Shown here piece after piece: positions 1-64,000 of a DNA stretch of 64,000 bases (within the stretch, counting starts at the first letter, position 1; each line of letters begins with the position of its first letter). The stretch comes from an uncultured Parabacteroides sp. (lineage in GTDB: Bacteria; Bacteroidota; Bacteroidia; Bacteroidales; Tannerellaceae), in NCBI GenBank assembly GCA_934725305.1, contig CAKVBA010000003.1, positions 40,877-104,876 on the forward strand, in the 5' to 3' direction. A program made the position numbers and the translations under genes. The notes beneath the pieces are model-generated. The model did not search any database. It worked only from the letters and a program-made list of their open reading frames with translations, and was not told the origin of the DNA.

Positions 1-191
1 TTAAAATTGAAACAAAGTCAGAGAGAAATAAGAATCCTCTTATTATCCTTGAATCGGCTGACAAACAATTGATTGGTCAGATTTGTGCAAAGATTCGCTC
101 ATTCCGTATGCCGGAACCTTATAAGGGTAAGGGTATTAAGTTCGTGGGTGAAGAAATTCGCAGAAAGTCTGGTAAGTCAGCAGGTAAGTAA
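1..191 (+). CDS. rplF: 50S ribosomal protein uL6 (L6), C-terminal end only
   Basis: The reading frame is open from the left edge and stops at 189-191, giving about 62 residues of the C-terminus. It ends in the conserved L6 segment [13 protein letters not shown] followed by a basic [15 protein letters not shown] tail. L6 binds 23S rRNA near the base of the L7/L12 stalk. It is followed by rplR after 21 nt, as expected in the spc operon. The start lies outside the window, so the gene is partial only because of the window edge. Confidence 0.95.
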
Positions 192-212
192 TCTACGTAA
201 ACTGAAATTATC

Positions 213-557
213 ATGACAACTAAGGAAGAAAGAAGATTAAAAATAAAAAAAGGCGTACGCGGTAAGATTTCAGGTACAACTGAACGCCCACGCTTGACTG
301 TGTTTAGAAGCAATAAGCAGATCTATGCACAGGTTATTGATGATACAACAGGTAAGACTTTGGCTGCTGCCTCTTCTTTGAAGATGGATTTCAAAGGTTC
401 TAAGAGTGAAATCGCAGGTAAGGTTGGCGAGCAGATCGCTAAGAGCGCTCAAGAAGCTGGCGTACAGACTGTAGTGTTTGACCGTAACGGTTACCTGTAT
501 CATGGTAGAATTAAAGAATTAGCAGATGCTGCACGTAACGGCGGCCTTAAATTTTAA
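213..557 (+). CDS. rplR: 50S ribosomal protein uL18 (L18)
   Basis: The 114-residue product has the usual L18 length. It has a basic N-terminus ([18 protein letters not shown]), the core [20 protein letters not shown] and the C-terminal [22 protein letters not shown] motif. L18 binds 5S rRNA and anchors it in the large subunit. The gene sits between rplF and rpsE in canonical spc-operon order, and its stop codon overlaps the rpsE start by one base (TAATG), which suggests translational coupling. Confidence 0.97.
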
Positions 558-1081
558 TGAAGATGGCAGGAGTTAATAATAGAGTTAAATCGACCAACGA
601 CTTAGAGTTGAAGGATAGATTGGTTGCAATCAACCGTGTAACTAAAGTTACCAAGGGTGGACGTACTTTTAGTTTTGCTGCTATTGTTGTTGTAGGAAAC
701 GAAGACGGTATCATCGGTTGGGGCTTGGGTAAAGCTGGCGAAGTAACAACAGCTATCGCTAAAGGTGTAGAAGCTGCTAAGAAGAACTTGATCAAGGTTC
801 CTGTACATAAAGGTACAATTCCTCATGAACAGTCTTCTAAATTCGGTGGTGCTCGTGTATTCATTAAACCGGCAATGCCTGGTACCGGAGTTAAGGCTGG
901 TGGTGCTATGCGTGTCGTTTTGGAAAGTGCTGGTATAACTGATGTGTTGGCAAAATCAAAGGGTTCTTCAAATCCTCACAACTTGGTTAAGGCTACTATG
1001 GCTGCATTAAGTGAGTTGAGAAGCCCGTTGACAGTTGCTCAGACTAGAGGTATTAGTGTTGAAAAAGTATTTAGAGGTTAA
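557..1081 (+). CDS. rpsE: 30S ribosomal protein uS5 (S5)
   Basis: S5 of the small subunit takes part in decoding fidelity and in the mRNA entry tunnel. The 174-residue product has the N-terminal double-stranded-RNA-binding-like S5 domain ([19 protein letters not shown], about residues 19-37) and the C-terminal domain ending [10 protein letters not shown]. The ATG at 557 overlaps the rplR stop. A second in-frame ATG at 563 (MAGVNN...) matches the start I recall for Bacteroides homologues and may be the real one. The order rplR-rpsE-rpmD is canonical. Confidence 0.96.
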
Positions 1082-1098
1082 TTGGGAGGATTATATTT

Positions 1099-1275
1099 AT
1101 GGCAACTATTAAAGTTAAGCAGATAAAAAGTAGAATCAACTGCCCTATTGATCAGAAGAGAACTTTGGATGCATTGGGCTTGAAAAAGATGAATCGTGTT
1201 GTTGAGCACGAAGAGACTCCATCTATCTTGGGAATGATTGAAAAAGTGAAACATTTGGTTTCAGTAGAAAAGTAA
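1099..1275 (+). CDS. rpmD: 50S ribosomal protein uL30 (L30)
   Basis: This short gene encodes 58 residues starting MATIKVKQIKSRINCPIDQ and containing LDALGLKKMNRVVEHEETP, typical of L30. It lies between rpsE and rplO, its expected place. A GGAGG at 1085-1089 sits about ten bases before the ATG, a good Shine-Dalgarno match that is uncommon in this phylum. L30 is a small globular protein of the large subunit. Confidence 0.95.
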   Translation: MATIKVKQIKSRINCPIDQKRTLDALGLKKMNRVVEHEETPSILGMIEKVKHLVSVEK

Positions 1276-1301
1276 TAATCGGTAAAAAATAATTATACGA
1301 T

Positions 1302-1748
1302 ATGAATTTATCTAATTTAAAACCTGCTGAAGGATCTACCAAGACTAGAAAAAGAATCGGCCGTGGTCCTGGTTCTGGATTAGGAGGAACTTCAACAAGA
1401 GGTCACAAGGGTGCTAAGTCTAGATCTGGCTACAAGAATAAGATTGGTTTCGAAGGTGGTCAGATGCCTATTCAGAGACGTTTGCCGAAGTTTGGTTTCA
1501 AGAATATTAACCGCGTAGAATATAAGGCTATTAACATTTCTACTTTGCAGCAGATGGCTGAAGCTTCTGAGTTGACAAAGATCGGTGTTAATGAACTTGT
1601 TGAAGCTGGTTTCATCAATGCTTCTCAGTTGGTTAAGATTCTTGGTAATGGTAACCTGACTGCTAAATTGGAAGTTGAAGCTCATGCTTTCTCTAAGAGT
1701 GCAGAGGCTGCTATCCAAGCAGTAGGTGGAACTGTTGTTAAACTCTAA
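1302..1748 (+). CDS. rplO: 50S ribosomal protein uL15 (L15)
   Basis: The 148-residue product begins MNLSNLKPAEGSTKTRKR and carries the basic glycine-rich L15 signature (GRGPGSGLGGTSTRGHKG, about residues 20-37), then EGGQMPIQRRLPKFGF. The C-terminal half has the KLEVEAHAFSKSAEAAI motif. L15 is an assembly protein threaded into 23S rRNA. The stop is 3 nt before the secY ATG, so the two are probably co-translated. Confidence 0.97.
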   Translation: MNLSNLKPAEGSTKTRKRIGRGPGSGLGGTSTRGHKGAKSRSGYKNKIGFEGGQMPIQRRLPKFGFKNINRVEYKAINISTLQQMAEASELTKIGVNELVEAGFINASQLVKILGNGNLTAKLEVEAHAFSKSAEAAIQAVGGTVVKL

Positions 1749-1751
1749 GTT

Positions 1752-3092
1752 ATGAGAGCTGTTGAAACAATAAAGAATATCTGGAAGATTGAGGATCTGA
1801 GAAATCGGATCCTCACCACTCTTTTATTGGTGGCTATTTACCGTTTTGGGACATATGTCGTACTTCCAGGTATTGATCCTAAAGCCTTGACTGCACTGCA
1901 GGAGCAGACGAGAGGCGGTTTGTTAGCACTGTTGGATATGTTTTCTGGTGGTGCTTTTTCTAATGCTTCAATCTTTGCATTAGGTATTATGCCGTACATC
2001 TCTGCTTCTATTGTTATGCAGTTGATGGCTATTGCAGTCCCTTCTTTCCAAAAGTTACAGCGGGAAGGAGAGAGTGGACGTAGGAAGATTAATCAGTGGA
2101 CTCGTTATTTGACGGTTGCAATCTTGTTGTTCCAAGGTCCTACTTACCTTGTTAACTTGAGCGTTCAGCTTCGGGCAAGTGGAGCTGCTTTGCCTCCGGG
2201 ATTGTGGTTTACAATTTCTTCTGCGATCATCTTGGCTGCAGGTAGTATGTTTATTTTATGGTTGGGTGAAAGAATTACGGATAAAGGTGTTGGAAATGGT
2301 ATTTCTTTTATCATCTTGGTTGGTATCATTGCTCGTCTGCCTCATTCTTTGTTCCAGGAGTTTATCTCTAGAACAAGTGAAAAGACCGGTGGTTTGGTAA
2401 TGTTCTTGATTGAAATGTTGTTCTTGTTGCTTGTTATTGCAGGTGCCATCTTATTGGTACAAGGTACTCGTAAAGTTCCTGTGCAGTATGCAAAAAGAAT
2501 TATTGGTAATAAGCAGTATGGTGGTGCACGTCAGTATATTCCGTTGAAGGTTAATGCTGCTAATGTTATGCCTATCATTTTTGCTCAGGCAATTATGTTT
2601 ATTCCTATTTCAATTGTAGGTTTCTCTAGCACAGGCGAACAGAGTGGTTTCTGGGCTGCATTTATGGATAACACAGGTTTTTGGTATAACTTTGTTTTTG
2701 CTGTATTGATTATCCTGTTTACCTATTTCTATACAGCTATTACAATCAACCCCACTCAGATGTCTGATGATTTGAAACGTAATAATGGATTTATTCCGGG
2801 TGTTAAACCAGGTAAACCGACCAAAGATTATTTGGATACTATTATGGACCGTATTACTTTGCCGGGTGCGTTTTTCCTTGCTTTGGTAGCTATTATGCCC
2901 TCTTTTGCGAGAATCGCTGGTGTAAGTATGGAGTTCTCCCAATTCTTTGGAGGTACATCTTTGTTGATTTTGGTTGGTGTAGTGTTGGATACATTGCAGC
3001 AAGTCGAAAGTCATTTATTAATGCGTCATTATGACGGATTGTTGAAGTCAGGAAGAATTAAAGGTCGTACAGGCTCTGTTGCCGCTTATTGA
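1752..3092 (+). CDS. secY: Preprotein translocase channel subunit SecY
   Basis: SecY forms the inner-membrane channel through which Sec-dependent proteins are exported or inserted. The 446-residue sequence has a short amphipathic N-terminus and about ten hydrophobic segments. Family signatures are GIMPYISASIVMQL (about residues 78-91), the plug region after LPGID, and the cytosolic loop NNGFIPGVKPGKPTKDYLD near residue 350. The length is typical. It is the standard secY of the spc operon, between rplO and map. Confidence 0.97.
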   Translation: MRAVETIKNIWKIEDLRNRILTTLLLVAIYRFGTYVVLPGIDPKALTALQEQTRGGLLALLDMFSGGAFSNASIFALGIMPYISASIVMQLMAIAVPSFQKLQREGESGRRKINQWTRYLTVAILLFQGPTYLVNLSVQLRASGAALPPGLWFTISSAIILAAGSMFILWLGERITDKGVGNGISFIILVGIIARLPHSLFQEFISRTSEKTGGLVMFLIEMLFLLLVIAGAILLVQGTRKVPVQYAKRIIGNKQYGGARQYIPLKVNAANVMPIIFAQAIMFIPISIVGFSSTGEQSGFWAAFMDNTGFWYNFVFAVLIILFTYFYTAITINPTQMSDDLKRNNGFIPGVKPGKPTKDYLDTIMDRITLPGAFFLALVAIMPSFARIAGVSMEFSQFFGGTSLLILVGVVLDTLQQVESHLLMRHYDGLLKSGRIKGRTGSVAAY

Positions 3093-3096
3093 TAGG

Positions 3097-3882
3097 ATGA
3101 TCTATTTAAAAACAGATGAAGAAGTCGAGTTGATGTATGCTGCAAATCAGCTTGTGGGAAGAACATTGGGTGAGTTAGCTAAGCATATCGCTCCTGGTGT
3201 TTCAACTCTTCAACTTGATAAGATTGCCGAGGAGTTCATTAGGGATAATGGAGCAGTTCCGGCTTTTTTGGGATACGGAGGTTTTCCAAATTCAATTTGT
3301 GCTTCAGTCAATGAACATGTTGTTCATGGTATTCCTTCAGACAAGATTATTTTGAAAGAAGGCGATATTATTTCAGTTGATTGTGGAACTATCTTGAATG
3401 GGTTTGTAGGTGATTCTGCCTACACTTTTTGTGTAGGAGAGGTTGATCCTGCTGTTCGAAAACTGTTGCAGACGACAAAAGAATCATTGTATTTTGGTAT
3501 CGAACATGCAATAGAAGGTAAGCGGATTGGTGATATCAGTAATGCTGTACAAAGTTATTGTGAAGCCCGCAACTATTCGGTCGTTCGAGAGTTGGTCGGT
3601 CACGGTATTGGCCGCAAGATGCATGAGGAACCTGAAGTCCCTAATTATGGTAGACGTGGTTGTGGCCCGTTATTGCGTAGTGGAATGTGCATTTGCATTG
3701 AACCTATGATTAATATGGGAAGCAAGAATGTCGTTTTCGAAAGAGATGGTTGGACAGTTCGTACCAAGGATCGTAAATGTTCTGCTCATTTTGAACACTG
3801 CATTGCAATTCGTCCAGATGGGCCTCGGATTTTGTCTTCATTTGATTTTATAGAAGAAGTACTAGGTAATAATGCAATTTAA
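3097..3882 (+). CDS. map: Type I methionine aminopeptidase
   Basis: This enzyme removes the initiator methionine from nascent proteins. The chosen ATG at 3097 gives 261 residues starting MIYLKTDEEVELM and leaves 4 nt after the secY stop. A TTG at 3079 is in frame but would overlap secY. The five metal ligands are visible: Asp in SVDCGT, Asp in VGDSAY, His in GHGIGRKMHEEPEVPNYG, Glu in CIEPMIN and Glu in HFEHCIAI. Its place between secY and infA is normal in Bacteroidota and Gram-positives. Confidence 0.95.
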   Translation: MIYLKTDEEVELMYAANQLVGRTLGELAKHIAPGVSTLQLDKIAEEFIRDNGAVPAFLGYGGFPNSICASVNEHVVHGIPSDKIILKEGDIISVDCGTILNGFVGDSAYTFCVGEVDPAVRKLLQTTKESLYFGIEHAIEGKRIGDISNAVQSYCEARNYSVVRELVGHGIGRKMHEEPEVPNYGRRGCGPLLRSGMCICIEPMINMGSKNVVFERDGWTVRTKDRKCSAHFEHCIAIRPDGPRILSSFDFIEEVLGNNAI

Positions 3883-3894
3883 TTAAATTCGTAT

Positions 3895-4113
3895 ATGGCT
3901 AAACAGTCAGCAATTGAACAAGATGGAGTAATTGTTGAAGCATTGTCAAATGCAATGTTTCGCGTTGAATTGGAGAATGGACATGAAATTACTGCCCATA
4001 TTTCTGGTAAGATGAGGATGCATTACATTAAGATTCTTCCAGGTGACAAGGTAAGAGTGGAAATGTCTCCATATGATCTATCGAAAGGTAGAATTGCTTT
4101 TAGATATAAATAA
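3895..4113 (+). CDS. infA: Translation initiation factor IF-1
   Basis: The 72-residue S1/OB-fold protein starts [20 protein letters not shown] and contains the conserved [20 protein letters not shown] and [20 protein letters not shown] segments. IF-1 binds the 30S A site during initiation. The length is exactly typical. It lies between map and rpmJ, the usual neighbourhood at the spc/alpha junction. Confidence 0.97.
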
Positions 4114-4127
4114 AAAATTAACGAAAT

Positions 4128-4244
4128 ATGAAAGTAAGAGCATCTTTAAAGAAGCGTACACCTGAATGTAAGATCGTAAGAAGAAAGGGTCGCTTATACG
4201 TTATTAACAAGAAAAATCCTAAGTATAAACAACGTCAAGGATAA
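4128..4244 (+). CDS. rpmJ: 50S ribosomal protein bL36 (L36), zinc-free form
   Basis: This very short gene encodes 38 residues beginning [19 protein letters not shown] and ending KYKQRQG. The overall pattern is clearly L36. The zinc ribbon of the C+ form (three Cys and one His) is not conserved: only one Cys remains, in PECKIV, and the later positions read YVINKKN. This is therefore a C- (zinc-independent) paralogue type. It starts 14 nt after infA. Confidence 0.95.
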
Positions 4245-4249
4245 TTTAT

Positions 4250-4257
4250 TATTTTTG
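4250..4257 (+). promoter_or_regulatory. Possible promoter -7 element before rpsM
   Basis: TATTTTTG matches the Bacteroides -7 consensus TAnnTTTG and lies 22 bases before the rpsM ATG. No clear -33 TTTG is seen at the right distance, so this may only boost the alpha-operon genes. The site also sits in a near-palindrome of A/T bases around TTTTTGCAAAA. Confidence 0.35.
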
Positions 4258-4279
4258 CAAAATAATTTAAGTAAGTAAT

Positions 4280-4660
4280 ATGGCTATAAGAATAGTTGGT
4301 GTAGACTTGCCACAGAATAAAAGAGGAGAAATTGCCTTGACCTATATTTATGGAATTGGTCGTAGTGCAGCAAGCTCAATTTTAGATAAAGCAGGCATTG
4401 ATCGTGATATCAAAGTGAAAGACTGGACAGATGATCAGGCTGCTAAGGTTCGTGAAATTATCGGCGCTGAATATAAAGTAGAGGGTGATCTTCGTTCAGA
4501 AATTCAGTTGAATATTAAGCGTTTGATGGATATTGGTTGCTACAGAGGTGTTCGTCATCGTATTGGTTTGCCTTTGCGTGGACAGAAGACAAAGAACAAT
4601 TCTCGTACTCGTAAGGGTAAGAAGAAAACTGTTGCAAATAAGAAAAAAGCTACTAAATAA
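4280..4660 (+). CDS. rpsM: 30S ribosomal protein uS13 (S13)
   Basis: The 126-residue product starts [20 protein letters not shown] and carries the S13 helix-turn-helix region ([19 protein letters not shown]) and the C-terminal signature [20 protein letters not shown]. It ends in a lysine-rich tail. S13 sits in the head of the 30S subunit and contacts P-site tRNA. It opens the alpha operon (rpsM-rpsK-rpsD-rpoA-rplQ), 35 nt after rpmJ. Confidence 0.97.
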
Positions 4661-4671
4661 TAAGAGTTAAT

Positions 4672-5061
4672 ATGGCAAAAAAAACAGTCGCAGCAAAGAA
4701 GAGAAATGTAAAAGTTGACGCTTACGGTCAAGCTCATATTCATTCTTCTTTTAATAATATTATTGTGTCTCTTGCCAATAGCGAAGGTCAGGTAATCAGC
4801 TGGTCTTCTGCAGGTAAGATGGGTTTTAGAAGTTCTAAAAAGAATACCCCTTATGCAGCTCAAATGGCAGCACAGGATTGTGCTAAGGTAGCTTATGATT
4901 TAGGTTTGAGAAAAGTAAAGGTATTCGTTAAAGGACCGGGTAACGGTCGTGAATCAGCTATCAGAACGATTCATGGTGCTGGTATCGAAGTAACTGAAAT
5001 CGTAGACGTTACTCCATTACCACATAACGGATGTCGTCCTCCTAAAAAGAGAAGAGTATAA
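4672..5061 (+). CDS. rpsK: 30S ribosomal protein uS11 (S11)
   Basis: The 129-residue product has the S11 core [18 protein letters not shown], the segment [20 protein letters not shown] and the invariant C-terminus [19 protein letters not shown]11 lines the 30S platform next to the mRNA E site. It follows rpsM by 11 nt. An unusually long gap of 120 nt separates it from rpsD, described as a separate feature. Confidence 0.97.
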
Positions 5062-5083
5062 TAAATCATAGTTTCTTGAAAAT

Positions 5084-5158
5084 TGAATCCGGAATTGTGA
5101 ATAGATTACATATTGACCTTATCCTCTCTGTGATCGCGGCTGCACGGTTCCAGATTCA
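5084..5158 (+). promoter_or_regulatory. Candidate structured RNA leader of rpsD (S4 autoregulation?)
   Basis: The rpsK-rpsD gap contains a long inverted repeat. Bases 5084-5099 (TGAATCCGGAATTGTG) can pair along their whole length with 5143-5158 (CACGGTTCCAGATTCA), giving 15 of 16 pairs including two G-U wobbles and one C-A mismatch. The 43-base interior (5100-5142) is partly G/C-rich. The stem ends 23 bases before the rpsD ATG, and no U-tract follows, so it is not an intrinsic terminator. Since S4 is a classic autogenous repressor of alpha operons, an S4-binding leader is the natural guess. The structure is seen; the function is inferred. Confidence 0.55.
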
Positions 5159-5181
5159 TTAGAATATTAAAACAAAATAAA

Positions 5182-5787
5182 ATGGCAAGATATACTGGAC
5201 CTAAAACAAGAATTGCCCGTAAATTTGGTGAGGCTATTTTCGGTGCGGATAAAGTTCTTTCTAAGAAAAACTATCCTCCTGGACAGCATGGTAACTCAAG
5301 AAAGAGAAAAACTTCTGAGTATGGTATTCAGCTTCGTGAGAAGCAGAAAGCTAAATATACTTATGGTGTATTGGAAAAACAGTTTAGAAACTTGTTTACT
5401 AAGGCTACTCGTTCTACTGGTATTACAGGTGAAGTTTTGCTTCAGTTGTTAGAGGCTCGTTTGGACAATGTAGTTTATCGTTTGGGTATTGCTCCAACTA
5501 GAGCAGCTGCTCGTCAGTTGGTTTCTCACCGTCACATCACTGTTGATGGTCAGGTAGTGAATATCCCTTCTTATACACTTAAGGCTGGTCAGATTGTTGG
5601 TGTTAGAGAAAAATCTAAATCTTTGGAAGTAGTTGCTGATGCATTGGCAGGGTTCAATCATAGTAAATATCCTTGGATTGAATGGGATCAGACTTCTATG
5701 AGCGGAAAGTTACTGCATTTGCCGGAAAGAGCTGACATTCCTGAAAACATTAAAGAGCAGTTGATCGTAGAATTGTATTCTAAATAA
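5182..5787 (+). CDS. rpsD: 30S ribosomal protein uS4 (S4)
   Basis: S4 is a primary 16S rRNA binder that nucleates assembly of the 30S body. The 201-residue product starts [20 protein letters not shown], has the S4-type fold ([15 protein letters not shown]) and the S4 RNA-binding domain ([19 protein letters not shown]...[14 protein letters not shown], about residues 90-135). It ends [15 protein letters not shown]. There is no N-terminal zinc-finger cysteine set. The preceding structured leader suggests local control of rpsD, rpoA and rplQ. Confidence 0.97.
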
Positions 5788-5799
5788 TAATTGATTTCC

Positions 5800-6792
5800 A
5801 TGGCGATATTAGCATTTCAAAAACCCGATAAAGTATTAATGTTGGAAGCGGACAATTTCTTCGGAAAGTTTGAATTTCGTCCGTTGGAACCCGGCTATGG
5901 TATTACTATAGGTAATGCTTTGCGCCGTATTCTCTTGTCGTCTCTTGAAGGTTTTGCTATTACATCCATTAAAATCGACGGTGTTGATCATGAATTTGGT
6001 ACAATACCGGGTGTGATAGAGGATGTAACGAACATCATCTTGAATCTTAAGCAAGTGCGTTTCAAGCATATCGTTGACGATATTGAGAATGAAAAAGTTA
6101 GTCTTACTGTTTCGGGTTCGGAAGTGTTCAACGCCGGTGATATAGGCAAACAGCTGACAGGTTTCGAAGTCTTGAATCCTGACTTGGTTATTTGCCACTT
6201 GGATCCGAACGCAAGTTTTCAAATTGAGCTGACTATTAATAAAGGACGTGGTTATGTACCTGCTGATGAAAACAGAGATCCAAACGCAGACGTTCATGTT
6301 ATTGCAATCGACTCTATTTACACTCCGATACGTAACGTTAAGTATTCAATTGAGAACTTCCGTGTTGAACAGAAGACGGACTATGAAAAGTTGGTTCTTG
6401 AAATAGCCACAGATGGTTCAATCCATCCGAAGGAAGCGTTGAAGGAGGCTGCAAAGATTCTGATTCATCATTTTATGTTGTTCTCAGATGAAAAAATTGC
6501 AATTGAGACTGTAGATACAGAAGGTAATGAAGAATTTGATGAAGAGGTTCTTCATATGCGTCAATTGTTAAAGAGCAAGTTGGCTGATATGGACCTTTCA
6601 GTACGTGCATTGAATTGCTTGAAGGCCGCAGACGTTGAAACTTTGGGCGAATTGGTTAAATTCAACAAGAATGATTTGTTGAAGTTCCGCAATTTCGGTA
6701 AGAAGTCGCTCACAGAACTTGATGAATTGCTTGAGAGTCTGAACCTTTCTTTCGGTATGGATATCACTAAATATAAATTAGATAAAGAGTAA
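5800..6792 (+). CDS. rpoA: DNA-directed RNA polymerase alpha subunit
   Basis: This is the assembly platform of RNA polymerase. The ATG at 5800 gives 330 residues starting [12 protein letters not shown]; a TTG at 5791 is in frame but less likely. The N-terminal dimerisation domain shows [20 protein letters not shown] and [10 protein letters not shown]. The C-terminal domain (about residues 260-330) shows [20 protein letters not shown] and [16 protein letters not shown], which contacts UP elements and activators. It lies between rpsD and rplQ as usual. Confidence 0.97.
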
Positions 6793-6800
6793 GTAAAGCG

Positions 6801-7262
6801 ATGAGACATAATAAAAAATTTAATCATTTAGGTCGTACAAACACTCACCGTGACGCGATGCTTTCAAATATGGCTTGTTCTTTGATCAAGCATAAAAGAA
6901 TCTTTACTACGACAGCTAAAGCGAAAGCACTTCGTAAGTTTGTAGAACCGCTGATCACAAAGTCTAAAGAGGATACAACTCATTCGAGACGTGTGGTATT
7001 TAGCAATTTGCAGGACAAATTTGCTGTAACAGAATTGTTCAAAGAAATCTCTCAGAAGATTGGTGATCGTCCCGGTGGTTATACAAGAATCATTAAGACT
7101 GGTAACCGTTTGGGTGATAATGCTGCAATGTGCTTCATTGAATTAGTTGACTACAACGAAAACATGATGAAGGATTCTGCTGCTAAGAAAACTGTTAAAA
7201 CAAGACGTTCACGCAAAAAATCAGCTGCTGCTGATGTTAGTGACGAAAATGTTGCTCAATAA
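6801..7262 (+). CDS. rplQ: 50S ribosomal protein bL17 (L17)
   Basis: The 153-residue product begins [20 protein letters not shown] and has the L17 core [25 protein letters not shown] and [21 protein letters not shown]. The core is normally about 120 residues. Here a Lys/Ala/Ser-rich tail of about 30 residues (from [16 protein letters not shown]) extends it, common in Bacteroidota. It is the last gene of the alpha operon and is followed 20 bases later by a terminator. Confidence 0.97.
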
Positions 7263-7282
7263 TATTTATTTGGCTATATTAG

Positions 7283-7316
7283 AAAAGGGTGTTTCGATTT
7301 CGATTCACCCTTTTTT
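7283..7316 (+). terminator. Intrinsic terminator of the alpha operon
   Basis: AAAAGGGTG (7283-7291) pairs with CACCCTTTT (7306-7314), followed by T residues. It lies directly after rplQ. Confidence 0.85.
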
Positions 7317-7433
7317 ATTGAGGTACACCTTCTGTGTATAAACATGGTCAGGTGGATGTAATTTTTGGGCTCGAGAAATGCACATTTATAGATTCTGGCG
7401 GACTCTTTCTGTTTTCATGATAGCCTTATAATG

Positions 7434-7467
7434 GCATTCTAACGGTATTTAAACACCGTTAGAATGC
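7434..7467. repeat. 13-bp perfect inverted repeat
   Basis: GCATTCTAACGGT (7434-7446) is repeated inverted as ACCGTTAGAATGC (7455-7467) around the 8-base loop ATTTAAAC. The rest of 7317-7523 shows no gene. There is no U-tract in the plus direction. It may terminate the converging minus-strand unit ending at 7524, or be a small extragenic palindrome. Confidence 0.6.
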
Positions 7468-7523
7468 TGTTTAAATGCTTACTTTTGATCGAATGGATTG
7501 TGGTAGGCCTGTTTGGAGCTTCT

Positions 7524-8570
7524 TTAGAAGTACTTCTCTATCTTGTCGAATGTTCGTATCCCTTTTAAGTAAAAGAGCTTGATTAGGCTCTCGTTGAGCA
7601 GTTCGGGAATATTGTTTACTGTCGTTTTGTTCAGGTTCTCTTCCCTTATTCCTTTATACTCTTTTTGTAGTTTGTGAAATTCTTTACGCGCATCATAGAC
7701 AGCCTTTGCGTTTTTAGGATGGCCACAAGCAAGGAACTTGGCTGCTGCTATGTAGTCGAGAATCATTCTTACTCGCATGACATGATTCAGCTCTTTTGTG
7801 GGTAAATTCTTGTAAAGCATCAGTAGGTTGTTGCGGAAATTCAGGAATGTCTTGTGTGGACTTTCTGCTTTCAGTGTTGCTCCTCCTACATGATACACGA
7901 CCGACTTCGGGCAGCAAACCAATCGGTGACCTCTTGAACGAAGTCTCCAGCAGAGATCAATCTCCTCTTGGTGGGCAAAAAATCCCTTATCCAGTCCGCC
8001 TACCTCTTTATATAGTCCTGTTCTGATGAACAGGCAGGCTCCTGTTGCCCATATCAGGTCGGCGGGTGTGTCGTATTGTCCATGATCCTTTTCTACGATG
8101 TGGAGCAGTCTGCCACGGCAGAAAGGATAGCCATATTTGTCTATGTAGCCTCCGGCGGCTCCGGCATATTCAAACATCGTTTTGTTTCGTTGTGCCAATA
8201 TCTTGGGCTGTACTCCGGCAATGGTCGGGTCAGAGTCCAGCATCTGTAAGGGTGCTTCCAGCCATCCCGCTGTTACCTCTACGTCGCTGTTCAGCAAAAC
8301 GCTATACTCGGCATCTACCTCTTTCAGTGCCAGGTTGTATCCTTCTGCAAAGCCATGGTTGCATGTAAATTTGATGATGCGCACCGAAGGAAACTTCTCT
8401 TTCAGCATCGGTAATGAGTCGTCTGTCGAGCCATTATCTGCAACAATCACCTCTGCGATTTCTTCCGGGCTGTTACTAATGACTGATGGAAGAAATTGTT
8501 CCATCAGTTTCCTGCCGTTCCAGTTGAGAATGACAACCGCTACTTTTTTCTTATTTCTTTGATCTTTCAT
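7524..8570 (-). CDS. Family 2 glycosyltransferase (rhamnosyltransferase-like)
   Basis: It transfers a sugar from a nucleotide donor, probably to a surface polysaccharide or lipid-linked glycan; the donor cannot be named. The chosen ATG (8570) gives 348 residues starting MKDQRNKKKVAVVILNWNGR. GT-A landmarks are VVILNWNG, ADNGSTDDS, the DxD-like LLNSDVEVTAGWL, and HQEEIDLCWRLRSRGH, which resembles dTDP-rhamnosyltransferases. The frame is open further upstream, but those starts lie deep inside the upstream acyltransferase gene. The chosen start overlaps that gene by 20 nt, so the two are coupled. Confidence 0.88.
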   Translation of the reverse strand: MKDQRNKKKVAVVILNWNGRKLMEQFLPSVISNSPEEIAEVIVADNGSTDDSLPMLKEKFPSVRIIKFTCNHGFAEGYNLALKEVDAEYSVLLNSDVEVTAGWLEAPLQMLDSDPTIAGVQPKILAQRNKTMFEYAGAAGGYIDKYGYPFCRGRLLHIVEKDHGQYDTPADLIWATGACLFIRTGLYKEVGGLDKGFFAHQEEIDLCWRLRSRGHRLVCCPKSVVYHVGGATLKAESPHKTFLNFRNNLLMLYKNLPTKELNHVMRVRMILDYIAAAKFLACGHPKNAKAVYDARKEFHKLQKEYKGIREENLNKTTVNNIPELLNESLIKLFYLKGIRTFDKIEKYF

Positions 8571-9459
8571 TTTGTGCATCGCTTCGTTTATACTTCCATC
8601 GGCGGTGTGTCCACAGATAGTTTTCCGGTGCGCGTTCGATGGTCTTTTCCATCCGTCGTGCATACTCTTCGGTAATCCAAAATTCCGGAGTCTCTTTTGC
8701 ATGTTCGGTCAGCAGCTCAATGTCTGTTGTGTAGTAGCCTCGTTTGGTCTGTTTCACATCGAGGAAGGCTACGGGCAGATCCAGTTTGCGGGCAATACGC
8801 TCGGCTCCTGTCAGGAACGGTGTGTCTTGGTGCATGAAGTCGGTCCAGTAGTGCAGATTGTTTTTGCTCGGTGTCTGGTCGGCAATGAAGATAACGACAC
8901 TGCGGATCTTTTCCTGTTTCAGCTTGATTACATCTCGGATTGTATCATTCTTGCGGATTCCATAAGATCCGAACTGCGTGCGTAGATGGATGAACAGCCG
9001 GTCGAAGGCAAGGTTGGTTAGCGGACGGTAGATTTGATAGATTCTTGAATCTTCAAATCGGGTTGTCGATCCTGAAAACCATTCCCAGTTGCCGTAGTGT
9101 CCCATCAGCAACACGATGCAAGTATGGCCTTTTCGCATCAGTTCATCTATCACTTCGGGGTTGCGAAGCAATGCTCTTCTTTGCAGCTCCTCCAGTGAGA
9201 TGTGGCCCAGTTTGATGGTCTCAACCACATAGTCGGAGAAGTGGTGGTAGAAGGCACGCTCCAGTTGTAGCAGCTCACTCTCCGACTTCTCCGGAAAAGA
9301 GGCCTTCAGATTACGGCGTACTACCTTTTTACGGTAACCGGCTACTTTATAGATGAAAAAGTAGAAGATGTCCGATAGTTTGTAGAGCCAGCTCATGGGC
9401 AGAATAGCATGCGCTTTGACCCAGCCATAAAGAAGTGTATATTCTATTTTAGTCAACAT
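8551..9459 (-). CDS. LpxL/HtrB-family lipid A acyltransferase
   Basis: It is a predicted inner-membrane acyltransferase of the lipid A late-acyltransferase family, adding an acyl chain to lipid A or a related lipid. The 302-residue product has a hydrophobic N-terminal anchor (about residues 20-40) and the catalytic HX4E motif in MGHYGNWEWF near residue 120. Further family segments are VVIFIADQTPSKNN and the C-terminal PENYLWTHRRWKYK. The start overlaps the end of mtaB by 11 nt and its end overlaps the GT2 gene, making a tight three-gene unit. The acyl donor and substrate are not shown by the sequence. Confidence 0.9.
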   Translation of the reverse strand: MLTKIEYTLLYGWVKAHAILPMSWLYKLSDIFYFFIYKVAGYRKKVVRRNLKASFPEKSESELLQLERAFYHHFSDYVVETIKLGHISLEELQRRALLRNPEVIDELMRKGHTCIVLLMGHYGNWEWFSGSTTRFEDSRIYQIYRPLTNLAFDRLFIHLRTQFGSYGIRKNDTIRDVIKLKQEKIRSVVIFIADQTPSKNNLHYWTDFMHQDTPFLTGAERIARKLDLPVAFLDVKQTKRGYYTTDIELLTEHAKETPEFWITEEYARRMEKTIERAPENYLWTHRRWKYKRSDAQNERSKK

Positions 9460-10774
9460 AATTCTTCATTCTGAGTGCTGTTCTATCTTCATTCCAGTCG
9501 CCTAATTCAATTTGGAGACTTTGGTTTACCCATTCCGCTTTATAGGGCGCTTCTACTTTGATGTAGTTTTCGGTGAAGCCATGCATCATGCCGCCTTTTC
9601 GGGTGTGTTCAAACAGAACCGTTGCCTTTGTGCCGATATGTTTTTCGTAGAAGGCATGCAGTTTCCGGTCGGACATATCCAATAGTTGTTGGCTGCGGGC
9701 ATGTTTGGTCTGCGGATCTACGATATAGTCGATCTTCAACGCTTGTGTGCCCGGGCGTTCTGAATAGCTGAACACGTGGAGCTGAGTGACATCCAAACTC
9801 TCGATAAAGGCTCGTGCCTCTTCAAAGCATTCATCTGTCTCGCCACGTGCACCCACGATTACATCAACGCCGATGAAGGCATGTGGCATGATTGTTTTTA
9901 TCTTTTCTATTTTATGACGGAAGAGTGCTGTGTCGTAGCGGCGGCGCATCAGTTTCAATATGGTGTCACTTCCGCTCTGCAGTGGAATATGGAAATGCGG
10001 AGCAAAGTGCTTGCTTTCTGCAACGAAGTCGATAGCTTCGTCGGTGATTAAGTTGGGCTCTATGGACGAGATACGATAGCGTTCGATACCTTCGACTTCG
10101 TCCAGCGCCTTGATCAGGTCGATAAATGTCTCGCCGGTTGTTTTGCCGAAGTCACCGATATTTACTCCGGTCAGTACAATCTCTTTTCCCCCTTTGGCAA
10201 CCACCTCTTCGGCCTGTTTTACCATGCTCTCAATGCTTCCGTTGCGGCTTCGTCCGCGGGCAAATGGAATGGTGCAATAGCTACAGAAGTAGTCACAGCC
10301 ATCCTGCACCTTTAGGAAATGGCGTGTCCGGTCGTCTGCCGAACAGGAGGGCGAAAAGCTACGAATATCTTTATAGGCCGATCGGACAATCTCGCCGTCG
10401 GTTTCCTGTTTTACCAGCTTCTGTAAATGTTGCAGGATGTCCAGCTTCTCTTCAGCACCCAACACCAGATCAACTCCTTCGATATGAGCCACCTCTTCCG
10501 GCTTTAGCTGTGCATAGCATCCGGTTACAACCATAAATGCGCCGGGATGTTGTTTGCCGATACGTCGGATTGCCTGACGGCATTTCTTGTCGGCCAGTTC
10601 GGTTACTGAACAGGTGTTGATCACGCAGATATCGGCTTTTTCGCCGGAGCGAACCTTTCTGACGCCCTGCTCGGCCAGCTGTTTGCCAATTGTCGATGTC
10701 TCTGCAAAATTGAGTTTACAGCCTAAGGTAAAGTAGGCCGCCTTTTTATTTTCAAATAGGGTCTGATCGATCAT
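9449..10774 (-). CDS. mtaB: tRNA t6A37 methylthiotransferase MtaB
   Basis: This radical-SAM enzyme converts t6A37 to ms2t6A in ANN-decoding tRNAs. The ATG at 10774 gives 441 residues starting MIDQTLFENKKAAYF; a longer frame begins at 10801. The N-terminal UPF0004 domain carries three cluster cysteines (LGCKLN, NTCSVT, TGCYAQ). The radical-SAM CxxxCxxC is in DGCDYFCSYCTIPFARGRSR near residue 155. A TRAM-like C-terminus follows. LGCKLNFAE and the DKKCRQAIRRI region point to MtaB rather than MiaB. It is first in the mtaB-acyltransferase-GT2 unit. Confidence 0.9.
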   Translation of the reverse strand: MIDQTLFENKKAAYFTLGCKLNFAETSTIGKQLAEQGVRKVRSGEKADICVINTCSVTELADKKCRQAIRRIGKQHPGAFMVVTGCYAQLKPEEVAHIEGVDLVLGAEEKLDILQHLQKLVKQETDGEIVRSAYKDIRSFSPSCSADDRTRHFLKVQDGCDYFCSYCTIPFARGRSRNGSIESMVKQAEEVVAKGGKEIVLTGVNIGDFGKTTGETFIDLIKALDEVEGIERYRISSIEPNLITDEAIDFVAESKHFAPHFHIPLQSGSDTILKLMRRRYDTALFRHKIEKIKTIMPHAFIGVDVIVGARGETDECFEEARAFIESLDVTQLHVFSYSERPGTQALKIDYIVDPQTKHARSQQLLDMSDRKLHAFYEKHIGTKATVLFEHTRKGGMMHGFTENYIKVEAPYKAEWVNQSLQIELGDWNEDRTALRMKNYVD

Positions 10775-10903
10775 TTTGTAAAGTCTTCTAATAAGATACA
10801 AACGTATGGAAATTTTTACTGATACACAAATGCCTCTCCGTTAATTCCTTTGAAACGGTTCCTCTTTTCGGCCGGAAGGAGTTCTTCCCTATATAAAAGC
10901 AGA

Positions 10904-10929
10904 GTGTACCATACGCACGTATGATACAC
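10904..10929 (-). terminator. Possible terminator of the SusC/SusD unit
   Basis: GTGTACCATACG (10904-10915) and CGTATGATACAC (10918-10929) form an inverted repeat with one mismatch. It is downstream of the minus-strand lipoprotein gene ending at 10984. A short pyrimidine-rich tract follows in the minus direction. The remaining 10775-10983 shows nothing else. Confidence 0.45.
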
Positions 10930-10983
10930 CCCTAAAACTGAAATTAAACTAATATAGAACTAAATCTATAAGTACATTTTTAC

Positions 10984-11493
10984 TTATGCAGCCATGTCGA
11001 TTCGTAAATAAACGACTCCGAAATTGCCACTGATGAGATAGTTGCTCGGTACACTCTTGATAATGATCGGAAGAATGTAGCGTTTGCCTGCTTCCAGACC
11101 GGCTGTGTTAACAACGAAGTCCTGTTCCCATAGGCGAACTCCTTTCTTGATGATTACTTCCGGCATTGTGTAGCAAGAGCTTGGCAACAACTGATAAGAT
11201 GTTCCATAGTAATCGTTGAAAGAATCAATCAAATTGGCATCTACAGCCAGTTCAACCGGAATATCTTCCACCATATTCTTCTGATCGGGGATGGTATAGT
11301 TTACCATCAGGTCGAATGTCACTTGGTCACCTACTTTCACTCTTGTTTTGCGCAAGAAGTGACTGGAATAAGGCAATTCAATCGGAGATTTTAATTGACT
11401 CCAATCTGTCCACGGATCATCTTTCAAGCATGATGTGAGAGTAAATAACGCCATTACTGCCACAAATACTGATAATTTTATTCTTGTCATCAT
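10984..11493 (-). CDS. DUF1735-type surface lipoprotein
   Basis: The 169-residue product has a lipoprotein signal with lipobox LFTLTSC (Cys about residue 22). The body resembles the DUF1735 / BT_3987 N-terminal-domain family, with alternating strands such as ELPYSSHFLRKTRVKVGDQ and KKGVRLWEQDFVV. These domains are usual in loci with SusC/SusD pairs, some of which degrade host N-glycans. Here it is the last gene of such a unit, 42 nt after susD, with no glycosidase attached. A direct glycan-binding role is inferred. The family call is from sequence style. Confidence 0.65.
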   Translation of the reverse strand: MMTRIKLSVFVAVMALFTLTSCLKDDPWTDWSQLKSPIELPYSSHFLRKTRVKVGDQVTFDLMVNYTIPDQKNMVEDIPVELAVDANLIDSFNDYYGTSYQLLPSSCYTMPEVIIKKGVRLWEQDFVVNTAGLEAGKRYILPIIIKSVPSNYLISGNFGVVYLRIDMAA

Positions 11494-11535
11494 AATAGTA
11501 GTCTTTTTTTAGTCATTGATAAATATCAGCAACGT

Positions 11536-13179
11536 TTATAGATAAACTTCTGTTTCAGGTGCAATGTTATTTTCCTTATCCCAGAAAATCAGAGATTCGT
11601 GAATATCCACATCACCTTGAGCTTTGACATTGCTTTCATTCAAGTTGATTTCGGTCTGCGGATACAGGAATCTTGAAATCAGCTTCTGGTGTGTACTGGA
11701 TACTGAGCGGCCCAATCTTGGATAGTCGGTACGTCTCAATTCGCACCAAGCTTCCGTGTGGTCAACCATAAACAGGTTCAACCATTTCTGAGTACAGATA
11801 GCTTCCATCTTCTGTTCGAAGGTTGTCATCTTGTCCCAGTTCACTTTGGCATTGTCCTGATCGAGATACTGGCGAGCAGCTTCCTTCGCACTTACTTCGA
11901 TAGCAGGAGCAACACCGTTGTTGTATGGGAAGTCTGCTGCATTCGTTTTCATAACTGTCTCGTGGCGAGCGATAGAGGCAATGACGGCCTTTTCGTAATA
12001 GTCCTTTGCCGCAGCATCGCCACCCGGAATCATACCGCGAAGAGCCGCTTCAGCCATGAAGAAACCCACTTCGGAACCTGTTCTTATGATTAATGACGAC
12101 AAAGCTGCCTCTTTGAAAGATACAGAGCGGCCCAATACGCCGATACAAACACCACTGAGGTAGTTATGGGTCGGAGGATTCATCCAGCCGTAAGGAACAC
12201 CGATGTACCATTCATTTTCCAATCCATACTTAGTGTAATCAGCTGTACCATCTGTCGGGTTGCCAATCATTAAGCGTGGAGAGATATATACGCGTAAACG
12301 GGGATCGGCATTGTCGCGCAAGAAGTCAACCAATGAAGAGGTCGGACGCATCTCTTTGTTGGTACCGGTAACGTTGTCCAATGAGTTGTAGCCCCAGCTC
12401 GAATACAAGGGGTTCATCTTATTCGGCTCTTTGTAGTAACCCGGATTGACTTCTATCAATTCGTCGATATTCAGACATTTACCCTCCAATGCAGCCACTT
12501 GTGCAGATACATCCTTTACGTTAGACATGCGCATCAGCAGATTCAGCTTCAACGTATGGGCGAAGCGTAGCCACTGGTTCATATTACCCTTACACATGAT
12601 ATCTGCCTTTTTTAGCTGAGGACTGATGCTTCCCGGATCTGCAATCGCCTTGCTGATGGATGCAATGGCTTCGTCGCATTTCACGAGCAGGTCGTTGTAA
12701 ATATCCTCTGCTTTGTCATATTTCGGAGAGATGTTCTCACCACCCAAAGCACTCTCTGTATAAGGAACGTCGTTGAATACGTCAACCAGGCGCTGGTAGC
12801 ACTGTACGATTAGAAGCGTAGCGATACCTTCAATGGCTGGATCTTGGTCTTCGATTGCTTTTGCTTTAACGACCTTCAGGTTGGCAACGTATGAATAGTT
12901 AGCAGACCAATAATCATCAAAGTTTTGTGGTGTCATGATACCTGTCAGGGATACATAGGTTCCTGAGTAAGATCCTGACTTGGACACATAGTGTGCATAC
13001 ATTGCATCTGCCGTTGAAATCGGATATCGGGCTACATAGTCCAACATACCGGTCAGCAACAATTCTTTCGACACCTTTTCCTGCGTTGCATTATTAGGGT
13101 CGTGGTTGATGTCCAGCCAATCCTGGCAAGAAGTGAACATCATCCCTAATGAAAGTATATATAATCCTATTTTCTTCAT
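11536..13179 (-). CDS. SusD/RagB-family outer-membrane lipoprotein (SusD-like_2 type)
   Basis: This is the surface substrate-capture lid that partners the SusC channel. The 547-residue product has the lipobox MMFTSC near residue 18, followed by QDWLDINHDPNNATQ, a typical N-terminus of the SusD-like_2 group. The middle is rich in helices of the TPR type (IATLLIVQCYQRLVDVFNDVPYTE). The C-terminus contains MEAICTQKWLNLF and EAWCELRRTDYPRL, conserved in the family. It starts 13 nt after the susC stop. The ligand is unknown; peptides or glycans are possible. Confidence 0.92.
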   Translation of the reverse strand: MKKIGLYILSLGMMFTSCQDWLDINHDPNNATQEKVSKELLLTGMLDYVARYPISTADAMYAHYVSKSGSYSGTYVSLTGIMTPQNFDDYWSANYSYVANLKVVKAKAIEDQDPAIEGIATLLIVQCYQRLVDVFNDVPYTESALGGENISPKYDKAEDIYNDLLVKCDEAIASISKAIADPGSISPQLKKADIMCKGNMNQWLRFAHTLKLNLLMRMSNVKDVSAQVAALEGKCLNIDELIEVNPGYYKEPNKMNPLYSSWGYNSLDNVTGTNKEMRPTSSLVDFLRDNADPRLRVYISPRLMIGNPTDGTADYTKYGLENEWYIGVPYGWMNPPTHNYLSGVCIGVLGRSVSFKEAALSSLIIRTGSEVGFFMAEAALRGMIPGGDAAAKDYYEKAVIASIARHETVMKTNAADFPYNNGVAPAIEVSAKEAARQYLDQDNAKVNWDKMTTFEQKMEAICTQKWLNLFMVDHTEAWCELRRTDYPRLGRSVSSTHQKLISRFLYPQTEINLNESNVKAQGDVDIHESLIFWDKENNIAPETEVYL

Positions 13180-13192
13180 GGCTGTAAATTTT

Positions 13193-16100
13193 TTAGAATG
13201 ATACTAAAACGTTGAATCCAAAGGTTCTTGAAGCCGGTGTGCGGATAGCTGCAACACCTGTTGTGTTATATGAGCCGGATGAGTTGAAATCCGGGTCACC
13301 CCAAATATTGGTGCTTGGAACCCACATGAACAGGTTGCGGCCAACAAGGCTGACAGATGCACGCTGTAACACCTTTGTCTTTCTCAAGGCGCGTTCAGGC
13401 ACTTCGTAAGCCAATGATAATTCACGCAATCTCCAAGAAGCTGCACTTACTACACGGTTGGCAACGATGTTCTTGTACGGACCGTCCCACAAATATTTGT
13501 TACCATCCTGTACGGTAATGTCGGTATTTTCTCTGTAAGAAACATTACCGTTGGCATCTGTTACTGCATAAGCAGAGTTCGGATAAACGAAACGCTGGCG
13601 GCCGGCTACGGCAGATACGTGAGATGCACCGAAGAACAACATGTTATATTCAGCATCGAAACGAGTGTAGTGACCACCTCTGTAGTCGAACGTACCTGTC
13701 AAAGTGAAGCCTTTCCATTTGAAAGTAGAAGACAAACCTAAGCGAACTTTCGGCTGTGTGCCGCCAATGATCATCAAGTCACCAGACAATGGATAACCTG
13801 TACTCGGATTGATAAGAACCTTACCATCGGGTGAACGTTTGTAGTCTGTAGCCTTGATACATGGATAAGGCTGTCCCTTGATGGCGTAAATCGGGCTGTC
13901 GATAGTCAGTTCATCTACATCATCCACCAATTCCATTACCTTTGTTGAAAGGAATGTGGCATTGGCATTGACGTTCCAACGGAAGTCGCCTAATTTTAAC
14001 AACGGAGTAATACGAAGATCAAGTTCGACACCGCGGCCACGCATTTTACCAGCATTGATGTATTTGGTGGCATAACCTGTTGAATACGGAATAGAAACGT
14101 TTACAGTCTGGTTGTCTGTCATCTGGTTATAGAAAGCAGCTTCCAACTGAACGCGATCTTTGAACAGACCAATTTCTGTACCCACTTCAAACTCAGTGGT
14201 GAATTCCGGCTCAATATAGCGGTTACGGATGTTTGTGCTCAAATAATAACCTCCTAATGTGCCGAATGGGAAATTACCTGACGGGAAAGCTAAGTCATCA
14301 AGGTTATAATTACCGATGTTTACCGTACCAACGCGAGCGAATGTACCTCTCAGTTTCAAGTATGACAATACGTCATGATCTTTTAGCTGCTGGATGGCTT
14401 CGTTCAACATGATAGAAGCATTGGCTCCCGGATAGAAGAAAGAGCGGTTTGACGGATCCAATAATGAAGTCCAGTCGTTACGTCCTGTTACCTGTAAGAA
14501 GGCCCAATTCTTGAATGACAAGTCAACACTACCGAAAACACCGATTTTTCTGGTATGGTTGATTGAGTTGCTACCTCCCAATTCACCAATCTTGTTAGCT
14601 ACATTGTATAGGTTGTCCACTTCCAATTTGCTGGCTGAAACACCTTTAGAATCAGATTTGGTTTCCTGCAAAGAATAACCTACCATACCTTTGACGGTGA
14701 AGAGTTCGTTGATCTTACGTTCTGCCATCAACATCGCATCGATATTCAAGCGGCAATACAAGTTTGAAGAGGTAGAAACAGATGAATACACATCATTATA
14801 GGCATAGTTACGGATACCGGATTTTTTTGACCAATCTGAATAGTGCCATGCACCATTAGTGGATGTACTGTTGCTGATACCTAAACTTAATCCACCACGG
14901 GCTGACGCTTTCAACCAAGGCAGAATTTCGTAGTTGATGTCAAGTGCAGTTGTAACACGATCCCAACGGCGATCCCAGCGATAGTTGCCATTGTCGAACC
15001 AAGGGCTATCTGCATAGGCAATAGGCCATTCGTCCTGAGTAGCACCTCTGACGGTCGGGTCGTTCCATGCTTTCAGTTTGCGCAAGTCGATATTGCCCGG
15101 CACCTGTAATACTTCGTAGATACCACCTTGATTATTGTTGTTAGTATCCAAGTGTGTGTTTGAATAAGACATCTTAGCACCTACCTGCACCTTTTTATAT
15201 TTACGGCTGGCGTTGAAGCGGATGGTTTGTCTTACCATATTATCTTCTTCTACTGTACCTTGCTGGTCCACTCTCTGGTATGACACAAACATGGAGCCAT
15301 GCTCGTCACTTGAAGAGAAAGAGAGGTCATTCTGAATACCTACACCTGTTTGCCAGAAGCCTTTACGACCTGCATCTAGGTAGCTATATTTACCCATCAT
15401 CTGATAACCTTCCGGATTAGTCGGGTCGTAAAGCGGTTCGCCGATAGGCACCATGCTGCCGTCGAATTCCGGACCATACTGCTGGTTTTCATACGCAATA
15501 TAGTCAGTAGGAAGACCGGTTATACCATTAGATGTACCGGCACCGAAGCGAGTCTGCCACTTAGGCCAGTATGATACTTTATCAAATGTGGTAGTCAGAG
15601 AGTAGGTGATGCGGGGTTTACCGCGCTGACCGGTCTTGGTGGTTACATAGATAACACCATTGGCTGCGGATGAACCGTAAAGAGCGGCTGCACTTGCACC
15701 CTTCAATACAGATACATTATCAATATCATTCGGGTTCAAAGTTTGCAGATATTCCATTGGAGTAGGCACACCGTCCAATACCAACATGGCTTCGTTGTTA
15801 CCTTTGAAAGAACGAGCACCACGTAAAGCGATAACGATACCCGAACCTAATTTAGGAGATGTGATATTGATCTGCAAACCAGAGACTTTACCCACCAATG
15901 CAGCGGTTGCGTCTGTACCTTTTGCAGCGTTCAAATCGTCTGCACTGACCTTGGCTGTTGCATAACCCAACTCCTTGGCTTGTCTTTGGATACCTAAAGC
16001 AGTTACGACAATTTCATCCAGTTTCACCTGGTCGGTCTCCATTATAACACGTACGAAATGGCCTTTTGAGATGTCTGCAACCACATCTTTAAAGCCGATA

Positions 16101-16339
16101 AAACTGACCACGAGCGTGTTAGATCCTGCCGGAACTTTTTGCAGAACAAACTTTCCATCAATATCGGTCTGCGTCCCGATGTGGGTTTTGTCTTTTAGAT
16201 ACACAGATGCAAAAGGAACGGGTGTATCGTCCTCCGAACTGATAACAACTCCTGTAATTGTGCGAGTCTCCTGTGCCCATAGTGCGGACGAGAGAACCAT
16301 CATACACAATAAGAACGTGAATGAAAATAATCTTCTCAT
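13193..16339 (-). CDS. SusC/RagA-family TonB-dependent transporter
   Basis: This is the outer-membrane barrel that imports the SusD-bound ligand with TonB energy. The ATG at 16339 gives 1048 residues with signal MRRLFSFTFLLCMMV...SALWAQ. Next come a carboxypeptidase-D-like domain (ITGVVISSEDDTPVPFASVYLKD), a TonB-box-like/SusC signature (LDEIVVTALGIQRQAKELGYA), the plug (LRGARSFKGNNEAMLVLDG, SVLKGASAAALYGSSAANG) and the barrel ending RTFGFNVLVSF. An in-frame start at 16396 would put a non-signal stretch in front. No ECF-sigma/anti-sigma pair or hybrid sensor adjoins it. Confidence 0.95.
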   Translation of the reverse strand: MRRLFSFTFLLCMMVLSSALWAQETRTITGVVISSEDDTPVPFASVYLKDKTHIGTQTDIDGKFVLQKVPAGSNTLVVSFIGFKDVVADISKGHFVRVIMETDQVKLDEIVVTALGIQRQAKELGYATAKVSADDLNAAKGTDATAALVGKVSGLQINITSPKLGSGIVIALRGARSFKGNNEAMLVLDGVPTPMEYLQTLNPNDIDNVSVLKGASAAALYGSSAANGVIYVTTKTGQRGKPRITYSLTTTFDKVSYWPKWQTRFGAGTSNGITGLPTDYIAYENQQYGPEFDGSMVPIGEPLYDPTNPEGYQMMGKYSYLDAGRKGFWQTGVGIQNDLSFSSSDEHGSMFVSYQRVDQQGTVEEDNMVRQTIRFNASRKYKKVQVGAKMSYSNTHLDTNNNNQGGIYEVLQVPGNIDLRKLKAWNDPTVRGATQDEWPIAYADSPWFDNGNYRWDRRWDRVTTALDINYEILPWLKASARGGLSLGISNSTSTNGAWHYSDWSKKSGIRNYAYNDVYSSVSTSSNLYCRLNIDAMLMAERKINELFTVKGMVGYSLQETKSDSKGVSASKLEVDNLYNVANKIGELGGSNSINHTRKIGVFGSVDLSFKNWAFLQVTGRNDWTSLLDPSNRSFFYPGANASIMLNEAIQQLKDHDVLSYLKLRGTFARVGTVNIGNYNLDDLAFPSGNFPFGTLGGYYLSTNIRNRYIEPEFTTEFEVGTEIGLFKDRVQLEAAFYNQMTDNQTVNVSIPYSTGYATKYINAGKMRGRGVELDLRITPLLKLGDFRWNVNANATFLSTKVMELVDDVDELTIDSPIYAIKGQPYPCIKATDYKRSPDGKVLINPSTGYPLSGDLMIIGGTQPKVRLGLSSTFKWKGFTLTGTFDYRGGHYTRFDAEYNMLFFGASHVSAVAGRQRFVYPNSAYAVTDANGNVSYRENTDITVQDGNKYLWDGPYKNIVANRVVSAASWRLRELSLAYEVPERALRKTKVLQRASVSLVGRNLFMWVPSTNIWGDPDFNSSGSYNTTGVAAIRTPASRTFGFNVLVSF

Positions 16340-16764
16340 ACTAATAGAGTTTGGATAGGTTAATATTATAGTTAACAAAGATTTCATTTTAAACAACCAG
16401 GGCTTCTTATCGGTATGAAACGAATGAAGAAATCGAGGTTCATATAATAGTATCAGATAGCAAAAAATATTAAAAAAACCATCTCTGTACGAATCTTCTT
16501 TTCCTTTCTTCTTCCCCTTTCTTGTCAGAGTATGGCTACTTCCACTGTTATCCTCTTTAGAGAGTCATCATCTATATCTTATCATCTTGGTTATAGAGAG
16601 CTTGGAAATCATGGGCCTCTATAAAATCATCTTTTTTTATCATCACCTTCAAAAGCAAAAGTATGCTTTTGTTTTAAAAAACCAAATATTCTGAGGGGAA
16701 AATAATCATTTTTTTGCAAAAAACTTTTTTTCAATTTGTAGGTTAAAATAAATTAGAAAAACAG

Positions 16765-16795
16765 TTGGATATTCCAATAAACTTATCTACTTTTG
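16765..16795 (+). promoter_or_regulatory. Orphan consensus promoter pointing away from susC
   Basis: TTG at 16765-16767, a 20-base spacer and TACTTTTG at 16788-16795 match the Bacteroides promoter very well. The next plus-strand gene is almost 1 kb away and has its own -7 site, so this promoter appears to serve a non-coding transcript. Confidence 0.55.
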
Positions 16796-16801
16796 CGCCG
16801 G

Positions 16802-16936
16802 TTTTAGAAAACACACCTTCAGAAGAGGAAAACAGCTCGTTGTGAAACGGGGTGTTTTGCCGAAATGGGATAGTATTAGCGTTTGGATGGATAGGTAACA
16901 ATTTAAAGATGGGTAGGGGATATTTTCCCTTTTTTT
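16802..16936 (+). ncRNA. Candidate small RNA
   Basis: The segment starts about 7 bases after the orphan TACTTTTG and ends at a T-run. Near its start AAAACACACC (16808-16817) can pair with GGGGTGTTTT (16849-16858; one mismatch). At its end AGGGGA (16915-16920) pairs with TTTCCCT (16924-16930), followed by six further Ts, a weak terminator-like signal. No protein is encoded. Upstream, 16340-16764 is AT-rich with no gene and presumably holds the susC promoter, which I could not place. Confidence 0.35.
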
Positions 16937-16992
16937 GTATCTCGGCATCTCTTTTTTTGAACGGGTTTTTGAATGCCTTTCAAAGGATGTTC

Positions 16993-17189
16993 AACCCCAA
17001 TCGTCATTAGAACGAAAAAAGTAAAACAACTGACTGTTTTTATTCTTTCCTACTCTTGTCAGCACTTCTTTGGGCATCTTGCTTCCGCCTGCGTTTCGAC
17101 ATAGCCCGCTATGCCTTCAACGCAGAGCCATTGCAATCTGCTCAAAACAAGTACCAACAAGAATTGTAATCTAATGACCGAATTGAGTT
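16993..17189 (+). mobile_element. Repeat A, copy 1 (MITE-like)
   Basis: About 197 bp, bounded by imperfect inverted ends: CCCAATCGTCATTAGA on the left and TCTAATGACCGAATTGAG on the right. It contains a strong hairpin (17089-17125) in which CTGCGTT/AACGCAG encloses CATAGC/GCTATG. The same sequence recurs at 46113-46304 and, truncated, at 22078-22182. No transposase is encoded. Non-autonomous mobility is inferred from ends and dispersion. Confidence 0.6.
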
Positions 17190-17230
17190 TAAAGGCATTC
17201 GTCCTTTTCTTGGTAACGTTTTTGGCGAAG

Positions 17231-17574
17231 TTATTGTAATTTTTCAGTGTTGCTATTGGCGGAAAACAGGAGATGAATCCATCAAAAGTAATGGGTGATT
17301 CCGTTGGAATTGACAGGCAAATCTGTCTTGGTCTAAACAGCCTGTAAAACAATGTTATAGGCTATCTTTCAGGGGTCTATAGACTTCTTGGGATTAGTCT
17401 ATAGACTTTTTCAAAAAAGGGTAGGGACTTTTCTGAAATTGGGTAGGCACTCCGTTCGGATTGGGTAGGCACTCCGTTGGAATTGGGTAGGCACCCAATT
17501 CCCGTCAATAAACGAATCCATTTTACTTGGGTTAATAGCTTTCTGGCTTCTTGTTGGCTTATTGTGCTTTTTAT
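17231..17574 (+). repeat. Repeat B, copy 1 (344 bp)
   Basis: The element begins TTATTGTAATTTT and ends CTTATTGTGCTTTTT. Inside are two TCTATAGAC palindromes (one the full AGTCTATAGACT at 17396-17407), then GGGTAGGGACTTTT. Three tandem units of about 21 bp follow, built on ATTGGGTAGGCACTCCGTT, the last being the small palindrome ATTGGGTAGGCACCCAAT. Other copies are at 31934-32274, 46369-46713 and 58122-58463. It fills the gap between susC and the acyl-CoA ligase gene. Confidence 0.75.
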
Positions 17575-17741
17575 AAATCCAAATGAGAAGGCATTCCGTT
17601 CGGACGATGAGGTTATACATATACATATATATAGTATATAATAATACCGGAGTTGTGGGTAAATTCTATCCGGAAACCTCCTTTTTCCTGTTTAAGTTTA
17701 AGATAAAGAGAGAGATGCTTCGGAAATTCTGCTTTCTTGCG

Positions 17742-17749
17742 TATATTTG
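17742..17749 (+). promoter_or_regulatory. Promoter -7 element of the acyl-CoA ligase gene
   Basis: TATATTTG matches TAnnTTTG, 22 bases before the ATG at 17772. A -33 TTTG is not obvious. Confidence 0.5.
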
Positions 17750-17771
17750 TGCTGGAATTCGTATTTGAACT

Positions 17772-19439
17772 ATGATTAAAGAAAACTTCATCAAAATCTA
17801 CGAGGAGAGTTTCCGGGAAAACTGGAACTTGCCCGCATTGACTGATTACGGCAAAGGTACGACATTCACCTATGGTGAGATGGCTGAAGAGATAGCACGA
17901 ATACACCTGATGTTCGAAGCCTGTCAGATACGTCGGGGCAATAAGATTGCCTTGATCGGAAAAGATAGTGCCCGTTGGTGTATTGTCTATATGGCAGCTG
18001 TGACCTACGGAGCTATAATCGTTCCCATTTTACAAGATTTCAATCCGAATGATGTGCATCACATCATCAACCACTCGGAGTCGGTTTTTCTGTTTGTCAG
18101 CGACCGCATCTGGGAAACGTTGGAAGAGGATAAGATAACAGAGGTGCGTGGAGTCTTCTCATTGTCTGATTTCCGTTGTTTGCACCAGCGTGATGGCGAA
18201 AACATTCAGAGACTGCTGAAGACATTAGATGATAAGATGGCCGAACGCTATCCCAAGGGTTTCTTTAAAGAAGATATAGCCTATGCCGAATTGTCGAATG
18301 ACAAAGTGGTGCTTTTGAACTATACTTCCGGAACGACCGGATTCAGTAAAGGGGTTATGCTGACCGGTAACAACCTGGCCGGTAATGTCACCTATGGCCG
18401 CGAGTTGGGTGTGCTGTTCCGTGGCGACCGTGAGCTTTGCTTCTTGCCGTTGGCTCATGCCTATAGCTGTGCCTTCAACTTCCTGGTGCCTTTGGCCGTG
18501 GGTGCTCATGTCTATCTACTGGGCAAGCTGCCTTCGCCCAAGATCTTGTTGAAAGCCTTTGAAGAGGTGAAGCCCAACCTGATCTTGACCGTTCCGTTGA
18601 TTCTGGAAAAGATCTATAAGAAGATGATCGCTCCGCAACTGAACAGACGTTCCTTGCGCTTGGTACTGAACATTCCATTGCTGGATAGCCGTATCTATGC
18701 CAAGATTCGCAAGCGTTTGATTGATGCGATGGGTGGACGTTTCCGTGAAGTGATTGTAGGTGGTGCCGCTATGAACCAAGAGGTGGCCGATTTTCTTTAT
18801 AAGATTAAATTCCCCTTCACCATTGGTTATGGAATGACCGAGTGTGGTCCTTTGATCAGCTATGACCATAACGATGTATATGTATCGGGCTCTTGCGGAC
18901 AGATTCTGAAAGGAATCATGCAGGTGCGTATCGACTCAGAAGATCCATATAATAAGGTAGGAGAGATTCAGGTGCATGGCGAGAATGTGATGAAGGGCTA
19001 TTATAAGAATGAAGAGGCTACAGCCAATGTCTTTACAGACGACGGTTGGTTGAAGACCGGCGACCTGGGTACCATTGATGCCAATAACCGCATCTACATC
19101 CGTGGCCGTTGCAAGAGTATGATTTTAGGCCCGAACGGACAGAACATCTATCCGGAAGAGATAGAATCGAAGCTGAACAACTTGCCGTTTGTGATGGAGA
19201 GCGTGGTGATTGAACGAAACGGAAAACTGATAGGCTTGGTTTATCCCGATTATGACACCGTGGACAGTACGGGTATTTCGCATGACGATCTGCCGATTAT
19301 TATGGAAGAAAACCGTGTAGAGCTGAATAAATTGTTGGCTCCTTATGAATCTGTCTCGCAATTGCAGCTTTATCCGACAGAGTTTGAAAAAACTCCGAAA
19401 CGAAGCATCAAGCGCTATTTATACGAGAATTATTCGTAA
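17772..19439 (+). CDS. Long-chain fatty acid--CoA ligase (AMP-binding)
   Basis: It activates fatty acids to acyl-CoA through an acyl-adenylate. The 555-residue product has the ANL-superfamily landmarks: the P-loop LNYTSGTTGFSKGVMLT near residue 180, the aromatic/TE motif GYGMTECGPLIS near residue 353, and GWLKTGDLG plus the hinge RGRCKSM near residue 420-445. The C-terminal lysine region is KTPKRSIKRYL. No signal peptide or membrane segment is present, so it is probably cytosolic or peripheral. It stands alone, after a repeat-rich gap. The acyl chain length cannot be read from the sequence. Confidence 0.9.
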   Translation: MIKENFIKIYEESFRENWNLPALTDYGKGTTFTYGEMAEEIARIHLMFEACQIRRGNKIALIGKDSARWCIVYMAAVTYGAIIVPILQDFNPNDVHHIINHSESVFLFVSDRIWETLEEDKITEVRGVFSLSDFRCLHQRDGENIQRLLKTLDDKMAERYPKGFFKEDIAYAELSNDKVVLLNYTSGTTGFSKGVMLTGNNLAGNVTYGRELGVLFRGDRELCFLPLAHAYSCAFNFLVPLAVGAHVYLLGKLPSPKILLKAFEEVKPNLILTVPLILEKIYKKMIAPQLNRRSLRLVLNIPLLDSRIYAKIRKRLIDAMGGRFREVIVGGAAMNQEVADFLYKIKFPFTIGYGMTECGPLISYDHNDVYVSGSCGQILKGIMQVRIDSEDPYNKVGEIQVHGENVMKGYYKNEEATANVFTDDGWLKTGDLGTIDANNRIYIRGRCKSMILGPNGQNIYPEEIESKLNNLPFVMESVVIERNGKLIGLVYPDYDTVDSTGISHDDLPIIMEENRVELNKLLAPYESVSQLQLYPTEFEKTPKRSIKRYLYENYS

Positions 19440-19534
19440 TGCCTTGATGTATAGATGGTTTTCCGTAAAATAAAAACAGACGGTAAACAATCTTTTTTGT
19501 AAGCAAGAAAAAAATTAAAAAAAACATGTGTATG

Positions 19535-19567
19535 TTGTGCAACATGTTTAATTAATATATACATTTG
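19535..19567 (+). promoter_or_regulatory. Promoter with operator-like palindrome before the small lipoprotein
   Basis: TTG at 19535-19537 and TACATTTG at 19560-19567 (22-base spacing) match the Bacteroides promoter. The -33 region lies in ATGTTG-TG-CAACAT (19533-19546), itself flanked by AAACATG and CATGTTT, so a repressor could bind here. The palindrome is seen; its role is inferred. Confidence 0.5.
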
Positions 19568-19618
19568 CACCGTTTTCAAGCGAGACAAAAATAAGGTTGT
19601 TTTAAAAATTAAAGGAAA

Positions 19619-19828
19619 ATGAAAAAATTAGTTGCATTTGTAGCTGTATTGGCAGCTGTATCATTTACATCATGTGGCAGCAAATCTGCAGAATCAACAG
19701 AACAGGCAGTAGAAACACCGGCAGTAGAAGAGGCTGCTCCTGCTGCTGAGATTGAAGCTGCTGATTCTACAGCAACAGAGGTAGCTCCTGCAGACTCAGC
19801 TGCTGTTGAAGCAGTTCCGGCTGAATAA
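19619..19828 (+). CDS. Small Ala/Glu-rich lipoprotein
   Basis: The 69-residue product has signal MKKLVAFVAVLAAVSFTSCG with lipobox SFTSC (Cys near residue 19). The mature part is low-complexity, almost all Ala, Glu, Val, Thr and Ser, with repeats such as EEAAPAAEIEAADSTA and no aromatic residues. It is strongly acidic and probably disordered, tethered in the envelope. Similar tiny lipoproteins are common and uncharacterised in Bacteroides. It has its own promoter and terminator, so it is a single-gene unit, perhaps highly expressed. Confidence 0.8.
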   Translation: MKKLVAFVAVLAAVSFTSCGSKSAESTEQAVETPAVEEAAPAAEIEAADSTATEVAPADSAAVEAVPAE

Positions 19829-19853
19829 TATTCAGCCTTGGTTGAGTAAGGAC

Positions 19854-19887
19854 AGTCTGTATGCGTTTCACATACAGACTTTTTTTG
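19854..19887 (+). terminator. Intrinsic terminator of the small lipoprotein gene
   Basis: AGTCTGTATG (19854-19863) pairs perfectly with CATACAGACT (19871-19880), followed by six or more T. Confidence 0.88.
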
Positions 19888-19922
19888 TATAAAAACATGC
19901 TAATAAATAAAAACAACGTTGT

Positions 19923-21983
19923 ATGAAAAGACTGTTTATTTGTTCACTTTGCGCGTTGGCAAGTACAGCCTCTTATTCCTATGCTCAGACGGCTGTTGAC
20001 ACAATGCTATTTATCCAGAATGTAGAGGTGTCGGGCAAGCGATTTGCCGGTCTGTCCGGAGGCGAATGGAAACGTTTGCAAGTAGAAAGTAACCTGAGTG
20101 CGATGACCGGAACGGCCGCTGAGGCTTTTCGTCAGATGCCCTCTGTGATTACGGATATTGAAGGCGGAATCACTTTCCGCGGATCATCCAAGGCCGCCCT
20201 GTTGTTGAACGGTGTGCCTTATGGCTTGTTGGAAGAGTATAGCGGTGATATGCTGATTCAGCTTCCGGCTCTTTTCTTTGACCGCATTTCGGCAACCTCT
20301 TATCCCTCTATTACCCGAGTGCCTGATGGAGATGCAGGTCTGTTGAACCTGACTTCTACGGTGCAGACAGCCGAAGATTCTCCTTTGTCGGTGACGTTGG
20401 GTGCCGGATTGCAGGAGCGTTATAATGCCGGTGCGGTGGTGAATCTGCATCCGGGACGTTTCCACATCATTGGTAAATATAACTATCGTCGTGAGTATCG
20501 TGAACGTTCATTCCGTAAGTCAACAACGACTCCGATGAACCGTACGGAGATGAACAACAATGCCAGTGCCCGTCCGGATGTGCATTTGGCCGATTTGCGT
20601 TTGGGCTATGATGTAACGGATCATGATTTGGTTACGGTCTATGGTTTGTACTCATTGATGGATTATGACCGTTATGGACGTATCAACAATAGAGTATTCA
20701 ATCCACAGGGCGAACAGAAGAAATATGTAATCCGTAACCGTTACAACGATCAGCGTCAGGAGGCTTATGCCGTTGAGACTTCTTGGCAGCATACGTTTAC
20801 TCGTCCGGGCGAGTTGTTGGATGTCCGTTTTAACTACAACAACTTTGCGTATGACGAAAACAATGACTTCAAGAACGAGAATCCCAAAACCGGAGCAATT
20901 GTGGCTGAAGACAATCTGATGATTAACCGCGAAAAGCACAACTATTTCTGGTCAGTCGGTTATCAGAGTGCCGTGGTTAATAACTGGTCTTTTAAGGCGG
21001 GTTATATCGGTCGTCTGAAGGATGAGTCATATCTTACGGATGCGAATAACAAGACGGACAAGGGCTGGGTTTCCAATCCGAATAAGACATACGGCTATGA
21101 TTTTCAGCGTAGTCTGAATCTGTTTTATGCTTCGGCACAGAAACAGTGGAACGACTTCACGGTTGAGGCAGGCGTGCAGGGAGAACTTAGCCATCAGAAG
21201 GTGGAAGAGGTGAAGGAAAACAATTTCCGTCTCTATCCGCGTGTACGTTTCGACTATGACTTGCATCAGGGATCACACGTGGCTTTGAGCTATCACCAGC
21301 GCACAGTCCGTCCGCAGGGTGCATTTTTGAGTCCGTATGTTGATTATAGTGATGCCACCCATTTGGTTGAGGGCAATCCGTCGTTGAAGGATGAATTCGT
21401 TCATGTGGCCGAATTGAACTATCAGTTAGACTTGCCTTCGTTCCGTTTCTCTACCGGTCTTTTCTATCGTAACCGTCAGGATCGTATGATGGAAGTGGCC
21501 TATCAAAAAGAGGAGAATACCTTCTGGAAGAAGGAGAATGTGGGCGACAGCCAGACATTCGGTTGGGATATGTCTGCCGGCTGGAGTCCGTTGCGTTTCC
21601 TTTCTGTAGGTGTTTCCGGAGAGATTTATCGGGATGAAATAGATGGCCGTACAGTCGGTTATGATGAAAAGAAATCAATGGTTTGTGGCGATGTGAAGGG
21701 AAATGTGAATATTCATCTGACTCCGACCACTGAATTGCAGATGGACGCTTTCTACATTTCAGACCAGCTGACACCGCAGGGTAAGATCAAAGATCATTAT
21801 AGCGTGAATGTGGGCGTTTCACAGTATTTCATGAATCGTAAGTTGCGTGCCAACCTGAGTGTGAACAATCTGTTCGACAGTTTAGGGGAAACAACGATTA
21901 TTGATACAGAGAAGCTACAGATGACTCAGGTGCGCGACCGTGATGCCCGTGTGGCTTGGTTGACGCTTACTTATTCGTTGTAG
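19923..21983 (+). CDS. TonB-dependent receptor / outer-membrane beta-barrel protein
   Basis: The 686-residue product has signal MKRLFICSLCALASTASYSYAQ. A plug-like domain follows (FRQMPSVITDIEGGITFRGSSKAALLLNGVPYGLLEE, about residues 62-100), then a barrel rich in alternating aromatic strands and ending VAWLTLTYSL. It lacks the N-terminal carboxypeptidase-like domain of SusC proteins and no SusD partner adjoins it, so it more likely imports a small ligand or belongs to the OMP_b-brl_3 type. The substrate is unknown. It follows the small lipoprotein gene but a terminator separates them. Confidence 0.82.
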   Translation: MKRLFICSLCALASTASYSYAQTAVDTMLFIQNVEVSGKRFAGLSGGEWKRLQVESNLSAMTGTAAEAFRQMPSVITDIEGGITFRGSSKAALLLNGVPYGLLEEYSGDMLIQLPALFFDRISATSYPSITRVPDGDAGLLNLTSTVQTAEDSPLSVTLGAGLQERYNAGAVVNLHPGRFHIIGKYNYRREYRERSFRKSTTTPMNRTEMNNNASARPDVHLADLRLGYDVTDHDLVTVYGLYSLMDYDRYGRINNRVFNPQGEQKKYVIRNRYNDQRQEAYAVETSWQHTFTRPGELLDVRFNYNNFAYDENNDFKNENPKTGAIVAEDNLMINREKHNYFWSVGYQSAVVNNWSFKAGYIGRLKDESYLTDANNKTDKGWVSNPNKTYGYDFQRSLNLFYASAQKQWNDFTVEAGVQGELSHQKVEEVKENNFRLYPRVRFDYDLHQGSHVALSYHQRTVRPQGAFLSPYVDYSDATHLVEGNPSLKDEFVHVAELNYQLDLPSFRFSTGLFYRNRQDRMMEVAYQKEENTFWKKENVGDSQTFGWDMSAGWSPLRFLSVGVSGEIYRDEIDGRTVGYDEKKSMVCGDVKGNVNIHLTPTTELQMDAFYISDQLTPQGKIKDHYSVNVGVSQYFMNRKLRANLSVNNLFDSLGETTIIDTEKLQMTQVRDRDARVAWLTLTYSL

Positions 21984-22017
21984 CGAGAGACGTGTAAGAA
22001 TATATCATGATACTAAG

Positions 22018-22057
22018 AAGGGGCTGTGTCGGATCAATCATTCTGACACAGCCCCTT
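22018..22057. terminator. Terminator after the outer-membrane receptor gene
   Basis: AAGGGGCTGTGTC (22018-22030) and GACACAGCCCCTT (22045-22057) form a perfect 13-bp stem followed by TGTTTT. It belongs to the GGGGCTG hairpin group also seen at 36612, 40688, 50112 and 56358. Confidence 0.82.
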
Positions 22058-22077
22058 GTTTTAGTGTAAGATGTTAC

Positions 22078-22182
22078 TTCCGTCTGCGCTTCGACATAGC
22101 CCGCTATGCCTTTAACGTAGCCATTGCAATCTGCTCAAAACAAGTACTAACAAGAATCGTAATCTAATGACCGAATTGGGAT
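22078..22182 (+). mobile_element. Repeat A, truncated copy 2
   Basis: It keeps the central hairpin (22084-22120) and the right end TCTAATGACCGAATTGGG, but the left third is missing and replaced by the preceding terminator region. The hairpin has compensating or wobble changes (CTGCG with CGTAG). The right end touches the marC stop codon. Confidence 0.6.
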
Positions 22183-22829
22183 TAATGAGATATAGCCTCC
22201 TGAATGATATTGGTCAAAATAGGCTTCAGACCACTGGCGAAGCTCTCAACCGCAATCACCATTACAATCAGACCCATGAGTCGCATCATTACGTTGTTTC
22301 CTGTTTCCCCTAACAAGTTGACCAAACGGGTTGAGGCACGCAAGATGAAAAATGCAATCAGATAGACAAAAGCAATCATACCAATTAATACGCCCTTGCT
22401 GGCATAAGTGGTAGCATCGTCCATCAACATGAAGGCATTGGCGATAGCGCCGGGTCCACAAAGCATCGGAATAGCCAATGGTGTGATGCTGATATCGTTG
22501 GCATAGGTTTTCACCTCTTCGTCTTTCAGTTTCGCATTGGAATAACGTGCCTGAAGCATATCAAAACCAATTTTGAAGATGATAAATCCACCGGCAATTC
22601 TGAATCCATTGGTAGAGATACCAAAGAACTTAAACAGGAATTGTCCTGAGATGGTGAAAGCCAATAGCGTCAGGAAGGCAGCAATTGTGGCTCGTTTAAC
22701 GATCGCTTTTCGTTCATTGTTGGTCAAACCTTGTGTCATCGTCAAGAAGACCGGCATTGTACCTAACGGGTTTGTCAATGTAAAGAACGAAGTGAAGCAT
22801 AATAATGCATAAGGTAAAAGTGTGTCCAT
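22182..22829 (-). CDS. MarC/UPF0056-family integral membrane protein
   Basis: The 215-residue product has six hydrophobic segments. It starts MDTLLPYALLCFTSFFTLTNPLGTMPVFLTMT, the MarC-family opening with the NPLG motif, and contains ISITPLAIPMLCGPGAIANAF, the second family signature. MarC proteins are inner-membrane proteins of uncertain transport function; the old link to multiple antibiotic resistance was not upheld. It follows the PNGase F-like gene by 13 nt and probably shares its transcript. Its 3' end abuts a repeat A remnant. Confidence 0.9.
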   Translation of the reverse strand: MDTLLPYALLCFTSFFTLTNPLGTMPVFLTMTQGLTNNERKAIVKRATIAAFLTLLAFTISGQFLFKFFGISTNGFRIAGGFIIFKIGFDMLQARYSNAKLKDEEVKTYANDISITPLAIPMLCGPGAIANAFMLMDDATTYASKGVLIGMIAFVYLIAFFILRASTRLVNLLGETGNNVMMRLMGLIVMVIAVESFASGLKPILTNIIQEAISH

Positions 22830-22842
22830 TTTATATAAGTTT

Positions 22843-24090
22843 TTATTCGTCCCAAATTAAATAGGCTGAAACCAGCCAGTGATTAAGATCGTTATCTTTG
22901 ATTTCCTGCGCTTCAGGAATGCTGACCGTGAAGGTGTGTTCTCCCGGTTGGATGTTATTTAATTCCACCTCTTCCGGCATAACATCTGATCCCGGACACC
23001 AATTTGAGCGTGACAAGTCCGATGAGGCCAACGGCTCTTCGATCATCTTTTGTGCATATCCCTTTTCTGAGATATAGGCCGCCAAACGCTTCTGTAGCCA
23101 GATGCCGGTAGCCGGATTGAAGCGGCGGAAAGAGGCACAGTCGTTTCTCCAGGGGATAAAATCGAGTACCGCTTCTTCATCGATTGAAACGATGTTACGC
23201 TTCTGTACAAACTCATCGCCGCCACTGTGTCCGCCATGACCGGTAACGATATATTTCAATCGGACATTCTTGGCGTTGGCCGGAATGTTGAACGAAGTAG
23301 AAACCGATTTGCGGGCAAAGATATCGGGATAGGTTTGTCCTATGTAATAGACGGTGTTTATCAACGGTTCTACGTGACGTTTCGGCAGAGCATCACAACT
23401 GATCTCAGACTCATCAATATGTAGTTTCATGCTGGCAACATAGCCTTCTGCGGTCCATGTGTCGATGAAGATGCCTACATAAGCACCGTCAGTCAATAGC
23501 GGATACAGGTCTGTGATGTCTTGTTTCCAACATACGCTGTCGGCCCATTCGTCAATATAGACCGGTTTGCGGATGCTGCTTAAACTATCATCGGGCTGGC
23601 TGTAGTGTCCCACGCCAAAGGGCGTCATGAAACGCATCAGCTCGACGGTTGGTTTATAATCCTCTCCTGCTACGATACCAATCATGTTTTCGAGCTTCGT
23701 GCTGTCGATAGCAGGAAATTTCTTTTCTCCTTTGGCAATATTCATCAAATGAATAGCCGACTCTTTGGGCAATACGAAGCAGGAACCCGATTTGTCCCAG
23801 CGGTCACCGTTCGATGCCACACTTACTTGTAGATCTACCTTGACGTTGCGTTTATAATCTGGCAAGTTTAGTCTCTTCAACAGAATGCGTCCGTTGGCCA
23901 GATGATAGATACTGTCATCCGATGCTTCATTGAACGAAGCCGGATAGATGTCTGGCCGGAACTGAATAGGATTCCGGCTAAACACCTGTACCGTACAGTC
24001 TCCCTGTGCCGGTAATTCTTTATGTCCGCATGCTGTTGTCAGACAAAGGGCACCGATCAGGGAGGCTGTTAGAGTGGTTTGTTTTGTCAT
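22843..24090 (-). CDS. PNGase F-like lipoprotein (peptide N-glycosidase family)
   Basis: It probably removes N-glycans from asparagine, from the cell surface. The ATG at 24090 gives 415 residues with signal [22 protein letters not shown] (lipobox TTAC). Two PNGase F-type jelly-roll domains are suggested by [13 protein letters not shown] (matching the WDRY region), [22 protein letters not shown] and [12 protein letters not shown] in the first, and ISGWGH-like [27 protein letters not shown] and [11 protein letters not shown] in the second. By recalled alignment to the Elizabethkingia enzyme, Asp60 and Glu206 have counterparts, while Glu118 appears as Asp. It starts 4 nt after the hydrogenase stop. 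Confidence 0.75.
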
Positions 24091-24094
24091 GTTC

Positions 24095-25543
24095 TTATTT
24101 GAATTTTTCAAGTTCTCTGTTGAGCTGCTTTTGTCCGACAACCTTGTCTGCGTGTGTACAAGGACCCGTTACGCAACCCCCTTCGCAGGCCATGACCTCA
24201 ATAAAGTTAGCCGGAACTTTGCCTGTCTTTGCAAAACCTTTCAGCATAGCAACGTTCTTCTTGTTGAGGTTGGCAATTTGCAATGGTTTAATCACCTGAG
24301 CTCTGTCGCCAAGATAAGCCTTGACAGCCTCAGTAACACCGCCGCTTTGAGCAAAACCATGTGCTTCGCGTACGGAGTTGAATAATACAGAGAATGGTTT
24401 TGCCTCTTCAATGTGGATGTCCAAACCGCTAAGTACTGATCCAACCTCTTCGAAAGTCATCACATAGTCAACGCAAGGATCGTTCTTGGCTTCTTTACGT
24501 TTGGCGACACACGGGCCGATGAATACAACCTTAGCATCAGGATATTTTTCCTTTACAATGCGTGAGGTGTAATACATAGGAGAACCGGTTGAAGAGATGT
24601 ATTTCTTCATGTTCGGGATATGCTTTTCAGCCAACTGCATGTAAGACGGACAACAGCTGGTTGTCATGAACGGCTGACCTTCTTCCAGCTTTTCGAGCAG
24701 CTCGTTTGCTTCGTGCTCTGTAGTAGTCATGGCACCTTGAGCCACTTCGATTACTTCAGTAAATCCGATTTCACGCAATGCACCATATACATTTTCGATC
24801 GGCGCATTAAACTGAGCCAGGATAGACGGAGCTACGATAGCAACAACCTTCTCTTTCTTCTGGATGCTCTGCAAGATGTCAAATACTTGTGAGATTTCAA
24901 AGATTGCACCGAACGGACATGCATTGATACATTTTCCGCAATAGATACACTTGCTTTCATCGATATGTTCTACGCCATATTCATCTTTGCTGATGGCTTT
25001 GACAGGACAAACCTCTTCGCAAGGAATAGGAATATAAACAATGGCATGGTAAGGACAGCTTTCGTGGCATTTACCACAACTGATACATTTTTCGTGGTCG
25101 ATTTCAGCCTTTCCGTCTTTCTTGAATCGGATAGCGTCTTTCGGACAGTTCATAAAACAGCTACGTGCTACACAGCCACGACAAAGGTCTGTGATTTCAT
25201 AGTTGGTCTGCACGCAAGAAGAGCATGCTTCATCAACAACGCACATAAGGTTCTCTTTTTGGATCTTTCCCTCGCGGAGCAAAGCCTGTTTTGCGTATTC
25301 AGAAAGAGGAGTCAGTTCATCGACTTCGTCTTGCATGTCGAATCCTAACAACGGCAGTGTTTTGTATTTCCATACTGCACGTTCTTTATGAACACAACAA
25401 CGACCACGCACTTTTGTTTTGCGTGGAGTCAGTTCAAGTGGTAAACGATCAATCTTCTCTTGAAGGTGGTTTTCCTTCCATAGTTTCACTAATTTCGCCA
25501 GCAATCCGTGGCGCACAATCATAACGTTATTGGTAAATGCCAT
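24095..25543 (-). CDS. Monomeric [FeFe] hydrogenase, group-B-like
   Basis: It should make or oxidise hydrogen with electrons from ferredoxin. The 482-residue product has a cysteine-rich N-terminal part with several [4Fe-4S] motifs ([38 protein letters not shown]). The H-cluster domain has all three signature loops: [20 protein letters not shown] and [12 protein letters not shown], so the four cluster cysteines are present. The loop variants (GPC in place of MPC) resemble group B enzymes of Bacteroidales, not the well-studied group A. It has its own promoter. No maturase genes HydE/F/G are in the window. Confidence 0.87.
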
Positions 25544-25572
25544 AGTGTCTCGTGTTGATAATTAAACTTGGA

Positions 25573-25580
25573 CAAAGATA
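25573..25580 (-). promoter_or_regulatory. Promoter -7 element of the hydrogenase gene
   Basis: Read on the minus strand it is TATCTTTG, an exact TAnnTTTG match, 30 bases before the ATG. The rest of 25544-25667 shows nothing else. Confidence 0.5.
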
Positions 25581-25667
25581 TGTAAAAGGCTTTAAAAACA
25601 CAGTATTTTTTTGTTAATTGCGACTTCTTTTTGAGTGTTGTCGCTCCCATTTCATATCATTTTGCAA

Positions 25668-26036
25668 TTATTTAGTAATAAATTGCTTTTTGAGGATTAC
25701 AGAAGCGCTGTAAACATCCCCGCCAAAGGGTGGATTCAGCTTGGCCACTTTCAGTTCAATGGCCTTAACCTGGCGGAATTGTTGTTTGACACGTTTCATA
25801 ATACGTCCTGCCACATGTTCCAAAAGCTGTGAAGGTTGCTCCATTTCCTTTTTTACCAGTTCATACAGTGTGGCATAGTTGATGGTTTGTTCCAATCGGT
25901 CGCTGTCAATGGCTTCTTCCAGAGGAGCGGTCAGAGTCATGTCAACGATGAATGTATTACCTACCCGTTTCTCTTGTTCGGAAACACCGTGGTAGGCATA
26001 AAACCTCATCTCTTTTAATTCAATTTGTGTTGTCAT
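25668..26036 (-). CDS. folB: Dihydroneopterin aldolase
   Basis: FolB cleaves 7,8-dihydroneopterin in folate synthesis. The 122-residue product has the usual length for this tunnelling-fold enzyme. It starts MTTQIELKEMRFYAYHGVSEQEKRVGN, with the catalytic glutamate region YHGVSEQE and a conserved FIVDMTL strand. INYATLYELVKKEM and the C-terminal KLNPPFGGDVYSASVIL carry further conserved residues, including the active-site lysine. It is a single gene with its own promoter. Confidence 0.92.
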   Translation of the reverse strand: MTTQIELKEMRFYAYHGVSEQEKRVGNTFIVDMTLTAPLEEAIDSDRLEQTINYATLYELVKKEMEQPSQLLEHVAGRIMKRVKQQFRQVKAIELKVAKLNPPFGGDVYSASVILKKQFITK

Positions 26037-26069
26037 AGTCTATTAGATTTGCACATGATTTGATGCATG

Positions 26070-26077
26070 CAAAAGTA
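26070..26077 (-). promoter_or_regulatory. Promoter -7 element of folB
   Basis: TACTTTTG on the minus strand, 33 bases before the folB ATG. No strong -33 match is seen. Confidence 0.5.
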
Positions 26078-26087
26078 GTAAAAAATA

Positions 26088-26115
26088 AGCATCGTCAGCA
26101 GTAGCTGACAATGCT
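26088..26115 (-). terminator. Intrinsic terminator between malQ and folB
   Basis: AGCATCGTCAGC (26088-26099) pairs with GCTGACAATGCT (26104-26115), 11 of 12 pairs. In the minus direction it is followed by TTATTTTTTA. Confidence 0.65.
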
Positions 26116-26387
26116 TTTATTCCGTCAGGTTTGGTTAAGAGGGAAGAAAGTGTGTTTGATTAGTTGTCATTTGCGATTGTCCCTCTCATTGTTGTTCCTA
26201 TAGAATAGTAAATGGCGTTGTTTTTAAGGGAGAAGTTGCTCTCCTGTTTTTAAAACTCCCTTAAAGTAAGACTTATTTCTTAAATATGCAAGCATTTGAT
26301 GAATATATGTTACAAAAAGACACAAATTCATAGACAATGTCTGAATTTGTGCCTTAAAATAATAAAAATATGTGTAAGGAAAGAGAC
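26116..26387. other. Gene-free interval upstream of the terminator
   Basis: AT-rich sequence with no convincing gene. It holds one more hairpin in which TTTAAGGGAG (about 26225-26234) pairs with CTCCCTTAAA (about 26259-26268), possibly a second terminator for malQ. Confidence 0.5.
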
Positions 26388-29075
26388 TTATAGTCTGTCA
26401 GCATCACTGATTAATGTGCGTACCTTTTTATTGAAATCGGCCGCATCAAGCAGTTCCTCTAATGAGATGTGCATACGATAGCGCCAATAGTGATTGGTAC
26501 GTGCCGGGATATTGATTCGTTCCATCTCACAATCAGGATTCTTAATCGTGTCATCAATAGCCATCCAGTCTTGCAACGGTATAATTGTCAACATAGAGTG
26601 GGATGCCAAATGGTTTGCCACGATTTGAGTAGCCAATTGAGCGGTACACTCTTCCGGAGCTTTACCGTCGTGTTGCAATACCTGATTATAGTAGCGTTGT
26701 GTTTTCTCCTTGTCCTCTTTCCACCAGCTACGCAGCGGCGACATGTCGTGAGTTGAAGTAGTACAAACCGACAGATAGGGCAGATTGTGCATATCAGAAA
26801 ACTCGCGTTGAGATGTCTTAGGCATACGTTCCAGCTCCAGACTGAGAATCTGTAATTTGTTCATTACTTCCGGAACGGTCTCAGGAATCATGCCCAAATC
26901 TTCGCCACAAACCAACATGTCCGTACATCCGATTAACGGTGTCAATCGTTTTAGTGCCTGATTTTTCCAGAACTCGTTGTGGCGATAGTAGAAGAAGTCC
27001 CAATATAGCTGGTCGAAGGCATAACGGTCAGAGCTGTCCAATTCCTTATATATATAAGATTGGCTGGCCGAGATACGTGGATGATATTTGTTCGGTTCGC
27101 GCGGATCGGCCAAGAAGAGAACTTCGTTGGCAACGGCAAACAGTCCGTTCTTGATCTGTTGTGAGACAGCATCTGTCTTGTCATGGAATAGCTGATTGAT
27201 TTTCTGCTGAGTGTCGCAGAAGGGCTTCAATACGAAATGGTGTGATGACGATTGAGCCAGATAGCAGTTCTTGACCATTTCGGTCTGTTCTCCAAAAATC
27301 TCGGGCAGGAAGTGCTCGTTGATATGCGGTGTTGTAAACCGTGATTTGTTGAAATGCATGCCATACTGCTCAATCTCCTGTTCGCTCAGCGGCAGAGCCG
27401 GATTGAAGTGGCCACACAATCCTTGTACATACTCTTGTGGAATCTCCCAAATACGGAAGAAGCCCAGGATATGATCGATACGGAAGCTGTTGAAGTAGTC
27501 GCTCAGCTTTTGGAAGCGCTTTTTCCACCAGATGAAGTCGTCTTTCTCCATCACATCCCAATTGTAGGTTGGGAATAGCCAGTTTTGGCCATTGGCAGAG
27601 AAATCATCAGGTGGAGCACCGGCTTGTCCGTTCATATTGAAATAATTGGGCTCTGTCCAAGCTTCAACACTATTACGGTTCACTCCGATAGGCAAATCTC
27701 CTTTCAGGATGATACCATTTTGGCGGGCATAGTTTGATGCCTCTTTGAGCTGGGTGTGCAATACAAATTGCAGGAAGTAAGAGAATGATATAGAAGGCCA
27801 AGCTTTACCACCTTCGTTGCATAGCTTTTCGATCTGTTCTTTATTATAGACAGCATAGTGATTCCACTGATAGAAATCAGCTGTTTTGTAATAGTCTCTC
27901 AGATAGCAGAAGGCAGCATAGGGGCGCAACCACTCTTTGTTGTGTTGATAGAATTGCTTGAAAGCTTCGGTATTTAACAAAGAGGCACCTTCTTGGTCGA
28001 AGTATTCTTGACAATAGGCCATCTTTTGCTTCATAACCGCCTCATAGTCCATCTGTGGCAGTTTGTTCAGCTCTTTCTGCTTTTCGGCATAGTAATTGGC
28101 TCTGTCGGATTGTTTCAGCAGCCCCATATCATGTAAATTAATGTACATGGGATGAAGCGCATAGATAGAAATAGCACTGTAAGGATAGGAGTCAACCCAA
28201 GTGTGAGCAATGGTTGTATCATTCATTGGCAAAACCTGGATGACGCACTGACCTGTTTTGTGTGCCCATTCGACCAACATCTTCAGGTCTCCAAAGTCTC
28301 CTACACCAAAGCTTTGTTCGGAACGTAAAGAGAACACCGGAATGACGGTACCCGCACATTTCCAATCGGGCAGATTGTCCCGGAAATAGAGACCAGAGAT
28401 ACTTACGGTTTCGCCAACCTCTTGTTGTTGTAGATAGTGTACACGGTTTTCATCCGTCTCCCAATATAGAGGCTGTTGTTGTTCGTTGTCCCAAGCGAGG
28501 AACTTATATTCTAATGGAGAATGTATGTCGTCAGCATCCAAATCGATATGCCATTCCGATCCGTTATCACTGTCGAGGAGCAAAGCCCGGTCGGGATTCC
28601 AGTTGCCTAAGCATTCCTGATTACCGGTGATTGCTACACTTTGATTCTTTTCGATGCGAGGAGCAGCTATTTTAATGACCAGCTTTTTGCCGCTTTTGAT
28701 AACTCTGTCATGCTTTTCGCATGGATGGGCAAAGAGACTTTCTGTAAATGCAGAAGAGAAAAAGGCCAAATTATTAGGGCGTATTTGCCAATAATCATAT
28801 AATGTATAGCGGGTAGATTGTCCGTCAAATACGATGGTGTGATTTTTGTTCCATTCTTCGAAAATGCGTTTATCGTTTACACTTAAGAAATAGCGGTATT
28901 CGATAGATGTAACATGGGAGGGTAACTCCAATTCTAATTGCCAGTTACCCTCTCCTATATAATTCATCTCTTTCGCTAAAGCCAGTTCCCACGAGCCTAA
29001 TTCCGGAATGGAACCTACAACACATAACTTCTGCCCCCAAACGGTATGGAAGTTGATATTAAAGGTGACTTTCAT
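26388..29075 (-). CDS. malQ: 4-alpha-glucanotransferase with two N-terminal CBM20-type domains
   Basis: Amylomaltase (GH77) transfers alpha-1,4-glucan segments during malto-oligosaccharide or glycogen use. The 895-residue product is long because two starch-binding CBM20-type modules precede the catalytic domain: VTFNINFHTVWGQKLCVVGS at the N-terminus and VIKIAAPRIEKNQSVAITGN near residue 130. GH77 landmarks are the nucleophile FRIDHILGFFRIWEIP, the acid/base VCGEDLGMIPE, and STHDMSPLRSWW. No signal peptide is seen, so it is cytosolic. It begins 43 nt after nrdJ ends; a TACCTTCG in that gap may be its own -7 element. Confidence 0.92.
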   Translation of the reverse strand: MKVTFNINFHTVWGQKLCVVGSIPELGSWELALAKEMNYIGEGNWQLELELPSHVTSIEYRYFLSVNDKRIFEEWNKNHTIVFDGQSTRYTLYDYWQIRPNNLAFFSSAFTESLFAHPCEKHDRVIKSGKKLVIKIAAPRIEKNQSVAITGNQECLGNWNPDRALLLDSDNGSEWHIDLDADDIHSPLEYKFLAWDNEQQQPLYWETDENRVHYLQQQEVGETVSISGLYFRDNLPDWKCAGTVIPVFSLRSEQSFGVGDFGDLKMLVEWAHKTGQCVIQVLPMNDTTIAHTWVDSYPYSAISIYALHPMYINLHDMGLLKQSDRANYYAEKQKELNKLPQMDYEAVMKQKMAYCQEYFDQEGASLLNTEAFKQFYQHNKEWLRPYAAFCYLRDYYKTADFYQWNHYAVYNKEQIEKLCNEGGKAWPSISFSYFLQFVLHTQLKEASNYARQNGIILKGDLPIGVNRNSVEAWTEPNYFNMNGQAGAPPDDFSANGQNWLFPTYNWDVMEKDDFIWWKKRFQKLSDYFNSFRIDHILGFFRIWEIPQEYVQGLCGHFNPALPLSEQEIEQYGMHFNKSRFTTPHINEHFLPEIFGEQTEMVKNCYLAQSSSHHFVLKPFCDTQQKINQLFHDKTDAVSQQIKNGLFAVANEVLFLADPREPNKYHPRISASQSYIYKELDSSDRYAFDQLYWDFFYYRHNEFWKNQALKRLTPLIGCTDMLVCGEDLGMIPETVPEVMNKLQILSLELERMPKTSQREFSDMHNLPYLSVCTTSTHDMSPLRSWWKEDKEKTQRYYNQVLQHDGKAPEECTAQLATQIVANHLASHSMLTIIPLQDWMAIDDTIKNPDCEMERINIPARTNHYWRYRMHISLEELLDAADFNKKVRTLISDADRL

Positions 29076-29118
29076 GGATTATAAAATTTTGTTGGGAGCG
29101 AAGGTACGAAAAAAAACA

Positions 29119-31662
29119 TCAACCGCACCGCGAAGCCCCGCAGTTTGTACAGATGAGGCATCCTTCCTGATAAATCAATGTCTCAAATCCGCAATTGGGG
29201 CAAGTCTGTCCTTTGGCTTCTGTTCCGTTGGGCAGATACTTCTTCAAAGCTCGTTCAACACCATTTTTCCAAGTGTTGATAGATTCGTTGTTCAGCTCCA
29301 TGCCTTGTACCAGTTTAATAACCTGATCGATTGGCATGCCATAGCGTAATACTCCTGAAATCAGCTTGGCATAGTTCCAATATTCCGGGTCGAATTTTCC
29401 ATCCAAACCTTCGATGGTCATCTTGTAGCCACGTTTGTTCTTGAACTGGAAGTCGTAATGCTTCTTGCCATCTTCGTCGTAACTCTTGATGATTGATCCT
29501 TTGGAGATATTCTTCGGAAGCATGATGCCCTCTTCGTCATCGGCAAGACCTGTGAAGATTTCATATGGACGACCATTCAGCAAGCCCACAAAGGCAATCC
29601 ATTTTTCACGGTTGTTCTGGAACTTTACAACGTCTGCCTCCAACTCTCTGGGTCGGGTAGCCACAATTACAGGTGGTTGCATACAGTGGCAGTCTTCTTT
29701 CTTTTTCTTCTTTTTTTCTGTTGCCAGCAACACTCCTGAACGGGAACCATCACGATAGACGGTACAACCCTTGCATCCACATTTCCATGCTTCTACATAT
29801 AGTGTATTTACCAAGTCTTCAGATACGTCCGCCGGTAGGTTGATGGTTACACTGATAGAATGGTCAACCCATTTCTGGATACGGCCTTGCATACGAACCT
29901 TCTGCAGCCAATCGACATCATTAGAGGTCGCTTTGAAGTAGGGCGATTTGGCAATTAGGTTGTCAATTTCGTCTTGTGTATATCTTTTGGTGACAGAATA
30001 GCCGTTGGCCTGCATCCATGTGACAAACTTGTGATGGAATACTACATATTCTTCAAATGCGTCTCCGGTTTCATCAACGAAATCCACACGGGCTTCGGCA
30101 TCGTTCGGATTGACTTTGCGGCGACGTTTATATACAGGCAGGAATACCGGCTCAATACCGGATGTTGTCTGTGTCATCAAACTGGTCGTTCCGGTAGGAG
30201 CGATGGTCAAACAGGCAATGTTGCGTCGGCCATACTGAACCATATCTTCATACAGTGCCGGATCAGCTTCGCGTAAGCGATTGATGAACGGATTCTGCTT
30301 CTCACGTTCGGTGTCATAGATTTCGAAGGCACCACGCTCTTTGGCCAACTCAACAGATGAGCGATATGCTGCCAAAGCTAATGTCTTTTGAATCTCTTCG
30401 GCACGGTCGGTTGCCTCTTCTGTACCGTAGCGCAGGCACAATGCTGCCAGCATATCTCCTTCAGCAGTGATACCAACACCCGTACGGCGACCTTGCAATG
30501 TCTTTAATTTGATCTTTTCCCACAGATGACGTTCACTCTGTTTTACCTCCATCGATTCCGGGTCGGAATCAATCTTTTCTAAGATCTTTTCGATCTTTTC
30601 CGCTTCCAGATCAATGATATCATCCATGATACGTTGAGCCAGATGAACATGTTTCTTGAACAGTTCATAATCGAAGTAGGCCTCAGGAGTGAATGGATTT
30701 ACCACATACGAATAGAGATTGATTGCTAACAGACGGCAACTGTCGTATGGACAGAGAGGAATCTCGCCACAAGGGTTGGTTGATACTGTGCGAAACCCAA
30801 GGTCGGCATAAGAGTCCGGGACGGATTCTCTCAGGATGGTATCCCAAAAGAGTACACCCGGTTCGGCTGATTTCCATGCATTATGGATAATCTTTTTCCA
30901 CAAAGTCTGGGCATCAATCTGTTTGACATAAAGTGGATCGTTTGAATCGATGGGATACTGCTGCATATAGGTAGAACCGTTCACTACTGCTTGCATAAAC
31001 TCATCATCGATTTTGACAGATACATTGGCACCTGTTACTTTTCCTTCAACCATCTTGGCATCAATGAAAGACTCAGAGTCGGGATGTTTGATGGAGACAG
31101 AAAGCATCAAGGCTCCGCGGCGGCCATCTTGAGCCACTTCACGAGTAGAGTTGGAATAACGTTCCATAAAGGGAACCAATCCTGTTGACGTCAATGCTGA
31201 GTTCTTGACAGGAGATCCTTTAGGACGAATATGAGAGAGGTCATGGCCTACACCTCCGCGGCGTTTCATCAATTGCACCTGTTCTTCGTCAATACGAATA
31301 ATAGCGCCGTAAGAGTCTGCTGATCCATCGAGTCCAATAACGAAACAGTTTGAGAGAGAGGCAATCTGATAGTCGTTGCCAATTCCGGTCATAGGGCTTC
31401 CTTGCGGAATGATGAAGCGGAAATGGTCGAACAGATCGAACAATACTTGTTCGGATAGGGGATTGGGATACTTTCTCTCAATACGAGCAATTTCGTTAGC
31501 TAAGCGTTGATGCATATCTTTGGGTGATTTCTCATAAATGTTACCAAATGCATCTTTTAGAGCGTATTTGTTGACCCACACTTTGGCCGCAAGTTCATCG
31601 CCCGTAAAATAGTCTAAGGAAGCTTTGTATGCTTCTTCAAATGTATATCTCTTTCGATCCAC
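29119..31662 (-). CDS. nrdJ: Adenosylcobalamin-dependent (class II) ribonucleotide reductase
   Basis: It reduces ribonucleotides to deoxyribonucleotides using coenzyme B12 and needs no oxygen. The 847-residue product opens directly with the reductase core (no N-terminal ATP-cone is visible). It has the loop TSTGLVPFMERYSNSTREVAQ, the active-site region NPCGEIPLCPYDSCRLLAINL and the ACLTIAPTGTTSLM motif. A lysine run (about eight residues, near residue 655) links to a C-terminal part with CPNCGFETLIYQEGCLICTNCG, a zinc-ribbon-like end with redox cysteines. I looked for a cobalamin riboswitch upstream and did not see one. Confidence 0.93.
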   Translation of the reverse strand: MDRKRYTFEEAYKASLDYFTGDELAAKVWVNKYALKDAFGNIYEKSPKDMHQRLANEIARIERKYPNPLSEQVLFDLFDHFRFIIPQGSPMTGIGNDYQIASLSNCFVIGLDGSADSYGAIIRIDEEQVQLMKRRGGVGHDLSHIRPKGSPVKNSALTSTGLVPFMERYSNSTREVAQDGRRGALMLSVSIKHPDSESFIDAKMVEGKVTGANVSVKIDDEFMQAVVNGSTYMQQYPIDSNDPLYVKQIDAQTLWKKIIHNAWKSAEPGVLFWDTILRESVPDSYADLGFRTVSTNPCGEIPLCPYDSCRLLAINLYSYVVNPFTPEAYFDYELFKKHVHLAQRIMDDIIDLEAEKIEKILEKIDSDPESMEVKQSERHLWEKIKLKTLQGRRTGVGITAEGDMLAALCLRYGTEEATDRAEEIQKTLALAAYRSSVELAKERGAFEIYDTEREKQNPFINRLREADPALYEDMVQYGRRNIACLTIAPTGTTSLMTQTTSGIEPVFLPVYKRRRKVNPNDAEARVDFVDETGDAFEEYVVFHHKFVTWMQANGYSVTKRYTQDEIDNLIAKSPYFKATSNDVDWLQKVRMQGRIQKWVDHSISVTINLPADVSEDLVNTLYVEAWKCGCKGCTVYRDGSRSGVLLATEKKKKKKEDCHCMQPPVIVATRPRELEADVVKFQNNREKWIAFVGLLNGRPYEIFTGLADDEEGIMLPKNISKGSIIKSYDEDGKKHYDFQFKNKRGYKMTIEGLDGKFDPEYWNYAKLISGVLRYGMPIDQVIKLVQGMELNNESINTWKNGVERALKKYLPNGTEAKGQTCPNCGFETLIYQEGCLICTNCGASRCG

Positions 31663-31741
31663 GATAATATTGTTTTTTGGCTTACAATTTTAGAAATAGT
31701 TTGTTGATTGACCAAATTATTCGAATGTAAAAAAGGTGCAC

Positions 31742-31815
31742 TGTTGATAAGTTTCCAATTTTGCAATGCTACTTTGCCTATTATTAGCTAATTAACTATT
31801 TCAACATGTTGATAA
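31742..31815. promoter_or_regulatory. Pair of DnaA-box-like sites
   Basis: TGTTGATAA occurs at 31742-31750 and 31807-31815 in the same orientation, one base different from TGTGGATAA. They lie in the AT-rich region between nrdJ and dnaA. Nothing else is recognised in 31663-31933. They could be DnaA sites controlling nrdJ; two near-matches do not make an origin. Confidence 0.3.
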
Positions 31816-31933
31816 AGTTTTCTAAAAGGAGAAACCTATATTGGATAAGGTTTTCGGAAATACAAAAACGGAGCGTCATAGGGTGAACACTTCTTATCGT
31901 TATGCTCTATGCAGTTATCATGCGTTTTGATTC

Positions 31934-32274
31934 ATAAAATACAATAAGCAACAGGCAGACAAGAGACTACTAATCCGGTCAAAAAGGGGTAAGCTATTTC
32001 CGAAAATTGGGTAATTACTCCGTCCGAACGGAGTAGTTATTCCGTCCCAACGGAGTGCCTACCCATTTTCAAAAAAGTGCCTACCCATTTTTGAAAAAGT
32101 CTATACCCATTTTCAAAAACTCTATAGGCTATTGAATAACAGCCTGTAACCTCTTTTTTCAGGGTGCTTGGACCGAGATAGATTCATCTGTCAAGTCTGG
32201 CGAAATTGCCCGTCGTTTCTGTCGGATCCGTTACCGCTTTTCGCAAATAATAATCCGGATAAAAATACAATAAC
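31934..32274 (-). repeat. Repeat B, copy 2 (341 bp, inverted orientation)
   Basis: On the plus strand it starts ATAAAATACAATAAG and ends AAAAATACAATAAC, the complement of the ends of copy 1. It contains ACTCCGTCCGAACGGAGT (a perfect 7-bp palindrome arm pair), GCCTACCCATTTT units and a GTCTATACCC unit. Compared with copy 1, several TCTATAGAC palindromes are decayed. It lies between nrdJ and dnaA. The following 32275-32537 shows no gene. Confidence 0.72.
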
Positions 32275-32537
32275 TATCTCTTCGATGGTTATAGGACAGT
32301 ATGTTGAGACAACCAATGAAAACATCATATATGGATTTCTACAGTTTTTCAATCATCCGGAAAAGGATTGGGAAACTCTTTTGGACGTGAGTTAGAAAGA
32401 AGATTGTCAATTGTCTATTTTTTTTGATGGGGCTTGGAATAGCAAAATAAAACTCGACCATTGAATATACAATGACCGAGCGATATTCTTTTATATTCAA
32501 TCGATTTTATCGGACAGCAATAATTTTAAGTCTGTTG

Positions 32538-33935
32538 TCAGTTTTTCAACAAGCATTCAATCTCTTCAACCGAAGAGCGGAAGTCCTTGTTTGTCTCCAT
32601 TTGGTCTTTAACCGTCTTGCAGGCATGAAGGACCGTTGCATGGTCTTTTTTTCCTACAATCTTACCAATCATAGACAATGAGTTGTCGGTATATTTCTTT
32701 GATAGAAACATCGTAATCTGTCTGGCCTGTACAATGTCTCTCTTACGTGAGTTTGTTTGGATGGCTGCCAGCTCTAAATTAAAATATTTGCAGACTGTTG
32801 ATTGGATCGTTTGGATAGAGATCTGTTTCTTTTCTAATCGCACCGACTGACTGATGACACGTTTAGTCAATGGCAGGTCGATTTCGCGGTTGTTGATAAC
32901 GGCATTTGCCATCAAAGAAACCAGGATACCTTCCAGGTCACGTACGTTTTCAGTCACATTGTTAGCAATGAAGTTGAATACTTCATCCGGAATAACAATG
33001 CCATCATGGTTGATCTTGTTCTTTAAAATCTTCTTTCTCAGGTCAAGATCAGGTCTGCTCAATTCTGCAGTCAAACCCCATTTCAAGCGGGTGATCAAAC
33101 GCTCTTCCATGCCTTGCAGATCTACTGGCGGTTTATCCGAAGTCAAGATCAGCTGTTTACCCAACTGATGTAGGTGATTGAAGATATGGAAGAATGTATT
33201 CTGTGTCTTATCCATACCAATCAGCTCTTGGATATCATCAAGCAGCAGAACATCGATGTTCTGATAAAAGTTCATAAAGTCGTTTGTCGTATTCTTACGC
33301 ACTGCATCTGTAAATTGTACGCGGAAAAGGTGTGCGGAAATATAAAGCACTCTCTTTTCAGGATGAAGTTCGCGAATACGTGTGCCGATTGCATTACACA
33401 AATGTGTCTTACCAACGCCGGAAGGACCAAAGATAAACATCGGATTGAAGGTTGTTTTACCTGGATTCTGAGCTACGGCCTCACCGGCTGATCGAACCAG
33501 CTTATTACTTGTTCCTTCAAAGTAGTTTTCGAAGTTGTATTTTGGATTCAACTGCGGATCCAGATCTTGTGCAACCGGACGAGAGAAGGGAACAGGCGCC
33601 TTGTTGGCATCTTTAGGAGTAATTTTCTTGATAGCACTTGAACCGTTCTCTGCGGGATAATCAACAGTTCCTCCTGTTGTCTTATCCACCATGATACGAT
33701 AATTCAAGCTTGTTCCTTGACCGATTACACGATGTAGAGTGACCCTTAACACATTCACGTACTTTTCTTCCAAATACTCATAGAAGAACTGACTTGGCAC
33801 CTCGATGGTGAACTTGTTGTCTTCGTATGATAATGGAATAATAGGCATGAACCATGTGTTAAAAGCAGCCTCAGGCACGATGTCCTTGATGACTGCGAGG
33901 CATTTATTCCACAATGTGCGATAATCTGTCTGCAT
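32538..33935 (-). CDS. dnaA: Chromosomal replication initiator DnaA
   Basis: DnaA opens the replication origin and is also a transcription regulator. The 465-residue product has domain I ([22 protein letters not shown]), a linker, and the AAA+ domain with Walker [10 protein letters not shown] near residue 170 and Walker B VLLLDDIQ. The C-terminal DNA-binding domain has the signature [14 protein letters not shown] near residue 440. The length is normal. Upstream 33936-34229 is AT-rich without DnaA-box clusters; a weak TAAACTTTG may be the -7 site. The origin is not evident here. Confidence 0.97.
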
Positions 33936-34229
33936 GTTTCTTTCTACTCCCGACTCTAACTTTTACTTTCTTTTGGAACTACAAAGTTTAGAAATTAAAT
34001 CCGAAAAAAAAAATGTGTTTTTTTTTGGTTTTCTTGATTGTTTAGTATGCTCCTTAAATTCAGTTAGTTAAAATATATTTGACAATCTGAGTGTTAACAT
34101 CTCTTTCAATTTGAAAATCCCCTTGTAAAAAGCCTTGTAGGTTTATCGGACATTGCGACAAATCTTATAAGCAGAAACAATAGATGTCTCTATCTGCTTT
34201 TTAATTAGTTGCTTACAAGGAAAGAGGAT

Positions 34230-34280
34230 AAAAAAAGACCTCTTTTTAGTTTAATTGGAATGATTCTAAATAGAGGTCTT
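34230..34280 (-). terminator. Intrinsic terminator of the amidase-MCE unit
   Basis: AAGACCTCTTTTTAG (34235-34249) pairs with CTAAATAGAGGTCTT (34266-34280), 14 of 15 pairs, and in the minus direction a run of seven T follows. Confidence 0.85.
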
Positions 34281-34300
34281 CTCGGTGTTGTCTTTCTTTC

Positions 34301-35185
34301 TTAGAATATAGAGAAATGAACGTAGCGTTTCGGATGCTCGCGCAGGTCAAGCAATAGCTTGGATGCGTTTTCTGAAGTGCTGTTCAAATTGTCATACAGT
34401 GCTTTGTCATTAAGCAATAAGCCCATACTGTTGTCTTTTGAGTTTAGCTTGTCGGTTGTCAATTTCAGATTTGCTAAAGTAGCATTGATCGAATTGACTG
34501 TACTTGCCAGATCAAGATCTTTCAAGTTGTTGCTGACTGTTGAGAAGTTGCTGGTAACTGTCTTCAGGTTGTCAATAATAACAGGCACCTCTTTATCCAG
34601 CATTTTGTTCAGTTGGCGTGTTGACACCTCCAAATTGGCTGTTGTCTTTTCGATATGAGTCAGAGACTGTGTCAGTGCAGGATGGTTGACTAATGTCTGC
34701 AAGCCTCCTAAGATAGAATCGATCTTTGGCAGCATAGCCTCGACACTTGGTAGCAGATTGCGTTGTACTGAATCCATCATATCCTCTTCGAGACGACCTT
34801 CCAGCGTAGATCCGCTTTCTACATATTCTGATACATATTTATTCAGGTGGATATGTAGTTCTGCACCTCCTAAGAAGCTGTTTACAATTGTGATGTAGCT
34901 TCCTTTGTTGATGCGCATATCTTTTTCCAGGCTGATGTCAACAGTTATCTTGTCTGTTGTTGAATAGTCGTAGACAATGTCACGTACCAGACCAACTTTA
35001 AAGCCTTCAACAAAGACCGGACTTGAGACTGTCACATTTTTTATACTCTTGAATTCAACATGATAGAAGTTGGTCGGTTGAAATAGGTTGATGCCTTTCA
35101 GATAGTTGATACCGATGTATAACAAGGCCAGACTGATAATAGATACCAATCCGATTTTAGCCTCTTTCGTGAATACTTTTTTCAT
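34301..35185 (-). CDS. MCE/MlaD-family envelope lipid-transport protein
   Basis: MCE-domain proteins form rings that ferry lipids between inner and outer membranes. The 294-residue product has one N-terminal membrane segment (IGLVSIISLALLYIGINYL) and an MCE domain just after it (FYHVEFKSIKNVTVSSPVFVEGFKVGLV, about residues 40-70). A long helical C-terminal part rich in Asn, Thr and Leu follows (LEVSTRQLNKMLDKE), which could make a coiled tube. The ATPase and permease partners (MlaF/MlaE type) are not in the window. It follows the amidase gene by 41 nt and probably shares its transcript. Confidence 0.88.
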   Translation of the reverse strand: MKKVFTKEAKIGLVSIISLALLYIGINYLKGINLFQPTNFYHVEFKSIKNVTVSSPVFVEGFKVGLVRDIVYDYSTTDKITVDISLEKDMRINKGSYITIVNSFLGGAELHIHLNKYVSEYVESGSTLEGRLEEDMMDSVQRNLLPSVEAMLPKIDSILGGLQTLVNHPALTQSLTHIEKTTANLEVSTRQLNKMLDKEVPVIIDNLKTVTSNFSTVSNNLKDLDLASTVNSINATLANLKLTTDKLNSKDNSMGLLLNDKALYDNLNSTSENASKLLLDLREHPKRYVHFSIF

Positions 35186-35226
35186 CTTTTTAATGCGTAT
35201 ATCCGTTTTTGATTCTTGTTAGTTCT

Positions 35227-36426
35227 TTACTGTACCTTTTCGCCGTCTTTAAACACGATGATAAAGGAGTCTTTGAAATCTTTTAGGATCGATCTCCTGA
35301 GTTTACTTATGGTGTTGAAGCTTTTTGATTCGCCATAAGTGTATTTATAGATTCCATTTTCCACAAAATAGCTTACATCCTTATAGCCTTTTAGCCTGCG
35401 TGAATTGGCAGGTAGCTTTTGTGGAGCTGTCAGGATCTGTATCTTGTACACAACCTCTCCTTGTTTGTTTGCAGAGGAAGATGCATTTTGTTTTCTGCTT
35501 AATATGTCAGCTTCGCTTCCGGGAGGCGGAGCATCTGTTGTAGCTCCAACACTGCTTTTTTGTGAAGCAGGCGTTGAAGCAGGCGGTAACTCTTCGGCTG
35601 TGTATTGAAGAATAGGAGCCGCTTTACTCTGTCCTTTTATAAAGCCTTGTCTGCGGTCGTATTCATGTTTGTATTTGGTAAAAGCATTGTAGATGGCTGT
35701 GGCCAGCTGCTTTTTTCCTTGGTCTGTGCTCATGAAGCGTTCTTCTTCGCGGTTTGAAATATAACCCAACTCAATTAGGATACTTGGCATACTGGTTTTA
35801 CGTAGCACCAGGAATCCGGCTTGTCTTACGCCGCGGTTGTTTCGTTTGGCAGCAGTGAAGCATTTCTGCACTTCGGAAGCCAGGTTTACGCTTTGAGTCA
35901 CATGGTTGTTCTGGATGAATTCGAAGATGATATAAGACTCCGATGAATTGGGGTCGAATCCTTCATAACGCTGTTTATAGTTGTCCTCCAGCAAGATGGC
36001 CGAGTTCTCTCGCATAGCCACGGTTAAGTTCTCATCGTTTCTTGCCAAACCGAGTGTATAGGTCTCAGTTCCTTTGATGTGAGCACTTTTTTTGGGTAGC
36101 GCATTGGTATGGATCGAGATAAAAAGATTGGCCTTATTGTTGTTGGCTATATTGGCACGTTCGTCCAATTCCACAAACCGATCGTTCTTGCGTGTATAGA
36201 TTACCCGTACATCATTATGATTGTTCTCGATCAGATTGCCCAACTTCAGTGCCACAGCCAGATTGATGTCTTTCTCCTTTGTGGTTGTACCTTTGGCACC
36301 AGGGTCTTTGCCACCGTGCCCGGCGTCAATCACCACTGTAAAGTTTTTCCTTTGAGCATGGAGCACCGGGAAAAACAAAAACAGGCTGAGCAATAAACAT
36401 ATATATCGAAGAGGCTTTTTATTCAC
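35227..36426 (-). CDS. N-acetylmuramoyl-L-alanine amidase (Amidase_3)
   Basis: It cleaves the amide between N-acetylmuramic acid and the stem peptide, for cell separation or wall turnover. The 399-residue product has signal YICLLLSLFLFFPVLHAQ. The zinc amidase domain follows: VVIDAGHGGKDPGAKG (His ligand), ERANIANNNKANLFISIHTNAL (second His), and SILIELGYISNREEE (catalytic Glu) near residue 220. After a Ser/Pro-rich linker (about residues 285-320) a C-terminal domain with VVYKIQILTAPQKLP resembles a SPOR-type peptidoglycan-binding module. It leads a two-gene unit with the MCE protein. Confidence 0.92.
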   Translation of the reverse strand: MNKKPLRYICLLLSLFLFFPVLHAQRKNFTVVIDAGHGGKDPGAKGTTTKEKDINLAVALKLGNLIENNHNDVRVIYTRKNDRFVELDERANIANNNKANLFISIHTNALPKKSAHIKGTETYTLGLARNDENLTVAMRENSAILLEDNYKQRYEGFDPNSSESYIIFEFIQNNHVTQSVNLASEVQKCFTAAKRNNRGVRQAGFLVLRKTSMPSILIELGYISNREEERFMSTDQGKKQLATAIYNAFTKYKHEYDRRQGFIKGQSKAAPILQYTAEELPPASTPASQKSSVGATTDAPPPGSEADILSRKQNASSSANKQGEVVYKIQILTAPQKLPANSRRLKGYKDVSYFVENGIYKYTYGESKSFNTISKLRRSILKDFKDSFIIVFKDGEKVQ

Positions 36427-36611
36427 TTTATCAAAATCTTACCGTTTCTAGTGCAAATGTAATGCTTTTTGCTGGTTTACAGGTTTGTTTTATATAAAAA
36501 ATGAGGGAAGTCGGGTATGACTCTTTTTCCGGGTGTGTGTATTGTCTGACAGAGGCAAGTCTTGAGAGTAGTTTGATAGCGAAGACTAAAAAAAGGAGCT
36601 GTCGCATATCT

Positions 36612-36653
36612 AAAAGGGGCTGCATCAAAACATCCTTTGATACAACCCCTTTT
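36612..36653 (-). terminator. Terminator after rplI (GGGGCTGCATCAAAA hairpin family)
   Basis: AAAAGGGG (36612-36619) and CCCCTTTT (36646-36653) close a longer imperfect stem with ATCAAA/TTTGAT. Nearly the same sequence recurs at 40688-40733 and 56358-56397. Confidence 0.8.
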
Positions 36654-36680
36654 GATAATTTGATATCTATATAATGAAGA

Positions 36681-37124
36681 TTATTCAGAAACAACTTCGA
36701 ACGGAATTTCAACAGAAACTTCCTTGTGAAGTTTAAGCAATGCCTTGTAGTTTCCAACTTCCTTAACAGATTCTTTGATGATGATAACTTTGCGATCGAT
36801 ATCGAAACCTGCCTTAGCCAATTCTTCTGCAACCTGAATGTTAGTTACAGAACCGAAGATTGTACCTGTAGAGCTAGTCTTAGCACCGATAGTCAAAGAT
36901 ACGCCTTCCAACTTAGCAGCCAATGCCTGAGCATCTTCTTTGATCTTAGCTAACTTGTGAGCACGCTGTTTTAAGTTTTCAGCCAATACTTTCTTTGCAG
37001 ATTCTGAAGCGATAACTGCTTTACCCTGGGGGATTAGAAAGTTACGTCCGTAACCGTCTTTAACTGTTACGATATCGTCTTTGTAACCTAAGTTGATTAC
37101 ATCTTCTTTCAAAATAACTTGCAT
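36681..37124 (-). CDS. rplI: 50S ribosomal protein bL9 (L9)
   Basis: The 147-residue product starts [36 protein letters not shown], the classic L9 N-terminal domain. A connecting helix ([21 protein letters not shown]) leads to the C-terminal domain ([18 protein letters not shown]). L9 reaches from the L1 stalk toward neighbouring ribosomes. It is last in rpsF-rpsR-rplI. Confidence 0.96.
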
Positions 37125-37145
37125 ATTCTGTCTCCTCTTGTTTTA

Positions 37146-37415
37146 TTATTTCATTAAGTCAGTTACGTAAGGCAGCAGAGCCAAGTGACGAGCACGTTTA
37201 ACGGCCTGTGCTACACGACGCTGGAACTTCAAAGATGTACCTGTGATACGACGGGGAAGGATCTTACCCTGTTCGTTCAAGAATTTCTTCAAGAATTCAG
37301 GATCTTTATAATCGATATACTTGATACCGTTCTTTTTGAAACGGCAATATTTTTTCTTCTTAACGTCTACTGAAGGCGGAGTCAAATATCTGATTTCTGA
37401 TTGAGTTGCTGCCAT
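37146..37415 (-). CDS. rpsR: 30S ribosomal protein bS18 (S18)
   Basis: The 89-residue product has the S18 core [20 protein letters not shown] and [34 protein letters not shown]18 dimerises with S6 on the 30S platform. It lies 2 nt after rpsF, so the two partners are produced together. Confidence 0.96.
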
Positions 37416-37417
37416 AA

Positions 37418-37771
37418 TTAATTCTCCTTTACTGTTTCTTTAGATGATTTCAAACTTCTTCTCTTAGCTGCATATTCTGCTGCATATTTGTCCTGACGGA
37501 AAGTCAAGAAACGAATTACACGTTCGTCACGGCGGAAGTTAACTTCCAGAGTAGCGATTGTTTCAGGATTTGCCTTGAATTCAACCAACTGATAGAAGCC
37601 TGTTGTTTTCTTGTCGATAGGATAAGCTAATTTGCGCAATCCCCAGTTCTCTTCGTTCACGATTTCAGCACCCTGTTCTTTCAAAAGGTTCGTGAATTTC
37701 TCTACCGCTTCCTTCATCTGAGCGTCAGACAAAACGGGAGTCAAAATGAAAACGGTTTCGTAGTTGTTCAT
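37418..37771 (-). CDS. rpsF: 30S ribosomal protein bS6 (S6)
   Basis: The 117-residue product begins [23 protein letters not shown] and contains [24 protein letters not shown] and [14 protein letters not shown], standard S6 motifs. It heads the rpsF-rpsR-rplI operon. The untranslated leader predicted from the promoter is only about 30 nt, so no long S6:S18-type leader fits. Confidence 0.96.
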
Positions 37772-37808
37772 AAAACGCTATTTAAAATGATTAATAATTT
37801 TTGCGGTG

Positions 37809-37816
37809 CAAATGTA
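37809..37816 (-). promoter_or_regulatory. Promoter -7 element of rpsF-rpsR-rplI
   Basis: TACATTTG on the minus strand followed by CACCGC, 37 bases before the rpsF ATG, an exact TAnnTTTG match. Confidence 0.6.
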
Positions 37817-37887
37817 GTCATAATATTTTATCTGACAAATATTAGTATGCTATTTTTAGACAAAAGCGGCTGGTTTGCCGGTTAAAA

Positions 37888-37955
37888 ATGGAGAGCCTAC
37901 CCGTTTTTGTGCCTATTCGCTTTTTTCAAGGGTCTATGAGGTTGTATCTGAATAA
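37888..37955 (-). repeat. Decayed fragment of repeat B
   Basis: The order GCCTACCC, TTTTTG, GCCTATTC, TTTTTTCAA, GTCTATGAG and TGAATAAC follows the inner part of repeat B copy 2 but with many changes. Only about 70 bp remain. The rest of 37956-38332 holds no gene; it has one long hairpin (GGGCAAAGG near 38238 with CCTTTGCCC near 38285). Confidence 0.45.
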
Positions 37956-38332
37956 CTTTTTTGATGTAGCTTCGTAAGGTGTGTCATAATTGCAAACGGC
38001 TCATAATCTCTCTTCTTCTTCACCTTGATTCTATTGATTCAGACACGCCGCCGTAAACACTATTTGAGCGCTGTTTAAAGCGAATTTCTGTCCAGAGTAA
38101 AAGAATTGTTCCAACCCTTTGATGTTTTAGTGTGGCACGGGATTGATTTTCCTGTGGGGCGTTTGTGAGTTTCTTTTTCTTGTTTCTTTGCTTGAGTTTT
38201 TGACGCAGCCCTCAGATTTCGGCTATATAATATAATGTGGGGCAAAGGAGTGCTTTGTTCATAAGGTTCGGTGAGACACCTTTGCCCTGATTGTGAATTT
38301 ATGTGTATTTATTGTAAAAACATTAGTCCCGC

Positions 38333-38364
38333 TTGACCGCTTGTCGTTTTTAGCTCTATATTTG
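38333..38364 (+). promoter_or_regulatory. Promoter of the secreted hydrolase gene
   Basis: TTG at 38333-38335, a 21-base spacer and TATATTTG at 38357-38364 fit the Bacteroides consensus. Confidence 0.55.
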
Positions 38365-38449
38365 ATAGAGTAAAGGGTGTATGTTTTTTCTTCTATCTTC
38401 TTATCTTTATTACACCTGTTTGTTGGGAAATCTGCTAAATGGAAATGAT

Positions 38450-39448
38450 ATGCAAAAATTGGGATTGGTTATTTTGGGGTTGCTTCTCTGTTTGAGTGTC
38501 TCAGCTCAGTATGTAGAGGATCTGTTGCCGGGTTATTTGTGCCGCACTCTGGATATGCCTGACGATTATGAAGGCAAGGTGGTCTGTTCGCTGGTAAAGA
38601 AGAAAGAGAATATACCTTTGAAGCAGGCGGTACTTTATATTCATGGATATAATGACTATTTCTTTCAGCAGCCAATGGGCGACAGCATTCAGGCACATGG
38701 CTATCAGTTCTATGCCTTGGATCTGCGTAAATATGGCCGTTCTCTTCGTGAGCATCAGGATGCTTTCTATTGTAAGAGTTTGACGGAATATTTTGCCGAT
38801 ATAGATATGGCCTTGGCTGTCATTCGGTCCGAAGGATATGAAAAGGTGATTTTAATGGCTCATTCTACAGGCGGATTGATAGTCTCTTATTATTTACATA
38901 ACCGTCCGCAGTGTCGGCTGGTGCAGGGACTGATCTTGAATAGCCCTTTTCTGGATTGGAATTTTGGCTGGCTGATGGAAAAGGTGTTGTTGCCGGTTGT
39001 TTCTTGGGTGGGAAACTATTTTCCTTCGTTGACAGTGCAGGGTGGAGGCGATTTCTCGCAGTATGCCGCCAGTTTGTTGAAGAGTTATCGCGGTGAATGG
39101 GATTTTAATACGGATTGGAAAATGAGTTATGCACATCCGAAACGGGCCGGATGGATTCATGCTATTCATACGGCTCAGCAGACTTTACAGAAAGGGGCGG
39201 ATCTGCCTTGTCCGATACTGTTGCTTTCGAGCAGTTATTCCTACGAAGAGAGCTCTGTGTGGAACGATCGTTATATATCGTCTGATATTGTATTAGATGT
39301 GGCAGACATACAGAAGTATGGCGCTCTGTTAGGACCGCAGGTGACGCCTGTAACCATTACCGGCGGAATACACGACTTGGTTTTGTCGGCACCTTCTGTA
39401 CGCAAGAGAGTCTATGAGGTTCTGTTGAACTGGCTGGATGAGCGATGA
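38450..39448 (+). CDS. Secreted alpha/beta hydrolase (serine aminopeptidase S33 / Hydrolase_4 type)
   Basis: The ATG at 38450 gives 332 residues with signal MQKLGLVILGLLLCLSVSAQ; an upstream in-frame ATG at 38381 would bury the signal. The alpha/beta-hydrolase core shows AVLYIHGYNDYF (oxyanion region), the nucleophile elbow MAHSTGGLIVSYYL near residue 143, and the catalytic histidine in TGGIHDLVLS near the C-terminus. The fold resembles monoglyceride lipase and lysophospholipase relatives, so an ester or acyl substrate in the periplasm is likely. The exact substrate is unknown. It converges on plsC, with 3 bases between the stops. Confidence 0.82.
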   Translation: MQKLGLVILGLLLCLSVSAQYVEDLLPGYLCRTLDMPDDYEGKVVCSLVKKKENIPLKQAVLYIHGYNDYFFQQPMGDSIQAHGYQFYALDLRKYGRSLREHQDAFYCKSLTEYFADIDMALAVIRSEGYEKVILMAHSTGGLIVSYYLHNRPQCRLVQGLILNSPFLDWNFGWLMEKVLLPVVSWVGNYFPSLTVQGGGDFSQYAASLLKSYRGEWDFNTDWKMSYAHPKRAGWIHAIHTAQQTLQKGADLPCPILLLSSSYSYEESSVWNDRYISSDIVLDVADIQKYGALLGPQVTPVTITGGIHDLVLSAPSVRKRVYEVLLNWLDER

Positions 39449-39451
39449 GGC

Positions 39452-40189
39452 TTATTTATATTTTTCCCACAAGGCAGAGGCGATAGTCTGCTGTGTATCG
39501 TCGGCCATGTGTTGTAGCCCTTTGAGCGAAGTTTCACATCCTTCTGTTGAAAACTCCTGATGAATCACCATCTCCATGGGATGACGATGCAGATTCAGAG
39601 AACCGATGGGGAGAACATCGAACGGACCATTCAGCGTGATGGGAATAATGGGCAGATGCTGATCGGCTGCCATCTGAAAGGCTCCCTTTTTAAATCGTAT
39701 CATCTTACCGTCGTAGGTGCGTGATCCTTCGGGGAATACCACAACGGAGGCACCGCCTTGCAGACTTTTTTCTGCCTGGCGTACGCTTAGGGCGGCTGTT
39801 TTGACCGATGAATTATCTACAAAGATAAAACCGGCAGCGCGGCAGGCTGCACCGACAAAGGGAATTTTGCCGATACCGGCTTTCATCACCCATTTGATAG
39901 GAACTCCCAAAAAACCATATATCAGAAAGATGTCAAAAGCTCCTTGGTGATTAGCAACGAACACATAGGATTGCTTGTTTCGGATATTTTCCAGCCCTTT
40001 TACTTTGACGGGGCATAGCGATAGATAGCAGGTCAGACGCGACCAGATCATTCCCGGATAATAAGCAAAGATCTTTTCACCACCCAACAGACAGCCGATG
40101 ATAACGGTCAATGCTGTGATCAGAGTAAGGATGAGAAACAGGGGCACGAAGATGAGCCATGTGTAAATAATGTAAAAGAATCGTATCAT
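39452..40189 (-). CDS. plsC: 1-acyl-sn-glycerol-3-phosphate acyltransferase
   Basis: It makes phosphatidic acid by acylating lysophosphatidic acid at the inner membrane. The 245-residue product has an N-terminal membrane segment (WLIFVPLFLILTLITALTVIIG) and the acyltransferase motifs FVANHQGAFDIFL (HX4D) and FPEGSRTYDGKMIRFKKGAF. LPIIPITLNGPFDVLP is the fourth motif. An AGGAGGT lies six bases before the ATG, unusually strong for this group. It has its own promoter. Confidence 0.9.
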   Translation of the reverse strand: MIRFFYIIYTWLIFVPLFLILTLITALTVIIGCLLGGEKIFAYYPGMIWSRLTCYLSLCPVKVKGLENIRNKQSYVFVANHQGAFDIFLIYGFLGVPIKWVMKAGIGKIPFVGAACRAAGFIFVDNSSVKTAALSVRQAEKSLQGGASVVVFPEGSRTYDGKMIRFKKGAFQMAADQHLPIIPITLNGPFDVLPIGSLNLHRHPMEMVIHQEFSTEGCETSLKGLQHMADDTQQTIASALWEKYK

Positions 40190-40216
40190 ATCTACCTCCT
40201 AATAACATTTGATGCA

Positions 40217-40224
40217 CAAATATA
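40217..40224 (-). promoter_or_regulatory. Promoter -7 element of plsC
   Basis: TATATTTG on the minus strand, 27 bases before the plsC ATG, followed by the AGGAGGT ribosome-binding site. Confidence 0.55.
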
Positions 40225-40334
40225 GATGCTAATTTTGTTCGATTCGTCATTTTTATTCTAAAATATTTTTGCAATCGGGTTATTATTGCTTTATTTGCGG
40301 TAGAAAAGAGAATAATTATAAAATATCTATAACC

Positions 40335-40505
40335 ATGAACGAGTTACTGAAGAATTTAGGAGTCATCGTACTTCTTGTAGGTGTGATCGTACTGGCTGTG
40401 CCAGCATTGACAGGCGGTATGTCAAATTCAATCTTATTGTCTGGCTTGGGTCTGATTATTTTAGGCTACTTAAGTCATATTGTAATCAATAAGAGAGTTG
40501 AATAA
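40335..40505 (+). CDS. Small two-helix membrane protein
   Basis: The ATG at 40335 gives 56 residues: MNELLKNLGVIVLLVGVIVL followed by a glycine-containing turn (TGGMSN), a second hydrophobic segment (SILLSGLGLIILGYLSHIVI) and a basic tail NKRVE. It looks like a hairpin in the inner membrane. The function is not known. It is a single gene with a good terminator behind it, supporting that it is real. The frame is open further upstream to 40269, but that part looks non-coding. Confidence 0.7.
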   Translation: MNELLKNLGVIVLLVGVIVLAVPALTGGMSNSILLSGLGLIILGYLSHIVINKRVE

Positions 40506-40539
40506 GTAAATAAAAAACACACTGAAAAAGATAAAATAG

Positions 40540-40578
40540 GGTGTTGTGTTGAGTTTTGTCAGCATAACACCTTTTTTA
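40540..40578 (+). terminator. Terminator of the small membrane protein gene
   Basis: GGTGTTGTG (40540-40548) pairs with CATAACACC (40563-40571, one G-U), followed by TTTTTT. Confidence 0.85.
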
Positions 40579-40687
40579 TGTTTATACGGGTTTTGTCGGT
40601 TTGGAAGTTCCTCTTTTGTCATATACATCTGTAAACGACTATCGGCTTTATCCTTCGCACTTGGCATTTTACCAAATTCAGATGTAC

Positions 40688-40733
40688 AAAAAAAGGGCTG
40701 CATCAAAACTGTTATTTTGACACAACCCCTTTT
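40688..40733 (-). terminator. Terminator of the asparaginase-like gene (same hairpin family)
   Basis: AAAAGGGCTGCATCAAAA (40691-40708) and TTTTGACACAACCCCTTT form a long imperfect stem. In the minus direction a T-run follows. Confidence 0.8.
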
Positions 40734-40751
40734 GGCTCGTATTGTACGATA

Positions 40752-41750
40752 TTATTTCTCTCCTACAACAACAATCTTTTCTCCGATACCACAGCCTTTG
40801 TGAATCTTAGAGCTTCCTTTTTCTTTATAAAGGAAACCGCGGAACATACCACCGCTATTGAACGGCATGGCAAAGTTTCCATCTTTATCGACAGCAATCA
40901 GACCGCCGTTACCTTCCTTTGTGTTCAGTTCTTTGTGGATAACATAGTTTGCTGCATCTTCAACACTTTCTTTCAGATATTTGTAGCGTGCGCAAACGTT
41001 GTAAGCAACAGCGTGGCGGATGAAGTATTCACCATGTCCTGTACAAGAGATTGCACAGCTGTTGTTGTCTGCATAAGTACCGGCACCAATCACTGGAGAG
41101 TCACCAATACGTCCCCAACGTTTCTTAAACATACCGCCTGTACTTGTTCCGGCAGTCAGATTACCCTTCTTATCCAGTACAACACATCCTACAGTGCCGT
41201 TCTTTTCGCTCTCTTTTTTCAGCTTCTCAATCCATTCCAATGTAGAAGGAGTTGCAAAGTAAAGGTTGTCATCAACCATTTCAAGTCCCTGCTGTTTAGC
41301 AAAAGCTTCAGCACCTGCACCGCTCAACATCACGTGCGGAGAATTGGTTTTTACGGCATAAGCTGCATTGATCGGGTGTTTTACATGTTTTACACCGGCA
41401 ACAGCACCTGCAGACAGGTCTTTACCTTCCATAATAGAGGCATCCAATTCAAATGTACCTTCGGCAGTCAGTGTAGCACCGATACCGGCATTGAAAAGAG
41501 GACAGCTTTCAAAATAGTTAATCACAGCCATAACTGCTTCAGGGCCGTCACCTCCTGCTTCCAGGATTTTGCTACCGATCATTAAGGCTGTGTCTAATGA
41601 AGAGTAATAGATTGCAGACTTGGTTGGATTCTGTTCCAATTTAGACATGGCTCCTGCGCCACCATGTACTACGATTACATACTCTCTGTTCTGAGCAAAG
41701 GTTAACGACGAAATTGTCAATGCCACGAGGGCTAATACTTGTTTAAACAT
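40752..41750 (-). CDS. Periplasmic isoaspartyl peptidase / type III L-asparaginase
   Basis: It is an Ntn-hydrolase that self-cleaves to expose a catalytic threonine and hydrolyses asparagine or isoaspartyl dipeptides. The 332-residue product has signal MFKQVLALVALTISSLTFAQ. The family opening VIVVHGGAGAMS follows. The cleavage site and nucleophile are in NGTVGCVVLDKKGNLTAGTSTGG (Thr near residue 180), then RIGDSPVIGAGTYADN. The length fits the unprocessed precursor. It is a single-gene unit with its own terminator. Confidence 0.92.
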   Translation of the reverse strand: MFKQVLALVALTISSLTFAQNREYVIVVHGGAGAMSKLEQNPTKSAIYYSSLDTALMIGSKILEAGGDGPEAVMAVINYFESCPLFNAGIGATLTAEGTFELDASIMEGKDLSAGAVAGVKHVKHPINAAYAVKTNSPHVMLSGAGAEAFAKQQGLEMVDDNLYFATPSTLEWIEKLKKESEKNGTVGCVVLDKKGNLTAGTSTGGMFKKRWGRIGDSPVIGAGTYADNNSCAISCTGHGEYFIRHAVAYNVCARYKYLKESVEDAANYVIHKELNTKEGNGGLIAVDKDGNFAMPFNSGGMFRGFLYKEKGSSKIHKGCGIGEKIVVVGEK

Positions 41751-41822
41751 ATACGTAGTTTTTTATATAATAAAGAATAACCCAAAAGTAGGACAAATAG
41801 GTTAATAATCCTATTAAGGGTA

Positions 41823-41860
41823 TAAAAAAAAGTGTATCATAACATTTATTACGATACACT
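41823..41860 (-). terminator. Terminator of the CobD-like gene
   Basis: AGTGTATC (41831-41838) pairs with GATACACT (41853-41860). In the minus direction eight T follow. Confidence 0.78.
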
Positions 41861-41889
41861 CTTTATTGGTTTTAAATGAATTCTTTGTT

Positions 41890-42924
41890 TTATGCTTCCA
41901 AAGTAGCACTCCAAGCCTTGATACCTTCGATCAGCAGCTCGTTTTCTTCGCTTCTCTGTGTTGACAGGCGGAAGAAGGTTTCGTCGAGTCCGCGGAAGTT
42001 TGAGGCATCACGAATCAGTATGCCGTAGTTGTCCAACAGATAGCTCTTCAAGCTGGCAGCTGTGCCTTTCTTAAGGCGAACCAAGAAGAAAGTTGTTGAA
42101 GTGGGCATTACCTCTACGATATCCAATTTGTTCAACTGATAAATCAGTTCGGCAGTTTCGCGTTGCCATTTGCGGATGGGCAGAGTAAACTGAGCCGGAT
42201 GAATCAGAATGTATTTGCTGGCTTCGATAGCGATGGCATTGACCGACCAGGGAATCAGATATTTGTTGATCTCTTGTGTCCGCTCAGTTGATGCAATCAG
42301 ATAACCGATGCGCAAGCCTGGAATGTTGTAGGCTTTAGAGATTGACTGAACAATCACCAAGTTCGGATTATTCTTCACATCGCTCGGTTTCAATAGTTCT
42401 TCTGTAGTGAATGCTACATAAGCCTGGTCGATGATGAAGGTGGTCTGGCGGTTTGCTGCAATCAGCGGAAGCAGTTCAGAGCGATGGAGCAGTTTGCCAT
42501 CAGGATTGTTGGGATTGCAAATCCAGCAAAAGTCCTGACCCTCAAGTGTCAATTCTGACAGATCGTCTGAAGTAGAGAAATAGGTGATCTCATGCTCATG
42601 CAGGCGACATGCATCTTCATATTCTGAGAAAGAGGGAACGGCAATGGTTGATTTGGCTCCCTTCTTGGCCTGTGCCAACAGATAGAATGCTGTGATTGAA
42701 CCATTGGTTACGACAATGTTTTCCTCTCCAATCTCGAAACGGCGAGCCAATAGGCGCTTCAAAGTGGCTGCATCCGGTTCCGGATAGCGTGTTAGCTTGT
42801 CGAATTGAGAGTTTAAATGCTCCTTGAGCTTTTCAAGGTTAGCTCCATGCCATACATTGGAGCTGAAGTTTATCTTTACTTCATTTTTTGTGTTGTAGAA
42901 ATCGTCTCCGTGTCCGAATAGCAT
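41890..42924 (-). CDS. CobD-like aminotransferase (threonine-phosphate decarboxylase family)
   Basis: This is a PLP-dependent fold-type I enzyme. CobD makes (R)-1-amino-2-propanol phosphate for the cobalamin nucleotide loop; the close relative HisC works in histidine synthesis. The ATG at 42924 gives 344 residues starting MLFGHGDDFYNTKNEVK. Features shared with CobD as I recall it are INFSSNV, RYPEPD, CNPNNPDGKLL, QSISKAYNIPGLRIGYL (PLP lysine), LIPWSVNAIA and the C-terminal GILIRDASNFRGLDE. No other cobalamin genes adjoin it, so a different substrate is possible. The frame extends to 43002, but that part looks non-coding. Confidence 0.75.
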   Translation of the reverse strand: MLFGHGDDFYNTKNEVKINFSSNVWHGANLEKLKEHLNSQFDKLTRYPEPDAATLKRLLARRFEIGEENIVVTNGSITAFYLLAQAKKGAKSTIAVPSFSEYEDACRLHEHEITYFSTSDDLSELTLEGQDFCWICNPNNPDGKLLHRSELLPLIAANRQTTFIIDQAYVAFTTEELLKPSDVKNNPNLVIVQSISKAYNIPGLRIGYLIASTERTQEINKYLIPWSVNAIAIEASKYILIHPAQFTLPIRKWQRETAELIYQLNKLDIVEVMPTSTTFFLVRLKKGTAASLKSYLLDNYGILIRDASNFRGLDETFFRLSTQRSEENELLIEGIKAWSATLEA

Positions 42925-43067
42925 ATATGTTCTTGTTTTTAAGTTGATGAAAGATTGTTGCTTGTGAGTAACATTTCCCACATGATATAAAAAACAATGC
43001 AAAATTACGAATCTTTTTCTCTTTTCCTATCAATTGCATAGCCAATGGCAGACATAATATTACGAAA

Positions 43068-46031
43068 TTAATCTGAAGAACTCTTTTCCTTTCTCGAATC
43101 TACGCTTTTCTTATCCATCGCCTTATAGATGGCATCTTGAATGCGCGTGCGAATGTTTAAACCACTGAGTTTATGGTTGTCTCTGCTTGGATGAATGCGG
43201 TTGCTGAGAAAGATGTAGATTATCTGATTGTCGGGATCAACCCAAAAGCATGTGCCTGTAAATCCGGTATGTCCAAATACCGAATTGGGAGCCAACTGTC
43301 CGCAAGGCGAACCTTTGACGTTTCCGGGTTCCGGCTTGTCGAAGCCTAATCCTCGGCGGCTGTTGGGACTTTTGTTTTGGGTAAACATGCGTGTGGTTTC
43401 GCTGGATAGATAAGATTCGCCACCATAACTGCCGTTGTTGAGGTAGAGCTGCAACACTTTGGCCAAGTCGTTGGCATTGGAAAAGAGGCCGGCATTACCT
43501 GAAACTCCTCCTTGAAAGGCGGCTGCCTCGTCATGTACGTAGCCTCGAATCAGTTGATGACGCAAGGTGATGTCGTTCTCAGTGGGGACAATTTGCAGTG
43601 TATCCATCCGTTTAAGTGGATTGTAGGTTGTGTGCCAAGCTCCTAACCGGCGAAAGAACTGTTGGTCGAGCAGATGGTCCATCGGTTGTTGCATCCATCG
43701 CTCGCTCATTATCTTCAGGAGGATGAAATTGGTACAGCCATATTTGTAGCGTCCGCGTATGCCCATTTTCGATTCTTTGATTGATTGAATGATGGAGTCT
43801 TGAAACTGGGTGTTCACAAACAGCCCTTTGGCAATCTCTTGAGTGAATTCGGCTCTTTTCTTGGTAGAGACCAAAGTGCTGTCAAACTGCAGAGGGCGTT
43901 TGCCTCTGACCAATGCCTTGCGGTAGTAGTTGATGGTTGGTGTCAGTCCCGACTGGTGGTAGAGCAGTTCTTTGATTGTTAAGTTCTGTTTGTTCGACTT
44001 CTTTAATTCCGGGATGTGTTGAGAAATCTTGTCGTTTAGATTGAATTTCTTATTGTCGTAGGCTTTCATGACAGCCAGCAATGTGCCACAAGCCTTTGAA
44101 GCTGAGGCCAGGTCATAGACGGCATTCTCATCCACCTTCTGCTTTAGGTTGTTGTCGTAGTAACCAAAAGATTGGTTATAAACCACTATACCATCTTTGG
44201 CTACCAACACCTGACAGCCGGGATAGGCTTTTTTATCGACTCCCTCTTGGGCAATTTCGCTGATTATATCCAGTTGTTCAGCATTCAGCCCAACCTCTTC
44301 TGGCTCATGATATCCCAAACGGTTCTTTTCGGTAGAGATGCCTGTGCCAACGGGGTAGAGTTCAGGAATAGAGACTGGCAGTTTTCCTTTGACACTGATG
44401 CCTCCAAAGATGGCTTGTGCCGCATATTTCTGAGCCAATGGAGTGTTCTCATAGGCCATAATGACCGACTTTGCATTTTGGATAGATGCTTTATATTTCT
44501 TGCAAAAATAGGGCAAGGTGAAGAAGGCATACACCAGATTCTTCTTAGCGGCCAACTGTTTCAGTGCGGCACTCTCCGGAATACGGACGGTGTGAACGCC
44601 GCAGACGATGACATCATATTTCATTAATTTATTATAGATGTCTTGTATCTGTGCAGGTGTTGAGCGGCGAGTGATGCTGAAGCAAGCCAAGGAGTCGTAG
44701 CTGTTTAGTATCTGTTGAAACTCACAGTGGACCGATTCTCCGATTGAAAGCACTGCCATCTTCCGGGTGTCGAGTTGCTTCAGCGGAACAAAGTTCTCTC
44801 GGTTTTGAAGCAGTGTGATGGCTTCGGCATTCAATCGTGAGGCCAACCATTCGGCATGGGCTGAGTTTAATCGTTTGGACAGTTCTTTGATTTCGACGGG
44901 ATGATAATCGGCAAGTCCTAACATATATTTATAGCGTAGTATCTTTTTGCATCGTGCTTCGATATCCTTTTGGGCAAGCAACCCCGTTTCGATAGCTGCT
45001 TTCACGGCCGCAAAATCTGTAAAAGGTGCAGCAGGAGCGAGCAGGACGTCATTCCCGGCCTTAAGAGCCAGCACCGAAGGATTGTCCGATTTCTTGGTGG
45101 TTGCACCTTTCATTGCTAAGGCATCGGTAAAGCAGAGACCTTGGAAACCCAATTCTTGTTGCAGCAGATCGGTTACGACAGCTTTGGATAGAGATACGGG
45201 ATGTTTACGCCGTTTCTCCAGACTGGGCACAAACAGGTGGGCTGTCATAACTCCTCCGAAACCCGATTTGATGTACTTCTTGAAAGGCTGCAGTTCAATG
45301 CTGTCGAGTCTGGAGCGGCTGTGATAGATGGCCGGAAGGGTTTCATGAGAATCCTCAAAAGTATCGCCGTGGCCAGGGAAATGTTTGGCAACTGAAAGAA
45401 TACCGCTGTTTTCCAAACCTCGGGCGTAGGCCAACCCTTTTTGGGTGACTGCATCCGGGTCTTCTCCGAACGAGCGCAGACCAATTATCGGGTTATCTAC
45501 ATTGCTGTTGATGTCGATGTCGGGCGCAAAGTTGACATGAATACCCATCTCTTTGCACTGTCTGCCAACCTCTTCACCATAGAGCTCTATCAACTCATTA
45601 TCTTTGATGGCTCCTAACATCATGTTTTTAGGGAAGCGAGTGGTTCCGCTGAGGCGCATAGATAAACCCCATTCGCCATCGAGTGAAACCATGATAGGAA
45701 TGCGTGAAACCTTCTGCAGGCGGTTGGTGATTTCTGCTTGGGTCACCGGATTGCCTTTATGAAACAAAATGCCACCAATCTTCATCTCATGGATAAAGCG
45801 CATCAGTCGTTGCATATTGCGGGAGTCTGATTTGGGATCGGCAATCACCATGAAGAGTTGTCCGATTCGTTCGTCCAGGCTCATGCGGTTGAAGACAGAA
45901 TCGACCCAGTGGTTCATCTGTTCGCGGTTAACATGGCTATATAGATTAGGCTCTGTTTGGGCTTTCATTGATCCTGATACAAGAAGAAATAGGCCGAGTA
46001 TGAGAGCTATAGCTTTCTTTTGTGTTTCCAT
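43068..46031 (-). CDS. GH3 beta-N-acetylhexosaminidase-type enzyme fused to a serine beta-lactamase-like domain
   Basis: The 987-residue secreted protein (signal ALILGLFLLVSGSMKAQ) has a GH3 domain of the NagZ type: KHFPGHGDTFEDSHETLP near residue 215 (catalytic His/Asp loop) and the nucleophile in CFTDALAMKG near residue 300. A second GH3 subdomain follows to about residue 560. From about residue 570 a class C beta-lactamase/DD-peptidase-like domain begins, with SxxK as SASK near residue 642. The usual YxN appears as YGC in KYGCTNFILL, and HTGFTG lies near the end. Peptidoglycan or chitobiose-type fragments are likely substrates. Confidence 0.9.
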   Translation of the reverse strand: METQKKAIALILGLFLLVSGSMKAQTEPNLYSHVNREQMNHWVDSVFNRMSLDERIGQLFMVIADPKSDSRNMQRLMRFIHEMKIGGILFHKGNPVTQAEITNRLQKVSRIPIMVSLDGEWGLSMRLSGTTRFPKNMMLGAIKDNELIELYGEEVGRQCKEMGIHVNFAPDIDINSNVDNPIIGLRSFGEDPDAVTQKGLAYARGLENSGILSVAKHFPGHGDTFEDSHETLPAIYHSRSRLDSIELQPFKKYIKSGFGGVMTAHLFVPSLEKRRKHPVSLSKAVVTDLLQQELGFQGLCFTDALAMKGATTKKSDNPSVLALKAGNDVLLAPAAPFTDFAAVKAAIETGLLAQKDIEARCKKILRYKYMLGLADYHPVEIKELSKRLNSAHAEWLASRLNAEAITLLQNRENFVPLKQLDTRKMAVLSIGESVHCEFQQILNSYDSLACFSITRRSTPAQIQDIYNKLMKYDVIVCGVHTVRIPESAALKQLAAKKNLVYAFFTLPYFCKKYKASIQNAKSVIMAYENTPLAQKYAAQAIFGGISVKGKLPVSIPELYPVGTGISTEKNRLGYHEPEEVGLNAEQLDIISEIAQEGVDKKAYPGCQVLVAKDGIVVYNQSFGYYDNNLKQKVDENAVYDLASASKACGTLLAVMKAYDNKKFNLNDKISQHIPELKKSNKQNLTIKELLYHQSGLTPTINYYRKALVRGKRPLQFDSTLVSTKKRAEFTQEIAKGLFVNTQFQDSIIQSIKESKMGIRGRYKYGCTNFILLKIMSERWMQQPMDHLLDQQFFRRLGAWHTTYNPLKRMDTLQIVPTENDITLRHQLIRGYVHDEAAAFQGGVSGNAGLFSNANDLAKVLQLYLNNGSYGGESYLSSETTRMFTQNKSPNSRRGLGFDKPEPGNVKGSPCGQLAPNSVFGHTGFTGTCFWVDPDNQIIYIFLSNRIHPSRDNHKLSGLNIRTRIQDAIYKAMDKKSVDSRKEKSSSD

Positions 46032-46112
46032 TATTCAATATACTCATTAATTTTCTCCTCAAAAATAGGAAACTTCTTCTTATTATTACCCGTTGACGGA
46101 ATCAAATTGATA

Positions 46113-46304
46113 AACCTAAATCGCTCATTAGAACGGAAAAAGTAAAACAGCTGAATATTTTATTCTTTCCAACTCTTGTCAGCATTTGTTTTGGCATCTT
46201 GCTTCCGCCTGCGTTTCGACATAGCCCGCTCCTTCAACGCAGTCATTGCAATCTGCTCAAAACAAGCACCAACAAGAATTGTAATCTAATGACCGAATTG
46301 GGTT
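46113..46304 (+). mobile_element. Repeat A, copy 3 (MITE-like)
   Basis: The ends AACCTAAATCGCTCATTAGA (46113-46132) and the complement of AACCCAATTCGGTCATTAGA (46285-46304) match at 17 of 20 positions as terminal inverted repeats, giving a 192-bp element. The central hairpin (46209-46242) keeps its outer arms but has lost four bases in the inner CATAGC/GCTATG arm. It lies upstream of the GH3 gene. Confidence 0.65.
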
Positions 46305-46368
46305 AAAAACGGCTGTTGTGATGCAGTCTGTTTTTTACACACACTAACAACGACGGTCGGAAGGAGTA

Positions 46369-46713
46369 GTTATTGTAATTTAGCGGGTCTATTTCTTATC
46401 AAAAACAGGTAACAAATCCGTTAGATACGATAGGTAACTTCGTTGGAATTGACGGATGAGTCTATCTTGGATCATGCACCCTTGAAAAAGATGCTATGAG
46501 CTGTTTTTCAAGGGTCTATAGCCTTTTTGGAATTAGTCTATAGACTTTCCGGAAAAAGGGTAGGGACTTTTTTGAAATTGGGTAGGCACTCCGTTCGGAT
46601 TGACTAGGCACTCCGTTGGAAATGGATAGGCACCCAATTTTCGGAAATAGACTACTCCTTTTTGACAGGATTAACGATCTTTTACCTGTCTATTGACTTA
46701 TTGTATTTTTTTT
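46369..46713 (+). repeat. Repeat B, copy 3 (345 bp)
   Basis: It starts GTTATTGTAATTT and ends CTTATTGTATTTTT. It has AGTCTATAGACT (46535-46546), GGGTAGGGACTTTT, then GGGTAGGCACTCCGTTCGG, a variant unit TAGGCACTCCGTTGGA, and TAGGCACCCAATTTTCGG. It has the same orientation as copy 1 and, like it, lies just downstream of a repeat A copy. Confidence 0.75.
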
Positions 46714-46915
46714 GATAGAACAAATATAAATCACCAAGTACTTTTAGATTTTTGGTCTGTTTTTGACGCACCGACATCCTAAACGAGTCTATGCCCTCCT
46801 TTTTTTGAATGCAGTTTGAGCACGTTCAAATACTATTCAATCCAGCTTTAACATCTTCTGCATAAAATTTCTCTAAAAATCAGCCTTTTTCTTTTTTGTA
46901 GATTTTCGTTGGGTA
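46714..46915. other. Gene-free interval with nested palindromes
   Basis: No gene is seen. Around 46805-46850 there is GAATGCAGTTTGAGC...GTTCAAATAC...TTCAATCC, resembling 16957-16998 (GAACGGGTTTTTGAA...TTTCAAAGG...TTCAACCCC) next to repeat A copy 1. Confidence 0.35.
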
Positions 46916-47270
46916 CTACGGATTTCCCAATTCCGCTGAATGAGGTTTTATCATGTAGTATCTTTGGAAGGGTATGGAAGTATAACGCAGCCGCCTATAA
47001 ATTTCCGCAGCCTGATCGATAGGCTCGGAACATAATCTGAGTATAAGACGTTCTCCCAAGGCGTTTCTCCTTTCCGTTGTAATTGCTTTTTGCGTGGAGA
47101 GTATGCGCTTTAGCTCCGTCCAATAATGATTGATTCCCTTCTGCTTTAGCTTGTAACGGATAGTGTTGACTATCCAATAGGCCAACAGACCAAAGAAAAG
47201 GAGAGCATCGGAGCTTTCATCTTTCTTATGATAAATGGGACGCAGTTTCAAGTCCGTTTTTAAATTTCTC
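46916..47270 (-). pseudogene. C-terminal remnant of an IS1634-like (IS4-superfamily) transposase
   Basis: About 115 residues remain, starting NLKTDLKLRPIYHKKDESS and continuing LLFFGLLAYWIVNTIRYKLKQKGINHYW and ILSTQKAITTE. This matches the C-terminal part of Bacteroides IS1634-type transposases as I recall them. The catalytic DDE core and inverted repeats are missing, so it is dead. The frame is open a little further upstream, to 47320, without similarity. It marks an old insertion next to repeats A and B. Confidence 0.75.
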
Positions 47271-47358
47271 CTTAAAAACAGGAATTTTATTATTATTGTG
47301 CAGCATTTTAGATGCAGCAAACGTCTATTTATTAAGTAACTTTTAAAGATAATACGGT

Positions 47359-48141
47359 ATGAGAAGATTTTATTTATTGGGGCTTTTGTTGATTTGTCTA
47401 TTGGGAATCGTGGCTTGTAGTGATGATGGTATTTATTTTACACAAGATGAAGTGCAAGGAGACATCGTGACTGGAAAGCAGATAGAGTTGAAAGGAAATA
47501 GTCTGGTGGTTTACACAGAGGAAGGAAGTTTGGTCAATGTGCAGGGAGCAAAGGGTCAGATTCATGCCGTCTCTTCCGATGAAAAAGTGGTGACTGTTTC
47601 AGAAAGTACAGACGGTAAACTCGCAGTTATCGTAACGTCTGTGTCTATAGGAGAGGCGGTTGTAACTGTTACAGACGAAGAGGGTAACAGTGCTTGGTTT
47701 ACGGTAGAGGTGAAAGATGTTGAAGTGTTGTGGACACCGAAGTACATTTATGTCGTTTCCTCTGATAATAAGAAGTGTTTGGTTGAAGGGGTGAATGCAG
47801 CCGATTCAGCAGCGATTGCTACGGATGCATTGAGCAAGGTGCGAGAGGTGAAATTCGTTGTTAAGGAACGTCCTATGATTCCTTTTGGTGTGTCCAAGCG
47901 GTTATTCGCTTATGATAAAGAAAAAAATCTATTATTTCGAGGTTATATGTATTTGGAGCAACAAGGAAATGGGTTGGCGCAGTTGTCTGTCTATGATCGG
48001 GATCAATTGCTCTGTTCTTATCAAGTAAATGCAGCGTTAGAATTTCCGTCTCTAATAAAAGATATGACCGCTGTCTATCAGTCAGCCTATCCTCAAGTAA
48101 CCAAGGTGCAAGTGTATCTGCCGGTTAGAGTTTTGCAATAG
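47359..48141 (+). CDS. Lipoprotein with an Ig-like (BIG-type) domain, function unknown
   Basis: The 260-residue product has signal MRRFYLLGLLLICLLGIVAC with lipobox GIVAC. A bacterial Ig-like domain is suggested from about residue 40 to 118: VQGAKGQIHAVSSDEKVVTV, KLAVIVTSVSIGEAVVTVTD and NSAWFTVEV are alternating strands ending in a typical BIG2 close. The C-terminal half (VREVKFVVKERPMIPFGVS, LLFRGYMYLEQQGNG) has no recognised family. It may sit on the cell surface. It starts just behind a transposase remnant and ends before the rplS promoter. Confidence 0.72.
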   Translation: MRRFYLLGLLLICLLGIVACSDDGIYFTQDEVQGDIVTGKQIELKGNSLVVYTEEGSLVNVQGAKGQIHAVSSDEKVVTVSESTDGKLAVIVTSVSIGEAVVTVTDEEGNSAWFTVEVKDVEVLWTPKYIYVVSSDNKKCLVEGVNAADSAAIATDALSKVREVKFVVKERPMIPFGVSKRLFAYDKEKNLLFRGYMYLEQQGNGLAQLSVYDRDQLLCSYQVNAALEFPSLIKDMTAVYQSAYPQVTKVQVYLPVRVLQ

Positions 48142-48163
48142 GGTGAAATATTTTAGCTGCCTC

Positions 48164-48194
48164 TTGCGTGTGAAGGATTTATTTTGTTACTTTG
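48164..48194 (+). promoter_or_regulatory. Promoter of rplS
   Basis: TTG at 48164-48166, 21 bases, then TACTTTG followed by CACCC at 48188-48199. It is a one-base-short version of TAnnTTTG. Confidence 0.5.
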
Positions 48195-48279
48195 CACCCG
48201 CTTTGCGTAATCTCTGTCGGGAAATGTAGCCCGAGTATATTGCGTTTTGTTTTAATCATCTAAAAAAGCTATAAAAACA

Positions 48280-48627
48280 ATGGATTTAATTAAGATTGCA
48301 GAAGAAGCGTTTGCTACAAAGAAAGAGCATCCTTCTTTTAAGAGTGGTGATACGATTACTATTGCTTACCGTATCAAAGAAGGTAACAAGGAGCGTATCC
48401 AGCAGTACAGAGGTGTTGTAATCCGTATCTCTGGACACGGTGACAAAAAACGTTTCACTGTTCGTAAAATGTCTGACAACGTAGGTGTAGAACGTATCTT
48501 CCCGATTGAATCTCCGTTCATCGAAAACATCGTTGTGAACAAGGTTGGTAAGGTTCGTCGTGCTAAATTGTATTATTTGCGTGCACTTACTGGTAAGAAG
48601 GCTAGAATCAAAGAAAAAAGAGTGTAA
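48280..48627 (+). CDS. rplS: 50S ribosomal protein bL19 (L19)
   Basis: The 115-residue product shows [45 protein letters not shown] and [17 protein letters not shown], all L19 hallmarks. L19 sits at the 30S-50S interface. Unlike the usual rpsP-rimM-trmD-rplS operon of many bacteria, here it is monocistronic, with its own promoter and terminator. Confidence 0.96.
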
Positions 48628-48652
48628 TTTCTCTGTGGATTCTGAGACATAC

Positions 48653-48684
48653 AAAAAGGCGATTCCGTTTGGAACCGCCTTTTT
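48653..48684 (+). terminator. Terminator of rplS
   Basis: AAAAAGGCGATTCC (48653-48666) pairs with GGAACCGCCTTTTT (48671-48684), 13 of 14 pairs, loop GTTT. Confidence 0.9.
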
Positions 48685-48746
48685 GTGCATTATAGCGTTA
48701 GAGCATCGGCATGATGTAATGAGCTAAGATGAAAATAGTAGAATGC

Positions 48747-48782
48747 TTTTTGCAAGACGAACGGAATTATTTCCTATTTTTG
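48747..48782 (+). promoter_or_regulatory. Promoter of the M64 peptidase gene
   Basis: TTTTTG (48747-48752), a 22-base spacer and TATTTTTG (48775-48782) fit the Bacteroides consensus. Confidence 0.5.
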
Positions 48783-48821
48783 TCTGAATGAAAGACTAAT
48801 CTTAAAAAATACCGGAAAAAG

Positions 48822-50102
48822 ATGAATAAATTACTGTTATCCTTTATTTGTGTTGTTTTCTGTTGTTTGCCTATGACGGCCCAGGAAACATTTAACTCTT
48901 TCTTTGAGAAGAAGAGTTTGCGTGTTGATTTTGCCTTGAGTGGTAATGCCAAAACTCAGTCGGCAGCCATCCAGCAGTTGCGAGAAGAACCCGTGTGGAG
49001 CGGACCTGTCAAGAATCTGATCGATCCTTTTGGCTATGGTGGCTATTATGTCAATGTGTATGATAAGGCAACGCAAAAACTGATCTATTCACGTGGCTTT
49101 AACACCTTGTTTGAAGAGTGGCGCACTACAGACCAGGCTAGTACGGAGACACAGGCTTGGAACAATACCGTTACTGTTCCCTATCCCAAAAAGACAGTTG
49201 TATTAGAATTGACAGCCCGTGATAAGGCGGATATGAAGTTTCATACGTTGTTGAAGATAGATGTTGATCCTGCCAGTATCTTTATCGACCGCCGTCCATT
49301 GCCAGTCAATCAGGTGACCAAGATTCAGGAGAAGGGCGAAATGTCCGAAAAGATAGATTTGGTCTTTGTGGCCGAAGGTTATACTGCTGCTGAACAGGAT
49401 AAGTTTATTGCCGATGCCAAGCGCTTTACCGAAGCCTTGTTCAAGACTCCTCCTTTTGACACATGTCGTGATCAGTTTAACGTATGGGCAGTAGGTGCTG
49501 TTTCTGAAGAATCGGGCACCAGCTCTTCAGGAAAAGGAATCTATAAGAATACGGCTCTGAAGTCTGGCTATTATACCTTTGGTGTAGATCGTTATTTGAC
49601 CGTTCAGGATATGAAACCTATTCGTGATGCTGTGTGGAATGTACCTTGTGACGCTATCTTCCTGCTTGTAAATTCCAGTACTTATGGTGGCGGTGGCATG
49701 TATAACTTCTATGCTTGCGGTACGGCAGATCATCCGAAGACATTGGATGTGTTTACTCATGAGTTTGGACACAGTTTTGCAGGTTTGGCCGATGAGTATT
49801 TCACCTCAGAAGTGGCTTATGTCGATTTCTATAATTTAAAGTATGAGCCGTGGGAACCTAACATTACCACATTGGTTGACTTTGACAAGAAATGGAAAGA
49901 TCTTTTACCGGCCAATACTCCGATACCAACGCCGTTGGATGCAACGCATAAAGATAAATGCGGTGTGTTTGAAGGAGGAGGCTACTTGTCCAAAGGAATC
50001 TATCGACCGATGGATCACTGTATGATGCGTGATTATGCGCCTTTCTGTCCCGCTTGTAGCCGCAGTATCTTGCGTATGGTTGATTTTATGACCGATAAAT
50101 AA
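48822..50102 (+). CDS. Secreted M64-family metallopeptidase (IgA peptidase-type)
   Basis: M64 enzymes are zinc peptidases named after a Clostridium ramosum IgA protease; most Bacteroides members are untested. The 426-residue product has signal MNKLLLSFICVVFCCLPMTAQ, an N-terminal beta domain to about residue 165, and the catalytic domain with IDLVFVAEGYTAAEQDKF. The zinc motif is HEFGHSFAGLADEYF (HExxH with a downstream ligand), near residue 313. The C-terminus has CMMRDYAPFCPACSRSI, conserved in the family. A single gene between strong terminators; action on host immunoglobulin is only a possibility. Confidence 0.88.
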   Translation: MNKLLLSFICVVFCCLPMTAQETFNSFFEKKSLRVDFALSGNAKTQSAAIQQLREEPVWSGPVKNLIDPFGYGGYYVNVYDKATQKLIYSRGFNTLFEEWRTTDQASTETQAWNNTVTVPYPKKTVVLELTARDKADMKFHTLLKIDVDPASIFIDRRPLPVNQVTKIQEKGEMSEKIDLVFVAEGYTAAEQDKFIADAKRFTEALFKTPPFDTCRDQFNVWAVGAVSEESGTSSSGKGIYKNTALKSGYYTFGVDRYLTVQDMKPIRDAVWNVPCDAIFLLVNSSTYGGGGMYNFYACGTADHPKTLDVFTHEFGHSFAGLADEYFTSEVAYVDFYNLKYEPWEPNITTLVDFDKKWKDLLPANTPIPTPLDATHKDKCGVFEGGGYLSKGIYRPMDHCMMRDYAPFCPACSRSILRMVDFMTDK

Positions 50103-50111
50103 ATTCTTAAT

Positions 50112-50152
50112 GAGGGCTGTCTCGAAATGACTTTTCGGAACAGCCCTTTTTG
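50112..50152 (+). terminator. Terminator after the M64 gene
   Basis: AGGGCTGTCTCGAAA (50113-50127) pairs imperfectly with TTTTCGGAACAGCCCT, followed by TTTTT. Confidence 0.8.
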
Positions 50153-50233
50153 TCTGTCTTTATACTTTCTGTCTATAGGCTTTGCTTTCAAAGATTTCCT
50201 AGAGAACAGACTATATATATCAATAAGAATCAT

Positions 50234-50241
50234 TAATTTTG
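50234..50241 (+). promoter_or_regulatory. Promoter -7 element of guaB
   Basis: TAATTTTG is an exact TAnnTTTG match, 35 bases before the guaB ATG. Confidence 0.5.
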
Positions 50242-50276
50242 CAACTAAAAGTTTCATCCAGTAAATAAAGAATTTT

Positions 50277-51770
50277 ATGGCAATTTACTTAAACGATGTA
50301 TCAAGAACTTTCGGTGAATATCTGCTTATTCCCGGATTGACTACTAAAGATTGTATTCCTACCAACGTATCGTTGAAGACTCCTCTTGTGAAGCATAAAG
50401 CAAATGAGAAGGCGGCTATTGAATTGAATATCCCCTTTGTGTCGGCTATTATGCAGTCAGTTTCCGGTCCGAAGTTGGCAATTGAGTTGGCACGTAACGG
50501 CGGTCTCTCTTTTATCTTCGGTTCACAGCCGATCGCCAGCCAAGCAGAAATGGTGCGTAAGGTGAAAAAGTTTAAGGCTGGATTTGTAGTCAGTGATTCT
50601 AATTTAACTCCCGAACATACATTGGCCGATGTGTTGGCTTTGGTTCGTGCTACTGATCATTCAACGATTGGTATCACTGATGATGGTACTCCAAACGGTA
50701 AATTGTTGGGTTTGGTGACTAGCCGCGATTATCGTGCCGAGAAAGATTCTCCTGATAAAAAGGTGGCAGAGTTTATGACTCCTTTCTCTAAGTTGATTGT
50801 GGGAGAGTTGGGTATTACTCTTTCTGAAGCGAACCAGATTATTTGGGAACATAAGTTGAATACTTTGCCTATTATCGACAAGGATCAACATCTGCACTAT
50901 TTTGTGTTCCGCAAAGATTATGATAGCCATAAAGACAATCCTCTTGAGTTGTCTGGTGCAGATAAAACGTTGTTGGTTGGTGCTGGTATTAATACTCGTG
51001 ACTATAAGGAGCGAGTTCCTGCTTTGGTTGAGGCTGGTGTGGATGTGTTGTGTATCGACTCATCTGACGGTTATTCAGAATGGCAGAAAGAGACTCTGTG
51101 TTGGATCAAGGAAAACTATGGCGACCGTATTCCGGTTGGTGCTGGTAACGTGGTTGATCAGGAAGGTTTTAACTATCTGGTTGAGGCAGGTGCCGACTTT
51201 ATTAAAGTGGGTATCGGTGGTGGATCTATCTGTATCACTCGTGAGCAGAAAGGTATCGGACGCGGACAGGCTACTGCTGTGATTGATGTGGCAAAGGCTC
51301 GTGACGAATATTTTAAGAACAATGGTGTTTATGTTCCTATTTGTAGTGATGGTGGTATTGTTCATGACTATCACATGGTGTTGGCTTTGGCAATGGGAGC
51401 AGACTTTTTGATGATGGGTCGTTATTTCGCCCGTTTCGATGAGTCTCCTACCAAGAAAATGACTATTGGCAATCGCTTCGTGAAGGAATATTGGGGTGAA
51501 GGTTCTAACCGCGCTAAGAACTGGCAGCGTTACGATATGGGAGGCAGCGAATCTTTGAAGTTCGAAGAAGGTGTTGATAGTTATGTGCCTTATGCCGGTA
51601 AGATGAAAGATAATCTGAATGTAACATTGGGTAAAATGAAAGCTACAATGTGCAGCTGTGGTTCTACTTCTATCAAAGAGTTGCAGCGTCAGGCTAAGAT
51701 CACGTTGGTGTCATCAACAAGTATTGTTGAGGGTGGAGCACACGACGTTATATTGAAAGAGCAGAATTAA
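50277..51770 (+). CDS. guaB: IMP dehydrogenase of the Tritrichomonas-like type
   Basis: It oxidises IMP to XMP, the committed step of GMP synthesis. The 497-residue product has the TIM barrel interrupted by a CBS pair (about residues 100-220). The catalytic loop reads [20 protein letters not shown], not the common bacterial GPGSICTTR, and its cysteine is residue 319. Lys310 and Glu431 also fall at the numbering of the Tritrichomonas foetus enzyme, whose sequence I recall as very similar throughout ([41 protein letters not shown]). T. foetus is thought to have gained it from bacteria. Confidence 0.93.
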
Positions 51771-51789
51771 TCTCTGCTGAGAATATAAT

Positions 51790-51836
51790 AAAGAGGAAAG
51801 TATCGAAAATCTTTATCTCGGTACTTTCCTCTTTTC
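51790..51836 (+). terminator. Terminator of guaB
   Basis: AAAGAGGAAAGTA (51790-51802) pairs perfectly with TACTTTCCTCTTT (51822-51834). Confidence 0.88.
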
Positions 51837-51917
51837 TATTCTATGTCTTTACTAATCCTGACACAACCTTTGGATCAAAATCCGAAGGCGACATGACATT
51901 GCAATTAGAAAACGAAT

Positions 51918-52400
51918 TTATCTCTTGCTTAATTCGTGATCTAGAATGGCCAAATTACATTCGCCATAATGTTTCAATTGTTCAACAATCTTCTTGGCTG
52001 TTGATTCTTCTTCAACCTGTTCGCGGACAAAGTTAAACAGGAAATCTCTTGAAGCATGATCTTTGTCCTCTTCTGCGATGTCAACCATCTTGTCAATCAA
52101 TTCAGAAATATACAATTCATGTTTGTAGATATGTTCGAATACTTCCAAAGGACTGCCCCACGCAGTAGGAACAACATTTACTTGATCAATGGTGATATCA
52201 CCACCACGGTCTAAAGCATAGTCGATCAATTTATGAGCGTGATCCAATTCTTCAGCAGCTTGAACCTTCATCCAATGAGCAAAGCCCAACAATCCTATTT
52301 TTTGGAAATAAACAGACATTGACAAATAGAGGTTTGAAGACCACATTTCAGCATTCACTTGTGCGTTGAATGCTTCGGATAATTTTTTACTTAAAATCAT
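51918..52400 (-). CDS. ftnA: Non-haem ferritin
   Basis: Ferritin oxidises Fe(II) and stores iron in a 24-subunit shell, also limiting oxidative damage. The 160-residue product is the usual length. The ferroxidase ligands are visible in LSEAFNAQVNAEMWSSNLYLSM (first Glu), VQAAEELDHAHKLIDY (Glu and ExxH) and VREQVEEESTAKKIVEQL. No haem-binding methionine is obvious. It is a single gene; the hsp20 gene lies upstream in the same direction, separated by a hairpin. Confidence 0.93.
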   Translation of the reverse strand: MILSKKLSEAFNAQVNAEMWSSNLYLSMSVYFQKIGLLGFAHWMKVQAAEELDHAHKLIDYALDRGGDITIDQVNVVPTAWGSPLEVFEHIYKHELYISELIDKMVDIAEEDKDHASRDFLFNFVREQVEEESTAKKIVEQLKHYGECNLAILDHELSKR

Positions 52401-52454
52401 AATTCTGTTCTTTTTATGTTTTGTATTAGACGCACTTTCTTATAATTCTTATAG

Positions 52455-52493
52455 ATAATGGTTTGTCCCTTTTCTTATAGAACAAACCATTAT
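52455..52493 (-). terminator. Hairpin between hsp20 and ferritin
   Basis: ATAATGGTTTGT (52455-52466) pairs perfectly with ACAAACCATTAT (52482-52493). A T-run is weak, so it could be a terminator of hsp20 or an operator for ferritin. Confidence 0.55.
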
Positions 52494-52518
52494 ATGTTTT
52501 CGTTCATCTGAGCCGCGA

Positions 52519-52953
52519 TTATTTGACTTCGATTACTTTGGTGCTTTTCTTTTCCTCGGCAGTCTTTTTAGGAACGTCGATGGTAAGTACACCATTTTCT
52601 ACTTTAGCCTCGATTTTGTCAGGATCGACATTGTCAGGCAAAGCCATAGCCTGCTGGAACTGACTATAAGAAAATTCGCGTCTCAAATAACGACTTTCTT
52701 TCTCTTCTTTATTTTTCTCTTCTTTTTCTTCTTTCTTTTCCATTGAAATGACCAGATTGTCATTTTCATCTACATGAATATTGAAATCATCTTTTGTCAT
52801 TCCCGGAGCAGCGACTTCTATACGATAATCGGTTTCACTCTCAACAACGTTGATGGCTGGAGCTGTAGTGTTTGCTTTGATCATCCAGTCGTTGTCAAAC
52901 AAATCATTAAATACATACGGTAACCAGTTCTGACTTCTTCTCATCGGTGTCAT
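52519..52953 (-). CDS. Small heat-shock protein (Hsp20/alpha-crystallin family)
   Basis: Such chaperones hold unfolding proteins during stress. The 144-residue product starts MTPMRRSQNWLPYVFNDLFD. The alpha-crystallin domain runs from about residue 35 (INVVESETDYRIEVAAPGM) to VENGVLTIDVPK. An unusual Glu/Lys-rich insert (MEKKEEKEEKNKEEKE) lies in the middle. The ATG is preceded by TTGGAGGACTG, a strong Shine-Dalgarno site for this phylum. No CIRCE element was seen upstream (52954-53181 otherwise shows nothing). Confidence 0.92.
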   Translation of the reverse strand: MTPMRRSQNWLPYVFNDLFDNDWMIKANTTAPAINVVESETDYRIEVAAPGMTKDDFNIHVDENDNLVISMEKKEEKEEKNKEEKESRYLRREFSYSQFQQAMALPDNVDPDKIEAKVENGVLTIDVPKKTAEEKKSTKVIEVK

Positions 52954-53181
52954 AATTACAGTCCTCCAATTAAATTATATATTATTTGTTTCATTCTCTC
53001 TGAATCCATCCTTTTTCAATTCTGAATTCACTTAGGGTACTTGCAAAGTGTGTGCCAGTTGGAAAATAAGCAATATTGACATAAATAGTGGCATAAAATG
53101 AACTATTTTGACATGTGTTATGGTTATAGAAATATAGTATTACTATCTTTATGTCGTTGTATATCTATAATTAAAGGAAAT

Positions 53182-54633
53182 ATGAAAGTAAGATGGAGTA
53201 TAGGATGGAATAGATTGAAGGAAGCTGTGAGGAAGAATCCGATGGAAGTATTGTTGTCTTTCTTTTTCTGTCTGTTGGGATGTTATTGTTATGATTCCTG
53301 GACTGATAAGTTGGTGACGGTTTTATATTATGCACCGGCGTTGTTCTTGATTACAAATATGTTGAACCGGTTGACGATGGGTAAGTGGCGACTACTGTAT
53401 GGATTGTCCGCTTTCCTGTTTGTTCTAATACATGAAGGAGGTTTCGAACAGATGTCCTCTTTTTATATAGTAACTATGGTTGTGGTTCAACTGCTCTTTG
53501 TGGTGAGTTATAGGATACGTGATGATCGTAATTTTATCTCTTTGGTGATTCATTATCTGATAGCCGGAGCAACCTCTGTGTTGTTGGCTGCAGTAATCTA
53601 CTTGTCACTCACTTTGATTTATTATTCAGCGGAAGCCCTATTTGATATAGGATATGGCTATTATAGTTGCTTCAGTGCCTATACAGCCTCTTTTGCCTTC
53701 TTCGGAGTGATGCCGTTGCTCTTTTTGCTGTTTTATCAGCCGGATAAAACAACGTTTAAAGGTGGACGTCTCTTTGATGTATTGATCAACTTCATCCTTT
53801 CGCCGGCTTTGATGGTTTATACCGTCATTCTCTACCTATATATAATAATGATCATTGCCCAATGGTCTCTGCCCAAGGGAACGGTGGCAATGATTGTGAT
53901 TGGTTATACCTTAGCTTCCTTTGTATTGAATGCATGTCAGCCGTTTCTATCCAAGCGGTATTATGACTGGTATTTTCGTCGAATCAGCTGTTGGGTGTTG
54001 CCCACGTTGCTGATGTTTTGGGTGGGAACCTTTTATCGGATTCTTCAGTATGGCTTTACCGAACCACGTGTCTATTTGGTAGTAGTCGGTCTCATTTTGA
54101 CTGCTGCAGCTTTGCATTTCTTGTCTCAGCAGAGTACTCGCTATTATTATGTTTTCTGTTTTAGTTTGGTTGCACTTTCTGTTGTTACCTATATTCCCGG
54201 TTTGACGGCTAAAGATATTGAACGGATTTCACAAGAGGAACGCGCTGTTGATACGAGTAAATGCGTGATTGCTGCTATCGATTATACTATCAATCGTGAA
54301 ACTCCTATTCAATTGGAAGGTTATAGCAAGGTTTGGCCGGTTTCTCAGTTTCAGAAGGAAGGAGTTTATAGTCTGTCCGATGATAAAGGACGGTTGAGAC
54401 TGTATGATACAAAAGACAATCTCTGTCTGGATCTTCCTTTGGAGAGCTTTTGGCAATCTCAGTTAAATAAAGTGCATCTTTCACAAGAAGACACGATACC
54501 GGTGTCTGTCTATTCCGATTTATTGCAATACGAGACCGATTATGGTTTGCTTCTTCTTGAGAGCATGACGGTTCGTCAAGATTCCATCACTCATCTTCGT
54601 TGGGTATCGCCTTGGATTTTCTTAGAACGGTAA
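53182..54633 (+). CDS. DUF4153-like integral membrane protein
   Basis: The ATG at 53182 (with AAAGGA just upstream) gives 483 residues starting MKVRWSIGWNRLKEAVRKNPMEVLLSFF. About ten hydrophobic segments follow up to residue 350, then a soluble C-terminal part (QEERAVDTSKCVIAAIDYTINRE onward). The opening and layout resemble DUF4153 family proteins of Bacteroidetes, whose function is not known. The frame is open upstream to 53098 but lacks a signal for starting there. It stands alone. Confidence 0.6.
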   Translation: MKVRWSIGWNRLKEAVRKNPMEVLLSFFFCLLGCYCYDSWTDKLVTVLYYAPALFLITNMLNRLTMGKWRLLYGLSAFLFVLIHEGGFEQMSSFYIVTMVVVQLLFVVSYRIRDDRNFISLVIHYLIAGATSVLLAAVIYLSLTLIYYSAEALFDIGYGYYSCFSAYTASFAFFGVMPLLFLLFYQPDKTTFKGGRLFDVLINFILSPALMVYTVILYLYIIMIIAQWSLPKGTVAMIVIGYTLASFVLNACQPFLSKRYYDWYFRRISCWVLPTLLMFWVGTFYRILQYGFTEPRVYLVVVGLILTAAALHFLSQQSTRYYYVFCFSLVALSVVTYIPGLTAKDIERISQEERAVDTSKCVIAAIDYTINRETPIQLEGYSKVWPVSQFQKEGVYSLSDDKGRLRLYDTKDNLCLDLPLESFWQSQLNKVHLSQEDTIPVSVYSDLLQYETDYGLLLLESMTVRQDSITHLRWVSPWIFLER

Positions 54634-54681
54634 AGGGATAATCTAAAGGGGAAAGGCTTCGTGTGATTGGCAAATTTTGAG

Positions 54682-54689
54682 TAAGTTTG
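54682..54689 (+). promoter_or_regulatory. Promoter -7 element of the fucose genes
   Basis: TAAGTTTG is an exact TAnnTTTG match, 21 bases before the mutarotase ATG. Confidence 0.5.
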
Positions 54690-54710
54690 TTGTCTTTAAT
54701 AGAAAACGTT

Positions 54711-55055
54711 ATGAAAAGATATTGTCAAACATTAGACTTAAAAGAGGGTGAGGCGATTGCTGCCGAGTATGAACATTGGCATTCGCCAGAACATATATGG
54801 CCGGAGATTCCGGAAGGGATTCGAGCTGTGGGTATCTTGAATATGGAGATTTATCGATTGGGCTCTCGTCTCTTTATGATTGTTGAAACACCGGATGATT
54901 TTGACTGGGATGCCGCTTTTTCCCGACTGTCACAGATGGACAGACAGGCAGAGTGGGAGGACTTTGTTGCCCAATATCAGCGAGTAGAGCCGGGAAGTTC
55001 TTCGGCGCAGAAGTGGCAGTTGATGAAGCGAATATTTTCTTTGGATTTGAAATAA
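54711..55055 (+). CDS. L-rhamnose/L-fucose mutarotase (RhaM, DUF718 family)
   Basis: It interconverts alpha and beta anomers of a 6-deoxyhexose after uptake. The ATG at 54711 gives 114 residues starting MKRYCQTLDLKEGEAIAAEYEHWHSP, with the conserved YEHWHSPEHIWPEIPEGIRAVGI and the C-terminal segment RLSQMDRQAEWEDFVAQYQ. Because the next gene, 9 nt away, is a FucP-type transporter, L-fucose is the more likely sugar. The family call is firm; the sugar is inferred. Confidence 0.85.
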   Translation: MKRYCQTLDLKEGEAIAAEYEHWHSPEHIWPEIPEGIRAVGILNMEIYRLGSRLFMIVETPDDFDWDAAFSRLSQMDRQAEWEDFVAQYQRVEPGSSSAQKWQLMKRIFSLDLK

Positions 55056-55064
55056 CAGGTCATT

Positions 55065-56300
55065 ATGAAGATTAAACGAAAATCATTGGTGGCAGCTCCG
55101 GAAGGGAAATCTTATCTGATTCCTTTTGTTTTGATAACCAGTCTCTTCTTGTTGTGGGGATTTGCCCATGGCTTATTGGATGTATTGAACAAACATTTTC
55201 AGGGAGTCTTTACGATGACTAAGGCTCAGAGTGGATTGGTGCAGTTTTCAACCTATATTGCCTATTTCTTGATGGCACTTCCTGCCGGAGCTTTTATGAA
55301 GAAGTATGGCTATAAGCGGGGAATCATTGCCGGGCTGTTGCTATTTGCTTTGGGTGCTTTTGCCTTTATTCCAGCAGCCTTTGTCCATTCGGCAACCCCG
55401 TTTCTGATAGCTCTCTTTGTGATTGCCTGTGGATTGTGCGTGTTGGAAACGGCAGCGAATCCCTATTCTACTATTTTAGGACCTGCGGAGTCGTCGGCTC
55501 AGCGTTTGAATCTTTCCCAGTCGTTCAATGGATTGGGATGGATATTAGGACCGCTTGTCGGTGGATGGCTCATCTTTGGCGCTCCCGAAGGTGATTCTTT
55601 TGCGTTGGCCAAGCCCTATATATTGGTTGGATGTATCGTATTGTTGGTGGCTACGCTGTTTGTCTTTACGAAATTACCGGAGGTAAAACTGGAGAGTCCG
55701 AAAAAGACTTTGCCAGGAAATGTGTCAGCAGATAAGTCCGTTACGCCTGCCGTTTCCATGTGGCGTCACCCTCAGTTTGTGCGCTCTATCATCGCGCAGT
55801 GTTGTTATTGTGCAGCACAGACTGGTATCTTCAGTTTCTTTATTAATTATGTGACAGAGGTGGATACGACTATGAGTAATATGGAGGCTTCGCGCATCTT
55901 GGCTTTTGGAGGAATGGCTTTGTTTATGATTGGTCGTCTTAGTGGAAGCTTCTCGATGCGTTGGATGGCGCCGGCCCGTCTGTTGACATTGTTCTCGTTG
56001 GCCAATGTGATTTGTATGGCATTGGTGGTTGCCTCGTTAGGTGCAGTTTCTATGTATGCTCTCTATTTCTCCTTTTTCTTTATGTCAATCATGTTTCCTA
56101 CCATCTTTGCGTTGGGACTTGAGGGAATGGGAGACTATACGAAGAAAGCCTCATCCTATATTGTAATGGGTGTGGCTGGAGGAGCATTCAGTCCGATGTT
56201 GATGGGTTATATAGGAGAGACGAATATGGCCATTGGTTTTGTTGTGCCTTTGGTTGCTTTCCTCTATATATTATACTTTGCCTTGCGTTGTCAACGGTAG
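55065..56300 (+). CDS. fucP: FucP-type L-fucose:H+ symporter (MFS)
   Basis: The 411-residue product has twelve hydrophobic segments. The opening LITSLFLLWGFAHGLLDVLNKHFQ and the region VLETAANPYSTILGPAESSAQRLNLSQSFNGLGWILGP are typical of the FucP/FHS family, including the conserved Asn-Pro and acidic residue in the first helix region. It imports L-fucose, released from host mucin glycans, across the inner membrane. It forms an operon with the mutarotase. Fucose kinase and isomerase genes are not in the window. Confidence 0.9.
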   Translation: MKIKRKSLVAAPEGKSYLIPFVLITSLFLLWGFAHGLLDVLNKHFQGVFTMTKAQSGLVQFSTYIAYFLMALPAGAFMKKYGYKRGIIAGLLLFALGAFAFIPAAFVHSATPFLIALFVIACGLCVLETAANPYSTILGPAESSAQRLNLSQSFNGLGWILGPLVGGWLIFGAPEGDSFALAKPYILVGCIVLLVATLFVFTKLPEVKLESPKKTLPGNVSADKSVTPAVSMWRHPQFVRSIIAQCCYCAAQTGIFSFFINYVTEVDTTMSNMEASRILAFGGMALFMIGRLSGSFSMRWMAPARLLTLFSLANVICMALVVASLGAVSMYALYFSFFFMSIMFPTIFALGLEGMGDYTKKASSYIVMGVAGGAFSPMLMGYIGETNMAIGFVVPLVAFLYILYFALRCQR

Positions 56301-56357
56301 TAAACTTTTGGCGGATTCATTCTCGGTGTCTTACATTTTGCTAATTCTGACATACTT

Positions 56358-56397
56358 AAAGGGGCTGCATCAAAATAGATATTTTGGCAGCCTCTTT
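56358..56397 (+). terminator. Terminator of fucP (GGGGCTGCATCAAAA hairpin family)
   Basis: AAAGGGGCTGC (56358-56368) pairs with GCAGCCTCTTT (56387-56397; one G-U), with CAAAAT/ATTTTG inside. Confidence 0.82.
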
Positions 56398-56430
56398 AAC
56401 ATAGCCCTTGATTTAAGTATCTTTTTCGTT

Positions 56431-57276
56431 TCAATCCTGAGGCTGTTGTAGCATCTGATACAGCTTATCCAACTTCGGAGCCATAATGATTTCGGTACGT
56501 CTGTTCTTGCTTCTGCCTTCAGTTGATTCGTTGGTCGCAATTGGAATATATTCACTGCGTCCGCATGGCTGAATCTGTAATGGATTCACGCCATAATCCT
56601 TTGTCAAGATACGGACAACAGAGGTTGCACGAATCACACTCAGATCCCAGTTGTCTTTGAATATAGCTGTATGGATAGGCTTGTTGTCGGTATGGCCCTC
56701 GATGAATACATCAATATCAGTCTGCTTGTTTAAGACCTCTGCCAGTTTAGCCAATGCCTCTTTGCCTCGTTTGTCCACCTTGGCGCTGCCCGATTGAAAC
56801 AATAGTTTATCAGACATGGCCACGTAGATTTTACCATCTTTTTCCCGGATGTTCAGTTCGTCACTGCTAAAGCCCAACAAAGCATCCTTTACACTGCTCA
56901 ACAGATTCTGTACTTTCTCTTTTTGAGCGTTGATCATCTCTTGCAGCTGGTTGATGGTGCGTTCGCGTTCGTCCAACTCCTGCATTTTCTGGGATAATAA
57001 ACTGTTTAATTTATCCTGTTCGCCCATATTAGCATCCAGCAAGGTGCGGTAGTTGCGGATATCGCTTTTCATACGAGCGGTATCTTGCTGCAAGGCTGAC
57101 AGTTGTGCCAATAACTTTTCATTCTCGTCTTGTGTGTCTGCCAGTATCTTTTTCAGACAATTGGCACGTTCGATTGCTTCGAGTCGTCCGTTTTCTGCAA
57201 GAAGATATTTCTTTTTGCTTACGCAGGCGGTGCAGCAAAGCAGCAGGGCAGCACTAAGGCAAAGTGTCTTTTTCAT
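56431..57276 (-). CDS. OmpA-like peptidoglycan-binding lipoprotein
   Basis: The 281-residue product has signal MKKTLCLSAALLLCCTACVS with lipobox CTAC. A long coiled-coil (about residues 25-125, KKILADTQDENEKLLAQLSAL and repeated heptads) leads to an OmpA_C domain: DKLLFQSGSAKVDKRGKEAL, DVFIEGHTDNKPI and GRSEYIPIATNESTEGRSKN(R)RTEI. That domain binds diaminopimelate in peptidoglycan, so the protein should link the outer membrane to the wall. It is followed by the fucP terminator in the opposite direction and preceded by mscL. Confidence 0.9.
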   Translation of the reverse strand: MKKTLCLSAALLLCCTACVSKKKYLLAENGRLEAIERANCLKKILADTQDENEKLLAQLSALQQDTARMKSDIRNYRTLLDANMGEQDKLNSLLSQKMQELDERERTINQLQEMINAQKEKVQNLLSSVKDALLGFSSDELNIREKDGKIYVAMSDKLLFQSGSAKVDKRGKEALAKLAEVLNKQTDIDVFIEGHTDNKPIHTAIFKDNWDLSVIRATSVVRILTKDYGVNPLQIQPCGRSEYIPIATNESTEGRSKNRRTEIIMAPKLDKLYQMLQQPQD

Positions 57277-57318
57277 AGGATTCTATAATTTGTCTATTGT
57301 AATAAGGAGAAAACGTTA

Positions 57319-57759
57319 TTATTTGTTTTGTTCTTTTTTCAATAGGTCACGAATTTCAGTAAGCAGCTGAATGTCAGCAGGAGGAGCAGGAGGTGTAGGA
57401 GGTGTGGCCGGCTGTTCCTCTTTTTTCTTGCGGCTTAATGTGTTGATACCTTTTACTAATAAGAATACCGCAAAGGCGATAATCAAGAAGTCGAATGTCA
57501 CTTGGATAAAGTTACCATAATTGATAGATACATCCGGAGAAACAACTTGATCACCTTCCATAACGGCTGCCTTCAATGTCAATTTTAGATCTGTGAAGTT
57601 GACTCCACCAACCAATAGTCCAATAGCCGGCATAATTACGTCTCCTACTATAGAAGTGACAATTTTGCCAAATGCGCCACCGATAATGACACCGACTGCC
57701 ATATCTACGACATTACCACGCATGGCAAATTGCTTGAATTCTTGTAAAATTTTTCCCAT
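57319..57759 (-). CDS. mscL: Large-conductance mechanosensitive channel MscL
   Basis: MscL opens under membrane tension to relieve osmotic downshock. The 146-residue product begins [30 protein letters not shown], the canonical first helix with the glycine-rich pore ([18 protein letters not shown]). A second membrane segment near residue 80 ([17 protein letters not shown]) and a C-terminal helix ([14 protein letters not shown]) follow a Pro-rich linker. Its length is normal. It lies 42 nt upstream of the OmpA-like gene. Confidence 0.96.
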
Positions 57760-57787
57760 ATTCCTTTTTGTTTTTAGATTTATTTGA

Positions 57788-57795
57788 CAAAAATA
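57788..57795 (-). promoter_or_regulatory. Promoter -7 element of mscL
   Basis: TATTTTTG on the minus strand, 28 bases before the mscL ATG. The interval 57796-58121 shows no gene. Confidence 0.5.
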
Positions 57796-58121
57796 TAGAT
57801 TCTATTTGGATAATGCAATTTAAAGGAAAGGTTATCTCTTAGTTTGAGGTATAGAAATCAGGATAAATTATAGAATGATGTGGTTTCTTATGGATAGCTA
57901 TTCTGTTCGGATAGGATAGCTTCTTTGTTATAAAAGCTCGCATCCTTTTGAGAAAAGAACGGCATCTTTTTCCAAAAAGCATGGCGGTGTGTTATAAATG
58001 TAAACTGCTACGATCAATATAACGCACCATCGCGTTGGAAAGTCATTTTTATGCTACTTTATAATATCAAAGGGCATCGTCTAAAACACCAATGTCCTCT
58101 ATCGTCAACGCGTATCACTTC

Positions 58122-58463
58122 ATAAAATACAATAAGTCATCAAGCCTGCAAGAGGCTATTAATCCTATCAAAACGGAGTAGGCTATTTTTGGAAATTGGG
58201 TGCCTACTCAATTCAAACGGAGTAGGCACCCAATCCGAACGGAGTGCCTACCCAATTTCAAAAAAGTCTATACCCTTTTCTCAAAAAGTCTATAGACTAA
58301 TTCCGGAAAGTCTATAGACTATTGAAATACAGCCTGAAACCTTGTTTTTGAAGGTGCTTGAGTCGTGGCGGATTTATCCGTCATTTTTGGTAAAGTTGTC
58401 TGTCAATCCGGATGGATTTATAGCTCGTTTTAGCAAAAACAGACTCGCGAAAAATACAATAAC
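58122..58463 (-). repeat. Repeat B, copy 4 (342 bp, inverted orientation)
   Basis: On the plus strand it starts ATAAAATACAATAAG and ends AAAAATACAATAAC. It holds a perfect 15-bp inverted repeat, ATTGGGTGCCTACTC (58195-58209) with GAGTAGGCACCCAAT (58220-58234), and two AGTCTATAGACT palindromes (58287-58298, 58309-58320). The interval 58464-58797 shows no clear gene. Confidence 0.75.
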
Positions 58464-58797
58464 AATACATGAGTTACCACAGAAGTGGATACTCATGAGA
58501 GAACGGATGATTTCGCTGTACTGATAACCTAACGATCTACACCTTAGACCGAGGGTTGAGTCGATTATAGATGACAATGTGGAGTCAAATTGCTCCATGA
58601 CCCGAAAAGATTCCTCCAAAAGGAGTAAGTTCCTCAGATTTAATTTGTATTTTCGCTATGTCTATTGTCGGATTCTCTTGTTTATTCTAGCAACACTAAG
58701 ATAAGTGAATTCTTCGACATGGCAAAATCCTGTGCCACTCAGCTTGTCCAAGAACTTTTTGTTGCTCAGGCACTTAAAAGGTTTAATTTACAATAGT

Positions 58798-58812
58798 GTT
58801 GCGGAATTAAGG
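58798..58812. repeat. Left inverted repeat of the 58.8-63.7 kb unit
   Basis: GTTGCGGAATTAAGG matches the complement of 63682-63696 (GTTGCGGATTTGAGG) at 13 of 15 positions. It lies just before the AraC-type gene. Confidence 0.4.
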
Positions 58813-58825
58813 TAATAACAATATT

Positions 58826-59953
58826 ATGACATCGTTATTCATATTACAACTTGTATGTTGCGTCATTACAGCCATGCTGGCATTGCAATTAGCCATGGCA
58901 AGTTTGCAGGTGAGATGGAAGGTGTGGCGCTACGAAATATCAAGATGGCTTCTCGTTGCATCCATGCTATTCTTCTCCGTCCACTACCTCTTACAGATGG
59001 TTCATGGACTCCGTGCACAAGGTACCGATGTGGGCGCAGCATTCAACATACTGTTCTATACCCCAGTGGCATTTGCCATCACTCTCTCCATCATCAACAT
59101 AGAGAGCACAGGCAGCAAAGTGCGCCGTTATTGTTTACGTAGTATGATGGCATACATACTCATTGCCCTAGTTTTCGTCATTGGCATATTCCAAAATCGT
59201 AGTTTGCACATTGGCAATATGCTCTATGTGATGCTCGGTCTTTTTGTGGTTAGCATGGCATATTTTATTTTTGTCATTCGCAAAGAAACAAATACCCAAA
59301 GGCAGAAGCTCATGGAAAATTTCGGAAGTGACTTGATTCCATACGTGCGCTATTCGCAAGCCAGCATCATTTTGCTATACCTCACTGCTGGACTCCTGCC
59401 TGTAGCAATCCTCTTCAATACCTTATTATATATAATAGGTCCCTTGATGTTACTCTCTGTCATCTTTTTCGTCCACACTTTCATTGCTATGGGCTATTAC
59501 ATCACACCCAAAGGAGTCATTCCTGAGGAAAATGATGCAGAAGCAAAAGTCACGGAAGCAGAAGACATGAAAGACGGCAAGAACACTCATGGCACAAATA
59601 TCTTGACAGCTAATAGAAAGATGGAAATTGAATTAGCCCTCAAGAAATGGTGTGAAGAGGGATTTTATAAGGACTATGAAGTTAACATCTATTCGCTGGC
59701 TACCAAGTTGGGATACAAGAAAAACGAATTGACAGAATACTTCAATCAGTCAGAATACACCAATTTTAGAACCTGGCTTAGCGACATTCGTTTTAATGAG
59801 GCAGTTCGCATGATGAAAGCCAACCCCGAATATAGCATTGACGCTATTTCCACAGAGTGCGGTTTCTCATCCCACACATGGATTTATCGTATATTCAAAC
59901 AAAAAACGGGCATGTCACCTAGCCAATGGCGCAAACAGTTTGTCTCCATCTAA
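58826..59953 (+). CDS. Membrane-bound AraC-family transcription regulator
   Basis: The 375-residue product has about seven hydrophobic segments (residues 3-230, e.g. LFILQLVCCVITAMLALQLAM and ASIILLYLTAGLLPVAILF). A linker follows, then an AraC-type double helix-turn-helix from about residue 270 (EIELALKKWCEEGFYKDYEV, FRTWLSDIRFNEAVRMM, ISTECGFSSHTWIYRIFKQKTGMSPSQWRK). It probably senses a membrane or periplasmic signal and controls the following genes, which are on the same strand. Codon choice (more CTA, CTC and ATA, and AC-rich) differs from upstream genes. Confidence 0.85.
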   Translation: MTSLFILQLVCCVITAMLALQLAMASLQVRWKVWRYEISRWLLVASMLFFSVHYLLQMVHGLRAQGTDVGAAFNILFYTPVAFAITLSIINIESTGSKVRRYCLRSMMAYILIALVFVIGIFQNRSLHIGNMLYVMLGLFVVSMAYFIFVIRKETNTQRQKLMENFGSDLIPYVRYSQASIILLYLTAGLLPVAILFNTLLYIIGPLMLLSVIFFVHTFIAMGYYITPKGVIPEENDAEAKVTEAEDMKDGKNTHGTNILTANRKMEIELALKKWCEEGFYKDYEVNIYSLATKLGYKKNELTEYFNQSEYTNFRTWLSDIRFNEAVRMMKANPEYSIDAISTECGFSSHTWIYRIFKQKTGMSPSQWRKQFVSI

Positions 59954-59991
59954 ATGTGTATTTTTGTAATTTCGCATTAAATAGCATTTGA

Positions 59992-60029
59992 AAAGTAGTA
60001 GTTTTCCTAGGAAAGCTACTACTTTTTTT
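59992..60029 (+). terminator. Terminator of the AraC-type gene
   Basis: AAAGTAGTAG (59992-60001) pairs with CTACTACTTT (60015-60024), followed by T residues. Confidence 0.8.
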
Positions 60030-60066
60030 GTGGAAAAGCTACAACTACCATAGAAAAGCTACTATC
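60010..60066 (+). promoter_or_regulatory. Three phased direct repeats, candidate AraC operators
   Basis: GGAAAGCTACTAC (60010-60022), GGAAAAGCTACAAC (60032-60045) and GAAAAGCTACTATC (60053-60066) share GAAA(A)GCTAC. Their GCTAC cores are at 60015, 60038 and 60058, spaced 23 and 20 bases, about two helical turns. The third ends 21 bases before the -7 element. AraC-family proteins often bind such direct repeats. The first overlaps the terminator arm. Confidence 0.5.
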
Positions 60067-60086
60067 ACTTTCAAAAGAGAAAAAAC

Positions 60087-60094
60087 TATTTTTG
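60087..60094 (+). promoter_or_regulatory. Promoter -7 element of the downstream three genes
   Basis: TATTTTTG followed by CACTCG fits TAnnTTTG. No -33 TTTG is seen at the right distance, as expected for an activator-dependent promoter. Confidence 0.5.
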
Positions 60095-60112
60095 CACTCG
60101 AATCAACAGATA

Positions 60113-60376
60113 ATGAAAATGACAGGAACAGAACCGCCCATTTCAATTTCAGATGGAAATCTCATCATGATTGGTGTAGTGATCGTGACTGTGCTTATCA
60201 TAGTGCTCATCCTTGTGATGATAAACGACTACCGTCTCTACCTAGGAAATCATTGGAAAAAGAAATTCAGTTTCGCAGATTTCGTCAAGCAAGAACAATT
60301 CTATATTTATATACTGTTGTTCTTCCTTCTTTTGGTAGGTTTGGAATTGTTGTTACAAAACGAGTATTTATTTTAA
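60113..60376 (+). CDS. Small two-helix membrane protein of the 58.8-63.4 kb unit
   Basis: The ATG at 60113 gives 87 residues starting MKMTGTEPPISISDG. Two long hydrophobic segments (IMIGVVIVTVLIIVLILVM and YIYILLFFLLLVGLELLL) flank a basic loop (HWKKKFSFADFVKQEQF). I do not recognise a family. It lies only about 12 bases after the predicted transcription start and 14 before the next gene, so it belongs with the lipoproteins. It may help place or anchor them. Confidence 0.65.
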   Translation: MKMTGTEPPISISDGNLIMIGVVIVTVLIIVLILVMINDYRLYLGNHWKKKFSFADFVKQEQFYIYILLFFLLLVGLELLLQNEYLF

Positions 60377-60390
60377 ATTAACAAATAATC

Positions 60391-62028
60391 ATGAAAAAAA
60401 CGTATCTATCATTATTCATCCTCGCAATAGGAGCAGCGATGTTTACTGCTTGTACTGACGATGACATCAATGGGGGAAACGAAAAGCCCAACATACCTCT
60501 AGCAGAACTATCCAAGCCAAAGGCAAACCCTTGGCTGGCACAAGAGGAATACAGCATCACCCATTTTAATTCGGCGCAGACCGATGCTTTCACAGCAAAA
60601 GTGAAGGACGGTACGTTCTATGCCGACCTGACGAAATGCAAGACAACAAGCAGCGGTCCTGTGAACCTCATGACGCTCGCATCCACTTCCCCAAAATACA
60701 TGTGGGGAATGAGCAGCGACAGAGTGTCTATCATAGACGTATCCAACGGCAACTTTGAAAGACTCGCAGAAGCTGGTTTGCCTGGAATAACAATGAAGAC
60801 TCAAGAACAACTCAACATCTTGACATCCAGCTACTCGTCTTACTCAGAACTTGCAACAGCCGTAACCGGAGTGCTAGGCGCTGCCCCACAAATGTCTATG
60901 GCCAATGGAAACTATGTGTTGTGCGACAAGGACAACTATGTATACACCAATGCTGGACACATCATGGCAAGATACAAGCTGAAGAGCCCAAATAATCCAA
61001 AGGAAGGCATAGTGCTAGACAGTCAGATTAAGCTCACACCGTATATCAACAACTCTCACACTCTGGTGGGAGCTACCATGACATACGATGGACACTTGAT
61101 CGTGGCGGCACAGAATGCTCTCGTTGTACTCAACCGTGAGTTGACCACGGTAGAAGATATCTACCCACTGACAAGCACCCAGATATTGACGAACTCAATA
61201 GCAGTGGATGAGAACGGCGGGGTATATGTGGCAAGCAACAACAAGGAGGCCAACGGCAAGGGACTCATGCAAAAGCTGATATGCAAGAATGGAAAATTCT
61301 CTGACAGCGAGAGCGATGGAGCATGGAAAGCCGAGTATGACGGAGGTCCAATGGCACCATGTATCAAGCTCGGATATGGCACAGGAGCAACCCCTACACT
61401 AATGGGATTTGGCAACGACGAGGACAAACTCGTAGTGATAACAGACGGAGCAAAGAAAATGAAACTCGTAGCTTTCTGGCGTGATGCCATACCTGCCGAT
61501 GCCAAGCCTGTAGATTCCGGCAACAAGCGTTTGGCAGGAACGTTCGACATAACGTGCGGATTACCAGCCTCTACCGAATGGGTACAGTCGGAGCAATCCG
61601 TAGTAACCGCAGGATACGACGCTTTTGTGGTGAACAACATCAGCCAGACAACGGAAAAGATAAACGACAAGATTATAGGCGTGCTGGCAATCGGTCCTAC
61701 CGTAGAGACTCCTAGAGGTGTTGAATGTGTGAGCTGGAACACGAAAGAAAACAAGTGGGAGGCTAAGTGGACACGTGCTGACGTCAGTTCACCAAGTATG
61801 ATTCCTGCTGTAAGCACATCGTCAGAAATGGTATTCGTAAGTGGATGGAACGATGCCACAGGATGGGAAGTAACCGGACTCGACTGGCACACTGGCACCA
61901 CACGTCACCGCACAATCCTAGGCAAGGACAATCGAACCAATGGAGCATATGCCATCATACAGTTTTTTGACAATGGTGACTTACTCTACAACTCGGTGTC
62001 TGGACCGTTCAGAGTGGAGATCAAGTAA
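60391..62028 (+). CDS. Lipoprotein with a probable beta-propeller fold, function unknown
   Basis: The 545-residue product has signal MKKTYLSLFILAIGAAMFTAC with lipobox FTAC. The body has repeated blade-like pieces: MTYDGHLIVAAQNALVVLN, TNSIAVDENGGVYVASN, GATPTLMGFGNDEDKLVVIT and SSEMVFVSGWNDATGWEV. This pattern resembles SMP-30 or PQQ-type propellers, but no catalytic motif stands out. Its codon use differs from the upstream genes. It is translated with the small membrane protein and is followed 44 nt later by a second lipoprotein. Confidence 0.7.
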   Translation: MKKTYLSLFILAIGAAMFTACTDDDINGGNEKPNIPLAELSKPKANPWLAQEEYSITHFNSAQTDAFTAKVKDGTFYADLTKCKTTSSGPVNLMTLASTSPKYMWGMSSDRVSIIDVSNGNFERLAEAGLPGITMKTQEQLNILTSSYSSYSELATAVTGVLGAAPQMSMANGNYVLCDKDNYVYTNAGHIMARYKLKSPNNPKEGIVLDSQIKLTPYINNSHTLVGATMTYDGHLIVAAQNALVVLNRELTTVEDIYPLTSTQILTNSIAVDENGGVYVASNNKEANGKGLMQKLICKNGKFSDSESDGAWKAEYDGGPMAPCIKLGYGTGATPTLMGFGNDEDKLVVITDGAKKMKLVAFWRDAIPADAKPVDSGNKRLAGTFDITCGLPASTEWVQSEQSVVTAGYDAFVVNNISQTTEKINDKIIGVLAIGPTVETPRGVECVSWNTKENKWEAKWTRADVSSPSMIPAVSTSSEMVFVSGWNDATGWEVTGLDWHTGTTRHRTILGKDNRTNGAYAIIQFFDNGDLLYNSVSGPFRVEIK

Positions 62029-62072
62029 AACAGAGTGAGAACAAAAGTATATTAACATCAAAAACAAGAAGA

Positions 62073-63353
62073 ATGAAAATCAAGCAAATTATCATGACCT
62101 CATTGCTAAGTTGTATCATGGCAATGACATTCATCGCATGTTCCGATGACGACGGCACAAAGTTACCTCCCCCATCACCGAAAGAGCAATGGAGCGCAAC
62201 CCTGAAAGGCGATGGTGAAGTTCTCGGAGCATACCCCGACTTGTATTGCAATTATTGGGAATACACCTATGAGGTAGATAAAAATAGTGACAAGATTCTA
62301 TGTCTGAAAGGAGAATTCCCTCATTGCAGATATTTCAGCATATCACTATACAATGATGACACAGGAGACGTTTTCTCAGGCATCAACGACCAAGACATCT
62401 CGGCAGATAACGGAAGCGCAAATCCTTTCGTCCAGACCACTTCGGGAAAGAACTATTTCTCCGTCTATGTGGTGCCAAATGGAACGCCACAAAGCGTAAT
62501 AAACAGACTTGGTACAACGAATGTGGTGAAAGTTGCAGAAGGTGTGAACAAAGTAGCTATAGCTCTCAGACATTACCTGGGCACTACTGCTGATGGAAGC
62601 CAAAAAGACGAATACGCAGGAGTGGAACTACCAGCCATCACTGCACTCGACATGAACTTGCATGAGACCTCCGTGCCAAAGCACGCTGCATCAAATATCT
62701 CTAAGGTGACATCGAAGGTGTATACACAGAAATCCGACGAAAACAAGGAGATGCCATTCTTCCTTGCTCCAGTCAGCATGTACTATCCAAATAGCTTCAC
62801 GGCATACCTTTATGGAAGAACGCACTTGCGCGAGGACTCTGTGCTCACATTCTCCTTCATACCAGCCCCAGTGCCAACAAAGCCAGAGGAATACAAAAGA
62901 GCTGTGACACGCTACTGGTCTATCTGCATTGGCTCAGCAAGCGACACACGCTCATATATGTCTATATATGATGCGAAGGCTCGCTATGCCGATGGCAAGA
63001 AAGCAACATTTGTGGTTTGCTTGAAAAAGAATCCTAAGCTATCAGCCATACAGAGCAAGGTGAACGAAATGAATGCCAACGGAGAATATGTCAATCTCTT
63101 CATTTGGGACAGTGAGAAAAAGAACATAGACGGCAATCCTATCGGAGAGTTTTTGGCTATCATGTACAGGAACATTCTTCCCGACAAGAAATGGGAACAC
63201 TCCATCGCAACCATGACCCCTACAGCTTACAAGGATGATGAAGGCGAACCTATCGACCATGTGACCAACCCCGAAAAGCAACTTGCTCACAAAGCTCTTG
63301 GCGACTATGGACCACTTGGCGTGAAGGTAAGCAACGATGATTTCTTACAGTAA
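62073..63353 (+). CDS. Lipoprotein with an RYFS-type motif, function unknown
   Basis: The 426-residue product has signal KIKQIIMTSLLSCIMAMTFIAC (lipobox IAC). The region YCNYWEYTYEVDKNSDKIL then LKGEFPHCRYFSISLYND, followed by GINDQDISADNGSANPF, resembles secreted proteins of many soil bacteria with a PhxRYFSF-like motif that I know only as uncharacterised. RYWSICIGSASDTRSYM near residue 280 is a second conserved-looking stretch. It is the last gene of the unit, ending before a strong terminator. Confidence 0.68.
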   Translation: MKIKQIIMTSLLSCIMAMTFIACSDDDGTKLPPPSPKEQWSATLKGDGEVLGAYPDLYCNYWEYTYEVDKNSDKILCLKGEFPHCRYFSISLYNDDTGDVFSGINDQDISADNGSANPFVQTTSGKNYFSVYVVPNGTPQSVINRLGTTNVVKVAEGVNKVAIALRHYLGTTADGSQKDEYAGVELPAITALDMNLHETSVPKHAASNISKVTSKVYTQKSDENKEMPFFLAPVSMYYPNSFTAYLYGRTHLREDSVLTFSFIPAPVPTKPEEYKRAVTRYWSICIGSASDTRSYMSIYDAKARYADGKKATFVVCLKKNPKLSAIQSKVNEMNANGEYVNLFIWDSEKKNIDGNPIGEFLAIMYRNILPDKKWEHSIATMTPTAYKDDEGEPIDHVTNPEKQLAHKALGDYGPLGVKVSNDDFLQ

Positions 63354-63369
63354 TGCCGACTTTCATGAA

Positions 63370-63426
63370 CCTACTACGCGAACTCGCAAAAATGAGGGTT
63401 AGCGTAGTAGGCTCTCTACTTTTTTT
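63370..63426 (+). terminator. Terminator of the 58.8-63.4 kb unit
   Basis: CCTACTACGC (63370-63379) pairs with GCGTAGTAGG (63402-63411), an inner AACTC/GAGGGTT extends it, and a run of T follows. Confidence 0.82.
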
Positions 63427-63429
63427 CGT

Positions 63430-63555
63430 TTTACAGCATATCTTTCACCGCCTTCTCCACCAAGCCATCAGGTTCGGGCATCGGTCTCTCCATCTCCCGG
63501 TAGATGCTGATGATGCAATCCTTCAATCTCTTCCTAGCCGAGCACAATGTGGCAG
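63430..63555 (-). pseudogene. Possible gene remnant
   Basis: On the minus strand about 40 residues read without a stop from 63555 (SARKRLKDCIISIYREMERP...DGLVEKAVKDML) and end in TAA at 63430-63432. Composition looks protein-like, but there is no start codon and an in-frame stop lies upstream. I recognise no family. Confidence 0.3.
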
Positions 63556-63681
63556 GCTATCATGTAACATTCCGAATGGAGTAACTCTCAAGCATTTACC
63601 TTTTTTGCACATATTTTTAACAAAGAAAATAGCAGAAACTCTTGATACATTCGAAAAATAGTATTATTGTTTGCAACAACA

Positions 63682-63696
63682 CCTCAAATCCGCAAC
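63682..63696. repeat. Right inverted repeat of the 58.8-63.7 kb unit
   Basis: CCTCAAATCCGCAAC is the imperfect complement of 58798-58812. No target duplication is seen next to either copy. The following 63697-63930 shows no gene. Confidence 0.4.
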
Positions 63697-63930
63697 TAAG
63701 CCCTTCAACGTCCTTATTGCGTGTACACGTCCTCTCATTACTGAATTAGCAGATAAATTTCTGTATTCTATTATCAGTAGTTAGTAGCAGGAATAAGTCT
63801 AAAACACCAAACTTATAAAGGTAGGGAATAGGCGTGAGAAACCCATCAAAATATTTATGCTTTATAACATAGTGTATAATAGCGTCTTATGAAAATCCAT
63901 GAAAAAAGTATGAAAAAAGATGCCAAAAAG

Positions 63931-63962
63931 TTTGGAGGATATGTTTAAGAGCACTACTTTTG
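63931..63962 (+). promoter_or_regulatory. Strong consensus promoter at the window edge
   Basis: TTTG (63931-63934), a 20-base spacer and TACTTTTG (63955-63962), then CACCCGC, is the best consensus match in the window. Its leader (CATTCGAGAGAGAACGGCGC) is G/C-rich. It may drive an rRNA operon or a highly expressed gene beyond the edge. Confidence 0.6.
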
Positions 63963-64000
63963 CACCCGCATTCGAGAGAGAACGGCGCACAAGACATGAT

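Follow-up and report, generated by a model that had tools for sequence, protein, structure and literature searches.

Repeat B, a dispersed intergenic element of a Parabacteroides-like bacterium, has a core that belongs to a wider class of 22-bp arrays

Introduction

Four similar segments lie scattered among the genes of the 64,000-nt window (the whole stretch of DNA that was analysed), and they raise the question of what kind of element they represent, how it became dispersed and what its internal repeats do. The window comes from a member of the Tannerellaceae near Parabacteroides (identity of DnaA at most 90%). The new point of our analysis is that the element, termed Repeat B, has a core of about eight 22-bp units belonging to a wider class of 22-bp arrays, which the preliminary description of this DNA did not recognise.

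Structure of Repeat B

Repeat B is present in the window in four full-length copies of 341–343 bp, which occur in both orientations and have common ends (Table 1). An nhmmer profile built from these four copies recovered each of the same copies over almost its full length (E at most 1.6e-104), and an ungapped self-comparison returned parts of them (157–332 nt) as inverted repeats (72–76% complementary) and direct repeats (75–77% identical). Pairwise identity among the copies is 68–74%, with 0–3 gap events per 89–109 substitutions. The four discrete copies, their two orientations and their common ends, as first described, were borne out by profile, alignment, self-comparison and end-word count; the lengths are nearly equal, as claimed, although not up to 345 bp.

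Table 1. Positions of the Repeat B copies, their parts and their neighbours in the window.
Feature	Position	Strand	Size, sequence or remark
Copy c1	17230-17572	+	343 bp
c1 left end	17230-17242	+	GTTATTGTAATTT
c1 array	17353-17528	+	alignment columns 124-299, about eight units; strongest part 17375-17494
c1 right end	17558-17572	+	CTTATTGTGCTTTTT
c1 flank, TonB-dependent receptor gene	13193-16396	-	Pfam
c1 flank, AMP-binding (acyl-CoA synthetase-like) gene	17772-19439	+	Pfam
Copy c2	31934-32274	-	341 bp
c2 array	31977-32151	-	strongest part 32011-32119
c2 flank, ribonucleotide reductase gene, here called nrdJ	29119-31662	-	Pfam
c2 flank, dnaA	32538-33935	-	Pfam
Copy c3	46369-46711	+	343 bp
c3 array	46492-46667	+	strongest part 46514-46633
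c3 flank, glycosyl hydrolase 3/beta-lactamase-domain gene	43068-46031	-	
c3 flank, transposase C-terminal fragment	46916-47320	-	205 bp away
Copy c4	58122-58463	-	342 bp; midway between its flanking genes
c4 array	58166-58341	-	strongest part 58206-58321
c4 flank, mscL	57319-57759	-	
c4 flank, AraC-type gene	58826-59953	+	

The ends carry the word TTATTGT in direct repeat, preceded by G on the left and by C on the right, which corrects the earlier description of these direct ends. Allowing at most one mismatch, the end word TTATTGTATTTT has 8 matches in the window, 7 of which are element ends, compared with a mean of 1.08 and a maximum of 4 in 100 shuffles, while the eighth end (right end of c1, TTATTGTGCTTT) has two mismatches. 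Across the four copies, 92% of left-end columns 1–13 and 80% of right-end columns 329–343 are invariant (24 of 28 in total), versus 26% of columns 14–60, as expected for sites needing recognition by a protein. The ends being direct, there are no terminal inverted repeats, and in none of the four copies does an identical word of at least 4 letters lie within 5 bases of both junctions, i.e. no target-site duplication was detected. The flanks of c2 and c4 are unrelated. With ORFs of at least 110 aa considered, no other intergenic gap of the window is as long as the four that hold the copies, so that their position upstream of genes, although true, is a weak indication. About 1% of random placements are as evenly spaced as the copies, in a post hoc test (n = 4 copies) that was not relied on.

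The core of the element is an array of about eight 22-bp units (not about 21 bp, as estimated earlier), flanked by less conserved arms. No unit was gained or lost among the four copies, which differ by about 30%. The units are roughly mirror-symmetric and ordered in tandem, and GGGTAGG is present in some of them only. In a dyad test with a limit of 10 in 200 column shuffles the array of c4 passed (8/200), and the other three were equalled in 39, 60 and 68 of 200. A CRISPR array, in which near-identical repeats alternate with unique spacers that are similarly long, is ruled out here, the 22-bp units being contiguous, without spacers of CRISPR length.

No copy contains a frame open throughout. 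On the minus strand of the element a stop-free frame of 57 codons is common to c1, c3 and c4 (57–64 aa each), with a counterpart of 44 aa in c2 after a one-base shift. We do not read this frame as a gene, because it was equalled in 50 of 1000 column shuffles, its third codon positions are not more variable than the others (18/57 versus 15 and 18) and no start codon is common to c1, c3 and c4. Repeat B is apparently non-coding, in agreement with the earlier view that it encodes no protein.

Distribution in related genomes

A search of related genomes for copies, empty sites and partner transposases had been suggested. BLAST revealed no copy of the element in 123 genomes of the family, the only short match (L082) looking like chance, and the transposases considered below did not include a partner. 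The dnaA-nrdJ gap did provide information: it is 875 bp long in the window and 14–280 bp in 32 of 32 relatives, which leaves no room for the element. Given the lack of BLAST copies and of room in these gaps, Repeat B looks young in this Parabacteroides-like lineage. No lag-22 array was detected in relatives in the gap before mscL (15/15 loci) or before the acyl-CoA synthetase gene (16/16), the highest score being 9; gene order at both places varies among relatives, and clean empty sites for c4 and c1 were not obtained there.

Exact core words had no match in genome contigs; in viral contigs one gave a single match, taken as chance in coding-like DNA, and a second gave none. Neither blastn with c4 against phages and plasmids nor patterns with two GTCTATAGACT or two GGGTAGGYA (0/123 genomes each) produced a match. 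A sequence-only profile (R1) gave 79 matches with E ≤ 1 in the 123 genomes under stricter filters; the E-values are rough and many matches must be chance, as with L089, which lies in coding-like sequence. By-eye inspection covered 22 places (10 of 30 loci and 12 others), the 10 loci being viewed at their middle, so that the match is missed if the contig is cut (L085 is an example). Convincing matches were of two kinds: CTATAG-type arrays, present in genomes G050 and G052, and units of GGGTAGGCA, present in G050 and G001. Looser units (GGGTAGTTACC, GATAGGCACTC) were seen in G005 and G072. The apparent left end of the G050 match, aligned at low posterior, is only suggestive, and the end word showed no consistent excess in relatives over a reversed control.

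A class of 22-bp arrays

In 1.2 Mb from four relatives (G050, G001, G052 and G044, the first three selected since the profile of the element matched them), lag-22 arrays were found in 31 of 370 intergenic gaps, a density of about 1 array per 40 kb in the Parabacteroides-type genomes sampled. The same gaps contained 14 arrays for 18 other lags together (15–20 and 24–35), 8 for lag 21 and 8 for lag 23; inside genes the lag-22 count was 6/923, and Markov shuffles gave 0–0.4 per sample. The 22-bp step is common to arrays of unrelated sequence. Dyad symmetry was matched by at most 10 of 200 column shuffles in 14 of 33 arrays (about 1.7 expected). One orthologous array in two species keeps four units in register, without internal gap, while about a quarter of its letters differ (by eye). 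In 15 tandem gaps the median distance of the arrays is 14 bp to the stop upstream and 121 bp to the start that follows; 12 of them are nearer the stop (p 0.0002) and 3 nearer the start; in 7 divergent gaps they are always at least 91 bp from a start (p 0.0065). These data demonstrate that the core of Repeat B exemplifies a wider class of 22-bp intergenic arrays in the Tannerellaceae genomes sampled. Literature searches returned no description of this class.

The arrays could be ordinary minisatellites, produced by replication slippage and drift, with Repeat B as a decayed repeat without function. They sit where little is disturbed, their letters drift, and an array of nearly identical units in G052 (score 81) looks recently expanded. 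We nevertheless consider this origin rather improbable: lag 22 accounts for 31 arrays and the 18 more distant lags for an average of less than one each, while slippage is, to our knowledge, not known to choose one period; moreover, neither the four copies nor the members of the orthologous pair differ in unit number, and the ends of the element are conserved.

Folding

A structured RNA, in which the arrays would be transcribed into series of hairpins serving as a 3'-UTR stabiliser, a terminator or a small RNA, is unlikely, although several observations are consistent with it. On either strand, every copy gives a better fold than shuffled sequence (z -3.0 to -8.8). In the consensus structure, derived from the same four sequences as were tested, 92.8% of cells are paired and 5 of 76 pairs have both sides altered; this was reached in 32 of 500 shuffles, and the covariation score in 9 of 500. 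The plus strand has the larger covariation term (-1.94 versus -0.44), and tandem-gap arrays lie mostly just past stop codons. However, good folding of both strands (alignment z -3.2 plus, -6.1 minus) is given by dyads alone, arrays also occur in the 7 divergent gaps, which have no 3' end, and an exact 22-nt step is not evidently needed by an RNA. The unit dyads are often broken, with 161 one-side and 13 two-side breaks against 20 compensated and 56 wobble cells. The compensated changes between units are not in excess (17.8 ± 3.3 in shuffles), which weakens the hairpin reading. Rfam at the gathering threshold gave one S4 leader elsewhere in the window and none at the copies, and at E up to 5 no match in 46250–46830 (c3 only). 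Of the structured RNA first proposed, the folding stands, but neither an excess of compensation nor a known family was found.

Relationship to known mobile elements

A classical MITE of a known insertion-sequence family residing elsewhere in this genome would resemble Repeat B in size and in being non-coding, dispersed and intergenic, as is BrickBuilt of Porphyromonas gingivalis (PMC4596501), but is very improbable given the direct ends, the lack of a target duplication and the differing ends of the IS1634-type and IS30-type elements examined in relatives. BrickBuilt occurs in the same bacterial order and likewise has short units in tandem, enclosed by a leader and a tail (PMC4596501). Its terminal inverted repeats, 12 nt long, resemble those of IS5-family ISPg elements, and its 23-nt units number from 1 to 22.8, expanding and contracting between strains; by description, Repeat B is set apart by its direct ends, 22-bp step and constant unit number in four copies.

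No partner transposase was found, the IS1634-type and IS30-type elements examined in relatives having other ends. For the transposase fragment near c3, one relative bears the name "IS1634 family transposase, partial"; another, full-length and located in G059, carries inverted ends TTAACCCAACTTTG that do not resemble those of the element. The IS30-type element beside the best relative match (G050, L153/L083), assigned to that family on our reading of its Pfam matches (HTH_38 above and rve below the cut-off), has ends that begin TGCAAATTCAAC and 13-bp target duplications in three copies. It is not the partner, since TAATACAATAAAA, which flanks the L153 copy on both sides, is its own target duplication. 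The non-autonomous transposon of the preliminary description still agrees best with the dispersal, which is lineage-specific, in either orientation and with unrelated flanks at c2 and c4, but the inverted repeats, duplication and transposase that were sought were not found.

REP/BIME elements, also proposed earlier, fit loosely. Like Repeat B, they are extragenic palindromes, often grouped (PMC3733652). As surveyed there, RAYT-associated REPs of the GTAG and CGTC families are 20–40 bp long and mostly form head-head or tail-tail pairs, and in most genomes head-tail tandems are absent or rare; the GTAG type is a stem-loop with terminal GTAG, in opposite-orientation pairs, with a RAYT in the genome. 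Compared by layout, Repeat B differs in that tandem units are the rule. A discrete element without a known name remains supported, no named element having been found.

Putative function and significance

We tentatively favour Repeat B as a non-coding, non-autonomous mobile-like element, whose 22-bp arrays would be phased protein sites. Counting against this reading are the terminal inverted repeats, target duplication and partner transposase that were not found, the dyad test passed by c4 only among the window arrays, and the frequent breaks in the unit dyads. The element would have spread within one Parabacteroides-like lineage by means of a putative trans-acting recombinase or transposase. 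A constant 22-bp step over unrelated sequences is most simply explained by sites for putative dimeric DNA-binding proteins, two helical turns apart and facing the same side of the supercoiled double helix. The origin of plasmid R6K contains seven 22-bp iterons, and such iterons, like the arrays, are repeated in tandem with a length of about 22 bp and a spacing of two turns; the arrays differ in having many different sequences per chromosome and in lying between ordinary genes. Since the arrays are mostly away from start codons, a role in chromosome structure, in insulation or at 3' ends is probable for them, more so than one as promoter operators. Arrays near stops could also simply mark insertion-tolerant places.

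It is possible, if doubtful, that the Tannerellaceae, and less often other Bacteroidales, carry genome-wide intergenic arrays defined by their geometry instead of their sequence (about 3–8 dyad-like units spaced at a constant 22 bp, mostly beside stops and distant from starts) for a putative chromosome-organising or insulating protein, Repeat B being a mobile vehicle that spreads one such array. If the 22-bp step reflects a DNA-binding protein, the arrays would represent a layer of chromosome organisation for which neither a name nor a factor was found. A repeat class that combines one period with many sequences calls for explanation even if its arrays are passive, and slippage does not readily provide one.

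Structure of the repeat and its internal array

The intergenic element, repeat B, had been described as four copies of almost equal length, in both orientations and with common ends, and this was borne out: after reversal of c2 and c4, the copies (341-343 bp) align end to end, with pairwise identities of 68-74%; any two copies differ by 89 to 109 substitutions and by 0 to 3 gap events. Among the two-letter alignment columns, 101 are private to one copy and 35 split the copies two and two, 17 of the latter uniting c1 with c3. Since private columns predominate, the copies look star-like, with a weak c1-c3 grouping. Invariant columns make up (i) 92% of the left 13, (ii) 80% of the right 15, (iii) 63% of columns 146-300, and (iv) only 26% of columns 14-60. 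The end columns, invariant in 24 of 28 cases, exceed random columns (p = 0.0001; 20,000 draws). Because of the element, the end word is enriched in the window; relatives have no consistent excess of it.

The preliminary description had also mentioned units of about 21 bp; the units are indeed repeated, while their period is 22 bp in all four copies (Tandem Repeats Finder). About eight such 22-mers fill alignment columns 124-299, and their centres are short dyads (e.g., GTCTATAGAC), some of them less perfect (e.g., GGGTAGGCACTCC). Between copies, units in matching positions resemble each other (0.68-0.93) more than adjacent units of a single copy do (0.25-0.78), and thus the array predates the dispersal of the copies.

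No reading frame is open across the whole of any copy, in agreement with the earlier statement that the element encodes no protein. A stop-free minus-strand frame of 57 codons (first 193 nt) is common to c1, c3 and c4 (64, 57 and 63 aa), with 44 aa in c2 after a one-base shift. It was rejected as a gene, because third codon positions are not changed in excess across c1, c3 and c4 (18 of 57, against 15 and 18 at the other two positions), these copies have no common start codon, and it was equalled by 50 of 1000 column shuffles. We take it to be a side effect of the array.

Table. Copies of the element and other features in the window and in the G050 stretch
Feature	Sequence	Position	Remark
Element, c1	window	17230-17572 (+)	before acyl-CoA synthetase-like gene
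Element, c2	window	31934-32274 (-)	between dnaA and nrdJ
Element, c3	window	46369-46711 (+)	
Element, c4	window	58122-58463 (-)	before mscL
Second repeat (~150 bp), CTTCCGCCTGCGTTTCGACATAGCCCGCT ... AATGACCGAATTG	window	17038-17192, 22042-22191, 46158-46307	
IS1634-type transposase, C-terminal fragment	window	46916-47320	205 bp beyond c3
Small open frame QYVETTNENIIYGFLQFFNHPEKDWETLLDVS	window	~32280-32400	adjoins c2; coding-like by eye
S4-Bacteroidia ribosomal protein leader	window	5104-5142	
Short intergenic arrays, 7-bp-like unit AAATCAT, common to several gaps	G050, 400-kb stretch	307898-310571, 332506-332622	L128, L129

The second intergenic repeat precedes c1 and c3 by about 40 and 60 bp in the same orientation, one lone copy follows a MarC-family gene, and a search of the other 244 sequences compared gave no match to this repeat at E 0.01. 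The transposase fragment has a relative 98% identical over 83% of its length; the small open frame gave no Pfam match.

Distribution of the element

The ribosomal protein genes of the window (read by eye) and dnaA indicate Bacteroidales. Identity of its DnaA to the 80 loci listed does not exceed 90%, and the closest of them belong to Parabacteroides and other Tannerellaceae. BLAST of the element against 123 genomes of the family (E 0.001) gave only one 37-base match, which looks like chance. The element was absent from the phage and plasmid collections and, by nhmmer at E up to 10, from the dnaA loci of the relatives compared. A prior search of 13 genomes of named relatives, likewise negative, had no positive control and so shows little.

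The gap after dnaA measures 875 bp in the window compared with 14-280 bp in all 32 relatives whose nrdJ match starts at residue 1 (four rows with partial nrdJ matches excluded). Aligned with 13 of these dnaA-nrdJ gaps, the window carries about 600 extra bases, more than the element itself would add. Before mscL (15 of 16 genomes matched) and before the gene for acyl-CoA synthetase (16 of 16), the gaps examined contained no 22-bp array; gene order there varies, and these gaps are therefore not clean empty sites.

A wider class of 22-bp intergenic arrays

Profile R1, built from the sequence of the element alone, pointed to intergenic 22-bp arrays of different sequence in relatives. Contiguous stretches of four genomes were scanned: G050 and G001 (P. 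gordonii, locus L005) with 400 kb each, and G052 and G044 with 200 kb each. The first three genomes were chosen for R1 matches, some of which fall inside the stretch of G050 and the second of the two from G001, and G044 for a chance BLAST match. Intergenic self-similarity peaks at lag 22 and rises once more at 44; this holds for the window, G050 and both G001 samples. With the lag-22 threshold set at a score of 14 or more, arrays were counted in 8/114 gaps of G050, 13/116 of G001, 5/75 of G052 and 5/65 of G044 (31/370 in total), and in 4/28 gaps of the window. Among genes, lag 22 gave 6/923. The 31 gaps include one 7-bp repeat and some with fewer than three units, and not all are clean dyad arrays. 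In the four relatives, lags 21 and 23 gave 8 gaps each, and the 18 lags 15-20 and 24-35 jointly 14, 11 of them from G050.

An earlier scan (score 15) found arrays in 13 of 214 gaps at 39 Tannerellaceae dnaA loci and no real array in 196 gaps of 41 other loci (one row of N removed). Outgroup stretches gave 0/53 (Paludibacter), 2/46 (Prevotellaceae), 1/22 (Bacteroidaceae), 1/29 (Bacteroidales G125), 0/36 (G128) and 1/17 (G130, a simple repeat). Some of the outgroup arrays are convincing dyads (e.g., GTCCGTAAGTACGGAC), so the class extends beyond Tannerellaceae: it is commoner in the sampled members of this family, not confined to it.

In the stretches of G050 and of G052, a unit sequence can recur in arrays from several loci of the same genome (e.g., AAACACCGGTGTTT/AAACATATATGTTT and, for G050, GTTTCATG..CATGAAAC). 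G050 also carries near-identical copies of an IS30-type element (L233-L238), three of which (L234, L235 and L236) have clear 13-bp target duplications, a length that is long for the IS30 family.

By the simple gene calls made in this analysis, the median distance of arrays in tandem gaps (n = 15) is 14 bp to the stop of the preceding gene and 121 bp to the start of the following one, and 12 of these arrays are closer to the stop (p = 0.0002 against uniform placement). In divergent gaps (n = 7) arrays lie at least 91 bp from either start (p = 0.0065), and 9 more occupy convergent gaps. The four copies in the window are distant from starts, yet not near stops.

The titles and abstracts of the best-ranked, mainly open-access, literature matches contained no description of 22-bp arrays in Bacteroidales. 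Among these matches, the closest described system to the element is BrickBuilt, a MITE of Porphyromonas gingivalis (PMC4596501); further comparison literature comprises PMC5771137, PMC3733652 and PMC4060949.

Symmetry, folding and possible function

Dyad symmetry was matched by at most 2 of 200 shuffles of the 22 columns in 8 of 33 arrays, and by at most 10 of 200 in 14, among which c4 is the sole window array. Between units (49 arrays, two from the Prevotellaceae stretch), compensatory changes were not in excess (20, compared with 17.8 +/- 3.3 in shuffles), and one-sided dyad breaks numbered 161. An orthologous array of G050 and G052, with flanks read as the murC start and murG end, keeps four units in register with no internal gap; BLAST revealed two further orthologous pairs.

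Each of the four copies folds better than shuffled sequence on either strand (z -3.0 to -8.8), as does the alignment (z -3.2 on the plus and -6.1 on the minus strand). Consensus pairs changed on both sides number 5/76 (plus) and 4/62 (minus); five such changes were reached by 32 of 500 shuffles, and the covariation score by 9 of 500. This folding is weak evidence for a structured RNA, as the structure was derived from the same four sequences on which it is judged; the dyads account for it too. RNA hairpins would not need an exact 22-bp step, and slippage is not known to select one.

Spread of the element would call for an enzyme recognising the TTATTGT ends, and ends in direct orientation would point less to DDE transposases than to site-specific recombination or single-strand transposases. 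The in vivo helical repeat is near 11 bp. An identical 22-bp step in otherwise unrelated sequences may reflect a requirement for protein binding on the same face of the DNA.
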